This document shows, piece by piece, positions 1-64,000 of a stretch of DNA of 64,000 nucleotides. Source of the DNA: Phytoseiulus persimilis (lineage: Eukaryota > Arthropoda > Arachnida > Mesostigmata > Phytoseiidae); the NCBI GenBank assembly GCA_037576195.1, contig CM075103.1, positions 35,114,723-35,178,722 of the forward strand. The letters are read 5' to 3'. Every line of letters starts with the position of its first letter. Position 1 is the first letter of the stretch. Position numbers and translations under genes: made by a program. The notes under the pieces were generated by a model. That model saw only the letters and a list, made by a program, of their open reading frames with translations, was not told where the DNA came from and ran no database searches.

Positions 1-2
1 GC

Positions 3-398
3 AGAACGACCTACGATAGCATATCGGATCTGCGAAGCTGGTACAAGCGGGAATTCGGTGAACTAACGTACCACACAACCCAAGTCCTCACAGGACACGG
101 AGATTTCCAGAAGTACCTCCATCGCTTCAAGAAAGCTCCTAGCCCACTGTGCATCCTTTGCGATTCAGGGGCAGAAGACGATGTGGATCATACGGTCTTC
201 ACTTGCGAAGCGCTGTCTCAGCCAAGACGAGGCTTAGAAGGAGGCTCGGTCCCAGAACTGGTCCAAAAGATGCTGCAAAATGAAGGTAAGTGGAATTTAA
301 TCTCACGCAAAATAGGATGTATACTCAAAAAAAAGGAGAACATGCTCATGCGAAGAAACGCAGAACTAAACGGGCAAACTATGCCTGAGGTCCCGTAG
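3..398 (+). CDS. C-terminal end of an R1-clade LINE ORF2 (partial, cut by the window edge)
   Basis: The frame is open from base 3 to a TAG at 396-398 (131 codons). It carries the block TTQVLTGHGDFQKYL followed by a zinc-finger-like C-x2-C...H-x4-C motif (CILCDSG ... DHTVFTC). R1-clade non-LTR retrotransposons end their reverse-transcriptase ORF this way. The same block occurs in the fuller element at 36509-42498 (TTQALTGHGDFQAYL), so the two are related but clearly diverged. The upstream endonuclease and reverse transcriptase would lie left of the window. No frameshift is visible in this piece, so whether the whole element is active cannot be judged. Confidence 0.75.
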   Translation, partial: RTTYDSISDLRSWYKREFGELTYHTTQVLTGHGDFQKYLHRFKKAPSPLCILCDSGAEDDVDHTVFTCEALSQPRRGLEGGSVPELVQKMLQNEGKWNLISRKIGCILKKKENMLMRRNAELNGQTMPEVP

Positions 399-600
399 GG
401 AACCCTAGCCGCAAGACAGAACGGAGAATAGATAAACAAAAAAAAGGGAGACGAGAGCTGACTGACGAAGCGGACGGCCCTTGGTGACCCGGAAGTAATA
501 CAATACAGGGCTTGCCCTGAGTGCCCAGTCACCAAAAGGGCGGAGGGAGGGGTTTTAGAGGACACACCTCATAACTAGGGTAACGGACGAAAGTCCTATC
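399..600 (+). mobile_element. 3' untranslated region of the R1-clade LINE fragment
   Basis: This follows the ORF2 stop. It contains a nested hairpin at 481-535: outer arms TTGGTGAC (481-488) and GTCACCAA (528-535), the motif GGAAGTAATA at 491-500, and an inner hairpin CAGGGC-TT-GCCCTG at 506-519. The same arrangement with different stem sequences occurs after ORF2 of the LINE at 42335-42393. The exact 3' end is unclear. Bases 600-820 show no recognisable feature before the minisatellite begins. Confidence 0.55.
481..535 (+). ncRNA. Putative LINE 3' UTR stem-loop (copy A)
   Basis: The outer 8-bp stem is 481-488 with 528-535, and the inner 6-bp stem is 506-511 with 514-519. The unpaired decamer GGAAGTAATA follows the 5' outer arm. 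In R2 and some other non-LTR elements, 3' UTR structures are recognised by the encoded reverse transcriptase. That role is inferred here from position and from compensatory differences against the second copy. Confidence 0.5.
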
Positions 601-820
601 TCTTGTATCCGAAGAGCCAAATCGTTTCTAGAACCGAACTGAGACCCACGCTCCCCGTTCTCTTCTGCCGCTCCACACTATAATGATCCGTTCTTATCTC
701 GCCCGGAGACAACCTAAATTGACGTCCACAATGATTAGAGTCGAAGCAACCAAATATTGTTACAAGGAACGATTCCCCACCCCGCCAAAGGAGTGAGTTT
801 CATCCTGAGTTTCAGCGTCT

Positions 821-1757
821 GGGGTGATCAGATTGGTCTCGGAATCACGCCTCCAGACTTGGAAAAGTATGGTCAGATTGGTCTCGGAATCATCCCTCCA
901 GACTTGGGAGAGGATGGTCAGATTGGTTCCGGGATCATCGCTCCAGAGCTGGGTGAGGATGGTCAGATTGTTCCCGAAATCACTCCTCCAGACTCAAAAG
1001 AGTGTGGTTAGATTTGTGTCGGGATCACACCTCCAGACTTGGGGGAGGATGGTCAGATTGGTCTCGGAATCACCTCTCCAGGTTTCGAGAAGTATGGTCA
1101 GATTGGTCTCGGAATTTCCGCTCCAGATTTTTGAGAAGCATGGTTACATTGGTCTCGGAATAACCTCTCCAGGTTTCGAGAAGTATGGTCAGGTTGGTCT
1201 CGGGGTCACCCCTCCAGACTCAAAAGAGCATGGAATCACCCCTCCAGTCTTGGGGGAGGATGGTTAGATAGGTCCCGGAATCACCCCTCCAAACTTGGGA
1301 AGTAATGATCAGATTGGTCGCGGAATCACGCCTCCAGACTTGGAAGAGTATGTTCAGATTGATCCCGGAATCACCACTCCAGACTCAGAAGAGTATGGTC
1401 AGATTGGTGTCGGAATCACCCCTTCAGACTTGGGAGAGGATGGTCAGATTGGTTCCGAAATCATCCCTCCAGAATTGGGTGAGGATGGTCAGATTGGTCC
1501 CGGAATCACCCCTCCAGCTTTTGAAAAGTATGGTCAGATTGGTCTCGGAATGACCTCCCCGGGTTTCGAGAAGTATGGTCAGATTGGTCTCGGGATTACC
1601 CCTCCAGACTTGGAAAAGTATGGTCAGGTTGGTCCCGGAATCACCCCTCCAGAGTTGGAAAGTGATGGTCAGATTGGTCCCGGAATCACCCCTCCAGAGT
1701 TGGAAAAGTAGGGTCAGGTTGGTCCCAGGATCACCCCTTCAGACCTGGAAAAGCGTG
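821..1757 (+). repeat. 45-bp minisatellite, array 1 (about 21 units)
   Basis: These are head-to-tail copies of a 45-bp unit of the type GGAATCACCCCTCCAGACTT followed by a GGAAAAGTATGGTCAGATTG-like half. Units differ at many positions (GAGGATGG, AAGTATGG, AGTGATGG). Both plus frames that stay open elsewhere are broken by stops here (for example TAG near 1010 and 1265). The array lies between a LINE 3' end and the inverted ILP unit. Confidence 0.95.
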
Positions 1758-2450
1758 GTCTCGAGGGGGGCCCTACTGATGAGTCTATTGAGGACAAACA
1801 AACGAACAAACATGCATACAAACAAACAAACAGACCCCGGGTTTTTGTATAAATAAATGGGCCCGAAGACGCGGAGGCTCCACCATCGCCGAGCTCAGCA
1901 CGACTCGAGGTCGAGTCCCGATTGCTCTCAGGCCCTTGATCCGCCACTGGACCTCCTGCGTTACCACTCGGGGGTGGTACCACAAGCACGAAGCGTGGAG
2001 ACCGATCAGAGCACCCGGCTTACTTGTAGATTCATACCCAGGCTGTTTACCCTTAGGTGGATTTTCCCCAAACGGTTTACCGCCTCTCGCTCAGTGATTC
2101 TATTCAAAGTTGGCTCGATCCGAGTGTATGCCTACTCCCAAGAAGAGATTCCGCCCGCGGCACCGAGTGAGTCAATTCTGGAAATTCCGATCATGTATGT
2201 GCACCGCTATAAGAGACGTATAACAATTGCGAAATCGAGACACCAACTCCCCACAGAGCTCTCGAGAGACCGATCGAAGAGAAAATCGACGAGCTCCCTC
2301 CCGAAGCTCACACGATCATGGTTATGGTTGGGTACCTAGCACGACTGCATTCACGACTGTCTCATGGAATAAACTCGAACGGATCATCACGCAAGTCATG
2401 ACTCGGTATAGCTGAGAGTTCGACGACGCGGTACCCTGTCTCGAATAACG
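1758..2450. other. Array-to-ILP-unit junction, with an AAAC-rich simple repeat
   Basis: Bases 1790-1836 are an A/C-rich simple repeat (ACAAACAA type). Bases 1860-1945 recur inverted at about 12781-12865, next to the ILP copy 2 unit. From about 2225 the sequence matches, inverted, the 3' flank of ILP copy 4 up to about 35470. I see no gene here. A short frame at 2227-2415 and its inverted partner at 35281-35469 are best explained as duplicated non-coding DNA. Confidence 0.6.
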
Positions 2451-3202
2451 ATCCGATAAATATCGTTCTTCTGTGATTCTCTCAATCCACGTCACTCCCT
2501 CGAACGCATCCTGAAGACACTACGTCCGATGGGGGCCACCGGCTCTGAAGAGCGCCGGAACAGTCGAGTTAATCAAATCGAGGGGAACCGAGAGAGGAAG
2601 ACTCTCAATGAACGGTACTGGAGACTGTCCGAGAAATCGACTAACACACATCAATCCATGGACCTATGTGTAGATGCCTGCACAGATCGATGAATCATGC
2701 AACATTGCAAAGAGAACTGATGAACTCAGCCATCAGGGACTCATCTATCCATATTCTCACATGCATTGATGGGAGGAAACTTCTTGGCTCTACTGATACC
2801 TGTCGGTTTTTTTCAGATCAAGCCGAGATGCTAATATTCCAGCATCATCTAGGGTCCCACGAGCGTAGAGACACTCAACGTGTCAGCAAAACCGGGAGAG
2901 AATAGCGTGGGTTCCAAGGAGAAGCCGACTTGACTTCGAGACGGATTCCTTCCATGTGAAATCTGGCGTGATTGCACTGGCATTGCGGATACTTTTCTCA
3001 GTCGTGATACTTCTAAGCAGAGCCATCTCTTTCCTGTTTGCCATACCGAGGTTTTTCGGGGGAACTCGCGGGAACGCGAGGACACGATCATTACTGGAAA
3101 CTTGAAGCTGGGAATCTCAGTCTGTGGAGGAGCCAGAGACGGAAGAGATAGTTTGTTCCGTTCGTGGAGGTTAGGTCTTCCTCGTAGAGGTTATCGTGGT
3201 TC

Positions 3203-3403
3203 TCAAAACTTCGATCTCTCTTGACCATCAAGAGATCCACGAGCTGTTTTGGCAATCCCTCGAATACTCACTACCCGGTCGGGAATACCTATATCGGAAT
3301 TCAGCTCCGTGGACTCGATGAGTCCGAGCGAACTTTCCGGTACCGGTTCACCTCTCAGTGAGATGCACATTCGGTTGTTCACCACAATTTGATTTATTGA
3401 CAT
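3203..3403 (-). other. Conserved small open frame in the ILP 3' flank, copy 1 (66 codons)
   Basis: The frame begins MSINQIVVNNRMCISL and ends GSLDGQERSKF. Versions occur at 15407-15622 and 34298-34510, and a frameshifted version follows copy 3. Relative to the others, the version after copy 4 has lost 3 nt and stays in frame, which weakly hints at coding. However, the AATAAA that could polyadenylate the ILP transcript lies inside its first codons. No family is recognised. It may be a last exon, a relic, or chance. Confidence 0.25.
3393..3398 (-). terminator. Candidate polyadenylation signal, ILP copy 1
   Basis: AATAAA on the minus strand, about 390 nt after the ILP stop. It is present at the equivalent place after all four copies. 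This is an inference from sequence and position only. Confidence 0.3.
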
Positions 3404-3789
3404 CGTAGCCGAAAAAATCGGACGCTTTCGAGCTTTCCAGCGGCGTCGTCGATCGTTACTTCCGACGATCCGCCGCCCCTCGAGAATGTCAACCGTTTGT
3501 TTGAATTCGCTCCAACATGAGATTCTGGATTTGAATTCATCTTGAAATCAACCTATATCACAGAGGAATCACTCTCTGGCCAGGCTCTGGCATAGAAACA
3601 GAGATACAATTGAAAGAATTGAGTTACCTATCCTATAATACCTAACCTACAATAATCCACCCGCCCGCGTGTTCCCTAGCTAAATATCACATGAAACTGA
3701 ATCTAAATTGAATAAATAATTCCTGAAGGCAGCCGCTTCCAATCGTGGCCTCCGAAGATGCATCTATCGAGGCAGCATCTCTCTGCGCC

Positions 3790-4893
3790 TCATCTAAGGA
3801 AGATGAAATCCGCCGAGTGGGCTCCGTTCGTGTTCAGCTGGCTTGGAGCGTTGACCTCATCCTCCATCTCGACGGCGTCTTCGTTCTGCAACATGATTTC
3901 CATGAGGGATTCAGCTCCTTCGCAAAACTGTGACTCGACGGAGCCCTCTCGATTGAAACTGAGAACGCAGAGCTCACGTGTGGAATACGCACCTTAGACG
4001 CGTCCCGTGTCACCGACACGACTCTCGTGGGGATGCGGACGATCTGGAGGAAGCGATCCATGATCTTGGCTTCTTCTTCCTTCGTCGTGGGCCGAGCGCA
4101 GTACTGCAGCAGTTGCTGCAAAGAGCACGGGCTCCGACAGCATTCGTCGACGATGCCGACTTCTCTCGGTCTGAGTCGCCGCTCGAACGAGCCCAGAGCT
4201 GCGAACGAGAATCGACGTTGGGTTACGCAAATGAAGAACACCCTCCGACGCAGAAGTTCCTCGCACAATTCCTCGATTCCAGTCCCAGCGCTGAGAAGCG
4301 TTTGAAAACAACGTTCTCGCGACCACTCGGTCAACACCAATCTTCCCCGCGTGAAGAGGCCCTCACTGGGCGACACAGATTGGAACGAGTCACGGACCCT
4401 CGACAGTAGATCGCGTCTAACAATTGTCGCCGCCGTGCATCTGTTTCGCCTCCCGTCACCGGAGACGATACACACAGAATCCAAGGTGCTCATTTGGACT
4501 CAGATACGTGGTGACGCTGTTGAGCTACAAACGAGGCAATAAATGGCGTGAACATCCACCCAATTGATCCACAGGTGTAGGAGCTGTGACAGCAGTCCGC
4601 GGGAGCATATAGCGCACCCGCTCGAGGATTGGCTTCCTGGGACGGAATCTCCTCAGTTTCACATCCCGACCGAGTTCACGATTTGAAGACTCACCTCGTT
4701 CCGATCTACGCTGCACTCGTTGGTTGAGGCCACCGACGAAGTTACAGAGGTTAATGGTCAGATCCGACAGCTTCTTCCCGCACATGCGGACTCGCCGTCC
4801 CTCTGAATCCGACGCCCCGCTCCATTCCGGCAGTAGAACTTGCAGCACGCAAAGCAGCAAGCAAAGCGACCAGCGGTTACAAGTGGACGTCAT
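3790..4893 (-). CDS. Insulin-like peptide precursor, copy 1 (intact, 3 coding exons)
   Basis: A secreted hormone of the insulin/IGF family. Predicted exons (minus): 4897-4695 with ATG 4893-4891, 4198-3993, and 3927-3790 (stop 3792-3790), giving 180 aa. Exon 2 follows CTTACAG, ends GAACGAG/GTGAGT in phase 1, and encodes a hydrophobic signal peptide (LCLLLCVLQVLLP) and the B-chain pattern MCGKKLSDLTINLC (Cys-x11-Cys, residues 38 and 50). Exon 3 follows TTCGCAG and encodes the A chain at 4157-4098: GIVDECC, RSPC, then SLQQLLQYC, with the CC-x3-C-x8-C spacing. A short basic C-peptide links the chains. An 80-residue extension follows the A chain, split by a 65-nt phase-0 intron (3992-3928). Intron 2 is about 430 bp shorter than in the other copies. 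No disabling change is seen. Receptor and exact subfamily are not known. Confidence 0.88.
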
Positions 4894-4897
4894 CTTG

Positions 4898-5170
4898 CTG
4901 TAAGTGATAAAAAATATTTCCGTTAGTTTCGAGCGAGCACTCGATCTGTCTCAGCGATGCTGCTTCGGGATTCCCCGGCTAGGGAGGCCAACGAGGTGGA
5001 ACTCCGTTTTCTTCTGAGAGCGAGGCCGCGTGAAGGCTGATCTCTGCGGACGATTTGTTCGGGCATCCGCTACGGGACGAGAAACCGCGTTTTCTCACAA
5101 ACGGATTCAGCTCTCCCTCTGAGCCGCCGATCAGTGGAACTCACCCGGGAGGATGATCCACCGGCTGCCA
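4898..5170 (-). other. Intron 1 / 5' region of ILP copy 1 shared with all copies
   Basis: Immediately upstream of the coding exon, this stretch is homologous to 13270-13549, 23510-23787 and 32140-32404. It includes the ATCACTTACAG acceptor and the CTCGCTGGCAGCCG boundary, beyond which copies 1 and 2 differ from copies 3 and 4. No other gene is seen. Confidence 0.6.
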
Positions 5171-5595
5171 GCGAGACCTGTTCTTCTAGTTAGAGGCCGG
5201 TTCAGGAAGACGACGCCCCTAGCGCCGGCCTGTAGTCGGTATGAAGCGCAGTGAGACGCAAAGCTTATCGTTGTCAAACGCGAAACTGGCTGGGCGAGGG
5301 GATTCGGCGAGAAGGAGAAGTCGTTTGTCCGCTTCACACGATCCCATGGAGGAAATGTGAAGGATTCGGCGGATCTTGCCACAATTGGTCCAACGACGCG
5401 GCACCATTTAGTTATCATTGTTTATATATCGCAGGGACGCACCTCCAGCCGTTATCCTTCTTTGCACCTTCTCCTCTCGGTCGTGACGTGCACCATGCCG
5501 CCTTCACTCGTCTGCCGGCAGACCGCTTCCACTATTCGCTACGGCTGGCCAGACACTACAAAATTATAGGAGAACTAGCCGGCCTTCGGGAGTCG
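5171..5595 (-). repeat. Upstream segment shared only by ILP copies 1 and 2 (copy 1 version)
   Basis: This is inverted relative to, and homologous with, 12870-13270. It replaces the exon-1/promoter-proximal sequence found before copies 3 and 4. It contains TATATAAA on the minus strand (5428-5421), a possible alternative TATA box about 530 nt before the coding exon. No TATAAAAG/exon-1 block was found for copy 1. Whether this segment provides a substitute promoter cannot be told from sequence alone. Confidence 0.6.
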
Positions 5596-5600
5596 CCACC

Positions 5601-7567
5601 GATTCTCGGAATCACTGGAATCACCCCTGCAGGTTTTGGAAAGTACGGTCAGATTGGTCTCGGGATCACACCTCGAGACTTGGGAAAGTATGGTTAGATT
5701 GGTCCCGGAATCACCCCTCCAAACTTGGGAAGTAATAATCAGATTGGTCTCGGAATCACGCCTCCAGAATTGGGTGAGGATGGTCAGATTGGTTCCGGAA
5801 TCACCCCTCCAGAATTGGGTGAGGATGGTCAGGTTGATCCCGGAATCACCCCTCCAGACTCAGAAGAGTATGGTTAGATTGGTGTCGGAATCACCCCTCC
5901 AGACTTGGGAGAGGATGGTCAGATTGGTTCCGGAATCACCCCTCCAGACTTGGGAGAGGATGGTCAGATTGGTCCCGGAATCACCCCTGCAGGTTTTGGA
6001 AAGTACGGTCAGATTGGTCTCGGAATAACCTCTCCAGGTTTTGAGGACTTTGGACAGATTGGCCTCGAAATCAACCCTCGAGACTTGGGAAAGTATGGTC
6101 AGACTGATCCCGAAATAACGCCTCCAAATTTGGGAAGTAATGGTCAGATGGGTCTTGAAATCACGGCTCCAGACTCGGAAAAGTATGTTCAGATTGATCC
6201 CGGGATAACCCCTCCAGGTCTTGAAAAGTACGGTCAGATTCGTCTCGGAATCACCCCTCCAGACTTGGAAAAGTATGTTCAGGTTGATCCCGGAATCACC
6301 CCTCCAGACTCAGAAGAGTATGGTTAGATTGGTGTCGGAATCACCCCTCCAGACTTGGGAGAGGATGGTCAGATTGGTTCCGGAATCACCCCTCCAGAAT
6401 TGGGTGAGGATGGTCAGATTGGTTCCGGAATCACCCCTCCAGAATTGGGTGAGGATGGTCAGGTTGATCCCGGAATCACCCCTCCAGACTCAGAAGAGTA
6501 TGGTTAGATTGGTGTCGGAATCACCCCTCCAGACTTGGGAGAGGATGGTCAGATTGGTTCCGGAATCACCCCTCCAGACTTGGGGGAGGATGGTCAGATT
6601 GGTCCCGGAATCACCCCTGCAGGTTTTGGAAAGTACGGTCAGATTGGTCTCGGAATAACCTCTCCAGGTTTTGAGGACTTTGGACAGATTGGCCTCGAAA
6701 TCAACCCTCGAGACTTGGGAAAGTATGGTCAGACTGATCCCGAAATAACGCCTCCAAATTTGGGAAGTAATGGTCAGATGGGTCTTGAAATCACGGCTCC
6801 AGACTCGGAAAAGTATGTTCAGATTGATCCCGGGATAACCCCTCCAGGTCTTGAAAAGTACGGTCAGATTCGTCTCGGAATCACCCCTCCAGACCCGGAA
6901 AAGTCTTCTCAGACTGGTCTCGGAATCACCCCTCCAGACCCGGAAAAGTCTTCTCAGACTGGTCTCGGAATCACCCCTCCAGACCCGGAAAAGTCTTCTC
7001 AGACTGGTCTCGGAATCACCCCTCCAGACCCGGAAAAGTCTTCTCAGACTGGTCTCGGAATCACCCCTCCAGAGTTGAGAAGTAATGGTCAGATTGGTCC
7101 CGGAATCACCCCTGCAGGTTTTGAAAAGTACGGTCAGATTGGTCTCGGAATCACCCCTCCAACTTCTGAAAAAAACGGTCAGATTGGCCTCGGAATCAAC
7201 CCTCGAGACTTGGAAAAGTATGGTCAGATTATTCCCGCAATAACGCCTCCAAATTCGGGAAGTAATGGTCAGATGGGTCTCGGAATCACGCCTCCAGACT
7301 TGGAAAGGTATGTTCAGATTGATCCCGGAATCACCCCTCCAGACTCGGAAGAGAATGGTTACATTGGTGTCGGAATCACCCCTCCAGACTTGGGGGAGGA
7401 TGGTCAGATTGGTCTCGGAATAACCTCTCCAGGTTTCGAGAAGTATGGTCAGATTGGTCCCGGAATCACCCCTCCAAACTTGGGAAGTAATGAGAGGCTG
7501 AGGTTGTTCAGCCGGAAAACAAAGGTTTCGAGAAATATGGACAGATTGGTCCCGGAATCACCCCGTC
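5601..7567 (+). repeat. 45-bp minisatellite, array 2 (about 44 units)
   Basis: Same 45-bp family as array 1. A 14-unit block (630 bp) is repeated: the stretch from 5905 recurs from 6535 nearly unchanged. Units at about 6886-7066 are four essentially identical copies of a variant with CCGGAAAAGTCTTCTCAGAC, a sign of very recent local expansion. In-frame TAGs at 5697, 5875, 6325 and 6505 interrupt the reading frames that are open elsewhere. The array precedes the hAT-like segment, as in the later units. Confidence 0.95.
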
Positions 7568-7599
7568 CTGAAGGCTTCCCTTGAGGGGGTAACCTCGAT

Positions 7600-8200
7600 G
7601 AAAGTCCCAAATCCATCGACAATGCGCAAGGGTTACGCTCCGTCTGTTTCCGACGACACCGCAAGGCTGTCGGAACGTCAAAGATTTGGATCTCTATCGA
7701 TGAAACGACGATTAAAACGGGGCGAACCGTAGCCAATGTTGAGGAGGGCGCTTCGAGAAACGTCGAGTTTGGCGGAAGCTACCTTCTGATGTGTGAAGCT
7801 GTGGATTCTTCGAATACCACATCCGTTGCGCACGTCTCCGTGAAATCATTGGAGTTGTTGTGGGATGGCGAGACCCACTAAGAGCGAGTCCTTGTCTATG
7901 TTACAGACGCCGCGCGTTACCTGACGAAAGCAGGCCGCGGCCTCAAGGTTCTATTCCCTCGAATGATCCACGAAAATTGGCGAATCTCCCGGAGGAGCTC
8001 AGGCCTGTTCTCGAAAAATTCGACAACTAGGTAAACAGCATCGACAGAGCTATGCAAAAATGCGAGATTTCATGAGGGGAACCCGGGAGACGGTGTAACG
8101 GGATTATCCACGGAAGTCGTTCTGCTACTCAAATTCGCGCCAATCGTGTCCTGTGAACTCGAGCAACCTTCTCCCAGAACAAATCCATTCTGCGAGCCAC
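7600..8200 (+). pseudogene. hAT-family transposase relic, internally deleted (unit I)
   Basis: Translation shows pieces typical of the hAT transposases annotated as CGGBP1-like in arthropods: KIWISIDETT, GSYLLMCEAVDSS, VTDAARYL, and KVLFPRMIH. A change of frame is followed by KLANLPEELRPV and finally KFAPIVSCELEQPSP, which resembles the hAT dimerisation motif CDVERSFS. The zinc finger, the catalytic middle (after KVLFPRMIH) and most of the C-terminal half are missing, and stops are present. The same deleted form occurs at 16735-17310 and 27240-27810, so the deletion predates duplication of the ILP unit. Confidence 0.6.
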
Positions 8201-10590
8201 TGGACAGTCTTTCCTGTCTGACAATCTGAAGCCTTCGGTTGCGGGGGCTTGTAACCAGCCTTCTAATTAAAGAAACCTTGTACATATCTCTCTGAATATT
8301 TGGGCTGATTTTTTCTCAGTTATTTCATGCATATTCTCAGTTATTTCATGCATATTTTTCCCAGCCCTAGTGATTAGGAGTCTTGAGTCGTACACCCTGG
8401 CTGATGAATATTATCATGTTCGATGGATTCATTCAGCTTTCACGAGGGGAAGTCGTGGAGTGCGACGCATCGACTCCAATGCGCTGGCGTTGATTTCGTC
8501 GGACAATTATCATCTCAAACGAGCCGTGCCACGGAATCTTTCATAAAACTTTTCAGAGGATGAGACTTCCCAGGGTCGATTTCAAGATAACAAGATGTCT
8601 GAAACCACTGTGTTCTCTCCGAGAATCACAGAACTATCGGTTGGAATAAAGTCCAAAGTTATCGCTGAATGACTGCCTCAATAGTCAACTCTGAGAACTT
8701 TTCTGCCCATCTCTGGTTTGTTCAGAAGTTTTCGACTCAAGGACGGAATCCAGAAGCATTCTCTGCACTGCTCTTCAAGTTTCCATACTGTAGCAGCGAT
8801 AATAGTTTTTTTCTGACATAACTCGACGCCAAAGGCAATCGTGAAACGATGGGGCCCATGTGACAACGCATCTCAGCTGTCAGACAGTCGATTCCGAGAT
8901 TCATATGTGTCTTATCAGGGGAAGTGACATATCAGCTGGATACCCGTCTGTGTGGTTTAATATCCGTTCCGAGTCTATTATTGGATTCTCAAACAAAAGT
9001 GTCTCGGGAGAAGGGGCCCAAGATACACAGCTCGGGGGAGCAAAAATCGAGCTTATATTGCGAACGAACTTCGTAATCCCCTCCTGGGGCTTTTCCCATC
9101 GGTCACAAACACGAGAGCATCGCGATCAAGGTGCTCGTCCGCGGCGAATTTCAGGGCCCATTCCCCACACCGCGCTTAGAGATCTTCTGATCACCACAAC
9201 GAGGTAATCTTCTCGTGTTCAATCGGAAATGAAGCTCACCTCCTTCCGAGAAGTCATCCTTTCTCTTAACCGGGCTGGAGCACGGTCATTGTTCCATAGA
9301 GCTAGCAATAATAACCATCTCAACGATGTTGTGGAGTGTTATCGCTTCTTCAGAGATCCGTTCTTGGACGAGAGAACTGTTGCCGTTAGTGTAGTTTCCA
9401 AAGCTGAGACTAATACATTGGGACGCGGTCACAGTTGTCGTTGGACATCTCGAGCAACATCTTTCTGGAATCCAAACGACTCACTGGCGAACGAGGCTGT
9501 GTCTCGCCTGCCACAAGATGGCATGATGGGCCGAATTGTCTCGACTCCTTGGAGAATAGGATAGGCATCTCCGGATGGATGTCAAACCCAACGGGGAACG
9601 GGCCGAATCTTCTGGTTTTGTGCGCTTTCCCAACTGTGTCTGATAGATTAGCTGTAACTGGGGGAATGAGTTGAGTTTAGTTCCATGGTATCGCCCGAGG
9701 CAGAAACGCAGCCTCCCTGAATCGGGACGAGAGCAAGTTTCGGGGAACATGTGTGCAAGCTGGAAGAGCTTTCTCACGTTCCGACGGGGCCTATGCATGA
9801 GTTTGAGGAGAGAGGAAATAACAACGGAAGAGATGCTCGCCGTGTTTGGTATCAACTGCCAAGGCTGGAGGCACCCAAATCAACGAATGAGCGCAGAGCT
9901 AACGGATGGAGCAGAACGGAACAGTGGCGTGTTGGTCTTGGACTCGTCATGTGTCCTCGTGTCATTGCGGGATCATGCGAACCGTATCTTCGAGCTTCGA
10001 AGAGCCGGGAGAAAATTAACGAAAAATTTATCTGCACTCTTAACGGATTCGCTATTGGTACCGATAGTTCATGCTTCAACATCGAGTCGTGTCCAAATCA
10101 TCGAAGAACCCGATCCGTGAGATCGATCCGTATTCTCGAGCGTTGCTGTCCTCAAAAGTCCACAAGATCGAAAATGGCGGCTGGGATCCCCGCATCAAAA
10201 GAGGCTGTCGTCGATCGGTTGTGGAGTCCCCGTTCTGCAGGAATGATTATTGTATCCGGGGCCCCCTCACTGGACCTGCCGAGAGCTGGCTATCCTGCTG
10301 GAATCGGTGAAAGTGAAAGAGTAAATCTGAACATCTCGGGAGAATCGCGGAGGATTGCTCGGGGAACACCGGGATGTTGGGACTGGGACGCCGCGATCAA
10401 TCTGATGAAGTGACGAATGAAGCCCTCGGAGATACTTGGAGCAGTCGAAAGTCCGCTACAAACAAATGCGGTTTATTTCGAAGTTTTCTTGTTCCGGGAG
10501 CTCCGTCTGCGCTCTGAAGCAGTAGTATTCAGATGGTTCGGGGAGGGAATCAGCGAGGGCACGAAGAGCTTTACACACATCCGGCGCTTT
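8200..10590. repeat. 5' flank of the ILP unit, unit I
   Basis: Homologous to 20930-23105 and 27810-31728 (minus the mariner insert). It contains a direct repeat TCTCAGTTATTTCATGCATA at about 8316-8357. Overlapping open frames at 9481-9855 (minus, 124 codons) and 9671-10120 (plus) are kept in all units but match no family I recognise. Relative to unit II, about 170 bp are missing near 10160. No gene can be supported here. Confidence 0.6.
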
Positions 10591-10594
10591 CTGC

Positions 10595-10602
10595 TATAAA
10601 AG
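10595..10602 (+). promoter_or_regulatory. TATA box and non-coding exon 1 upstream of ILP copy 2
   Basis: TATAAAAG at 10595-10602 is followed, after a predicted start near 10626, by an exon that ends GCGAAA at 10677 before the donor GTGAGT (10678). The block is nearly identical before copies 3 and 4 (23106, 31729). Here the next coding exon is 2.9 kb away (13550) because 11,045-13,270 differs from the other units. It may still drive the copy 2 pseudogene or be orphaned. Confidence 0.55.
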
Positions 10603-11044
10603 GACACAGTCGCGGACCCTGCTTGCAAAGTGTTCGTCTTGTTCTGCCGACCGATCAGACTATCCACCGAAGCGAAAGTGAGTTTGATTCTTACCGTACG
10701 TAACCTCGTATTTTCGAATGCTCTCATGGTGCATGACAATCCGTGATTCGAATTTGAATTCACAGAGCTTTTGTCCACCTGCGTGTTTTCTGGCATTTCA
10801 CGTTTCGGTTAGGTTTTCGTCTCTTTCCCCACGCTTTCTGTGACGCCCATCCTGTCCAGCCTGCAGGGGTCGTTATCATGACCCCTGTGGTGATTCTCCT
10901 TGAGCCCCGTGACCTGGAGAGTCGTCTTCGCTACTTTTGGCGACAATTTTTTTCGTGACGAACAGCTTCGGCTGGGAACGGCAGAGTTGCACGCTTCTGA
11001 AACGCGAGGCAGCCAAGACAAGAGGAATCCGAGACAAAGTGACG

Positions 11045-12870
11045 GTGAACCGTCGGTCAAAAAACGGTGTGCCACGTAACAGGGCCGGCAGTGATTCTCA
11101 TTAGCTTGTACGCACTGCCCTTTGTACCCGTACGACGGCATGCAGTCGTTTCCTCCGTGCGAGCATCGATTCGAGATTATGGAAAAGGGTCTTCACGGCT
11201 CTCTCGACTCGGAAAACCAATCGATCAGTCCTATCAACGTGTAAGAGCCCGATGTTTGTGAGCTTTTCGTGGAGGAACGAATCAGAATACAAAAAATAAT
11301 GGCGTGGTGCTCTTTCGCGGCGTCTAGAAGCGTACTTCCATTGCTTCTTAATTGAACCAACTTTTGAGGGCACGCTGGCTGGCTGGCAGTCTATCAATAG
11401 ATTCATCAGGCGGTCGTCGCTGCGTCCGAACATTGCCCTGTCAGTTGCTCGTAGAGTATGACAGACTGAAACGGGTCGGCTGGTGAGAATCGACTGGTTG
11501 CTTGGTTCAGTGGCTGGTGTGCAGACAGGCATTCATGCCAACCGTCGTCGACGGGAGACAAACAATTATGTTCAATTTCGTTTCGTCGTCTCGAAGCAGC
11601 ATCACCATCACAAACAACAGCAGCTCGAACGGTACCGCTTGTTGATATTTTTGGATGGTGGCGTGTTTCGGATATCGTCACTGAACCACCCTTGTGCAGC
11701 TATGAGCAGAATCTCGATGTATCGAGCGTCGTCGCCCCAATCAGGACATGCTCTTGTTCACCGCGGCTCCAGCTCTTTTCGGAAACACGGTATATATGTA
11801 TATAAGTATATTTTTCTTCACGGTTCCGTGCGTTTCGGAGACCTCATTCTAAGGCTCCCAACGAGAGACCGAACACGAGGTTCGCGAACAACGTCTGGGT
11901 TACGCTCGAGATCAGCGAGCCTCAGAGGATCCTCGCAGCGGCGGAATCCTCATACTGATCTCGTTGACCTGAAGCCTTTCCTCCCTTCGAATTCGGGGGT
12001 CATGCTCGTGGGGTCGATTCATTGGAAACCACGAGTGAGGAAATCATTCCGTTCAGTTTGAGCTCCGACTCCCGATCAAGATCTACGCGAGGCTACGGCG
12101 TTCAGGGAGCTCGGACACCCGCTTGAAGAAGAAAGAATGGCGGGAAGAATGAGTGGCCTCTGTCAGGAAATCAGAGAGAAGCCAACATTTCATGCCGGGG
12201 ATAAGATACGCGTCAAGCCCATTGTGGAACATTTAGAAACACGTGACCAAACGCTCTCCAAATTTAATCTGATGGAGACTCCAAATTGAGTTCACCGGCA
12301 ATCAGCGAGAGCAGAACAGTGGAACCCGCGATCATTAGACCTCAAGATTGCTTTGTTGTCCACGGGATCGCGCTCTGGAGTTTTCTGATCATAGCCATGG
12401 AATGTTTCCCTTGTTAAGGATCGCGGAAGGTGAGCGGCTTCCCGCTCCAAACCGCGGCTCATCACTTGCGGTTCCAACGCTCGTGCATTCCGACCCGCTG
12501 TGCTCGAGGATTCCACTTTGTGGATACAGCACGCACCGTCGACCAATGGGTTCCGTCATCCGCCATTCAAGATTTCGTTCCGACCATGCTGTACTGTATT
12601 TGTAATCGATTGAGACCGAGCGCCTTTGAGAACCCCGATCAAAACTCAGCTCGATTCCCCCATTTCGACAGCATGGAATGGTCACTCGCCCGAGCCCTTC
12701 GCAGGTGGTCGAAGGAGGGTAGTTCTGAGGACGCATTCGCCGCCCGTTGCGATGGGCCGTCCAACTTTCCGTTGGAAGCATGCCCGGGCCTGAGAGCAAT
12801 CGGGACTCAACCTAGAGTCGTGCTGAGCTCGGGAATGGTGGAGCCTCCGTGTCTTTGGGCTTATTCTCCC
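11045..12870. other. Unit-I-specific insert in intron 1
   Basis: This sequence is absent from the other two plus-strand units. I recognise no transposon ends. A 75-codon frame at 12062-12289 (contains HPLEEERMAGRMSGL and HAGDKIRVKP) and a preceding piece near 11862 (NNVWVTLEISEPQRIL) read like eroded coding sequence of unknown family. An A/T tract with TATATA lies at about 11791-11815. Bases 12781-12865 repeat 1860-1945 in inverse orientation. Confidence 0.4.
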
Positions 12871-13270
12871 ATAATTTTGTAGTGCGTGGCCAGCCATAGC
12901 GATCGTAGCGAATAGTGGAATCGGCCTGCTGGCACACGAGAGAAGGCGGCATGGTGCACGTCACGACCGAGAGGAGGCGGTGCAGAGAAAGATAGCGGCC
13001 GGAGGTGCGTCCCTGTGATATATAAACAATGATAATAAAATGGTGCCACGTCGTTGGACCAATTGTGGCACGATGCGCCGAATCCCTCACACTTCCTCCA
13101 TGGGATCTTGTGAAGCGGACGAACGGCCTCTCCTTCTCGCCGAATCCCCTCGCCCAGCCAGTTTCGCGTTTGACAGCTCAAAGCTTTGCGTCTCACTGCG
13201 CTTCATACCGACTGCAGGCCGGCGTTAGGGGTGTCGTCCTCCTGAACCGGCCTCTAACTAGAAGAACAGG
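12870..13270 (+). repeat. Upstream segment shared only by ILP copies 1 and 2 (copy 2 version)
   Basis: Homologous, in opposite orientation, to 5171-5595. It contains TATATAAA at 13019-13026. It joins the common pre-exon region at the CTCGCTGGCAGCCGG boundary. This shared novelty suggests copies 1 and 2 descend from one rearranged ancestor. Confidence 0.6.
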
Positions 13271-13553
13271 TCTCGCTGGCAGCCGGTGGATCACCCTCCC
13301 GGGTGAGTTCCACCGATCGGCGGCTCAGGGAAAGAACTGAATCAGTTTGTGAGAAAACGCGGTTTCTCGTCCCGTAGCGGATGCCCGAACGAATCGTCCG
13401 CAGGGATCAGCCTTCACGCGGCCTCGCTCTCAGAAGAAAACGGATTTCCGCCTCGTTGGCCTCCCTAGCCGGGGAATCCCGAAGCAGCATCGCTGAGACA
13501 GATCGAGTGCTCGCTCGAAACTAACGGAAATATTTTTGATCACTTACAGCAAG

Positions 13554-15032
13554 ATGACGTCCACTTGTAACCGCTGGTCAGTTTTCTTGCTGCTTTGCGT
13601 CCTGCAAGTTCTACTGCCGGAATGGAGCGGGGCGTCGGTATAGAGGGACGGCGAGTCCGGATGTGCGGAAAGAAGCTCTCGGATCTCACCATTAACCTCT
13701 GTAACTTCGTCGGAGGCCTCAACCAACGAGTGCAGCGAAGATCGGAACGAGGTGAGTCTTCAAATCGTGAACTCGGTCGGAATGTGAAACTATGGAGATT
13801 CCCTCCCAGAAAGCTAATCCTCGAGCGGGTGCGCTATATGCTCCCGCGGACTGCTGTCACAGCTCCTACACCTGTGGATCGATTAGGTGGATGTTCACGC
13901 CATTTATTGCCTCGTTTGTAGCTCAATAACGTCACCACGTATCTGAGGCCAAATGAGCACCGTGGATTCTGTGTATCGTCTCCGGTGACGGGAGGCGAAA
14001 CAGATCCACGGCCGCGACAATTGTTAGACGCGATCTACTGTACAGGGTCCGTGACTCGTTCCAATCTGTGTCGCCCAGTGAGGGCCTCTTCACGCGGGGA
14101 AGATTGTTGTTGACCGAGTGGTCGCGAAAACGTTCTTTCCAAACGCTTCTCAACGGTGGGACTGGAATCGAGACCACTTCCGCGACCTGTCTGGGATGAG
14201 CGCCGCCGCGTGGAAGCATCGCCGAGCGAATTCTTTCGATCGATCATCTAGACGGGAATCGGTTCTCGACACAGATGCCTCGGGGATCCGACATGAAGGA
14301 AGCAAAACGCCGATTGTCGCTGGCCATGGTCGATTGAAAACAGTCTTGAGCGAGGACGCTGGAACTCGGATGCAGAATCTTCTCACAGCGTTCGGCCTCG
14401 ATGCTCAAGGCCAGGCCTATGCGCAGGTGTTGCGCGTTCGAGGGATTCTCACGTTGCGCCCGGCTTCCTCGTCTGAGCGGAGGCATGATGACCTCCGAAG
14501 GGCGGCGAAATTGGCTGGACGAACTCCTCGCGGATGTTTCGCCGAATGTTCTGGGCATCGTGCGAGGAACTTCCGCGTCGGAGGGTGTTTTTCGTATGCA
14601 TAACCTAACTTCGATTCTCGTCCGCAGCTCTGGGCTCGTTCGAGCGCCGACTCAGACCGAGAGGAGTCGGCATCGTCGACGAATGCTGTCGGAACCCTTG
14701 CTCTTTGCAGCAGGGCTGCAGTACTGCGCTCGGCCCACGACAAAGGAAGAAGAATCCAAGGTCATGGATCGCTTCCTCCAGGTCATCCGCATCCCAACGA
14801 AAGTAATGTCGGTGACACGGGACGCGTCTAAGGTGCGTATTCCACACGTGAGCTCTGCGTTCTCAGTTTCGATCGAAAGGGCTCCGTCGAGTCACAGTTT
14901 CGCGAAGGAGGTGAATCCCTCATGGAAATCATGTTGCAGAACGAAGACGCCGTCGAGATGGAGGATGAGGTCAACGCTCCAAGCCAGCTGAACACGAACG
15001 GAGCCCACTCGGCGGATTTCATCTTCGCTTGA
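13554..15032 (+). pseudogene. Insulin-like peptide copy 2, frameshifted in both chains
   Basis: The exon plan matches the intact copies: 13550-13751, 14628-14832 and 14898-15032, with the same splice sites. Two single-base deletions disable it. The first, at about 13642, falls between signal peptide and B chain and gives GCG TCG GTA TAG, an immediate stop. The second lies in the A chain (about 14712), where CAGCAACTGCTG has become CAGCAGGGCTG, shifting the frame before the last cysteine. Each exon is therefore 1 nt shorter than its intact counterpart (202 and 205 nt against 203 and 206). The final exon is still open (44 codons, MEIMLQNEDAVEMEDE). A start at 13595 would lack a signal peptide. 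Confidence 0.88.
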
Positions 15033-16290
15033 TGAGGCGCAGAGAGATGCTGCCTCGATAGATGCATATTCGAAGGCCACGATTGGAAGCGGCTGCCTTC
15101 AGGAATTATTTATTCAATTTAGATTCAGTTTCATGTGATATTTAGCGAGGGAAGAGGCGGGCGGGTGGATTTTCGCAGGTTAGGTATTATAGGATAGGTA
15201 ACTCAATTCTTTCAATTGTATCTCTGTTTCTATGCCAGAGCCTGGCCAGAGAGTGATTCCTCTGTGATATAGGTTGATTTCAAGATGAATTCAAATCCAG
15301 AATCTCATGTTGGAGCGGATTCAAACAAACGGTTGACATTCTCGAGGTTCGGCGGATCGTCGGCAATAACGATCGACGACGCCGCTGGAAAGCCCGGAAG
15401 CGTCCGATGTTTTCGGCTACGATGTCAATAAATCAAATTGTGGTGAACAGCCGAATGTGCATCTCACTGAAAGGTGAACCGATACAGGAAACTTCGCTCG
15501 GACTCATCGAGTCCACGGAGCTGAATTTCGATATAGGTATTCCCGACCGGGTCGTTAGTATTCGATGGATGGCCGAAACAGCTCGTGGATCTCTTGATGG
15601 TCAAGAGAGATCGAAGTTTTGAGAACCACGATAACCATCACAAAGAAGACCTAACATCCACGAACGGAACGAAATATCTCTTCCGTCTCTGGCTCCTCCA
15701 CAGACTGAGATTCCCAGCTTCAAGTTTCCAGTAATGATCGTGTTCTCGCGTTCCCCCGAGCTTCCTCTGAAGAGCTTGGTATGACAAGCAGGAACGAGGT
15801 GGCACTGCTTAGAAGTATCATAACTGATAGAAGTATCCGCAATGCCAGTGCAATCATGCCAGATTGCACATGGAAGGAATCCGTCTCGAAGTCGAGTCGG
15901 CTGCTCCTTGGAGCCCACGTTATTCTCTCCTGGTTTTGCTGACACGTTGAGTGTCTCTACGATCGTAGGACCCTCAATGATGCTCGAATATCAGCGGCTC
16001 GGCTTCTGATCTAAAAAAAAAACGTCTGATATCAGTTGAGCCAAATTCCCTCCCATCAATCCATATGCGATACTGGATAGACGGGACCCTGATGACTGAG
16101 TTCATCAGCTCTCTTTGCAATGATGCATGATTCATCGATCTGTGCAGGCATCTATCCATAGATCCATGGATTGATGTGTGTCCGTCGATTTCTCGAACAG
16201 TCTCCAGTAGGACACCTCTTTCAGGATGTATTCGAAGGAGTGACTTGAATCGTCAGAATCACAGAAGACCGATATTTATCGGAGCACCGT
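15033..16290 (+). repeat. 3' flank of ILP copy 2
   Basis: Homologous to the flanks of the other ILP copies. It holds the short frame 15407-15622 (71 codons, starting MFSATMSINQIVV) and an AATAAA at 15427-15432. It ends near ACCGATATTTATCGGA, after which array 3 starts. No further gene is seen. Confidence 0.8.
15407..15622 (+). other. Conserved small open frame, ILP 3' flank, copy 2 (71 codons)
   Basis: Starts MFSATMSINQIVVN and ends GSLDGQERSKF. It is kept open although the neighbouring ILP copy is a pseudogene. Unknown function. See the equivalents at 3203-3403 and 34298-34510. Confidence 0.25.
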
Positions 16291-16299
16291 GGCATCGAA

Positions 16300-16732
16300 C
16301 CCGTGCTCTCAGAATCAGCCCTCCAGATTTGGAAAGTGATGGTCATATCAGTCTCGGAATCATCCCTCCAGAATTGGAGAATAATGGTCAGATTGGTCCC
16401 GGTATCACCTCTCCAGACTCGGAAAGCGATGGTCAGATTGGTGCAGGTATCACCCCTCCAGGTTTTGAAAAGTACTGGTCAGATTGGTCTCGGAATCATG
16501 CCTACAGAGTTGGAAAGTGATGGTCAGATCAGTCTCGGTATCACCCCTCCAGAATTGGAAAGTGATGGTCAGATCAGTCTCGGAATCACTCCTCCAGAGT
16601 TGGAAAGTGATGGTCAGATTGGTCTCGGAATCACCCCTCCAGGTTTTGGAAAGTATGGTCAGATTCGTCTCCGAATCACCCCTGCAGACTCGGAAAGTAA
16701 TGGACAGATTGGTCTCGGAATCACCCCGTCCT
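16300..16732 (+). repeat. 45-bp minisatellite, array 3 (about 10 units)
   Basis: Same unit family. It lies between the 3' flank of ILP copy 2 and the hAT relic of the next unit. Two phases of the repeat remain open over most of it (16303-16734 and 16484-16765). An extra base near 16468 shifts the phase. Confidence 0.95.
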
Positions 16733-16734
16733 GA

Positions 16735-17310
16735 AGGCTCCGTCTGTTTACGACGACACCGCTAGGCTGTGGGAACGTCGTAGATTTGGATCTCTATCGA
16801 TGAGACGACGAATAAAACGGGGCGAATCGTAGCCAATGTGGTGGAGGGCGCTTCGAGAAACACCGAGTTTGGCGGAAGCTACCTTCCGATGCGTGAAGCT
16901 GTGGATTCTTCGGATGCCACATCCGTTGCGCACGTCTCCGTGAAATCATTCGAGTTGGTGTGGGACGGCGAGATCCACTACGAGCGCGTCCTCGTCTTTG
17001 TTACAGACGCCGAACGTTACATGCCGAAAGGTGGCCGCAGCCTCAAGGTTCTATTCCCTCGAATGATCCGCGAAAATTGGCGAATCTTCCACAGGAGCTC
17101 AGGCCTGTTTTCAAAAAAATCGACAACGTGGTAAACAGCAACGACGGTTTCACAGAGCTATGCCGAATGCGAGATTTAATGAGGGGGAACCCGAGAGACA
17201 GTGAAACGAGATTGTCCACGGAAGATGTTCGGTTACACGAATTCGCGCCAATCGTGTCCTGTGAACTCGAGCAACCTTCTCCTAGTACAAATCCATCCAT
17301 TTCAACCAAC
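16735..17310 (+). pseudogene. hAT-family transposase relic, internally deleted (unit II)
   Basis: Second copy of the element seen at 7600-8200. It contains IWISIDETTNKTG, GSYLPMREAVDSS, FVTDAERYM and KVLFPRMI, then in another frame KLANLPEELRPVFKKIDNVV and TELCRMRDLMRGNP, and finally EFAPIVSCELEQPSPS. The same internal deletion is present. Unit homology stops at about 17300, where a 3.6-kb insert begins. Confidence 0.6.
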
Positions 17311-17352
17311 CTTCTAACCAAAAAAAAACTCAGGAACGGTTCAACCTTGGGT

Positions 17353-19056
17353 TCAACCGGGGGCACCATGTATCCCTCGTGTAGGTGCTCCTCTCCGTTC
17401 GTAAATAGCAACTCCACCTGTGCCATGTTTCATCTCGTTTCGGGTCGCGAGGTTGAAATCATCCAGCATGATGACTGTGAAGTTATAATTGCGAGTCTGC
17501 CTGAGACAGAAAATTGTGGATTGGCTGTAGACTTTGTCGCTTGTGACATCCGAAGCTTGTGTTGGCAAACTTAAGACGTTGAGAGGCATCAGGATCATGT
17601 TCGCAGAATCCAGTCTCTCTAACAATTGATGATCTTGAGTTTTGAATCGGTGATGACTCGAACGTTGTAGTTCTGTTCGAAGTTGTACCATTTGAGGAGC
17701 GGTCGCTTATGTGGAGTGATCGAATAAGGATTTATCAGGACAATCATCGAGCTATGTCGAGAATAAGCCTCCAGCCGTTCTCACACCCGTAAACCAACTG
17801 CTGTTGTGGATTTTCATGGTATTCAAATACGATCTCGTCGAAAGCGCCTTATTGAGACTTGTGGGTCGTTATTGAACAGGCTAGACAGGTCGGGTTTGTA
17901 CGACGGCATTTGATCATCTCCGAAACCTCGAGAAAAACCGTTTTTTTGAAAATAGGGGTCCAAGTTCGTTGTAGCTCTTGTATTGCTACTGTTACCAATG
18001 AGAGTCTGAGTTTCGTTCCCGCGGTTATTCCGATCCGATCATGGTCCGTGAATTCTATTCAACTACAGAAAGGTTCGGTCGTGGATTAAATGCGATTCGT
18101 CATCTCGTCGGTTTCCACAGTGTTCTTTCTTTGAAATCGACGAAACGCAGAAAGCCGATAGCTCCATTGACGACACCGTCGTCGATGTCTATATGACATT
18201 TCATCATGTATGGCTGACTTAGGGATAGAGCGGGGGTGGAGCAGAGGGTACATTTCCACTTTTTGTTAGTTTCATTGGGTGAACTTCTGTCGGTGAACTC
18301 ATTAGTTGGTCTTGTTTCCGACAACAAATGTGATTGTCATTGGAAGTCGGGTACCATTCTGGTGATCCGACTTTTTTGTTGCAGTTGTCGTTTTCCTCAT
18401 TTTTGTAAAAGAGACGAACGGCAGTGTTCACGTGCTGTCACACCATTTCGTTTTCCGAATCGTGATTCTATCAACGAAATTTCTTCTTGAGTGAGGGCGT
18501 CTCCATTGCCGATTTTCGTGAGCAGTGTTGGAAAGATCGAGTCTTGTTGTCTCAAAACCGTTCGGAGAGGGTAGTATCCTGCAGACTGCTTCAGGGCAGA
18601 TCGGTGAAGTCCTCGTTGCACCGGTTCACAAATTGGCAGCATGCAGACGGGGAGTTGTCGTAGGCGCCAGCAGAAAATGATATCCAACCCGCCGAAGTGT
18701 TTGTAGCCTTCCAGGGTTATGCTATTCAGTCTCTCGTTCATCGTATGGAATGTTCCTGCCCCGGTCATACTTATTGTGACGACGAATAGGATGTGTACGT
18801 GTTCGGGGGCGTTACGGTATGCTTGACGGGCTCCCCAAGACAACTCGCAGTGTCTGGCCATCGTAGGGATACCGAATGCGCTACAGACAGTATTTCCTCG
18901 CATCGCGACCGCAGCCTTCCCAGCAGACACGTGAGTGACTAGACTCACAGTCGAGTTTGAGCATCCGTTACCCATATGCCTTGAGTTTGACTGGTTCGTG
19001 CCACGGTCACCGGTGTATCTTCCCGGACCGAATTCCAGCAGTTCGGGAAAGATCAT
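17353..19056 (-). pseudogene. PIF1-like helicase relic with endonuclease-like tail (Helitron-type)
   Basis: Read on the minus strand in several frames. From 19056: VSAGKAAVAMRGNTVCSAFG (compare the APTGKAA...HSAFG block of PIF1 helicases), FHTMNERLNSI, HFGGLDIIFCWRLRQLPV (GDLxQLPPV block), and LRTVLRQQDSIFPTLLTKI with ALTQEEISLIESRF. Then, frameshifted: AVRLFYKNEENDNCNKKV and HIDIDDGVVNGAIGFLRFV. Further on (17691-17353): LNVLSLPTQASDVTSD, IFCLRQTR and GTGGVAIYERR, which resemble the start of an APE-type endonuclease. A helicase joined to such a tail is known in Helitron2-like elements and related PIF1 genes. Walker B (normally DE) reads VVTISM, and several frameshifts show it is dead. It lies in an insert unique to unit II. 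Confidence 0.6.
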
Positions 19057-19619
19057 GCCTGCCCTCTCACTAATTTCTATACCACGGCTGCGTACCTCTG
19101 GTCTATCCTCGATACTCTCGAGATCATTCGACCCTTATTCGAAAAATCGCTACAATATGACGATCACGTACGCTGTTCCATCCGGGAAGAAAATGGTCTG
19201 TATATTGAGCATCGGATGGAAATTTTTCCGCCATCGGTATTCCATTTCTTCTAGAAAAATTCTTGATGTACTCTGCCCTCGGTCCCTACCTTTATTCGTA
19301 TAAGGGAATCGTGTTTTACGTCTAGCGGGGATCTGCGCTGGTGGTTTCCTTCCGGGCTCTCGTTTCTCTCGTGTCTCTCTTCGATTTTCTTCGTTCTGAT
19401 CTTCCTCTCTGTTCTTTCCCATAGACCGGAGTTAATGTTCAGTGACCGTCATCGCACGTTTCTTTCCTGCCGCCCCTCGTTTACCGCGTCCAGATTCCTG
19501 AAAACACCCCAAATTGCTTTCCGGGCCGATAACTTCCACTATCTTGACCGACTCACACTTCGTACCCCCCATTGTAGGTTTCTTTGATATCCTTCCCTCC
19601 TTATCCCTTTCTGACGGCT

Positions 19620-19703
19620 ACAGCCCATCATCGCGAAAACCCATCGTCGCGAGAACCCATCATCGCGAAAACCCCTTTTCGCGAAAACCCATCACCGCGA
19701 CAG
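19620..19703 (+). repeat. Short 16-bp tandem repeat (about 5 units)
   Basis: Consecutive variants of CCATCATCGCGAAAAC, with the TCGCGA core kept in most units. It lies in the unit-II-specific insert. Function is unknown. Confidence 0.7.
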
Positions 19704-20929
19704 AATCTTGAGCTCGCTCCAAGCTAGGAGAGCTTCCATGCGAGGCGTCGAAATCTATCAAGCCACTTGCTGTGCACTCTTTAGATTGAGATAGATACAT
19801 TGATGGACAAGATTTTATCGCATGTTCTCCTTGGGGACCTTTCTCCCAGCAACGAACAGCGTCACATAGTCAACAGGGGCATCTGCCGGAAACCGAGCAC
19901 CCGTTCCGATTTTTGTTCGAATCACTCTTGCTGGGTTGAATGTGTATTCCGCTCCTAGTGACAAGACAGTTATCAATACGATTCACATCTGCCACGCCTC
20001 GAATTCATGCTTTCTCTCGAACTGCTACCGAAGAATCCACATCTTATCTCGAATACCTCCACAATTAAAATCGAGAAAGAAATATAGATGTGATCAGATT
20101 TTTAGCTTCATTCAGAATGAGAAGTAATTTTTCGAGGGGCCACCCAAGCCAACCTCAACAGAAAAGCTTGAGTGGAACTTTCATCATTCCCACCAGAACA
20201 TTGTGAATTTGCCATTCAATTGGAATGGTAGGTTCAAATGGAGGCGGTTGATCTGTCTTGAATTCTCGGTGATAGAAACGTCATACGAACGACGCCATGA
20301 CTGGTTCATTTTCAGTTGACATCGTCGAAGGTGGACAATCGGTAGCGGGCGAGTAACGTCCGCTCTCGTGGGACCGCTAACCCGTTTGTGATAGTGATAA
20401 GGCGGGTTGTTTCATCCCCAGGCATTCGCAGAATTCGGGTCGATTCATCCCAGATCCTGGTAAGAGTTGCTCGGGAGGGAGTCGGCGATCGTGGTTCGAC
20501 CAGTGTCTCCAGGGTGGCATGATCGTCGTTTTAGACTCTTCGCAAAGACTACACGGGGAGGTTGATTTGATACGCTGAGTGGGGGCGGTTGATCAATCTC
20601 GAACGTTCAGTTATAGAAATTCTCTGGCAGAATATTGTGATATGATTGAAACATCCTCTCATTGCGATAGACGTGTTTTGTAGGATGAATGAATGCTGAT
20701 TCAGAAGTTGATGGGGTTATTCCCACGGCTCCGGCTGAGGAGAAATTTTCGTGGAACTTCCATTCTCGCAGCTATCATCGAAGGAGAAGTTCGAAGCATG
20801 TTCCAGTTCTCACGAGGAGACAGAGTTGATCAACGTACTCACGTCGAGGCACTGGCCTGATAATGAATATCGGCTCTTTGAGCTTCCCTGATAACTTATA
20901 TCCAAGTAGGAACGATAATCTAACTTCTT
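19704..20929. other. Rest of the unit-II-specific insert
   Basis: No gene, transposon end or repeat is recognised. Two stretches look alike (around GGAGGCGGTTGATCTGTCTTGA at 20239 and GGGGGCGGTTGATCAATCTC at 20582), suggesting a decayed internal duplication. Homology to the other units resumes at about 20930. Confidence 0.4.
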
Positions 20930-23105
20930 TCCAAGATAACAATCTGTCTGAAACCACTGTACTCTCTCCGAGAATCATAAAACCATCGGTTGGAATAAAT
21001 TCCAGAGTTGGCGCTGGATGGCTGCCTCACTAGTCAACTCTGAGAACTTCTCTGCTCATCTCTGGTTCGTTCAGAAGTTTGCGACTCCGGGACGGAATCC
21101 AGATGCATTATCTGCACTGCTGTTCGAGTTTTCATACTGTAGTAGCGAAAATAGTTCCTTTCTGTCATAACTCGCCGCCAAAGGCAATAGTGAAACGATG
21201 GGGCCTATGTGACAACGCATCTTAGCTGTCAGACAATCGATTCCGAGATTCATATGTGTCTTATCAGGGGAAGTGACATATCAGCTGGATACCCGTCTGT
21301 GTGGTTTAATATCCGTTCCGAGTCCATCGTATGGATTCTCAAACAGTAGTGTCTCGGGAGAAGGGGCTTAAGATACACAGCTCGGGGAAGCAAAAATCGA
21401 GCTTGTATTGCCCACCATCTGCGTACCCGAGAACGAACTTCGTAATCCCCTCCTGGGGCTTTTTCCATCGGTCACAGACAGGAGAGCGTCGCGATCAAGG
21501 TGCTCATCCGCGGCGAATTTCAGGGCCCATTCCCGACACCGCGCCTAGAGATCCTCTGATCACCACAACGAGGTAATCTTCTCGTGTTCAATCGGAAATA
21601 GAGCTCACCTCCGTCCGAGAAGTCATCCTTCTCTTAACCGGGCTGGAGCACGGTCATTGTTCCATAGAGCCAGCAATAATAACCATCTCAACGATGTTGT
21701 GGAGTGTTATCGCTCCTTCATAGATCCGGTTTTGGACGAGAGAACTGTTGCCGTTATTCTAGGTTCCAAAGCTGACACTAGAGACGCTGTCACAGTTGTC
21801 GTTGGACATCTCGAGCAACATCTTTCTGGAATCCGAACGACTCACTGGCAAACAAGGCTGTGTCCCGCCTGCCACAAGATGGCATGATGGGCCGAATTGT
21901 CTCGACTCCTTGGAGAATAGGATAGGCATCTCCGAATGAATGTCAAACCCAACGGGGAACGGGCCGAATCTTCTGGTTTTGTGCGCTTTCCCAACTGTGT
22001 CTGATAGATTAGCTGTAACTGGGGGAATGAGTTGAGTTCATTTCCATGGTATCGCCCGAGGCAGAAACGCAGCCTCCCTGAATCGGGACGAGAGCAAGTT
22101 TCGGGGAACATGTGTGCAAGCTGGAAGAGCTTTCTCTCGTTCCGACGGGGCCTATGCATGAGTTTGAGGAGAGAGGAAATAACAACGGAAGAGATGCTCG
22201 CCGTGTTTGGTATCAACTGCCAAGGCTGGAGGCACCCAAATCAACGAATGAGCGCAGAGCTAACGGATGGAGCAGAACGGAACAGTGGCGTGTTGGTCTT
22301 GGACTCGTCATGTGTCCTCGTGTAATTGCGGAATCATGCAAACCGTATCTTGGAGCTTCGATGAGCCGGGAAAAATGAACGAGAAATTTATCTGCACTCT
22401 TGACGGATTCGCTATTGGTACCGATAGTTTATGCCTCAACATCGAGTCGTGTCCAAATCATCGAAGTACCGGGCCATCGATCCGTATTTTCGAGCGTTGC
22501 TGTCCTCAAAAGTTCTCACCAATGATCAGTTCACTATGCTCGGACCATCGGATGTTCATGAATATTTCCCCCTTGATAATTCAGCTCACCAACGAGCCTC
22601 ATCGAGTTACAGTCTGATTACGCTGTATTCGAGAATATTGATGGAAGAGGAGGGAAATGACCACTACATCCCCGAGTCCAGAAGATCGAAAACGGCGGCT
22701 GGGATCCCCGCATCGAAAGAGGCCGTGGTCGATCGGTTGTGGAGTCCCCGTTCTGCAGGAATGATGATTGTATCCGGGGCCCCCTCACTGGACCTGCCGC
22801 GAGCTGGCTATCCTGCTGGAATCGGTGAAAGTGAAAGAGTAAATCTGAACATCTCGGGAGAATCGCGGAGGATTGCTCGGGGAACACCGTGATGTTGGGA
22901 TGCCGCGATCGATCTGATGAAGTGACGAATGAAACTCTTGAAGGTACTTGGAGCAGTCGAAAGTCCGCCACAAACAAATGCGGTTTATTTCAAAGTTTTC
23001 TTGTTCCGGGAGCTCCTCCGCGCTCTGAGGCAGCAGTATTCAGATGGTTCGGGGAGGGAATCAGCGAGGGCACGAAGAGCTTTACACACATCCGGCGCTT
23101 TCTGC
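20930..23105. repeat. 5' flank of the ILP unit, unit II
   Basis: Homologous to 8585-10594 and to 28190-31728. It retains the paired open frames at 21842-22216 (minus, 124 codons) and 22032-22325 (plus). It keeps the stretch around 22515-22680 that is lost in unit I. The empty site corresponding to the unit III mariner insertion is here (GAATATTGATGG near 22634). No gene is supported. Confidence 0.6.
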
Positions 23106-23113
23106 TATAAAAG
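23106..23113 (+). promoter_or_regulatory. TATA box and exon 1 of ILP copy 3
   Basis: TATAAAAG. The predicted non-coding exon 1 runs from about 23137 to 23188, where GCGAAA meets the donor GTGAGT. Intron 1 (23189-23787) ends in CTTACAG four bases before the ATG. The conserved block upstream (CACATCCGGCGCTTTCTGC) is shared with the other two promoters. Confidence 0.65.
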
Positions 23114-23791
23114 GACACAGTCGCGGACCCTGCTTGCAAAGTGTTCGTCTTGTTCTGCCGACCGATCAGACTATCCACCGAAGCGAAAGTGAGTTTGATT
23201 CTTACCGTACGTAACCTTGTATTTTCGAATGCTGACATGGTGCATGACAATCCGTGATTCGAATTTGAAATCACAGAGCTTTTGTCCACCTGCGTGTACT
23301 CTGGCATTCCACGTTTCGGGTAGGTTTTGGTCCCTTTTCCCACGCTTTCTGTGACGCCCATCCTGTCCAGCCTGTAGGGGTCGTTATCAGGACCCCTATG
23401 GTGATTCTCGTTGAGCCCCGTGACCTGGAGAGTACTCTTCGCTACTTTAGGCGACAATTTTTTTCGTGACAAACAGCTTCCGCTGGGAAAGGCAGAGTTC
23501 AACTCTTCTCTCGCTGGCAGCCGCGGGATCTTCCTCCCGAGTGAGTTCCACTGATCGGCGGCTCAGGATAAGAACTGAATCCGTTTGTGAGAAAACGCGG
23601 TTGCTCGTCCGGTAGCAAATGCCCGAACGAATCGCCCGCAGGGACCAGCCTTCACGCGACCTCGCTCTCAGAAGAATACGGAGTTCCGCCTCGTTGGCCT
23701 CCCCAGCCGGGGAATCCCGAAGCAGCATCGCTGAGACACATCGAGTGCTCGCTCGGAACTGACGGCATTATTTTTGATCACTTACAGCAAG

Positions 23792-25318
23792 ATGACGTCC
23801 GCTTGTAACCGCTGGGCGGTTTGTTTGCTGCTTTGCGTCTTGCAAGTTCTACTACCGGAAAGGAGCGGGGCGTCGGATTTAGAGGGACGGCGAGTCCGGA
23901 TGTGCGGGAAGAAGCTCTCGGATCTAACTATTAACCTCTGTAACTTCGTCGGTGGACTCAACCAACGAGTGCAGCGGAGATCGGAACGAGGTGAGTCTTT
24001 AAATCGAGAACTCGGTCGGAATGTGAAACTGAGGAGATTCCCTCCCAGAAAGCTAATCCTCGAGTTGGTGCGCCGAATGCTCCCGCGGACGGCTGACACA
24101 GCCCCCACACCTGTGGATCGATTAGGTGGATGTTCACGCCATTTATTGCCTCGTTTGTAGCTCAACAACGTCACCACGTATCTGAGGCCAAATGAGCACC
24201 TTGGATTCTGTGTGTATCGTCTCCGGTGACGGGAGGCGAAACAGATGCACGGCGGCGACAATTGTTAGACGTGATCTACTGTCGAGGGTCCGTGACTCGT
24301 TCCAATCTGCGTTGCCCAGTGAGGGCCTCTTCACCCGGGGGAGATTGTTGTTGACCGAGTGGTCGCGAGAACGTTGTTTTCAAACGCTTCTCAGCGCTGG
24401 GACTGGAATCGAGACCACTTCCGCAAGTTTCAAGCGACCTGTCTGGGATGAGCGCCGCCGCGTGGAAGCATCGCCGAGCGAATTCTTTCGATCGATCATC
24501 TAGACGGGAATCGATCTGCGACACAGATGCCTCGGGAATACGAAATGAAGGAAGCACAACGCCAATTGTCGCTGGCCATGGTCGATCGAAAACAGTCCTG
24601 AGCGAGGACGCTGGAGCTCGGATGCAGAATCTCCTCACAGCGTTCGGCCTTGATGCTCAAGGCCAGGCCTATGCGCAGGTGTTGCGCGTTCGAGAGATTC
24701 TCACGTTGTGCCCTCCGATGGGCCACGCCTCGGAGGACGGAACGGCTCCCTCGTCTGAGCGGAGGCACGATGACCTCCGGAGGGCGGCGGAACTGGCCCG
24801 ACGAACTCCTCGCGGATATTTCGCCGAATATTCTGGGCATCGTGCGAGGAACTTCCGCGTCGGAGGGTGTTTCTCGCATGCATAACCTAACTACGATTCT
24901 CGTTCGCAGCTCTGGGCTCGTTCGAGCGCCGTCTCAGACGGAGAGACGTCGGCATCGTCGACGAATGCTGTCGGAACCCTTGCTCTTTGCAGCAACTGCT
25001 GCAGTACTGCGCTCGACCCACGACAAAGGAAGAAGAATCCAAGATAATGGACCGCTTCCTCCAAGTCATCCGCATCCCAACGAAAGTCGTATCGGTGACA
25101 CGGGACGGGTCAAAGGTGCGTATTCCACACGTGAGCTCTGCGTTCTCAGTTTCGATCGAAAGGGCTCCGTCGAGTCACAGCCTCGCAAAGGAGCTAAATC
25201 CCTCATGAAAATCATGTTGCAGAAGGAAGACGCCGTCGAGATAGAGGATGAGGTCAACGCTCCAAGCCAGCTGAACACGAACGGAGCCCACTCGGCGGAT
25301 TTCATCTTCGTTAGATGA
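23792..25318 (+). CDS. Insulin-like peptide precursor, copy 3 (intact, 3 coding exons)
   Basis: Predicted exons: 23788-23990 (ATG 23792, context CAAGATG), 24910-25115 and 25181-25318, 180 aa. Residues 1-28 form a signal peptide (WAVCLLLCVLQVLLP core, cleavage near GAS). B chain: MCGKKLSDLTINLC, Cys 38 and 50. The C-peptide is short, with RR at 62-63 and 73-74 and RRR at 76-78. A chain (24951-25010, residues 81-100): GIVDECC, RNPC, then SLQQLLQYC. The extension 101-180 ends in an acidic exon (KEDAVEIEDEV ... DFIFVR). The B/A split by a phase-1 intron (23991-24909) matches the conserved C-peptide intron of insulin genes. Copies 1, 2 and 4 have RPRE where this one has RRRD, giving copy 3 a stronger basic site before the A chain. 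This is the best candidate for the active gene because promoter, exon 1 and coding exons are all present. Confidence 0.9.
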
Positions 25319-26640
25319 GGCGCAGAGAGATGCTGCCTCGATAGATGCATCTTCGGAGGCCACGATTGGAAGCGGCTGCCTTCAGAAATTATTTATTCAA
25401 TTTACATCCAGTTTCATGTGATATTTAGCTAGGGAACACGCGGGCGGGTGGATTATTGTAGGTTAGGTATTATAGGATAGGTAACTCAATTCTTTCAATT
25501 GTATCTCTGTTTCGATGCCAGAGCCTGGCCAGAGAGTGATTCCTCTGTGATGTAGGTTGACTTCAAGATGAATTCGAATCCAGAATCTCATGTTGGAGCG
25601 AGTGAAAAAAAAACGGTTGACATTCTCGAGGGGCGGCGGATCGTCGGCAGTAACGATCGACGACGCCGCTGGAAAGCCCGGAAGCGTCCGATGTTTTCGG
25701 CTACGATGTCAATAAATCAAATTGTGGTAAGCAACCGAATGTGCATCTCACTGAAAGGTGAACCGGTACCGGAAACTTCTCGGACTCATCGAGTCCACGG
25801 AGCTGAATTCCGAAACAGGCATTCCCGACCGGGTCGTTAGTATTCGATGGATGGCCGAAACAGCTCGTGGATCTCTTGATGGTCGAGAGAGATTGAAGTT
25901 TTGAGATCCACGATAACTTCCACAAGGAAGACCTAACATCCAAGAACGGAACGAACTATCTCTTCCGTCTCTGGGTCTTCCAGAGACTAAGAGTCCCAGC
26001 TCCAAGTTTCCAGTAACGATCAAGTTCTCGCGTTCCCGCGAGCTTCCTCTAAAAACCTCGGTATGGCAAACAGGAACGACATGGCACTGCCTAGGAGTAT
26101 CACGACTGATAGAAGTATCCGCAATGCCAGTGCAATCATGCCAGATTGCACGTGGAAGGAATCCATCTCGAAGTCAAGTCGGCTGCACGTTAATGGTCTC
26201 TACTTTCGTAGGACCCTCAATGATGCTGGAATATTAGCGGCTCGGCTTCTGATCTCAAAAAAAAACGTATGATATCAGTAGAGCCAAGAAATTCCCTCCC
26301 ATCAATCCATATGAGATTATGGATAGAGGATTCCCTGATGACTGAGTTCATCAGTTCTCTTTGCAATGATGCATGATACACCGAACTGTGCAGGCATCTT
26401 CCCATAGATCCATGGATTGATGTGTGTTCGTTGATTTCTCGAACAGTACCGTTCATTGAGAGTCTTCCTCTCTCGGTTCCCCCTCGATCTGATTAACTCG
26501 ACTGTTCCGGCGGAATCACAGAAAACCGATATTTGTCGGATCAGCCAGCTTTCGGCCGACTGGCTTTTGGCCGCGCTGTGCGCGGTTGAACGGCCTTCCG
26601 TGGCATCGAAGCACTTTTCACTCTCTTCACTGGGTCAGCA
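25319..26640 (+). repeat. 3' flank of ILP copy 3
   Basis: Homologous to the other 3' flanks. The short conserved frame is broken here: it opens at 25568, but 2 nt are missing after GGAAACTT (about 25779), so the normal ending is lost. An AATAAA is at 25711-25716. Near its right end, 26540-26640 carries about 100 bp not found in the other flanks. Confidence 0.75.
25711..25716 (+). terminator. Candidate polyadenylation signal, ILP copy 3
   Basis: AATAAA about 390 nt after the stop, at the position conserved in all four flanks (15427, 34318 and minus 3398). Position-based inference only. Confidence 0.3.
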
Positions 26641-26649
26641 TCATGGTTT

Positions 26650-27183
26650 TGAAAAGGATGGTTAGATTGGCCTCCTGATCACCCCTCCAGATTCGGAGAA
26701 GTATGAACGATGGGTCCCGGAATCACCCCCCCAGGGTTGGAAAGTAGTGGTCAGATTGGTCCCGAAATCACCCGTCCAGAGTTGGAAAGTGATGGTCAGA
26801 TTGGTCCCGAAATCACCCGTCCAGAGTTGGAAAGTGATGGTCAGATTGGTCTCGGAATCACCCCTCCAGAGTTGGAAAGTAGTGGTCAGATTGGTCTCAG
26901 AATCACCCGTCCAGAATTGGAAAGTGATGGTCGGATTGGTCTCGGGATCACCCCTCCAGACATGAAAGAGTATGGTCAGATTGGTCTCGGAATCACCCGT
27001 CCAGAGTTGGAATGTGATGGTCAGATTGGTCTCGGAATCACCCCTCCAGACATGAAAGAGTATGGTCAGATTGGTCCCGGAATCACCCCTCCAGAATTGG
27101 AAAGTGATGGTCAGATTGGTCTCGGAATCACTCGTCCAGACATGAAAGAGTATGGTCAGATTGGTCTCGGAATCACCCCGTTC
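26650..27183 (+). repeat. 45-bp minisatellite, array 4 (about 12 units)
   Basis: Same family, with two alternating unit types, one with CCAGAGTTGGAAAGTGATGG and one with CCAGACATGAAAGAGTATGG. The array again separates the ILP 3' flank from the hAT relic of the next unit. Confidence 0.95.
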
Positions 27184-27239
27184 TGAGCAGGTAACCTCGA
27201 TGTAAGTTCCCGATTCATCGATACCGCGCAAGGGTTACG

Positions 27240-27810
27240 CTCCGTCTGTTTACGACGACACCGCAAGGCTGTCGGAACGTCGAATATTTGGATCTCTATC
27301 GATGAGACGACGGATAAAACGGGGCGAATCGTAGCCGATGTTGTGGAGGGCGGTTTGAGAAACACCGAGTTTTGCGGAAGCTACCTTCTGGTGTGTGAAG
27401 CTGTGGATTCTTCGAATGCCATATCCACTGCGCATGTCTCCGTCAAATCATTGGAGTTGTTATGGGATGGCGAGATCCACTACGAGCGCGTCCTTGTCTC
27501 TGTTACAGACGCCGCACGTTACATGACGGGAGCAGGCCGCAGCCTCAAGGTTCTATTCCCTCGACTCCACGAAAATTGGCGAATCTTCCGGAGGAGCTCA
27601 GGCCTGTTCTCAAAAAATTCGACAACGTGGTAAACAGACGGTTTCACAGAGCCATTCCGAATGCGAGATTTCATGAGGGGAACCCGAGAGACGGTGAAAC
27701 GGGGTTGTCCACGGAAGTTGTTCTGCTACTCAAATTCGCGCCAATCGAGTCCTGTGAACTCGAGCAACCTTCTCCCAGTACGAATCCATTCTGCAAGACA
27801 CTAGACAGTC
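27240..27810 (+). pseudogene. hAT-family transposase relic, internally deleted (unit III)
   Basis: Third copy. It contains IWISIDETTDKTGRIVADV, CGSYLLVCEAVDSSNA, SVTDAARYM and KVLFPRLH, then KLANLPEELRPVLKKFDNVV in another frame, then LKFAPIESCELEQPSPS. The deletion and frame break are the same as in units I and II. It lacks the DNA-binding and most of the catalytic region, so it cannot encode transposase. Confidence 0.62.
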
Positions 27811-29926
27811 TTTCCTGTCTGACAATCTGAAGCCTTCGGTTGCGGGGGCTTGTAACCAGCCTTCTAATTAAAGAAACCTTGTACATATCTCTCTGAATAT
27901 TTGGGCTGATTTTGTCTCGAATATTTCATGCATAGTCTCAGTTATTTCATGCATATTTTTCCCAGCCCTAGTGATTAGGAGTCTTGAGTCGTACACTCTG
28001 GCTGATGGATATTATCATGTTCGATGGGTTCATTCAGCTTTCACGAGGGGAAGTCGTGAAGTGCGACGCATCGACTCCAATGCGCTGGCGTTGATTTCGT
28101 CGGACAATGATCATCTCAAACGAGCCGTGCCACGGAATCTTTCATAAAACTTTTCAGAGGATGAGACTTCCCAGGGTCGATTCCAAGATAACAAGATGTC
28201 TGAAACCCCTGTGTTCTCTCCGAGAATCACAGAACTATCGGTTGGAATAAAGTCCAAAGTTATCGCTGAATGACTGCCTCAATAGTCAACTCTGAGAACT
28301 TTTCTGCCCATCTCTGGTTTGTTCAGAAGTTTTCGACTCAAGGACGGAATCCAGAAGTATTCTCTGCACTGCTCTTCAAGTTTCCATACTGTAGCAGCGA
28401 TAATAGTTTTTTTCTGACATAACTCGATGCCAAAGGCAATCGTGAAACGATGGGGCCCATGTGACAACGCATCTCAGCTGTCAGACAGTCGATTCCGAGA
28501 TTCATATGTGTCTTATCAGGGGAAGTGACATATCAGCTGGATACCCGTCTGTGTGGTTTAATATCCGTTCCGAGTCTATTATTGGATTCTCAATCAGTAG
28601 TGTCTCGGGAGAAGGGGCTTAAGATACACAGCTCGGGGGAGCAAAAATCGAGCTTATATTGCGAACGAACTTCGTAATCCCCTCCTGGGGCTTTTCCCAT
28701 CGGTCACAAACAGGAGAGCATCGCGATCAAGGTGCTCATCCGCGGCGAATTTCAGGGCCCATTCCCGACACCGCGCCTAGAGATCCTCTGATCACCACAA
28801 CGAGGTAATCTTCTCGTGTTCAATCGGAAATAAAGCTCACCCCCGTCCGAGAAGTCATCCTTTCTCTTAACCGGGCTGGAGCACGGTCATTGTTCCATAG
28901 AGCTAGCAATAGTAACCATCTCAACGATGTTGTCGCTTCTTCATAGATCCGGTTTTGGACGAGAGAATTGTTGCCATCTCAACGATGTTATCGCTTCTTC
29001 ATAGATCCGGTTTTGGACGAGAGAATTGTTGCCGTTAGTTTAGGTTCCAAAGCTGACAGTGATACATTGAGGCGCTGTCACAGTTGCCGTTGGACATCTC
29101 GAGCAACATCTCTCTGGAATCCGAACGACTCACTGGCAAACAAGGCTGTGTCCCGCCTGCCACAAGATGGCATGATTGGCCGAAATGTCTCGACTCCTTG
29201 GAGAATAGGATGGGCATCTCCGAATGAATGTCAAACCCAACGGGGAACGGGCCGAATCTTCTGGTTTTGTGCGCTTTCCCAACTGTGTCTGATAGATTAG
29301 CTGTAACTGGGGGAATGAGTTGAGTTTAGTTCCATGGTATCGCCCGAGGCAGAAACGCAGCCTCCCTGAATCGGGACGAGAGCAAGTTTCGGGGAACATG
29401 TGTGCAAGCTGGAAGAGCTTTCTCTCGTTCCGACGGGGCCTATGCATGAGTTTGAGGAGAGAGGAAATAACAACGGAAGAGATGCTCGCCGTGTTTGGTA
29501 TCAACTGCCAAGGCTGGAGGCACCCAAATCAACGAATGAGCGCAGAGCTAACGGATGGAGCAGAACGGAACAGTGGCGTGTTGGTCTTGGACTCGTCATG
29601 TGTCCTCGTGTAATTGCGGAATCATGCAAACCGTATCTTGGAGCTTCGATGAGCCGGGAGGAAATGAACGAAAAATTTATCTGCACTCTTGACAGATTCG
29701 CTATTGGTACCGATAGTTAAAGCCTCAACATCGAGTCGTGCCCAAATCATGAAAGAACCGGGCCATCGATCCGTATTCTCGAGCGTTGCTGTTCTCAGAA
29801 GTTCTCACCAATGATCAGTTCACTTTGCTCGGACCATCGGATGTTCATGAATATTTCGCCCTAGGAAATTCAACTCACCAACGAGCCTCATCGAGTTACA
29901 GTCTGATTACGCTGTATGTAAGAATG

Positions 29927-31262
29927 CAGGGTGACCAGCCAAGCTCTTCCAAAGATAATCGATCCCACTCCCGACGAAAAGAGCGCTAAAGGGCGTCTAG
30001 AGTCTTGTGCGGTTTATCGCAGGCCCTCGCTAGTACAACTGACCAAACACTGAACTCCATTGCGTTCAGGTCGGGAGAACACGGAGGACACTCAGAGCAC
30101 GTGATGAAGTCTGGGAAATGCTCTCGACACCACTGCTGAGTTTCCTACGCACGATGAGCGGGTTCGGGATCCTGCTGGAAAGTCCAGCGACCTCCACCGA
30201 AAAGTTTCAGCGCACACGGAGCGACGACTGCTTCCGAAATATCACGGCGGTACACTTCAGCGTCGATTTTCACTCCTGACTGCCTGAAACCGAGGGTGCC
30301 TTGCCTGTGCCACACATTCCGGCCAAACCATGACTGATTGTGGATTTTGGCGGTGCTCAACGATTTGTGAGGTTGAAGGCGGCTCCGAACACCAAATTCG
30401 ATCGGTCTGGCGATTGAGAGACTGTTCGATTGTGAACAACTTCTCGTCAGTGAACGGGATAGTTTCCCATGCCGAACCTTCGGCCCGCTTGGCAATATCA
30501 CGGCATCGCTGCAGTCTTCTACGCTTGTTATCTTCGGTCAGTCGCTGGCCTTTTCTCAGCTTGTAGGCCTCGAGGCCGAGAACATTTTTCGCTATTTGGC
30601 GCACTGATTCGCGTTTGAGGCCAAGCTCACGAGCGATTTTCCGCTTGGATTTCGTTGAAGTCTCTTCTTAAGGATGTCCCGATTCCTGGGACTGTTCACG
30701 ATTGGTTTTCTGCCTCGTCCCGGACGATCTCCATGATGGCCCAGCTCGCGACACCCGTGGATTGCTTTCGATACGGTCGATTTGGGAGCACCAAGCAAAC
30801 GAACTTTGTCACACGGAGCGTGATCCCGCTGGAATAATCCCAAAATCGGGGAACGCTTGCTTGCTATCCTGGAGAAAAAAGATAGGGGTCAAGTTCAGTA
30901 GCTCAACCAGTGGTTCCGTAGGCTTACGTTCCACATCAATCTCATTGACGACCAGTATCATGGATGCGAGCCGCTAACGGCGAAACGGGCGATTCACGCT
31001 ACTCGACAGTGCCGCGAAGCTCAACCCCGGGTGGTTTCAGTTTCGTTGCGGCCAGCTTTCGCCACAACACGTGGACCCTCGCCGGTAGAATGTAAGCCTA
31101 CATTAAAAATGTCAACAACTTGGAGCCCGTACACACGGAGTGAGGGATCGACGGATGGCTTCTGAACTCTGAACGCATCGTCCAAAACTCCGTTGTCCGC
31201 CATGTCACAGCGAGACTTACAGCTCGTTTGAAAAAAAATTCACGTTATCTCTGGTCACCCTG
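29927..31262 (-). mobile_element. Mariner-like DNA transposon, 1,336 bp, with terminal inverted repeats
   Basis: The left end CAGGGTGACCAG (29927-29938) is mirrored by CTGGTCACCCTG at 31251-31262. The uninterrupted site survives in unit II (GAATATTGATGG near 22634), so the target was a TA. The right TA remains (31263-31264), while the left reads TG by mutation. Length and ends fit Tc1/mariner. The element entered after the ILP unit had been duplicated, since units I and II lack it. Confidence 0.9.
29986..30843 (-). pseudogene. Mariner transposase, frameshifted (DD37E-like spacing)
   Basis: Minus strand. The N-terminal helix-turn-helix region reads LLGAPKSTVSKAIHGCRELG, followed by GRGRKP. 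After a frameshift near 30600 comes RQIAKNVLGLEAYKLRKGQ and the first catalytic block PFTDEKLF. After a second shift near 30290 come GVKIDAEVY and the second block FQQDPEPAHRA, an in-frame TAG (30147-30145), then CSPDLNAMEFSVW to the stop at 29986. Counting the stop as one residue, 37 positions separate the second Asp from the Glu of NAME. This is the spacing of DD37D/DD37E families. Inactive. Confidence 0.85.
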
Positions 31263-31728
31263 TATTCATGGAAGGCGAGGGAAATGACCACTACATCTCC
31301 GAGTCCAGAAGATCGAAAATGGCGGATCCCCGCATCAAAAGAGGCCGTCGTCGATCGTTTGTGGAGTCACCGTTCTGCAGGAATGATTATTGTATCCGGG
31401 GTGCCCTCACTGGACCTGCCGCGAGCTGTCTATTCTGCTGGAATCGGTGAAAGTGGAAGAGTAAATCTGAGCATCTTGGGAAGATCGCGGAGGATTGCTC
31501 GGGGAACACCGGGATGTTGGGACGCCGCGATCGATCTGATGAAGTGACGAATGAAGCCCTCGGAGGTACTTGGAGCAGTCGAAAGTCCGCCACAAACAAA
31601 TGCGGTTTATTTCAAAGTTTTCTTGTTTCGGGAGCTCCGTCTGCGCTCTGAGGCAGTAGTATTCAGATGGTTCGGGGAGGGAATCAGCGAGGGCACGAAG
31701 AGCTTTACACACATCCGGCGCTTCCTGC

Positions 31729-31736
31729 TATAAAAG
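31729..31736 (+). promoter_or_regulatory. TATA box and exon 1 of ILP copy 4
   Basis: TATAAAAG. The predicted non-coding exon 1 ends at 31811 before the donor GTGAGT (31812). Intron 1 runs to 32404. The layout and almost all bases match the copy 3 promoter. Confidence 0.65.
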
Positions 31737-32408
31737 GACACAGTCGCGGACCCTGCTTGCAAAGTGTTCGTCTTGTTCTGCCGACCGATCAGACTATCCA
31801 CCGAAGCGAAAGTGAGTTTGATTCTTACCGTACGTAACCTTGTATTTTCGAATGCTCTCATGGTGCATTACAAGCCGTGATTCGAATTTGAAATCACATA
31901 GCTTTTGTCCACCTGCGTGTACTCTGGCATTTCACGTGTCGGGCAGGTTTTCGTCCTCTTCCCCACGCTTTCTGTGACGCCCATCCTGTCCAGCCTGTAG
32001 GGGTCGTTATCATTACCCCTGTGGTGATTCTTGTTGAGCCCCGTGACCTGGAGAGTCGTCTTCGCTACTTTTGGCGACAATTTTTTTCGTGACGAACAGC
32101 TTCGGCTGGGAAAGGCAGAGTTCAACTCTTCTCTCTCGCTGGCAGCCGCGGGATCTCCCTCCCGAGTGAGTTCCACTGATCGGCGGCTCAGGGTAAGAAC
32201 TGAATCCGCTTGTGAGATAACGCGGTTGCCAGTCCCGTAGCGAATGCCCGAACGAATCGTCCGCAGGGATCACGCGACCTCGCTCTCAGAAAAATACGGA
32301 GTTCCGCCTCGTTGGCCTCTCAGTCGGGGAATCCCGAAGCAGAATCGCTGAGACACATCGAGTGCTCGCTCGGAACTAACGGCATTACTTTTGATCATTT
32401 ACAGCAAG

Positions 32409-33806
32409 ATGACGTCTACTTGTAACCGCTGGTCGGTTTGTTTGCTGCTTTGCGTCTTGCAAGTTCTACTACCGGAAAGGAGCGGGGCGTCGGATTTAGA
32501 GGGACGGCGAGTCCGGTTGTGCGGGAAGAAGCTCTCGGATCTGACCATTAACCTCTGTAACTTCGTCGGTGGACTCAACCAACGAGTGCAGCGGAGATCG
32601 GAACGAGGTGAGTCTTCAAATCGTGAACTCGGTCGGAATGTGAAACTGAGGAGATTCTGTCCCAAAAAGCTAATCCTCGAGCGGGTGCGCTCCCGCGGAC
32701 TGCTGCCACAGCTCCTACACCTGTGGATCAATTAGGTGGATGTTCACGCCATTCATTGCCTCGTTTGTAGCTCAACATCGTCACCGCGTATCTGAGGCCA
32801 AATGAGCACCTTGGATTCTGTGTATCGTCTCCGGTGACGGGAGGCGAGACGGATGCACGGCCGCGACAATTGTTAGACGCGATCTACTGTCGAGGGTCCG
32901 TGACTCGTTCCAATCTGTGTCGCCCAAAGAGGGCCTCTTCACGCGGAGAAGATTGTTGTTGACCGAGTGGTCGCGAGAACGTTGTTTTCAAACGCTTCTC
33001 AGCGCTGGGTCTGGAATCGAGACCAATTCCGCAAGTTTCGAGCGACCTGTCTGGGATGAGCGCCGCCGCGTGGAAGCATCGCCGAGCGAATTCTCTCGAT
33101 CGATCATCCAGACGGGAATCGATCCTCGACACAGATGCCTCGGGGATACGAAATGAAGGAAGCAGAACGCCGATTGTCGCTGGCCATGGTCGATTGAAAA
33201 CAGTCTTGAGCGAGGACGCTGGAGCTCGGATGCAGAATCTCCTCACAGCGTTCGGCCTTGATGCCCAAGGCCAGGCCTATGCGCAGGTGTTGCGCGTTCG
33301 AGAGATTCTCACGTTGCGCCCTCCGATGGGCCACGCCTCGGAGGACGGAACGGCTTCCTCGTCTGAGCGGAGGCATGATGACCTCCGGAGGGCGGCGGAA
33401 CTGGTCCGACGAACTCCTCGCGGATATTTCGCCGAATATTCTGGGCATCGTGCGAGGAACTTCCGCGTCGGAGGGTGTTTCTCGCATGCATAACCTAACT
33501 ACGATTCTCGTTCGCAGCTCTGGGCTCGTTCGAGCGCCGTCTCAGACCGAGAGAAGTCGGCATCGTCGACGAATGCTGTCGGAACCCTTGCTCTTTGCAG
33601 CAACTGCTGCAGTACTGCGCTCGGCCCACGACGAAGGAAGAAGAAGCCAAGATAATGGATCGCTTCCTCCAAGTCATCCGCATCCCAACGAAAGTCGTAT
33701 CGGTGACACGGGACGGGTCAAAGGTGCGTATTCCACACGTGAGCTCTGCGTTCTCAGTTTCGATCGAAAGGGCTCCGTCGAGTCACAGCCTCGCAAAGGA
33801 GCTTAA
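32409..33806 (+). CDS. Insulin-like peptide precursor, copy 4 (shortened C-terminal extension)
   Basis: Predicted exons: 32405-32607 (ATG 32409), 33518-33723 and 33789-33806. Signal peptide, B chain (LCGKKLSDLTINLC, Met to Leu before the first Cys) and A chain (33559-33618, GIVDECC then RNPC then SLQQLLQYC) are all intact. In the last exon GCT TAA replaces GCT AAA or GCT GAA, so translation ends after five codons of it. The protein is about 140 aa instead of 180, and the acidic tail is lost. The insulin core should still fold and pair its cysteines, so this could be a functional shorter hormone or an early stage of decay. The splice sites match those of copies 1 and 3. Confidence 0.85.
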
Positions 33807-35480
33807 TTCCTCATGAAAATCATGTTGCAGAAAGAAGACGCCGTCGAGATAGAGGATGAGGTCAACGCTCCAAGCCAGCTGAACACGAACGGAGCCCACT
33901 CGGCGAATTTCATCTTCGCTTGATGAGGCGCGGAGAGATGAAGCCTCGATGGATGCATTCTTGGAGGCCACGATTGGGAGCGGCTGCCTTCAGAAATTAT
34001 CCAATTCATTCAGATTCAGTTTCATGTGATATTCAGCGAGGGAACACTCGGGCGGGTGGATTATTGTAGGTTAGGTATTATAGGATAGGTAACTCAATTC
34101 TTTCAATTGTATCTCTGTTTCGATGCCAGAGCCTGGCCAGAGAGTGATTCCTCTGTGATATAGGTTGATTTCAAGATGAATTCAAATCCAGAATCTCATG
34201 TTGGAGCGAATTCAAACAAACGGTTGACATTCTCGAGGCGCGGCCTATCGTCGGCAGTCACGATCGACGACGCCGCTGGAAAGCCCGAAAGCGTCCGATG
34301 TTTTCGGCTACGATGTCAATAAACCAAACTGTGGTGAGCAACCAAATGTGCGTCTCATTGAAAGGTGAACCGGTACCGGAAACTTCGCTCGGAGTCATCG
34401 AGTCCACGAAGCTGAATTCCGAACGTATTCCCGGCCGGGTAGTGAGTATTCGAGGGATTGCCAAAACAGCTCGTGGATCTCTTGATGGTCAAGAGAGATC
34501 GAAGTTTTGAGAACCACGATAACCTCCACAAGGAAGACCTAACATCCAAGAACGGAACGAACTGCCTCTTCCGTCTCTGGGTCCTTCAGAGACTAAGAGT
34601 CAAAGCTCCAAGTTCCCAGTTATGATCGTGTTCTCGCGTTCCCGCGAGCTTCTTCTCAAAACCTCTGTATGGCAAACAGGAACGAGATGGCACTGCTTAG
34701 AAGTATCACGACTGATAGAAGTATCCGCAATGCCAGTGCAATCATGCCAGATTGCGCATGGAAGGAATCCGTCTCGAAGTCAAGTCGGCTGCTCCTTGGA
34801 ATCCACGTTATTCTCTCCCGGTTTAGCTGACACGTTGAGTGTCCCGACGCTCGTAGGACCCTCGATGATGCCGGAATATTAGCGGCTCGGCTTCTGATCT
34901 GAAAAAAAACGTCTCTTGTCAGTAGAGCCAAGAAGTTCCCTCCCATCAATCCGTATGAGAATATGGATACATGACTCCCTGACGGCTGAGTCCATCAGTT
35001 CTCTCAACGATGATGCATGATTCATCGATCTGTGCAGGCATCTACCCATAGATCCATGGATTGATGTGTGTCCGTCGATTTCTCGAACAGTCTCCAGTAC
35101 CGTTCATTGAGAGTCTTCCTCTCTCGGTTCCCCTCGATTTGATTAACTCGACTGTTCCGGCGCTCTTCAGTTGTAGTGTCTTCAGGATGTGTTCGAGGGA
35201 GTGACGTGAATCGAGAGAATCACAGGAGACCGATATTTATCGGATCGTTTTTCGAGACAGGGTGCCGCGTCGTGTAACTCTCAGCTATACCGAGTCATGA
35301 TTGGCGTGATGATTCGTTCGAGTTTATTCCATGAGAGAGTCGTGAATGCAGTCGTGCTAGGTACCCAACCATAACCATAACCGTGTGAGCTTCGGAAGGG
35401 AGCTGGCCGATTTTCTCTTCGATCGGCCTCTCGAGAGCTCTGCGGGGAGTTGGTGTCTCGATTTCGCAATTGTGATTCGC
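33807..35480 (+). repeat. 3' flank of ILP copy 4
   Basis: Homologous to the other flanks and, in inverse orientation, to 2225-3789, reaching further right than in copies 2 and 3. It holds an AATAAA at 34318-34323 and the conserved short frame. It ends at about GCAATTGTGATTCGCGAG before array 5. Confidence 0.8.
34298..34510 (+). other. Conserved small open frame, ILP 3' flank, copy 4 (70 codons)
   Basis: Starts MFSATMSINQTVV and ends GSLDGQERSKF. A 3-nt deletion relative to copies 1 and 2 keeps the frame. No family is recognised. Confidence 0.27.
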
Positions 35481-36508
35481 GAGATTGGTCTCAGAATCAC
35501 CCCTCCAGAGTTGGAAAGTAATGGTCAGATTGGTCCTGGAATCACTGCTCCAGACTTGAAAGAGCCTGGTCAGATTGGTCTCGGAATCATTCCAGCGGAG
35601 TCGGAAAGTAATGGCCAGATTGGTCTCGGAATCACCCCTCCAGAGTTGGAAAGTGATGTTCATATTGGTCTCAGAATCATCCCTCCAGAGTTGGGGAGTA
35701 ATCGTCAGATCAGTCTCGGAATCACCCCTCCAGAGTTGGAAAGTAATGGTCAGATCAGTCTCGGAATCACCCCTCCAGAGTTGGAAAGTGATGTTCATAT
35801 TGGTCTCAGAATCATCCCTCCAGAGTTGGGGAGTAATCGTCAGATCAGTCTCGGAATCACCCCTCCAGAGTTGGAAAGTGATGGTCAGATCGGTCTCAGA
35901 ATCATCCCTCCAGAGTTGGAAAGTAATGGTCAGATTGATCTCGGAATCATCCCTCCAGAGTTGGAAAGTCATGGTCAGATTGGTCTCAGAATCATCCATC
36001 CAGAGTTGGAGAGTAATGGTCAGATTGATCTCGGAATCATCCCTCCAGAGTTGGAAAGTCATGGTCAGATCGGTCTCAGAATCATCCATCCAGAGTTGGA
36101 GAGTAATGGTCAGATTGATCTCGGAATCATCCCTCCAGAGTTGGAAAGTGATGGTCAGATTGGTCTCAGAATCATCCATCCAGAGTTGGAGAGTAATGGT
36201 CAGATTGATCTCGGAATCATCCCTCCAGAGTTGGAAAGTCATGGTCAGATTGGTCTCAGAATCACCCCTCCAGAGTTGGAAAGTGATGTTCAGATTGGTC
36301 TCAGAATCATCCCTCCAGAGTTGGGAAGTAATCGTCAGATTGGTCTCAGAATCATCCCTCCAGAGTTGGAGAGTAATGGTCAGATTGGTCTCGGAATCAT
36401 CCCTCCGGAGTTGGAAAGTGATGCTCAGATTGATCTCGGAATCTTCCCTCCAGAGTTTGAAAGCGATGTTCAGATTGGTCTCAGAATCATCCCCCAGAGT
36501 TGGAAAGT
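35481..36508 (+). repeat. 45-bp minisatellite, array 5, left part (about 23 units)
   Basis: Units of the type GGAATCATCCCTCCAGAGTT plus GGAAAGTAATGGTCAGATTG. Open in two plus frames and one minus frame because the period is a multiple of three. It continues in phase at 42509, on the other side of the inserted LINE. Confidence 0.95.
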
Positions 36509-37002
36509 TAACGGGAAGTGACAGCTGCGAAGCTAAGTCGTTCCCGAGAAAATCGAAGAGAAGTGCTCCAACCAGTGAGTTTTGGACAAGGCAAGGGTAC
36601 GTGACTTCGGAGAGGAGCCTGGACCGGGTCTAGAGCTAGTACCGAAACCTGCAAGAGGGAAGTACGGAAAACCAAAGACCTGCCTGGTCATCCTCACGGC
36701 CACGCTTTAAACAGCGAAGCACGGACACCCCGGTGAGTGAATCCAAGTGAGTGCCGGTCCAGACAGAGCCGGGCCGAATTGGCGCAGCCGGCGACCTAGG
36801 GCCACGACCACCTCCCATGCACCGGTGAGCGACAGATTACCCTCTTACCAATCAATCGAGGTCATCCGAGAGAGCCATTGAGAACTTTACTAGCACAGAA
36901 ACCTCAGGAAATACCCAAAGCGGTTACAATACTCGGTCCCGACTCAAACACAGCTGACTGAGCTCGCACTGGGAGGCCTTTCTGGCAGGCGGTCGAAAAG
37001 CC

Positions 37003-39262
37003 ATGTTCCACACTCCTCCTAAGAAAAAAGAGGGACTTCCACGGCACAGCCCGGAGCCTGACGATGGACTGGAAGTGAAAGAATCCACCGAACATGAGAA
37101 GGCGCTGTCAGACAAGCAAACCCAAGTAACAAAGGGGAAGGAGCACCGCAAACATGACTACGCAGTAGACTCAGGAGATTCGATTCTCAGACGGGTGGAA
37201 AGTAAAACGACAGACGACGCAGACTGTCCGGAGGAAGAGATACCCCCCCCCCCCCCCCAAAATAGAAAAGGTCGACGAACAGCAGGGCCCACAGGAGCTC
37301 TTTCCGGAATCAGAACTTGAAAAGGACCGACCCGGGACGAGCGCCACGGCGAGCGAGACCTCAGAGCAGTCGAGGGGAAACCACAAGAAACGGCCCCTCG
37401 CAACTTCGCCCTCCGATCAAACTGATGAAAAAGATAAGAGACCAAGAGTACTGAAACCCATCGAAGAACTAGTAAAACAACAAATCCAGAAAGAACTTCG
37501 CTCACATGTGAAAACACTCAAGGATAGCGAAGTCCAGAATACAGCTAAGGTGGTGAAACAAATCACCGCGGAACTGGCCAGAGCAGCAGGCCGACTAGAA
37601 AAATGGACTATCGACACCTACAGAACTATCGCAGATGAGACAAAGAGAAACTTGCAGATAGAACAACATTCGAACAAATCCATTCGAAACCTCAAGGAAC
37701 TCAACGCAAAAGCCAGAGATGACAGTCGAACATCCACTAGAAGAGACGAAGAGTTGAGAGTCGAGCAAATTCGAGGAAGACTGAATGAGGTGAAATCGCT
37801 GGAAGAAATCGCCGAATCAGCCAAGGAGCCTTGGCCGAGAATGACCTTCGAAAACATCAGCACTACGAAGGCGGGCATAGCCGGCAACCGGAAAACGCGA
37901 ATACTCATAGTCGCAGAAGATGACGCTGACCCGAGAACAAATGGCATCATAAAGCAACTAGAAAGGCTCTTCCCTGCAGTCAAAGAAGTGAACAACCTCA
38001 GAAATGATGAGGTAGCCAGCACTGCAGCACTTCACCTACCAACTCTACTCCGAGACGGCCAAGAGAACCTCCCAGAATACAGAAGGGACCTCATCATTGG
38101 CAAAACGAGCAGTGAAGCGACTCTCACAGATACTGCAGAACTTATGCAGAAGATCGCGCTAAAAATCAAAGACCTGAACCATCAAGACGAAGAGAAAGTT
38201 CTCATCCAAATCCCAAGCAACACAGACGCCAGTACCTATAGGCGGATCATCGAGGGCTGTTGGACTGCCAACCAAGTCGAACCAAAAGCAGAAATCTCCG
38301 TGAAAGCCAATAAACGAAGATCAACCACCGACTCTGACACCAGGAGACCACCCAGAAGATATAATCAAGGAGCAGTGGAAGTCAAAGCGACCGGAGCCAC
38401 ATTCGCAGACGTTCTCAGAAATCTCAAATCAGCTGTGAATCCAAACCAGCTTGGAGTTGAGATTCGAGGAGTCAAAGAGATCGACGGTGGAGTAAGGCTT
38501 CAAGTAAAGGAGAAGAGGAATGGCGGGCGAAAGAGGCTGGCAGAGTACATAGAGCAAGAGCTCAAAATGAGCACAATGATCCACAAACCTCCTCTCTCCA
38601 GCTCAATCATGATATCCAGGCTTGACAGCACTGTCGAAGAGAGCGAAGTCATAGAAGGCCTTCTCAGAGCCCTTGGAAGAAAAGACCCGGACGCAGTCAA
38701 AGTAGGCAAAATCGGAGTTACCTCAATAGGTAGGACGGTCAATAGAGTGGTTGTTGCGAGACTCACGACAGGCGATGCTGATCGAATAATGAAGCTCGGT
38801 AGGATCCAAATAGGCTGGCAGTCATGCCCTGTGAAAGACTGGTACGATATCCCAACTTGCTTCAAGTGTCAGCAGTCTGGACACAGAGCCGTGTCGTGCA
38901 TCTCCGAAGAAATTGCCGAAAAGCGATGCTTCCACTGCGGCCTAACTGGACACTCCACTAAAGAATGCGGCACTAAGACGGTTGAAGAAACATACTGCAG
39001 TAACTGCAGAATTAGTGGACACACAGCATCAACTACAGCGTGCCCGAAGTACTCAGGCATCCTCAAAGAACTCAGAAGCAGAACTGAGGCCCGGAGGCAA
39101 TCTCATATAGAAAAAACCATTAAAGAACCAATGCAAGAAACCAGAGAACAGCAAGCAGCATCACAGCCCACCGATGACCCTACTACACTCAAATCACACT
39201 CCCGGAACCAATGGTTCACAGTCAAAGGAAAGGCGAAAATCCCTACAGAACATCCCGAATGA
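37003..39262 (+). pseudogene. LINE ORF1 (gag-like, three zinc knuckles) with poly-C frame break
   Basis: This RNA-binding protein would coat the element transcript. The ATG at 37003 opens a charged N-terminus (MFHTPPKKKEGLPRH). At a run of 16 C (37243-37258) the frame runs into a stop at 37320. The next frame is open from just after the run to 39262 and continues naturally (PESELEKDRPGTS, then KPIEELVKQQIQKEL, then a helical, Gln/Arg-rich middle). One C fewer would restore one frame. The C-terminal part (38858-39043) has CFKCQQSGHRAVSC, CFHCGLTGHSTKEC and CSNCRISGHTASTTAC. The break may be real slippage or a homopolymer sequencing error. The ORF1 stop overlaps the ORF2 start. Confidence 0.8.
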
Positions 39263-42051
39263 TCTTGAGAACATGCCAGATAAATCTAAATCGGTCAAGA
39301 GCTGCTCACGACATCTTGGAACAAAGAATCCGGAATAAAGAATTTGACGTCTGCATACTCTCGGAGGTCAACAGAAAGGTATCCGACCACAAGTCCAAGA
39401 CAGATGCAGGATGGATTGCGGACCAAGAGGGAGTCACGGCGATATGGTGGACAGGAGCCTCCAGACAAGCAAGAATTGAAAGGAAAACCACTACGCAGGG
39501 ACTCACAGAAATAACTATCACGGGCAACATCCATTTAACCAGCTGCCACTTCTCCCCCAATAAGAGTATTGAAGAATTCAACAAATACCTCGGAATGATA
39601 GAACAAAAGATAAATGAAGCATCCAGACTGAAATGGATCCTCGCCGGGGATTTCAACGCAGCCTCGACGTCATGGGGAAGTGAATACACCACCAGAAGAG
39701 GGAGAGAACTAGAGGAGATGCTGGCAAGTAAAGATCTAACAATAGCGAACCAAAAAGACATCCCGACTTTCAGAAGAGGGACCCAAACATCATACATCGA
39801 CATATCCGCATCAAACTCACCCAACCTCATTAGGAAATGGAATGTGAATGAAGGAATGGAACCTCTCAGCGACCATCAATATATAGAATTCGAAATACAT
39901 ACAGATACAGCAATCAGAGAAATTGAAGAAAGAAAAAGATGGAAATGGACCACCATGAACGAAGAACTCTTCCTAAAAAAACTCGACAATCTTTGTGAGA
40001 CAAGCAGAGACAGCAATATAGAAATCACACCAGCAACACTAACGGAAATCCTGACAGAAGCCTGCCGAGAAGGAACCCCGCCCAAACATCCGAAAAAAAA
40101 AGACAAAAAGCCAATGTACTGGTGGAACAGCGAAATAGCAGAACGTAGAACGGACTGCGTCAGATCAAGAAGGAGATTTCTGAGAATCAGAAGAGCTAGA
40201 CACCCTGACCCAGAACAAACACGAGAAGCACATGAATCATACAGAGAAGCCAGGAAGCAATACCAAAACGAAATTCTCAGAAGTAAACGGGAAAAGTGGC
40301 AAGAACTATGTGATGGAGTACGGGAGGACGTATGGGGACTGCCCTATAAAATAATCAGACAGAAATTCGGGCAGAAGAAAATCCCATTACCAGCTCACAC
40401 AATCCGGACAGCCATAACCAAACTTTTCCCCCAAGGAGAGGAAATCCAACGGAGAGTGATACCAACCAAACCTGAAGATATCCCCAACATCACAGTGAAT
40501 GAAATGAAAGCCGTCGCAGCTCGAACTCCCGGAGGAAAAGCCCTTGGCCTGGACGGCATCCCCCCAGAGGCAATCAAAACCCTGCTCACCAGATGGCCCA
40601 GCACCTTCGCGAAGCTCACACAGGAAATTCTCAGAAGCGGAGAATTTCCAGAAAACTGGAAAACAGCTAATCTCATCCTTATTTCAAAACCTGGGAAAGC
40701 GGACTCTTATCGGCCCATCTGCCTACTTGACACCATCGCAAAAGCAGTGGAGGCGGTCATAAACCACCGACTACGGGAGGAACTTGAGGCTGGGGCAGGG
40801 CTTTCAAACAATCAGTATGGTTTTAGACCGGGGAGATCAACACTGAGTTCTATAGAAATCATCACAGAGAAGGTCGAGAATGAGATGAGAAAGTACCACC
40901 AAAGCAGGAGCAAAATTATTATCACACTCCTAGACGTTAAAAATGCTTTCAATTCAATTGAATGGAAAATCATAATCGATGCCCTCGAGAAACGAGACAT
41001 CTCTCCATACATCCGGAACATCATAAACACTTACCTCAAGGATAGGTGGATCATCGATGAGGAGGGAAACAAGCACAGAATGACGGCTGGAGTCCCACAG
41101 GGCTCGATTCTCGGGCCCACCCTGTGGAACGTGGGATACGACGACGTCCTTCGCGAGGATCTTCCATACGGAGCGACCGCCCTCGCTTACGCCGATGACC
41201 TGGCCCTGATGGTCACTGCTAGATCTCTAGAAGAATTGGAAAAAATTGCGCAGGACTCACTGGATATAGTCTCGAGATGGTGTCAGGTCAATAAACTCAC
41301 CCTAGCCCCCGAGAAGACGGAAGCGGTAATGCTCGTGAAGAAAAGAGGAGAAAGAAACCCAACACTCCACCTACAGGGACACGGCATAGAAATAGGAAAC
41401 TCAGGGAGAAACCTCGGCGTTCACCTCGAATCTTGCCTGAGAGGAAACACGCAACTCCGGGTTGTCACTCAAAAAGCTACTAGGACATCCAGAGACATTG
41501 AAAAAATTCTCCCCAGAACGCATGGAGCAACTGAAGCACAGCGAAGAACTCTAGCAACTGTCGCACAATCCATCGCACTCTACGCGTCCCCAGTATGGTC
41601 CCGAAGAACTCTCTCCACTGAGAAGAACAGACGGCTGCTGGAAACAACACAAAGAATCATGGCCATAAGAATAACCCGGGCTTACAGGACAACATCAACT
41701 GAAGCACTCCTGGTTCTAGCCAAAACACCACCATGGACCTTAATTGCTGAAGAACGAGCTGAAATTTGGGCAGCAAGGAAGAAGGAGGGAAATGACGACC
41801 TCATCAGCGAAACTTCCAAAACAAGGGAAGAAGTTGAAGACGAAACCGTAAACAAATGGCAGAGGAGATGTGACGGCGCGAAGAACGGACGATGGACGCA
41901 CAAATGTATTCCGAATGTGAAAGAGTGGTACCAACGAAAACACGGCGACCTGGATTACTTCACCACCCAGGCACTCACTGGACATGGAGATTTTCAAGCA
42001 TACCTATCAAGAACGTGTCCACTGCCGATCCGGCGAAGAAGACACCGTTGA
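39259..42051 (+). CDS. LINE ORF2: APE endonuclease and reverse transcriptase (C-terminus frameshifted)
   Basis: The start is chosen at 39259-39261, where ATGA overlaps the ORF1 stop, a layout that allows reinitiation. Endonuclease motifs: QINLNRSRAAHD (Asn 9), ILSEV (Glu 36), LAGDFNA (131-133) and SDHQ (205-206). Reverse transcriptase motifs: SYRPICLLD, NNQYGFRPGRST, LLDVKNAFNSIEW, GVPQGSILGP and AYADD (catalytic YADD at residues 644-647). Then the R1-type segment RTTSTEALLVLAKTPP. After TTQALTGHGDFQAYLSRTCPL the frame is lost at about 42029. The expected Cys/His end (RSGEEDTVDHTVLHC) continues in another frame to 42244, consistent with loss of 2 nt. About 65 residues are affected. The catalytic domains are intact. 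Confidence 0.88.
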   Translation: MILRTCQINLNRSRAAHDILEQRIRNKEFDVCILSEVNRKVSDHKSKTDAGWIADQEGVTAIWWTGASRQARIERKTTTQGLTEITITGNIHLTSCHFSPNKSIEEFNKYLGMIEQKINEASRLKWILAGDFNAASTSWGSEYTTRRGRELEEMLASKDLTIANQKDIPTFRRGTQTSYIDISASNSPNLIRKWNVNEGMEPLSDHQYIEFEIHTDTAIREIEERKRWKWTTMNEELFLKKLDNLCETSRDSNIEITPATLTEILTEACREGTPPKHPKKKDKKPMYWWNSEIAERRTDCVRSRRRFLRIRRARHPDPEQTREAHESYREARKQYQNEILRSKREKWQELCDGVREDVWGLPYKIIRQKFGQKKIPLPAHTIRTAITKLFPQGEEIQRRVIPTKPEDIPNITVNEMKAVAARTPGGKALGLDGIPPEAIKTLLTRWPSTFAKLTQEILRSGEFPENWKTANLILISKPGKADSYRPICLLDTIAKAVEAVINHRLREELEAGAGLSNNQYGFRPGRSTLSSIEIITEKVENEMRKYHQSRSKIIITLLDVKNAFNSIEWKIIIDALEKRDISPYIRNIINTYLKDRWIIDEEGNKHRMTAGVPQGSILGPTLWNVGYDDVLREDLPYGATALAYADDLALMVTARSLEELEKIAQDSLDIVSRWCQVNKLTLAPEKTEAVMLVKKRGERNPTLHLQGHGIEIGNSGRNLGVHLESCLRGNTQLRVVTQKATRTSRDIEKILPRTHGATEAQRRTLATVAQSIALYASPVWSRRTLSTEKNRRLLETTQRIMAIRITRAYRTTSTEALLVLAKTPPWTLIAEERAEIWAARKKEGNDDLISETSKTREEVEDETVNKWQRRCDGAKNGRWTHKCIPNVKEWYQRKHGDLDYFTTQALTGHGDFQAYLSRTCPLPIRRRRHR

Positions 42052-42334
42052 TCACACCGTGCTGCACTGCGATGCCTTCGCGAGAGAGAGAGACCTTATT
42101 GATGCAAGTGAAACACCCGAACTCATCGAGAAAATGATGAGCGGCGAAGAGGAATGGAGAAGAATCTCCAGTTTCATCAGAAAAGTCATGTCGAAGAAGA
42201 TAGCGCTAGGAAGGAGAGGATTGACCAGAGAGGGCCTCCCATGAGGCATCTCAGATCCTGAAAAAATCAAAGTTAAATACATGGGAATCGATATCAAAGT
42301 AGCTCAGGGAACATAAACAACGAGCAAGGTGCGA

Positions 42335-42393
42335 CTGTGAGGGATTCGGAAGTAATAGACAGATCGAAAATCCGGGTTCCCGGTCCCTCACAG
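42335..42393 (+). ncRNA. Putative LINE 3' UTR stem-loop (copy B)
   Basis: Outer arms CTGTGAGGGA (42335-42344) and TCCCTCACAG (42384-42393) pair perfectly over 10 bp. GGAAGTAATA lies at 42348-42357 and an inner hairpin CCGGG-TT-CCCGG at 42372-42383. The order and the unpaired decamer match the structure at 481-535, whereas the stem bases differ but still pair. It is probably a recognition site for the element's own reverse transcriptase (inference). Confidence 0.6.
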
Positions 42394-42498
42394 CGGAGAT
42401 ATGAGGTTCTAGTGGATACACCACACTGCCAGGGCAAAGGAATCATCCCATCCCTGGTGTCCGAAGGGATTTCCTCAGACTCCACATGGAAAAAAAAA

Positions 42499-45400
42499 GT
42501 TCGAAAGTAATTGTCAGATTGGTCTCAGAATCATCCCTCCAGAGTTGGAGAGTAATGGTCAGATTGATCTCGGAATCATCCCTCGAGAGTTGGAGAGTAA
42601 TGGCCGGATTGGTCTCAGAATCATCCCTCCAGAGTTGGAGAGTAATGGTCAGATCAGTCTCGGAGTCATCCCTCACGAGTTGAAAAGTAATGGCCGGATT
42701 GGTCTCAGAATCATCCCCCCAGAGTTGGAGAGTAATGGTCAGATTGATCTCGGAATCTTCCCTCCAGAGTTGGAGAGTAATGTTCAGATCAGTCTCGGAA
42801 TCATCCCTCACGAGTTGGAAAGTAATGGCCGGATTGGTCTCAGAATCATCCCTCCAGAGTTGGAGAGTAATGGTCAGATTGGTCTTAGAATCATCCCTCC
42901 AGAGTTGGAGAGTAATGGTCAGATTGATCTCGGAATCTTCCCTCCAGAGTTGGAAAGTATTGGTCAGATTGGTCTCGGAATCATCCCTCCAGAGTTGGAA
43001 AGTAGTGGTCAGATTGGTCCCGGAATCACCCCTTCAGAGTTGGAAAGTGATGGTCAGATCAGTCTCAGAATCATCCCTCCAGAGTTGGAGAGTAATGGTC
43101 AGATCAGTCTCGGAATCATCCCTCCAGAGTTGGAAAGTAGTGGTCAGATTGAGCTCGGAATCATCCCTCGAGAGTTGGAGAGTAATGGCCGGATTGGTCT
43201 CAGAATCATCCCCCCAGAGTTGGAGAGTAATGGTCAGATTGATCTCAGAATCTTCCCTCCAGAGTTGGAAAGTGATGTTCAGATTGATCTCAGAATCATC
43301 CCTCCAGAGTTGGAAAGTAATGGTCAGATCAGTCTCAGAATCATCCCTCCAGAGTTGGAAAGTGATGGTCAGATCAGTCTCAGAATCATCCCTCAAGAGT
43401 TGGAAAGTGATGATCAGATTGATCTCGGAATCATCCCTCCAGAGTTGGAAAGTAGTGGTCAGATTGGTCCCGGAATCACCCCTCCAGAGCTGGAAAGTGA
43501 TGGTCAGATCAGTCACAGAATCATCCCTCAAGAGTTGGAAAGTGATGATCAGATTGATCTCGGAATCATCCCTCCAGAGTTGGAAAGTATTGGTCAGATT
43601 GGTCTCGGAATCATCCCTCCAGAGTTGGAGAGTAATGGTCAGATTGGTCTTAGAATCATCCCTCCAGAGTTGGAGAGTAATGGTCAGATTGATCTCGGAA
43701 TCTTCCCTCCAGAGTTGGAAAGTATTGGTCAGATTGGTCTCGGAATCATCCCTCCAGAGTTGGAAAGTAGTGGTCAGATTGGTCCCGGAATCACCCCTTC
43801 AGAGTTGGAAAGTGATGGTCAGATCAGTCTCAGAATCATCCCTCCAGAGTTGGAGAGTAATGGTCAGATCAGTCTCGGAATCATCCCTCCAGAGTTGGAA
43901 AGGAGTGGTCAGATTGAGCTCGGAATCATCCCTCGAGAGTTGGAGAGTAATGGCCGGATTGGTCTCAGAATCATCCCCCCAGAGTTGGAGAGTAGTGGTC
44001 AGATTGAGCTCGGAATCTTCCCTCCAGAGTTGGAAAGTGATGGTCAGATCAGTCTCAGAATCATCCCTCCAGAGTTGGAAAGTGATGGTCAGATCAGTCT
44101 CAGAATCATCCCTCAAGAGTTGGAAAGTGATGATCAGATTGATCTCGGAATCATCCCTCCAGAGTTGGAAAGTAGTGGTCAGATTGGTCCCGGAATCACC
44201 CCTCCAGAGCTGGAAAGTGATGGTCAGATCAGTCACAGAATCATCCCTCAAGAGTTGGAAAGTGATGATCAGATTGATCTCGGAATCATCCCTCCAGAGT
44301 TGGAAAGTATTGGTCAGATTGGTCTCGGAATCATCCCTCCAGAGTTGGAAAGTAGTGGTCAGATTGGTCCCGGAATCACCCCTTCAGAGCTGGAAAGTGA
44401 TGGTCAGATCACTCACGGAATCATCCCTCTAGAGTGGGAAAGTGATGGTCAGATTGCTTTCGGAATCACCCCTCCAGAGTTGGAAAGTATTGGTCAGATT
44501 GGTCTCGGAATCATCCCTCCAGAGTTGGAAAGTAGTGGTCAGATTGGTCCCGGAATCACCCCTTCAGAGCTGGAAAGTGATGGTCAGATCACTCACGGAA
44601 TCATCCCTCTAGAGTGGGAAAGTGATGGTCAGATTGCTTTCGGAATCACCCCTCCAGACATGAAGAAGTATGGTCAGATTAGTCTCGGAATCATCCCTCC
44701 AGAGTTGGAAAGTAGTGGTCAGATTGAGCTCGGAATCATCCCTCGAGAGTTGGAGAGTAATGGCCGGATTGGTCTCAGAATCATCCCCCCAGAGTTGGAG
44801 AGTAATGGTCAGATTGATCTCGGAATCTTCCCTCCAGAGTTGGAAAGTGATGTTCAGATTGATCTCAGAATCATCCCTCCAGAGTTGGAAAGTAATGGTC
44901 AGATCAGTCTCAGAATCATCCCTCCAGAGTTGGAAAGTGATGGTCAGATCAGTCTCAGAATCATCCCTCAAGAGTTGGAAAGTGATGATCAGATTGATCT
45001 CGGAATCATCCCTCCAGAGTTGGAAAGTAGTGGTCAGATTGGTCCCGGAATCACCCCTTCAGAGCTGGAAAGTGATGGTCAGATCACTCACGGAATCATC
45101 CCTCTAGAGTGGGAAAGTGATGGTCAGATTGCTTTCGGAATCACCCCTCCAGAGTTGGAAAGTATTGGTCAGATTGGTCTCGGAATCATCCCTCCAGAGT
45201 TGGAAAGTAGTGGTCAGATTGGTCCCGGAATCACCCCTTCAGAGCTGGAAAGTGATGGTCAGATCACTCACGGAATCATCCCTCTAGAGTGGGAAAGTGA
45301 TGGTCAGATTGCTTTCGGAATCACCCCTCCAGACATGAAGAAGTATGGTCAGATTAGTCTCGGAATCATCCCTCCAGAGTTGGAAAGTAGTGGTCAGATT

Positions 45401-48400
45401 GAGCTCGGAATCATCCCTCGAGAGTTGGAGAGTAATGGCCGGATTGGTCTCAGAATCATCCCCCCAGAGTTGGAGAGTAATGGTCAGATTGATCTCGGAA
45501 TCTTCCCTCCAGAGTTGGAAAGTGATGTTCAGATTGATCTCAGAATCATCCCTCCAGAGTTGGAGAGTAATGGCCGGATTGGTCTCAGAATCATCCCTCC
45601 AGAGTTGGAGAGTAATGGTCAGATCAGTCTCGGAGTCATCCCTCACGAGTTGAAAAGTAATGGCCGGATTGGTCTCAGAATCATCCCCCCAGAGTTGGAG
45701 AGTAATGGTCAGATTGATCTCGGAATCTTCCCTCCAGAGTTGGAGAGTAATGTTCAGATCAGTCTCGGAATCATCCCTCACGAGTTGGAAAGTAATGGCC
45801 GGATTGGTCTCAGAATCATCCCTCCAGAGTTGGAGAGTAATGGTCAGATTGGTCTTAGAATCATCCCTCCAGAGTTGGAGAGTAATGGTCAGATTGATCT
45901 CGGAATCTTCCCTCCAGAGTTGGAAAGTATTGGTCAGATTGGTCTCGGAATCATCCCTCCAGAGTTGGAAAGTAGTGGTCAGATTGGTCCCGGAATCACC
46001 CCTTCAGAGTTGGAAAGTGATGGTCAGATCAGTCTCAGAATCATCCCTCCAGAGTTGGAGAGTAATGGTCAGATCAGTCTCGGAATCATCCCTCCAGAGT
46101 TGGAAAGTAGTGGTCAGATTGAGCTCGGAATCATCCCTCGAGAGTTGGAGAGTAATGGCCGGATTGGTCTCAGAATCATCCCCCCAGAGTTGGAGAGTAA
46201 TGGTCAGATTGATCTCAGAATCTTCCCTCCAGAGTTGGAAAGTGATGTTCAGATTGATCTCAGAATCATCCCTCCAGAGTTGGAAAGTAATGGTCAGATC
46301 AGTCTCAGAATCATCCCTCCAGAGTTGGAAAGTGATGGTCAGATCAGTCTCAGAATCATCCCTCAAGAGTTGGAAAGTGATGATCAGATTGATCTCGGAA
46401 TCATCCCTCCAGAGTTGGAAAGTAGTGGTCAGATTGGTCCCGGAATCACCCCTCCAGAGCTGGAAAGTGATGGTCAGATCAGTCACAGAATCATCCCTCA
46501 AGAGTTGGAAAGTGATGATCAGATTGATCTCGGAATCATCCCTCCAGAGTTGGAAAGTATTGGTCAGATTGGTCTCGGAATCATCCCTCCAGAGTTGGAG
46601 AGTAATGGTCAGATTGGTCTTAGAATCATCCCTCCAGAGTTGGAGAGTAATGGTCAGATTGATCTCGGAATCTTCCCTCCAGAGTTGGAAAGTATTGGTC
46701 AGATTGGTCTCGGAATCATCCCTCCAGAGTTGGAAAGTAGTGGTCAGATTGGTCCCGGAATCACCCCTTCAGAGTTGGAAAGTGATGGTCAGATCAGTCT
46801 CAGAATCATCCCTCCAGAGTTGGAGAGTAATGGTCAGATCAGTCTCGGAATCATCCCTCCAGAGTTGGAAAGGAGTGGTCAGATTGAGCTCGGAATCATC
46901 CCTCGAGAGTTGGAGAGTAATGGCCGGATTGGTCTCAGAATCATCCCCCCAGAGTTGGAGAGTAGTGGTCAGATTGAGCTCGGAATCTTCCCTCCAGAGT
47001 TGGAAAGTGATGGTCAGATCAGTCTCAGAATCATCCCTCCAGAGTTGGAAAGTGATGGTCAGATCAGTCTCAGAATCATCCCTCAAGAGTTGGAAAGTGA
47101 TGATCAGATTGATCTCGGAATCATCCCTCCAGAGTTGGAAAGTAGTGGTCAGATTGGTCCCGGAATCACCCCTCCAGAGCTGGAAAGTGATGGTCAGATC
47201 AGTCACAGAATCATCCCTCAAGAGTTGGAAAGTGATGATCAGATTGATCTCGGAATCATCCCTCCAGAGTTGGAAAGTATTGGTCAGATTGGTCTCGGAA
47301 TCATCCCTCCAGAGTTGGAAAGTAGTGGTCAGATTGGTCCCGGAATCACCCCTTCAGAGCTGGAAAGTGATGGTCAGATCACTCACGGAATCATCCCTCT
47401 AGAGTGGGAAAGTGATGGTCAGATTGCTTTCGGAATCACCCCTCCAGAGTTGGAAAGTATTGGTCAGATTGGTCTCGGAATCATCCCTCCAGAGTTGGAA
47501 AGTAGTGGTCAGATTGGTCCCGGAATCACCCCTTCAGAGCTGGAAAGTGATGGTCAGATCACTCACGGAATCATCCCTCTAGAGTGGGAAAGTGATGGTC
47601 AGATTGCTTTCGGAATCACCCCTCCAGACATGAAGAAGTATGGTCAGATTAGTCTCGGAATCATCCCTCCAGAGTTGGAAAGTAGTGGTCAGATTGAGCT
47701 CGGAATCATCCCTCGAGAGTTGGAGAGTAATGGCCGGATTGGTCTCAGAATCATCCCCCCAGAGTTGGAGAGTAATGGTCAGATTGATCTCGGAATCTTC
47801 CCTCCAGAGTTGGAAAGTGATGTTCAGATTGATCTCAGAATCATCCCTCCAGAGTTGGAAAGTAATGGTCAGATCAGTCTCAGAATCATCCCTCCAGAGT
47901 TGGAAAGTGATGGTCAGATCAGTCTCAGAATCATCCCTCAAGAGTTGGAAAGTGATGATCAGATTGATCTCGGAATCATCCCTCCAGAGTTGGAAAGTAG
48001 TGGTCAGATTGGTCCCGGAATCACCCCTTCAGAGCTGGAAAGTGATGGTCAGATCACTCACGGAATCATCCCTCTAGAGTGGGAAAGTGATGGTCAGATT
48101 GCTTTCGGAATCACCCCTCCAGAGTTGGAAAGTATTGGTCAGATTGGTCTCGGAATCATCCCTCCAGAGTTGGAAAGTAGTGGTCAGATTGGTCCCGGAA
48201 TCACCCCTTCAGAGCTGGAAAGTGATGGTCAGATCACTCACGGAATCATCCCTCTAGAGTGGGAAAGTGATGGTCAGATTGCTTTCGGAATCACCCCTCC
48301 AGACATGAAGAAGTATGGTCAGATTAGTCTCGGAATCATCCCTCCAGAGTTGGAAAGTAGTGGTCAGATTGAGCTCGGAATCATCCCTCGAGAGTTGGAG

Positions 48401-51400
48401 AGTAATGGCCGGATTGGTCTCAGAATCATCCCCCCAGAGTTGGAGAGTAATGGTCAGATTGATCTCGGAATCTTCCCTCCAGAGTTGGAAAGTGATGTTC
48501 AGATTGATCTCAGAATCATCCCTCCAGAGTTGGAAAGTAATGGTCAGATCAGTCTCAGAATCATCCCTCCAGAGTTGGAAAGTGATGGTCAGATCAGTCT
48601 CAGAATCATCCCTCAAGAGTTGGAAAGTGATGATCAGATTGATCTCGGAATCATCCCTCCAGAGTTGGAAAGTAGTGGTCAGATTGGTCCCGGAATCACC
48701 CCTCCAGAGCTGGAAAGTGATGGTCAGATCAGTCACAGAATCATCCCTCAAGAGTTGGAAAGTGATGATCAGATTGATCTCGGAATCATCCCTCCAGAGT
48801 TGGAAAGTATTGGTCAGATTGGTCTCGGAATCATCCCTCCAGAGTTGGAAAGTAGTGGTCAGATTGGTCCCGGAATCACCCCTTCAGAGCTGGAAAGTGA
48901 TGGTCAGATCACTCACGGAATCATCCCTCTAGAGTGGGAAAGTGATGGTCAGATTGCTTTCGGAATCACCCCTCCAGACATGAAGAAGTATGGTCAGATT
49001 AGTCTCGGAATCACCCCTCCAGAGATGGAAAGTAGTGGTCAGATTGGTCCCGGAATGACCCCTCCAGAGTTGGAATGTGATGATCAGATTTGGCTCAGAA
49101 TCATCCCTCCAGAGTTGCAAAGTAATGGTCAGATCAGTCTCGGAATTACCCATCCGAGTTTGAAAGTGATAGTCAGATCAGTCTCGGAATTACCCCTCCA
49201 GAGTTTGAAAGCGATGTTCAGATTGGTCTCAGAATCACCCCTCCAGAGTTGGGATGTGATGATCAGATTTGGCTCAGAATCATCCCTCCAGAGTTGGGAA
49301 GAAGTGGCCGGATTTGTCTCGGAATCACCCCTCCAGAGTTTGAAAGTGATGGTCAGATCAGTCTCGGAATTGCCCCTCCAGAGTTTGAAAGCGATGTTCA
49401 GATTGGTCTCAGAATCATCCCTCCAGAGTGGGAAAGTGATGTTCAGATTGGTCTCGGAATCATCCCTTCAGAGTTGGAAAGTAATGGTCAGATTGGTCTC
49501 AGAATCACCCCTCCAGAGCTGGAAAGTGATGGTCAGATCAGTCACAGAATCATCCCTCAAGAGTTGGAAAGTGATGATCAGATTGGTCTCAGAATCATCC
49601 CTCCAGAGTGGGAAAGTGATGTTCAGATTGGTCTCGGAATCACCCCTCCAGAGTTGGAAAGTAGTGGTCAGATTGGTCCCGGAATCACCCCTCGAGAGTT
49701 GGAAAGTAGTGGTCAGATTGGTCCCGGAATCACCCCTCCAGAAGTGGAGAGTGATGGTCAGATTGCTTTCGGAATCACCCCTCCAGACATGAAGAAGTAT
49801 GGTCAGATTAGTCTCGGAATCACCCCTCCAGAGATGGAAAGTAGTGGTCAGATTGGTCCCGGAATGACCCCTCCAGAGTTGGAATGTGATGATCAGATTT
49901 GGCTCAGAATCATCCCTCCAGAGTTGCAAAGTAATGGTCAGATCAGTCTCGGAATTACCCATCCGAGTTTGAAAGTGATAGTCAGATCAGTCTCGGAATT
50001 ACCCCTCCAGAGTTTGAAAGCGATGTTCAGATTGGTCTCAGAATCACCCCTCCAGAGTTGGGATGTGATGATCAGATTTGGCTCAGAATCATCCCTCCAG
50101 AGTTGGGAAGAAGTGGCCGGATTTGTCTCGGAATCACCCCTCCAGAGTTGGAAAGTAGTGGTCAGATTGGTCCCGGAATCACCCCTCGAGAGTTGGAAAG
50201 TAGTGGTCAGATTGGTCCCGGAATCACCCCTCCAGAAGTGGAGAGTGATGGTCAGATTGCTTTCGGAATCACCCCTCCAGACATGAAGAAGTATGGTCAG
50301 ATTAGTCTCGGAATCACCCCTCCAGAGATGGAAAGTAGTGGTCAGATTGGTCCCGGAATCACCCCTCCAGAGTTGGAATGTGATGATCAGATTTGGCTCA
50401 GAATCATCCCTCCAGAGTTGCAAAGTAATGGTCAGATCAGTCTCGGAATTACCCATCCGAGTTTGAAAGTGATAGTCAGATCAGTCTCGGAATTACCCCT
50501 CCAGAGTTTGAAAGCGATGTTCAGATTGGTCTCAGAATCACCCCTCCAGAGTGGGAAAGTGATGTTCAGATTGGTCCCGGAATCACCCCTCGAGAGTTGG
50601 AAAGTAGTGGTCAGATTGGTCCCGGAATCACCCCTCCAGAAGTGGAGAGTGATGGTCAGATTGCTTTCGGAATCACCCCTCCAGACATGAAGAAGTATGG
50701 TCAGATTAGTCTCGGAATCACCCCTCCAGAGATGGAAAGTAGTGGTCAGATTGGTCCCGGAATCACCCCTCCAGAGTTGGAATGTGATGATCAGATTTGG
50801 CTCAGAATCATCCCTCCAGAGTTGGAAAGTAATGGTCAGATCAGTGTCGGAATTACCCCTCCAGAGTTTGAAAGTGATGTTCAGATTGGTCTCGGAATCA
50901 TCCCTCCAGAGTTGGAAAGTAGTGGTCAGATTGGTCCCGGAATCACCCCTCCAGAAGTGGAGAGTGATGGTCAGATTGCTTTCGGAATCACCCCTCCAGA
51001 CATGAAGAAGTATGGTCAGATTAGTCTCGGAATCACCCCTCCAGAGATGGAAAGTAGTGGTCAGATTGGTCCCGGAATGACCCCTCCAGAGTTGGAATGT
51101 GATGATCAGATTTGGCTCAGAATCATCCCTCCAGAGTTGCAAAGTAATGGTCAGATCAGTCTCGGAATTACCCATCCGAGTTTGAAAGTGATAGTCAGAT
51201 CAGTCTCGGAATTACCCCTCCAGAGTTTGAAAGCGATGTTCAGATTGGTCTCAGAATCACCCCTCCAGAGTTGGGATGTGATGATCAGATTTGGCTCAGA
51301 ATCATCCCTCCAGAGTTGGGAAGAAGTGGCCGGATTTGTCTCGGAATCACCCCTCCAGAGTTGGAAAGTAGTGGTCAGATTGGTCCCGGAATCACCCCTC

Positions 51401-52612
51401 GAGAGTTGGAAAGTAGTGGTCAGATTGGTCCCGGAATCACCCCTCCAGAAGTGGAGAGTGATGGTCAGATTGCTTTCGGAATCACCCCTCCAGACATGAA
51501 GAAGTATGGTCAGATTAGTCTCGGAATCACCCCTCCAGAGATGGAAAGTAGTGGTCAGATTGGTCCCGGAATCACCCCTCCAGAGTTGGAATGTGATGAT
51601 CAGATTTGGCTCAGAATCATCCCTCCAGAGTTGCAAAGTAATGGTCAGATCAGTCTCGGAATTACCCATCCGAGTTTGAAAGTGATAGTCAGATCAGTCT
51701 CGGAATTACCCCTCCAGAGTTTGAAAGCGATGTTCAGATTGGTCTCAGAATCACCCCTCCAGAGTGGGAAAGTGATGTTCAGATTGGTCCCGGAATCACC
51801 CCTCGAGAGTTGGAAAGTAGTGGTCAGATTGGTCCCGGAATCACCCCTCCAGAAGTGGAGAGTGATGGTCAGATTGCTTTCGGAATCACCCCTCCAGACA
51901 TGAAGAAGTATGGTCAGATTAGTCTCGGAATCACCCCTCCAGAGATGGAAAGTAGTGGTCAGATTGGTCCCGGAATCACCCCTCCAGAGTTGGAATGTGA
52001 TGATCAGATTTGGCTCAGAATCATCCCTCCAGAGTTGGAAAGTAATGGTCAGATCAGTGTCGGAATTACCCCTCCAGAGTTTGAAAGTGATGTTCAGATT
52101 GGTCTCGGAATCATCCCTCCAGAGTTGGAAAGTAATGGTCAGATTGGTCTCAGAATCACCCCTCCAGAGCTGGAAAGTGATGGTCAGATCAGTCACAGAA
52201 TCATCTCTCAAGAGTTGGAAAGTGATGATCAGATTGGTCTCAGAATCATCCCTCCAGAGTGGGAAAGTGATGTTCAGATTGGTCTCGGAATCACCCCTCC
52301 AGAGTTGGAAAGTAGTGGTCAGATTGGTCTCGGAATCACCCCTCGAGAACTGGAAAGTAGTGGTCAGATTGGTCCCGGAATCACCCCTACAGAAGTGGAG
52401 AGTGATGGTCAGATTGGTTTCGGAATCACCCCTCCAGACATGAAGAAGTATGGTCAGATTAGTCTCGGAATCACCCCTCCAGAGAGGGAAAGTAGTAGTC
52501 AGATTGGTCCCGGAATCACCCCTCCAGAGTTGGAATGTGATGATCAGATTTGGCTCAGAATCATCCCTCCAGAGTTGGAAAGTAATGGTCAGATGGGTCT
52601 CAGAATCATTCC
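42499..52612 (+). repeat. 45-bp minisatellite, array 5, right part (about 225 units, higher-order repeats)
   Basis: The largest array. Two adjacent higher-order copies of 2,970 bp (66 units) cover about 42590-45555 and 45560-48525. They are essentially identical over long stretches: 42690-44432 recurs at 45660-47402. Within each, a 765-bp (17-unit) shift is also seen. From about 49140 another organisation takes over, with periods of 809, 494 and 1,213 bp (about 49700-50920 and 50930-52130). These are multiples of 45 minus 1 or 2 because a 44-bp unit occurs at 49142, 49951, 50445, 51164 and 51658. One plus frame is open for 2,415 codons (42545-49792, GIIPPELESNGQIDL type). This follows from the 3n period and is not taken as a gene. 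Confidence 0.95.
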
Positions 52613-52620
52613 TCCATCCA

Positions 52621-54540
52621 TCACCCACAAAACTGGAATGAGCTCCGCTGAAAGATCTGAAACGCTTTTCGCATACAACTGCTGCTCTCGACTGGAGCTG
52701 AATCCGTCGGAGCTCCGCGGTCTGTTCTCCTGCGTCTGGAGCTGTGGACCGAGGACCGCCCTTCTTTCTTCTTTCTTTTCCTTGTGGGGGTTTCGGCGAA
52801 TGCCTGGTGCCCCGAAGAGCGACGCGAGGGACCTGAGAAGACATACGGGGACGATTGGTCACTAGAACCCACCCCTCCCTCCGTCCCATCTTGGCTGGCC
52901 TGGAGGACCATTTGTGATACCAAAGCCTTCCGCCTGGAATCCTCCAACCGTTTTCCTGCACGCGTTATTCTATCCAGGTACCCTATCCCTTCGTTCCGGG
53001 CGGCAACAGAGCCTAACATGTATCCAAGTGACTCTCTCACCTGCATGCCTCTGACTTCGGCTGAACTTTCGCTCCGGGCCTCTTGCAAGGCAGAACAATG
53101 CGAAACCGTGTGTTCCACTGGGTCCGGTATTCCAGCATCGCACAGAACGCAAGTTGTTGAATTCGCTTCCCCGATGCTGACCATGTAGGTTCGATCTCCG
53201 GCCGGGACAACTAAATTTCCTATGTGGTAAAAAGAGGATTTAATTTATATCGGAATTGAATCTGAACCATCTTAAGACTCAAGCCCACCGCCCGCAACGG
53301 GATTTGTGAGGCGACAAGGAGTGTTACTGAAGCAATACCGAAGACCATGCCGTGGCCGGTCAGAACCTGCGTAGCTTCGTAGGATAGCTCGCCGCTAGGG
53401 CGGTTGAACCACTCAACGAGGTCTGGGATCAAGCATATTGTCCATGCTCCCGTAAGCGCTTCCTCGAGTCTTACCAAGGTCCACTCCTCTTTCCATACAC
53501 GCATCGTTCCCTCTCGGGCGTGCATGAGGTCGAAGTCCTGAGCCATGTAGTGCGAGCTCCGTTACCCCGCCAGGAGGTCCCAAGGCAGCGTCCGAGCAAG
53601 CACCAGGAGGGCGTCCGTCGAGGCCGTCCGGTACGCTCGGCGTTCTCTGGTAGCCAGTGTCCGCTGGGCCGACCACAGGTTCATCTGGTTATGCCTCGTT
53701 CGCGGAGCCAAGTCGCTCCAAACGGACGCTGCGTACATGGCCATGCACTGATGCCAGCAATCTTCGGTTTTTCTCCGAGCACCCTCCGCAGCGCGGTGGG
53801 ATTCGTCCAAGGTTCAGGGAGAGCCGCTGCACTCCGAGGCAAATCTTGTTGATATGCGCGTTTCCGGTCAGTGCAGCGTCGAGGACAGTCCCGCGATATT
53901 TCGCTGACCTCCTGATGTCTACGAGGTGTCCACCCACTGCGAGGCCGCCAAAGGCGTGCGTCCGTTTCCGGCCTGACAGAAAGAAGGCCTCAGTCTTGGT
54001 AGGCGCGAGCTTCCAGGGTGGGGTTCATCCACTCTACCACCCGTGCACAAGCTCAATTCGCCCTCTCCTTTGGGCTGACCAGATCCCGTGCCGTAACCAG
54101 AAGTTCTCAACGTCTAGGAGTATGAGAAGTACAAAGTTCCTCGTCTCCAACGTGCCCTTTCCCCTCTCCACCCTGGCACTTTGCAGAACTGGTTCCAGAG
54201 CTCCAAGAGTTGACCTGCCCTTCCTGGAGCCATACTGCCTATCCGATAGAGCGCTCTTGGTGCCTATTTCGCGCTCGATTCTTTGAAGAATGATGTACTC
54301 GAAAATTTTGCCCAGAGCTTTGAGCAGGAATATGGGAGCTCCTACCGGCCGACAACACAGCTCTACAACCTGACGGAACCTGAAACCTGCGCTACCTCGA
54401 GCGAACCCTCTACGGAAAAATGAGGCTGCTCGGCGGAAGTCAAACAACCGGATATTCTCCCCGAGAGTTGCGATGGGGAGGAAGGCATCCCACTGAAGGT
54501 GGCGGCATCCCAAAACTCTCGACGCTATTATTTAAGTGTG
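52621..54540 (-). pseudogene. Decayed R1-clade LINE, ORF2 remnant
   Basis: Minus strand, broken into at least five frames. From the right: FLLKALGKIFEYIILQRI with SDRQYGSRKGRSTLGAL and FVLLILLDVENF (reverse transcriptase fingers). The palm with YADD is deleted, then come TEAFFLSGRKRTHAFGGLAV and RSAKYRGTVLDAALTGNAHI. Next are RRAYRTASTDALLVLARTLP (typical R1 segment), SYEATQVLTGHG, and finally CVLCDAGIPDPVEHTVSHC (Cys/His end). Its 3' end abuts the minisatellite at about 52615 without a visible poly-A. It is a different and older lineage than the LINE at 36509. Confidence 0.8.
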
Positions 54541-56880
54541 CTTTCAGCAACAGATGCTTGGAAGATCCTGAAACCTTGCAGCAATCAGCGCTTTGCCGAG
54601 GGGCCCTGGGAACCGATACACTCTGAGATCTCCACATGAGGAAGCGTTCCGGGCACTACCTGAAATCCTCTCTCGTATCTACTGAAGGACAGAGGAGCAC
54701 GACCAAATACTGATCTCGTGAGTGTTACCGATCAGCCTTTGTCCTGGAATCGGGTCTTGTTCCCTCCATATCCAAAGGAAAACATGAATTGTCTAAATGC
54801 TTTGGTAGTATGATTTATTCATCTTCAAATCACTCTGCAGCTTGTCTGTAGCAATGGTCTTCAGAATCAATGTTTGTATTCACCTTCATCGCACGTAATG
54901 TTTACAGACGACCGCATTTTAATCAAGATCATGACAAGACGGACTACTGAATCCTTTTGCAGGCTACTACGTGGAATCATGTTTCATAGTTTTTAGTCGG
55001 GATATATGTGGTATGCTCAAGTTTGCCTAAAAATTTCTGTATGTTAGGGTTTGGAGGAGTCAAAAGCACTCTTTCCGGAACTATGAATGAAGAAAGCTGA
55101 AGCGTTCTTGTGGCTTTTTCTCTTGCACCTTAGCGTTGCTTTGAGATTTAATTAGGAATGGACTCCGGAACCCGGAGTCTACTCATGAGTCTTCATCTCC
55201 CATTAGAATTTGGTTTCTTCACAGTTATAGGGACGTCTATTTTCATCCTTGCGCACGTGCTATCTCTCGGAAGGTAATCTATCGCGTAGAGTTGTTTATC
55301 ATCGAGAGCTTTATATCTTTGTGGTTTATAAAAAATTAAATCAGAGATTTCTTGTTCTCTCATCTTTCGTCTCACACATTCTTCCGCCCTTCTCTCATAG
55401 TGGCTTACTTAAGAAGAGCGTTTCGGTTAAGTTTATCATGTCTGCCGAAACCATTTTGTAGCTTCGCACTGAAAACTCGTTCATTACGATTGTTTGCTTC
55501 TTGGGTCGTTTATATAAGTCGACTTCACGCAGCGGATGGCCCGCTTGAGTTTCCACTCTTGGCTGTTGGAAATACAGCTCAGCAGCCACGCGCATCGCGT
55601 TCAGTGTGAAGTTCATTTCTGAGATGGACGACGCCCGAGAACTTCGTCGGCGCAGGATCTGTTGCCTTCGATCACCACGTGCACGGTGAGGGTCAGGTAT
55701 CCTGGCCATAGAGCAGAAGCCCAAGAAAAAATCGTCGAGGAACTCGATGATGATTCGCATCGACCTGAGTATCTCACACTGTATTCTGTCGCACTCCTTG
55801 TGTGAGAGATTTCTCCTCCGAGATTTTAGTTTCAAACCTCACTTTCTCCTTGTTGCTCCCTCCTTCTCATCGTCGTTATATTCGCCAATAGTACTTTGAG
55901 ATTGTTCTGAGCGGCTGATCGACTCTGACCAGTCGCGCGGCGTCGTTTGAATGATGTTGGTCACATCGGTGGTACGTATGTGCATTTCGTCTGGGCAACG
56001 GACGTGAAACCGCAGTACGAACAAACGCCTGTAGTCATGGTCAATGTGAACTTGGCCACTTTGCTGAGTAGGAGTTCCTCCACATTGTTCGAAGCAGTCG
56101 ATCAACCGCGGTTGCGGTGATTGCTCGCTTCTAGGTACTCCCGGAATTCGTGATATCCATAAGTGGGAGATCATCACGGTAACACACGATGGTAATTTCC
56201 TTCAATGATTGGTTGTTAGATGGCATATTGAATGTAGAGTATGTCCAGTATTGAGACGATGCGTACCGTTTTGCGGTGATTGTTTTTTTCTCTTAGTTGA
56301 TGGTTGTTGTCTTTTGATGTTTGTCCGATGGACGATTAGAGCATCTCACTCTTCGAAGATCGTTCAAAATATAAATTATCAGATCCTTCGAAATCGGATA
56401 CCTCCTCACTAGTGAAAGGTATTTAGCGATTCCAGAGCAGATTCCAACAATTAGATGGTTGAGTATCCCACACAGAGCTGTCGGTTGATTGGCAGATTAC
56501 TGAAGCTCGTCTGCCAATCGTTCTCAACAGCCTTCGTGCTTGGTACTCGAGCGGGCGGGCGAAGAGCATCTTCACTTTGTCAGTATTCGTGTGTTTAGCT
56601 TCAGTGAATAGTATTTGTATGTGTTCGAAATGTGTCGTATACGTCTTCTTCAAGTCTATTTGGAATAATTTCCTCCCTCTTCAATATAAACACATACAGA
56701 CACATATTTGCCGCGAATCCCGAGATTGAACTCAGGATTCTAGCTATTTCAAGGGGAACCTTGTATGTTTACTACTATATCATATTTGATTATCACGCCA
56801 GGCTTTGTGGTCACATTGGGCAGGGAATAACGGCGAGAATTTCTTCCCCAACTCAGTGTAGAAAACTAGAAAAATAAAAT
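54541..56880. other. Unassigned sequence right of the LINE remnant
   Basis: No recognisable gene, RNA or transposon. Minus-strand frames at 55395-55835 (146 codons) and 55839-56177 (112 codons) are open but match nothing I know. A+T content is visibly higher than in the ILP units. Confidence 0.4.
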
Positions 56881-56882
56881 CT

Positions 56883-56900
56883 TCTCTCTCTCTCTCTCTT
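56883..56900 (+). repeat. CT dinucleotide microsatellite
   Basis: Nine CT/TC repeats directly after an AATAAAAT stretch. Confidence 0.85.
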
Positions 56901-59900
56901 TCTGAACTCAACAAAGATTCACGAACCAAATCGACCTCTTGTCTAAAGGGTAGAGTTTCGTGTGTTTATCGACAGCGAGAGTGTTTCAAGAACTTATTTC
57001 CAGAAATACAGGTTCCAAATAAGTTTGTTTCCGCGAGTATGTGCTTCTCCTCTTCAAGTTTCGGATGAACTCTCCAATGTTTACCGAATTGCGAATTCAA
57101 GGTACAATCCAGTCGACTTATAGGGGTCAGTATCATGCACCGGGACTGTTCCCAAGGCTCTCTCGCTAGTATGTTGAGTATCAGGTCAAGAAGCGAGAAC
57201 CTTCACTGCTCCCCGGAACTCCTCGAGGGTTCAGGGTGGCGTAATCCCCGGTCGGGTGAGAATCATAGTTTTCCACTAGCTCAGAGAGCAGTCCGCGGTG
57301 GTGATTCGAGGACCCCGGTCGGAACATTGTTTAAGCCGTTTTCGAGTCATTTTCACAATCCGTCTGGCTCTGTAATAATCAATCCATTTGAAAAAGTTTC
57401 CGGTGAGAGAACAACTTTCGAATTCGTGCCCAGATCGATTTCGAAGATCTGAGGTTTAGGTCGACTTGAGGACAAAGTCGAAGTCGCTCGAATTTCGTCG
57501 AATTTTCTCCCCTAGAACAGTTTGTGTGTCAGATCAACTTGAACAGCATGGGTTGAACTTGAGGCTAGCTGAGCTGGAGCTCCTTTAAGAGTTCAAAGCA
57601 GGTCAATACGATGGATTTTGGGATTGTTGGTCTTCATTAACTGAATCCTCTCTGACTTGGCAAGGTCGGTAGATTGGAGGAGCTGAGTATTTGAAGCAAT
57701 TCGTTTCGCTTTAGCATTGCTATCTTCTGGGGAGCATCCTCCCGCTCAATGTCCATGATGACCGTGTCAAACATCACTCTTTTGTTTTGAACAACCTTCT
57801 TTTCAAAATGGAATCATGGATTACCATTTTGTTTCAGATCTATGACTGCTCTTCGAATTCAATGAATCATTACATTCATCGGCTCCTCCACTGAATCTCA
57901 TGAGAGACATCAGAAGTAAGCTACACGTTGTGTTCTCAGCAACAGCAGCCTTGTTTCGATGGTACTTTTGAATCGATCGCGTGTTCACATGTGTTCCGAG
58001 ATTGGAAACGAATTCTCCACCTTGTCTGGAGCGCTTCGAACTCCCGTTGCCGAATGCTCCAGCATGCTGCTCGCGAATATTCTTTCAAGGAACAATTTTT
58101 CTCTCAGAACTTCGGTTTCGCTCTTTTACTTTGAAATTTCGCCTAGCTTCCGTCTGGGGAATCCACGCGGGATCCAGTTCTGGACCTCTAAAATGAGGAA
58201 GGCGCGGCCCGCGCGCCGTCCTGACCTGACACGGCTCAGATGACAGTGGCGTGGCAACGCCTTCATCGTTTCGGAAACTTGAATCAGATTGACTATTGAT
58301 CAGATCCCTCTGTCAGATGGTAAAGATACTCAAACAGCAACTTTATCCTTGACAATGAGATGTTTCTCACCGTTCCCGCCGAAGTGAACACTCGTTCCGG
58401 AGGTCAGAAGCAATGTTCGAGCGTGCGGAACTAGCAATTCTCGTCACCCTTTTTGCTCAGATTCCTCCGAAGGTCCCAACATCGGGACGGGACTTGAAGA
58501 GGCCATATATGTGATGTCATTGTCAAAAAAAAAAATTAACAGTACTATTGATTTACTCTGCTCGTATTCCCCTTTCAAGAGATTACAGGGATTGCGACTT
58601 TAGAGCGCCAGTCGTGTCTTCGATGGTTCATGTGCTAACTTATCAAGTCTTCCAGTCCAGATGATAGATTAGTTCTCCAGACATAGACATTCTCCAGGTT
58701 TGACTGTTTTGGATGTTGCTTCTGATCAGATTTATGTTCTCTTTCACGGTTGTTGTTGTCGTTTTCGTCGTTGTTATAAAGTATAGTAAATCACAATGCG
58801 TGTTTTCTCGTCGAGTATGGTCTGTTGTTGCTGCATCAGTTGGGTCAGCTTGGTGTCCCTCCTTGATCGGGTGGTAGCTTAGTCAGTTTCACATTGGTAG
58901 GAGATTTTCTACCTTGAGACAAGTTCCAGAAAACGCTTAATCGTGGTTGTTTCGGATCTTAGCGAGTGTCGTGTCCCGATTCCCGCGTTTCCTGGCTTCG
59001 TTGTTTCCACCAGGGCCTCTATGGCATCAACGGATGCAAGAATCACCGATCTCTTCTGAGGGATGGAATGACGCGCCGAGCGGAACGGACCACACTGGCT
59101 CCGTGGGCCGTCAATCTCTATCTGCTCATGGAATGAGCTTTTGGCATATCTGTGCATTCCGTGGTCTCTAGCCCCATTTCCTCAGGGGGTAGTCGTAGCA
59201 GTCGGCGACCGGGAAGCATTCGAGTTCGGGATGCTTGTTGAAATTGTCGTCGCCTTCGTCGTCGTTTTCGTGTTTCCTCGTCGTTTCCTTCACATTTCTT
59301 CTTCAGTGTCGTCGTTCTAGTTCTTGTACTTCATCCTCACCACCACCATTGTCATAGTCGCCCTCCATCTCGACGTTGATGGTTGAGTTTCAGCGCGAAC
59401 TCATCGAGAGCCTGAGCTCTCGTCGACGATGAAGGTGATCTAAGCGAGACTGTGACTGCGATGATGGAGCGATCTCACGGCGTCTCAATCATACGTTCGA
59501 GATTAAAACTTGTGATAAGAATGGGAACAATCAGCGGCTCGAAAGCTGTTGATTGTTCAGTCCTTGTTCAGTCGTCGGATGCAAAGAAGTTTCGGATCGT
59601 TTTCCATCTGAACATTCCTCTTCCGCTCCTCGATTCGCTTGTTCTGATGTCATTCATCTCTTTCTGCTTTGAGCAAAGTTCGCAGTCGTCGGTGATCATC
59701 GGCAATGGAGCCGGCGTTAACTTTGCCCGACTCCAGTTGCTTCGAACCTTATTCGTGTTAAGCTTTCTCCCTCAATCGGTCTCATCTCGTATGTTAAGCA
59801 TAATGAAGCACGCCAAAGTTGTGATGTGTTGTTCGATGAAATCATTCTCACGCAGCAAACATTCCTCTTAGCACTCAGTCCACTCAGATTCTGATTTTCA

Positions 59901-61518
59901 TGAGCAACGGCTCAGATCGTGACCTGTGGGGGAAGGTCCTTCGAATGACTGATGGGAGATTTGGAGTCGACCGTTCTCGATCGGGTCACGACTGATGTGA
60001 GCCGTTCTTGATCCATTCGAGCAAACCCCGACCGGGGGTTTGCGGTGACGTAACAGAGAAATGCGCTAGAGGCTCAGATCCCATCGGGCAAGATGCGTGG
60101 GCCTGTGTAAGTCGTTTGTGTCTCAACTAATCTTTCTCCATATCATAACTGATCTCGTAGAGACTATTTACCGTGTCTCTAACAGCTTACATGTGATTCG
60201 ATTACAAGTACGTCGTAGAGGACACGTAGAAAAAACGGTGTTAGCATAATTTTCTGCGGCTGGCAATCGGAAACTCAGCTCATCGAGCTGCATCAATCGT
60301 CTCAGTCAAATCAACGATGAACTCCACATCAATCAAATCATGAGTGGAATACGTCCGCATCGAAGTTTGGGCTCACTCAATACTCTCGAATTGAAGCTGT
60401 GAAAATCTTTCGTTCGTGGCGGCGCTCATCACTTGGGTGCCTCGAGATCTGAGCCGGGGCTCCCCTGCTGGGGATGAGGTTAGCTTTAAGATAGCGAATC
60501 TTCGCTCTTGCTCTGATTGCGTAGCTGCTAGAAGTATTTTTGTTTCAAGTTTCGAGGTCGGATCGCGCAGAAGTGGTTTTCACGTAGCCCCCGCCGTCTT
60601 CTTCATCGGCGGCGAACCCAGTGACCGACCGGGATCTCTACCAGCTGCCTCGGCCTTTTGTTCGCACAGCGCACAACGGCTCAGGCGATATTGCTTGCCA
60701 TTGAGGTCACTGAGAATTCGACTAGTCCTTCGAGCGAGGAAGAAATGAGAACGCAGATACCAGCCGCAACAGCTGGAGCCGAAATTCTTTGGACGTGGTC
60801 GTATGGAGCCACGAGTTTCTGAATTCCAACTATGGCTAGAAAATTGAGAGGATTCCCCGGGGCACGGCAGGTGTTGCGTGGTGGAATCGAGTGCGTCGGT
60901 CACTGCGGTTATCGTGGGAGCGGTATCATCAGCGCCACCAGCATGCTTTTGATCGAAAATTCTAATGAGGCAACAGTATTGAAGATAACTGAGCACTCAG
61001 CCCTGATTCAGGACCATACTGCGGTTATTACCAGGTTTCTGGCCCCGGCCCCAGCCGGTCGAGGTCGGGGTCATTTGGCGGCGCATGCGGCATTTGTTCG
61101 TTGCGAGCAGCTTTGGGGTTATTGGATAATGGCATCAGAAATTGAGCGAAGCTTTCGAATAGAGTCGGTCAGCTTTCTGATTTCCTCCGCCTCTGTTCCC
61201 TTCGATGTCTTGCAGTCGGACTCCGATAGGAGTAGCAGATTAGTTCACGCTGTCTTCAGTTAACGTTTTTTGAGCTCTAATTTTTCGCGCTGTCGGTGTG
61301 GAAGGTCGAAACTTCCGCATCCCTACAGCTGTCATTTCGCGAGCGCATGATGAAATCGCCCCTCGATGCTCGTTGTGCATGTCTTCCGTAGCAGGCTTTT
61401 GGATAATCTTATTCATTTGGAACTTGGGGTACTGACGGACAATTTGTTGACAGGTGTGATCAGAAAGCAAGAACTCGTTGCAGACTCAAAACGATCTTTT
61501 CGGGAGTTCTCGGAATGG
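56901..61518. other. Unassigned sequence, T- and GTT/TCG-rich on plus
   Basis: It contains low-complexity stretches such as TTGTTGTTGTCGTTTTCGTCG (about 58750) and the TCGTCG-rich 59240-59320, plus a run of A at about 58530. Open frames of 80-145 codons occur on both strands (for example 60580-60996 minus and 59452-59871 plus). None has recognisable motifs or splice structure, so no gene is called. Confidence 0.4.
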
Positions 61519-61881
61519 TTATCCGAATAGAAGCTTCGATTCCGGATCTAGTAGCGTTTTCAACTTCTTTTGCTTGTTTGCTGGCTTGCTGGCTTCGATC
61601 AAACTAATATTTGGATGAGATTCTTCTGTAATTTTCGATTCCGTCCGACACGATACCGAGAGAGCCAGACTCGGCTTGGTCGGTAACGGGGCTCTCTCAG
61701 CAGACGTGCTCTGAACATTCAAGGGAATCCTGCCGACAAACTCCAACGGCATTAAGGTATTTGCGACAAGTACCTCGTTCTTTTTCTTCAATAAATGATT
61801 GAAGTTAGGCAATCCTCCAACGGAGTCATGGTTGTTCGTTGTCGAAGTTGTGACGGATGGTTTTGCCTTTCTGAAGCGCGC
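61519..61881 (-). other. Possible exon of an unknown minus-strand gene
   Basis: The frame is open for 121 codons and preceded by an AG that could be an acceptor. Composition is protein-like: LPNFNHLLKKKNEVLVANTL, MPLEFVGRIPLNV, then Ser/Pro/Lys-rich, ending KTLLDPESKLLFG. No family is recognised and no partner exon can be proved. Confidence 0.2.
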
Positions 61882-64000
61882 TCAAAGTATCATCATCACC
61901 GCCGACAGCGAAATGATGATGAATGTTCGGTTCTTGGGGGTCATCATCGCTGTTGACGATGTTGTAGATATGAGTGCTTCAAGTCAGATGTTTTCAATGA
62001 TGGAAGTCGAGTGGGCAGGATCGAAGAAATACTATTCCGATGATGTCAGGTTTTGTTGAAGTGTCAAGCCTCGTAAATATTCTGCTGTTTACCCCCTACC
62101 CTCCCACACCCCCGAAATCGCTCGGCTGGGAATTCCACTGAATGATTGATTCTGTCCGCTGACAGAACGAATCCGCGCATCAATGTATGAAAGATGTCGG
62201 ATCCTTCGTTTTCTTTCTTGCTCTCTCCGTTACGACGTGACGAACTGATTGCTTCATCCAGGGGTTCAACAAGCTGTTTCGTTGCCAGTGGCCCCTTGGT
62301 CTTGCGCAATGGCTCAAGAAAGTAATATTTTCGGAGGAGATGACTCCCGAGCTCCCCTTGGCATCTTGACTTTCCGCTCTTTCGGCTCCTTTTTCCGTCG
62401 TTTTTTCCTTGATTCTCATCCTTCTATCCAGTCTGCGCATGTTGGTTGTGTTGTACACCAAATGTTGGACATGACAAAAAATTAGGGATGTCTGCTGGGA
62501 TGAATGAAACCGGGGTTAATACAAGGGGAGGGATCGGTCTAGCTTCGGGATACAGTGGGGCCTGATGTACTGAGCTGTTTTATCTACTTTTTCAACAACA
62601 AACAGAGTGTCTTGCGGCGTTAGGAGTTCTTTACAGCTGCTTTCGATGTCTCCTCTCATCTGCGATTCGTAGTTCTGAACGCATAAGCTCTTTACGTACC
62701 TTAAAACTGATTGGTAGGGATTGTTGGCTATGTTGAATCAAGTCCGTACGCATGGCACAAAGATTGATGTACAGGTTTTCAGACTGTGGTCGTGATGAAG
62801 ATGAGGACGTGAAGAATCGTGTCATTCGGTACGAGGCTGGTTGGTCTGTTCATACGTTCGCCCGATGTTTGGTGTTTGATTAGATTCGATTCTAGCTGGT
62901 TTCTCCTGACCGAGATTCCCCTGTGTGTTGGCAAAATCCAGCGAGTGCATTCGCTTTGGATAACCTCATATTCGTCCTTGCTGAAGTTAGGTATTTCTGT
63001 TCGCTGGTAATTCAGTTGCTGCTGTTATCGGTCTTGACTTCTTTCAGATTCTTGTTGTAGTTGTTATTGTTCTAACTGCTGCTGTTCCTCTTCAATGTGT
63101 CTTTTTCCTCTCTGTGTCGTAGTTCTCCGTTGTTCTCTTAAGTTTTGTGTTTTCCCTCGATGTTTTCGGGCCCGAAAAATTCACAACCATTGAACTAAGA
63201 AGATCTCTTTTAAGCTGAATCATCTCTGTCTGAATCGTCTCCTTTGGTTGGTCGTTTCGTTGGTAGTGTTGTTATCGTTTTCGACATTGTTGCTGTAGAA
63301 TTTCCTGTCGTGATATGTGATGTTTTGCATTCATTTCGATTCTATTTGCTTCAACTCCTTGTTTGCTCTCACGAATGTTCGCGGTTGTTATAGTCTGTCT
63401 CAGAGTCGACAAAGACTGTTGGTCTTCCATCATCTGTATGCTGCTGCTGCTTCTGCTGCTCAATATTATTGACGTATGGAGGAATTGTGAATAAATTATT
63501 GTTTCGTTTGATAATATTCCTGAACGAGGACCAGGGTGGGTGAAAACGAAGTATTGTGCCATGCACATTGAATTCCGAGTTACTGGCTGTGAATAAGTTT
63601 GTTTCGACTACGGTCAGCCGTGTTTGGCGAGCTGCATCGTAAAGGGTGCACATTCGGTGGCCGTTAATGGCGATGTTTAGCTAACAGAGCGTGTAGCAGG
63701 TGTTTTGACAATGGATACGATCGTTGTTGTGTGCACATTTTCGGACGTTGGTGCTATCCAATCCATTCGCGATCTTGCCTTTCCCGCGGTAGCACGTGAA
63801 CGCTTGCAGTAGAAATGATCTGGCGTCTCTCATGCGAACATTCTCTTTAGTTTTTGACTGAAAGGGAGGTTGGGAGGCTTTTCGTGGCTCGGAGTGAATT
63901 CCAAGCGATGGGACTCTTTCCGATGAACAGATCGGGTACTTTGAATGCCAGCAAATTAGTTTGGAGAAGGCGGGGGAAACGACAACAACGCCCTGTGGCA
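61882..64000. other. Unassigned sequence at the right end
   Basis: Minus-strand open frames lie at 62180-62461, 62631-62825 and 63369-63653 (the last with NNIEQQKQQQHTDDGRPTVF, matching a CTG-rich stretch at 63440-63460). They may be pieces of a low-complexity gene or chance. Nothing else is recognised. Confidence 0.3.

Follow-up and report, generated by a model that had tools for sequence, protein, structure and literature searches.

In the silkmoth Bombyx mori, bombyxin/insulin-like peptide (ILP) genes number about 38, lie mostly in a few chromosomal sectors and include some probable pseudogenes, and most of them are intronless, as described in those sections of PMC8276055 that treat this family. 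For arthropod IGF (aIGF) and for ILPs with a C-terminal extension in spiders and scorpions, the corresponding parts of PMC7357564 report that signal peptide and B chain are encoded by one exon, C-peptide and A chain by the next, and a long C-terminal extension by one or more further exons, with local duplication in spiders. Here, a 64,000-nucleotide stretch of the genome of the mite Phytoseiulus persimilis (hereafter the window) was analyzed, for which a cluster of four ILP genes, one inverted and three in tandem, had been proposed from the letters of the DNA. All four copies, which belong to what is referred to as family 1, were found where predicted, c04 on the minus strand and c05, c06 and c07 on the plus strand, with the following features (where exon 1 begins was guessed from the position of the TATA box).

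3790–4893, minus strand: c04, exons 2 to 4
3790–3927, minus strand: c04 exon 4, C-terminal extension, stop at its end
3993–4198, minus strand: c04 exon 3, remaining C-peptide, A chain and tail
4695–4893, minus strand: c04 exon 2, predicted signal peptide and B chain
10157–10998, plus strand: c05 promoter/exon-1 segment
13554–15035, plus strand: c05, exons 2 to 4
13554–13751, plus strand: c05 exon 2, frameshifted, dead copy
14628–14832, plus strand: c05 exon 3, frameshifted
14898–15035, plus strand: c05 exon 4 remnant
23137–25318, plus strand: c06, whole copy
23137–23188, plus strand: c06 exon 1, predicted non-coding; donor GTGAGT at 23189, TATAAAA at 23106–23112
23792–23990, plus strand: c06 exon 2, predicted signal peptide and B chain RMCGKKLSDLTINLC, ending in phase 1
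24910–25115, plus strand: c06 exon 3, end of C-peptide, A chain GIVDECCRNPCSLQQLLQYC and tail
25181–25318, plus strand: c06 exon 4, C-terminal extension, weak constraint
31760–33806, plus strand: c07, whole copy
31760–31811, plus strand: c07 exon 1, predicted non-coding
32409–32607, plus strand: c07 exon 2, predicted signal peptide and B chain
33518–33723, plus strand: c07 exon 3, A chain and tail
33789–33806, plus strand: c07 exon 4, early TAA stop

Membership of the encoded peptides in the insulin family was confirmed by a search of the joined exons, suggested together with the original prediction, against the Pfam Insulin profile PF00049 (cut-off 23 bits), which matched the B and A chains of c06 with 37 bits (E 6.9e-9), c07 with 37.8 bits and c04 with 35.4 bits. 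The best match of c06 among solved structures (PDB) was IGF-I (E 1.1e-4). The motifs on which the proposal had been based, Cys-x11-Cys in the B chain and GIVDECC and CC-x3-C-x8-C in the A chain, are directly visible in c04, c06 and c07 and occur in broken frames in c05; Cys-x11-Cys and CC-x3-C-x8-C are present in 11 of the 14 family-1 copies. A phase-1 intron in the C-peptide is typical of the insulin/IGF/relaxin superfamily. Such an intron, with GT..AG ends, is found in the family-1 copies having exons 2 and 3, in agreement with the shared exon plan that had been read, and the two junctions proposed for c06 have GT..AG ends and keep the reading frame, 23990/24910 in phase 1 within the C-peptide and 25115/25181 in phase 0 across an intron of 65 nt. 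In family 1, exon 2 is 199 nt long, the donor is GTGAGT or GTGAGC and the acceptor CAG; inspection of the translations by eye showed a hydrophobic N-terminus and RR sites, and the exon 3 tail and exon 4 form a long C-terminal extension. Given the motifs, the splice frame and the Pfam and solved-structure matches, the likeness to insulin is not a matter of chance.

The four copies differ in their state. The coding part of c04 is intact. Copy c05 is dead, its exons 2 and 3 being frameshifted, and about 2.3 kb (10999–13270) separates its promoter/exon-1 segment from the remainder. The early stop of c07, the one family-1 copy with a stop in exon 4, falls 40 residues past the last A-chain cysteine in an exon that is hardly constrained, so that the hormone is probably unharmed. 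The earlier reading of two copies as intact, one as shortened and one as dead largely holds, with refinements for c07, whose early stop probably spares the hormone, and for c04, next to which no counterpart of the exon-1/TATA segment of c06 was found. Full or nearly full versions of this segment occur at seven places. For 7 of the 14 copies (c02, c03, c04, c08, c09, c11 and c12), five of which are among the intact ones, no neighbouring version was found; copies of this kind may be silent or driven from another promoter. Intron 2 of c06 contains a 176-codon open frame, which was considered as a hidden exon and rejected, since replacement/silent ratios were weak in all frames (best about 0.6, for the whole frame) and the frame is missing or broken in several copies. 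A tRNA scan of the window returned none.

Family 1 comprises at least 14 copies in the 181 Mb genome, 13 of them, in both orientations, on C3 (34.715–35.567 Mb), a chromosome-scale contig on which the window lies inside the group, and one on C2. The four-copy cluster is therefore a part of a larger set, and the original prediction understated its scale, there being three further ILP families besides. B and A chains are intact in 11 of the 14 copies; c05, c08 and c12 are broken, three further fragments were found (C1:39.002, C3:14.818 and C3:35.109), and the exon-4 acceptor AG is lost in c01, c02 and c10.

Broken copies, fragments and a drifting exon 4 are what would be expected of a dead or neutrally evolving repeat family carrying an old insulin gene along, an explanation that is contradicted by the pattern of substitutions and is considered very unlikely. 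Across the A and B chains of the 11 intact copies, 4 amino-acid changes were counted against 31.2 expected at the intron rate (P 1.2e-9), about 8-fold fewer. Silent changes in the same codons numbered 20 versus 8.8 expected, and this excess means that homogenisation among copies does not explain the conservation. The B and A chains of these copies are thus under strong constraint. By contrast, the signal peptide and C-peptide look near-neutral, and exon 4, with a ratio of 0.84, is unsupported as constrained coding sequence. If intron divergence is taken as the neutral yardstick, constraint on the coding part as a whole is no more than moderate (0.034 for replacement divergence against 0.055 in introns). 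The intact family-1 copies look like working hormones rather than debris, and the gene birth and decay originally proposed finds support in the profile matches, the splice frame and this selection test.

The region is repeat-rich, and two family-2 genes on C2 (see below) show 100% identity along their alignment, as might arise if haplotypes or expanded repeats had been counted as genes by the assembly. Yet a single contig carries 13 family-1 copies, which occur in both orientations, 5' segments differ among copies, and intron-2 divergence ranges from 2.8 to 12.5% among the 13 copies compared (12 on C3), all of which makes such an artefact highly improbable; haplotype duplicates in particular are disfavoured by the intron divergence of 2.8–8.9% (mean 5.5%) among the 11 intact copies. 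The repeats beside the genes include 45-bp minisatellites and similar arrays:

828–1760: similar minisatellite array, 3' of c04
5617–7486: 45-bp minisatellite array, 5' of c04
16307–16735: similar minisatellite array, 3' of c05
26658–27179: 45-bp minisatellite, 3' of c06
35482–36508: similar minisatellite array, 3' of c07

Combined, the evidence favours, with a probability of about 0.9, the reading that these genes encode secreted insulin/IGF-type hormone precursors recently multiplied by repeated segmental duplication. The precursors would consist of signal peptide, B chain, C-peptide, A chain and C-terminal tail; the C-peptide would be cut out at basic sites, the B and A chains joined by the usual three disulfides, and the mature peptides would have the insulin receptor tyrosine kinase as their target. 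Multiplication would have proceeded by recent, repeated segmental duplications confined to about 0.85 Mb on a single chromosome, apart from one copy on another, and the shared 45-bp repeats may promote unequal exchange, both making and removing copies.

Two further ILP families, 2 and 3, are arranged in arrays, either on different contigs or well away from family 1, with 14 of 14 genes intact and 7 further A-chain loci, and a fourth family, classic insulin, is apparently single-copy. Counted over all four families, the genome contains at least 36 ILP loci, and hormone chains are intact in at least 26 of them. Six cysteines are retained in families 2 and 3, with CC-x5-C instead of CC-x3-C in the A chain; both families score poorly against the insulin profile, family 2 reaching 18.2 bits where the cut-off is 23. 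The phase-1 C-peptide intron is present in family 2 (14 of 14), in one copy of family 3 (by eye) and in the C4 gene. As a separate observation, the assembly includes four large contigs and Hox genes are scattered in the genome; in the relevant parts of PMC6902594, in which insulin is mentioned in the reference list only, Hox genes are described as atomised in Metaseiulus occidentalis and clustered in Neoseiulus cucumeris, both with a haploid chromosome number of three.

On the receptor side, the candidate for family-1 peptides is one InR-type kinase gene, the single clear one in the genome (654 bits, next best 221, with 138 of 208 candidates scored), whose closest solved relatives are the IGF-1 and insulin receptors. 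Other partial kinase matches showed 48–52% identity, and the genome may have another insulin receptor whose gene is divided among exons. With many near-identical ligands and one receptor, multiplication would mainly increase the dose or divide expression among tissues, stages or sexes. Peptides released outwards, for example in saliva, in seminal fluid or onto eggs, to act on prey or mates would also suit what is seen: the expansion of secreted ILPs is large and young, the animal is a likely predator, one receptor is clear, and classic insulin is separate and apparently single-copy. Given chains that are strongly constrained, rather than under positive selection, this use is regarded as unlikely. 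A broader and tentative proposal, with the odds against it, is that the mite lineage independently multiplied three ILP families into arrays around one clear receptor, with at least 36 loci and at least 26 intact, for dose, sex- or stage-specific use or outward secretion. Some 36 mostly young loci in four families facing one clear receptor would allow direct tests of why ligands multiply, whether for dose, timing, sex or outward use, in an animal that is small and breeds quickly. Hormones split over exons in repeat-rich DNA are easily missed, and no such mite expansion appeared among the matches listed from the open-licence literature on ILPs in mites, phytoseiids and chelicerates.

Compared with known systems, c06 resembles vertebrate IGF-I in its B/A framework and in the extension past the A chain; unlike IGF-I, family 1 has a C-peptide carrying basic sites, and its extension is not the same. 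The exon layout and long extension are those described for spider and scorpion aIGF-type ILPs in the parts of PMC7357564 on these genes, whereas the last exon of family 1, unlike that of aIGF, is hardly constrained. The arginine-rich two-cysteine segment and the GTVxPx(F/Y) motif, a definition of aIGF that in the relevant section of PMC7357564 rests on insects, were not seen by eye in translations of the family-1 extensions. Families 2 and 3, with six cysteines and weak insulin-profile scores, recall, in these features, the gonadulins and other divergent arthropod ILPs treated in parts of the same paper; they differ in the CC-x5-C spacing of the A chain and in the placement of their arrays relative to family 1. 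As in the sections of PMC8276055 on Bombyx mori, many clustered ILP genes, with probable pseudogenes among them, are found, here in a mite; unlike in Bombyx mori, the modelled mite genes retain the phase-1 C-peptide intron, and the lineage is a different, chelicerate one. The Bombyx mori expansion described there is the known precedent for ILP multiplication, beside which that of the mite stands as a second arthropod case.

Copy c06 of the insulin-like peptide (ILP) genes was modelled with four exons, the first of which is predicted to be non-coding, its start being a guess placed about 30 bp 3' of a TATAAAA box:

23137-23188, + strand: c06 exon 1 (predicted, non-coding)
23792-23990, + strand: c06 exon 2
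24910-25115, + strand: c06 exon 3
25181-25318, + strand: c06 exon 4

The coding junctions are in phase 1 and phase 0, in that order, both consistent with GT..AG. From its hydrophobic N-terminus the joined product runs through a Cys-x11-Cys B chain, a C-peptide with many basic sites and the A chain GIVDECCRNPCSLQQLLQYC to a long tail. Splice frame, GT..AG ends and translation of c06 bore out the coordinates, cysteine plan and intron phase of the original prediction. The Pfam Insulin profile, whose cut-off is 23 bits, matched the joined c06 exons with 37 bits (E 6.9e-9) and the products of c07 and c04 with 37.8 and 35.4 bits, respectively, in agreement with the insulin-family identity proposed. 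The top solved-structure match of c06 was IGF-I (E 1.1e-4).

Four related genes are present in the window, and the states first assigned to them largely held: c06 is complete, c05 is a dead copy, exons 2 and 3 both being frameshifted and its exon-1 segment lying 2.3 kb away from the rest of the gene, and c07 is shortened by a TAA near the start of exon 4, 40 residues past the last A-chain cysteine. Copy c04 is intact in its coding part and has a shorter intron 2, but no promoter/exon-1 segment was found adjoining it. The proposed four-copy cluster proved to be part of a larger family (family 1) of at least 14 genomic copies, c01-c14, the counts of the own-genome search being lower bounds. The bulk of the 181 Mb genome lies in four contigs (54.7, 52.0, 38.9 and 28.1 Mb), and on the large contigs C1-C3 this search located:

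C3, 34.715, 35.113, 35.119, 35.128, 35.138, 35.147, 35.267, 35.277, 35.284, 35.307, 35.313, 35.322 and 35.566 Mb: 13 family-1 A-chain exons
C2, 7.115 Mb: one family-1 A-chain exon
C1:39.002, C3:14.818 and C3:35.109: three additional family-1 fragments

B and A chains are intact in 11 of the 14 copies, the exceptions being c05, c08 (an 11-nt deletion and one altered A-chain cysteine) and c12, whose exon 2 was looked for and not found. The exon-1/TATA segment is full or nearly so at seven places (c01, c05, c06, c07, c10, c13 and c14) and partial at one further place; it was not found adjoining the remaining seven copies, among which c03, c04, c08, c09 and c11 have in common with c05 a separate 423-bp 5' segment.

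Across the 55 pairs formed by the 11 intact copies, replacement/silent ratios were 0.05 for the B core and 0.10 for the A chain, with 0.31 for the signal peptide, 0.58 for the C-peptide, 0.25 for the exon-3 tail and 0.84 for exon 4. Measured against changes expected on the intron-2 tree (length 0.325), replacement changes numbered 4 versus 31.2 in the A and B chains (P 1.2e-9), 15 versus 20.4 in the signal peptide, 12 versus 16.0 in the C-peptide and 17 versus 25.6 in the tail. The hormone chains are thus under strong constraint; the whole coding part, with a replacement divergence of 0.034 versus 0.055 for the intron as neutral yardstick, is only moderately constrained. Silent changes in A and B codons (20 observed versus 8.8 expected) ran at about twice the intron rate, an excess which argues that the chains were not simply homogenised by conversion. 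Mean intron-2 divergence of 5.5% among these 11 copies, together with a weakly resolved tree containing the sister pairs c03/c04 (100% support) and c06/c07 (83%), indicates a recent and rapid series of duplications, some of them local.

Repeats and transposon-like sequences in the window were as follows:

18397-19134, - strand: PIF1-like helicase fragment
29925-31263: extra sequence of about 1.3 kb inserted into the c07 5' flank as compared with c06
37169-42051: LINE-like retrotransposon (zinc-knuckle frame, then endonuclease/reverse transcriptase frame)
42498-52616: 10-kb array in which a 45-bp repeat recurs about 225 times

The helicase fragment probably belongs to an element inferred to be of Helitron type, and the c07 insert, two of whose frames lacked Pfam support, looks by eye like a mariner-type transposon. 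The array is spanned by open frames as long as 2459 codons; they are probably not genes, since a 45-bp period, being a multiple of three, lets open frames cross it. Each window ILP copy has smaller arrays of this 45-bp repeat in its vicinity, where they would be plausible sites of unequal exchange.

Homeodomain matches above threshold numbered 11. Four long ones (90-97% identity to the query) are unlinked, their four places being distributed over C1, C2 and C4, and C1 also has a fifth, short and broken; Hox-type homeoboxes are dispersed across C1-C4 without clustering. PMC6902594 describes Hox genes as atomised in M. occidentalis and clustered in N. cucumeris. The dispersed Hox genes point to a phytoseiid mite as the likely source of the genome.

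A relaxed insulin-profile search gave at least 30 places among the matches scored, and from these two other families were delineated:

C2, 28.314-28.377 Mb: nine tandem family-2 genes
C1, 5.318-5.366 Mb: five family-2 genes, within an array of families 2 and 3 spanning 5.316-5.366 Mb

Family-2 genes are 90-100% identical and consist of a signal exon, a phase-2 intron directly 5' of the first B cysteine, a B/C exon, a phase-1 intron and an A exon. All 14 have an open frame and all four splice ends; one carries an additional B-chain cysteine and four a stop directly after the A chain (CC-x5-C-x8-C). As the whole precursor scored 18.2 bits, under the Pfam cut-off, assignment to the ILPs is based on cysteines, B spacing and the phase-1 intron. 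Family 3, whose A chains have CC-x5-C as in family 2, is represented by seven A-chain exons. Five of these are interspersed among the genes of the C1 array, whereas two lie on C2, where one carries a stop; a copy modelled by eye has the family-2 exon plan and the B core C-TMQLHHHMLLV-C. A classic insulin at C4:21.018 (42 bits, roughly joined), which lacks a long extension, has its C-peptide intron in phase 1, and a genome search with the roughly joined query found no second copy. This amounts to 36 A-chain loci (14+14+7+1), with chains intact as modelled at 26 (11+14+1, family 3 left out of count). Genome searches with further queries, which could miss divergent ILPs, found no other strong ILP, the weak matches being C3:4.375 Mb (E 0.17) and C3:20.698 Mb (E 0.4).

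L-domain matches occur at two places in the genome, and their translations are two receptor kinases. One has the IGF-1 and insulin receptors as its closest solved relatives (E about 1e-123); the other, judging by motifs, presumably resembles EGFR. With the former as query, the self match gave 654 bits and the next 221 bits (41% identity), so that among the 138 of 208 candidates scored there is one clear insulin receptor, a second one split over exons being possible. Family-1 products are most likely ordinary secreted insulin/IGF-type hormones, which would act through this receptor kinase, copy number supplying dose or divided expression; an outward role of the peptides, in saliva or mating, is a less likely possibility.

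Comparable expansions are described in two reports: about 38 ILP genes in the silkmoth, mostly intronless, most within two sectors and some probably dead (PMC8276055), and locally duplicated arthropod IGF (aIGF) genes in spiders (PMC7357564). Family 1 was not classed as aIGF because neither the aIGF motif nor the arginine-rich segment could be seen in it. Both the kind of hormone and the kind of expansion are therefore known; as far as our literature searches go, their place and extent are new.
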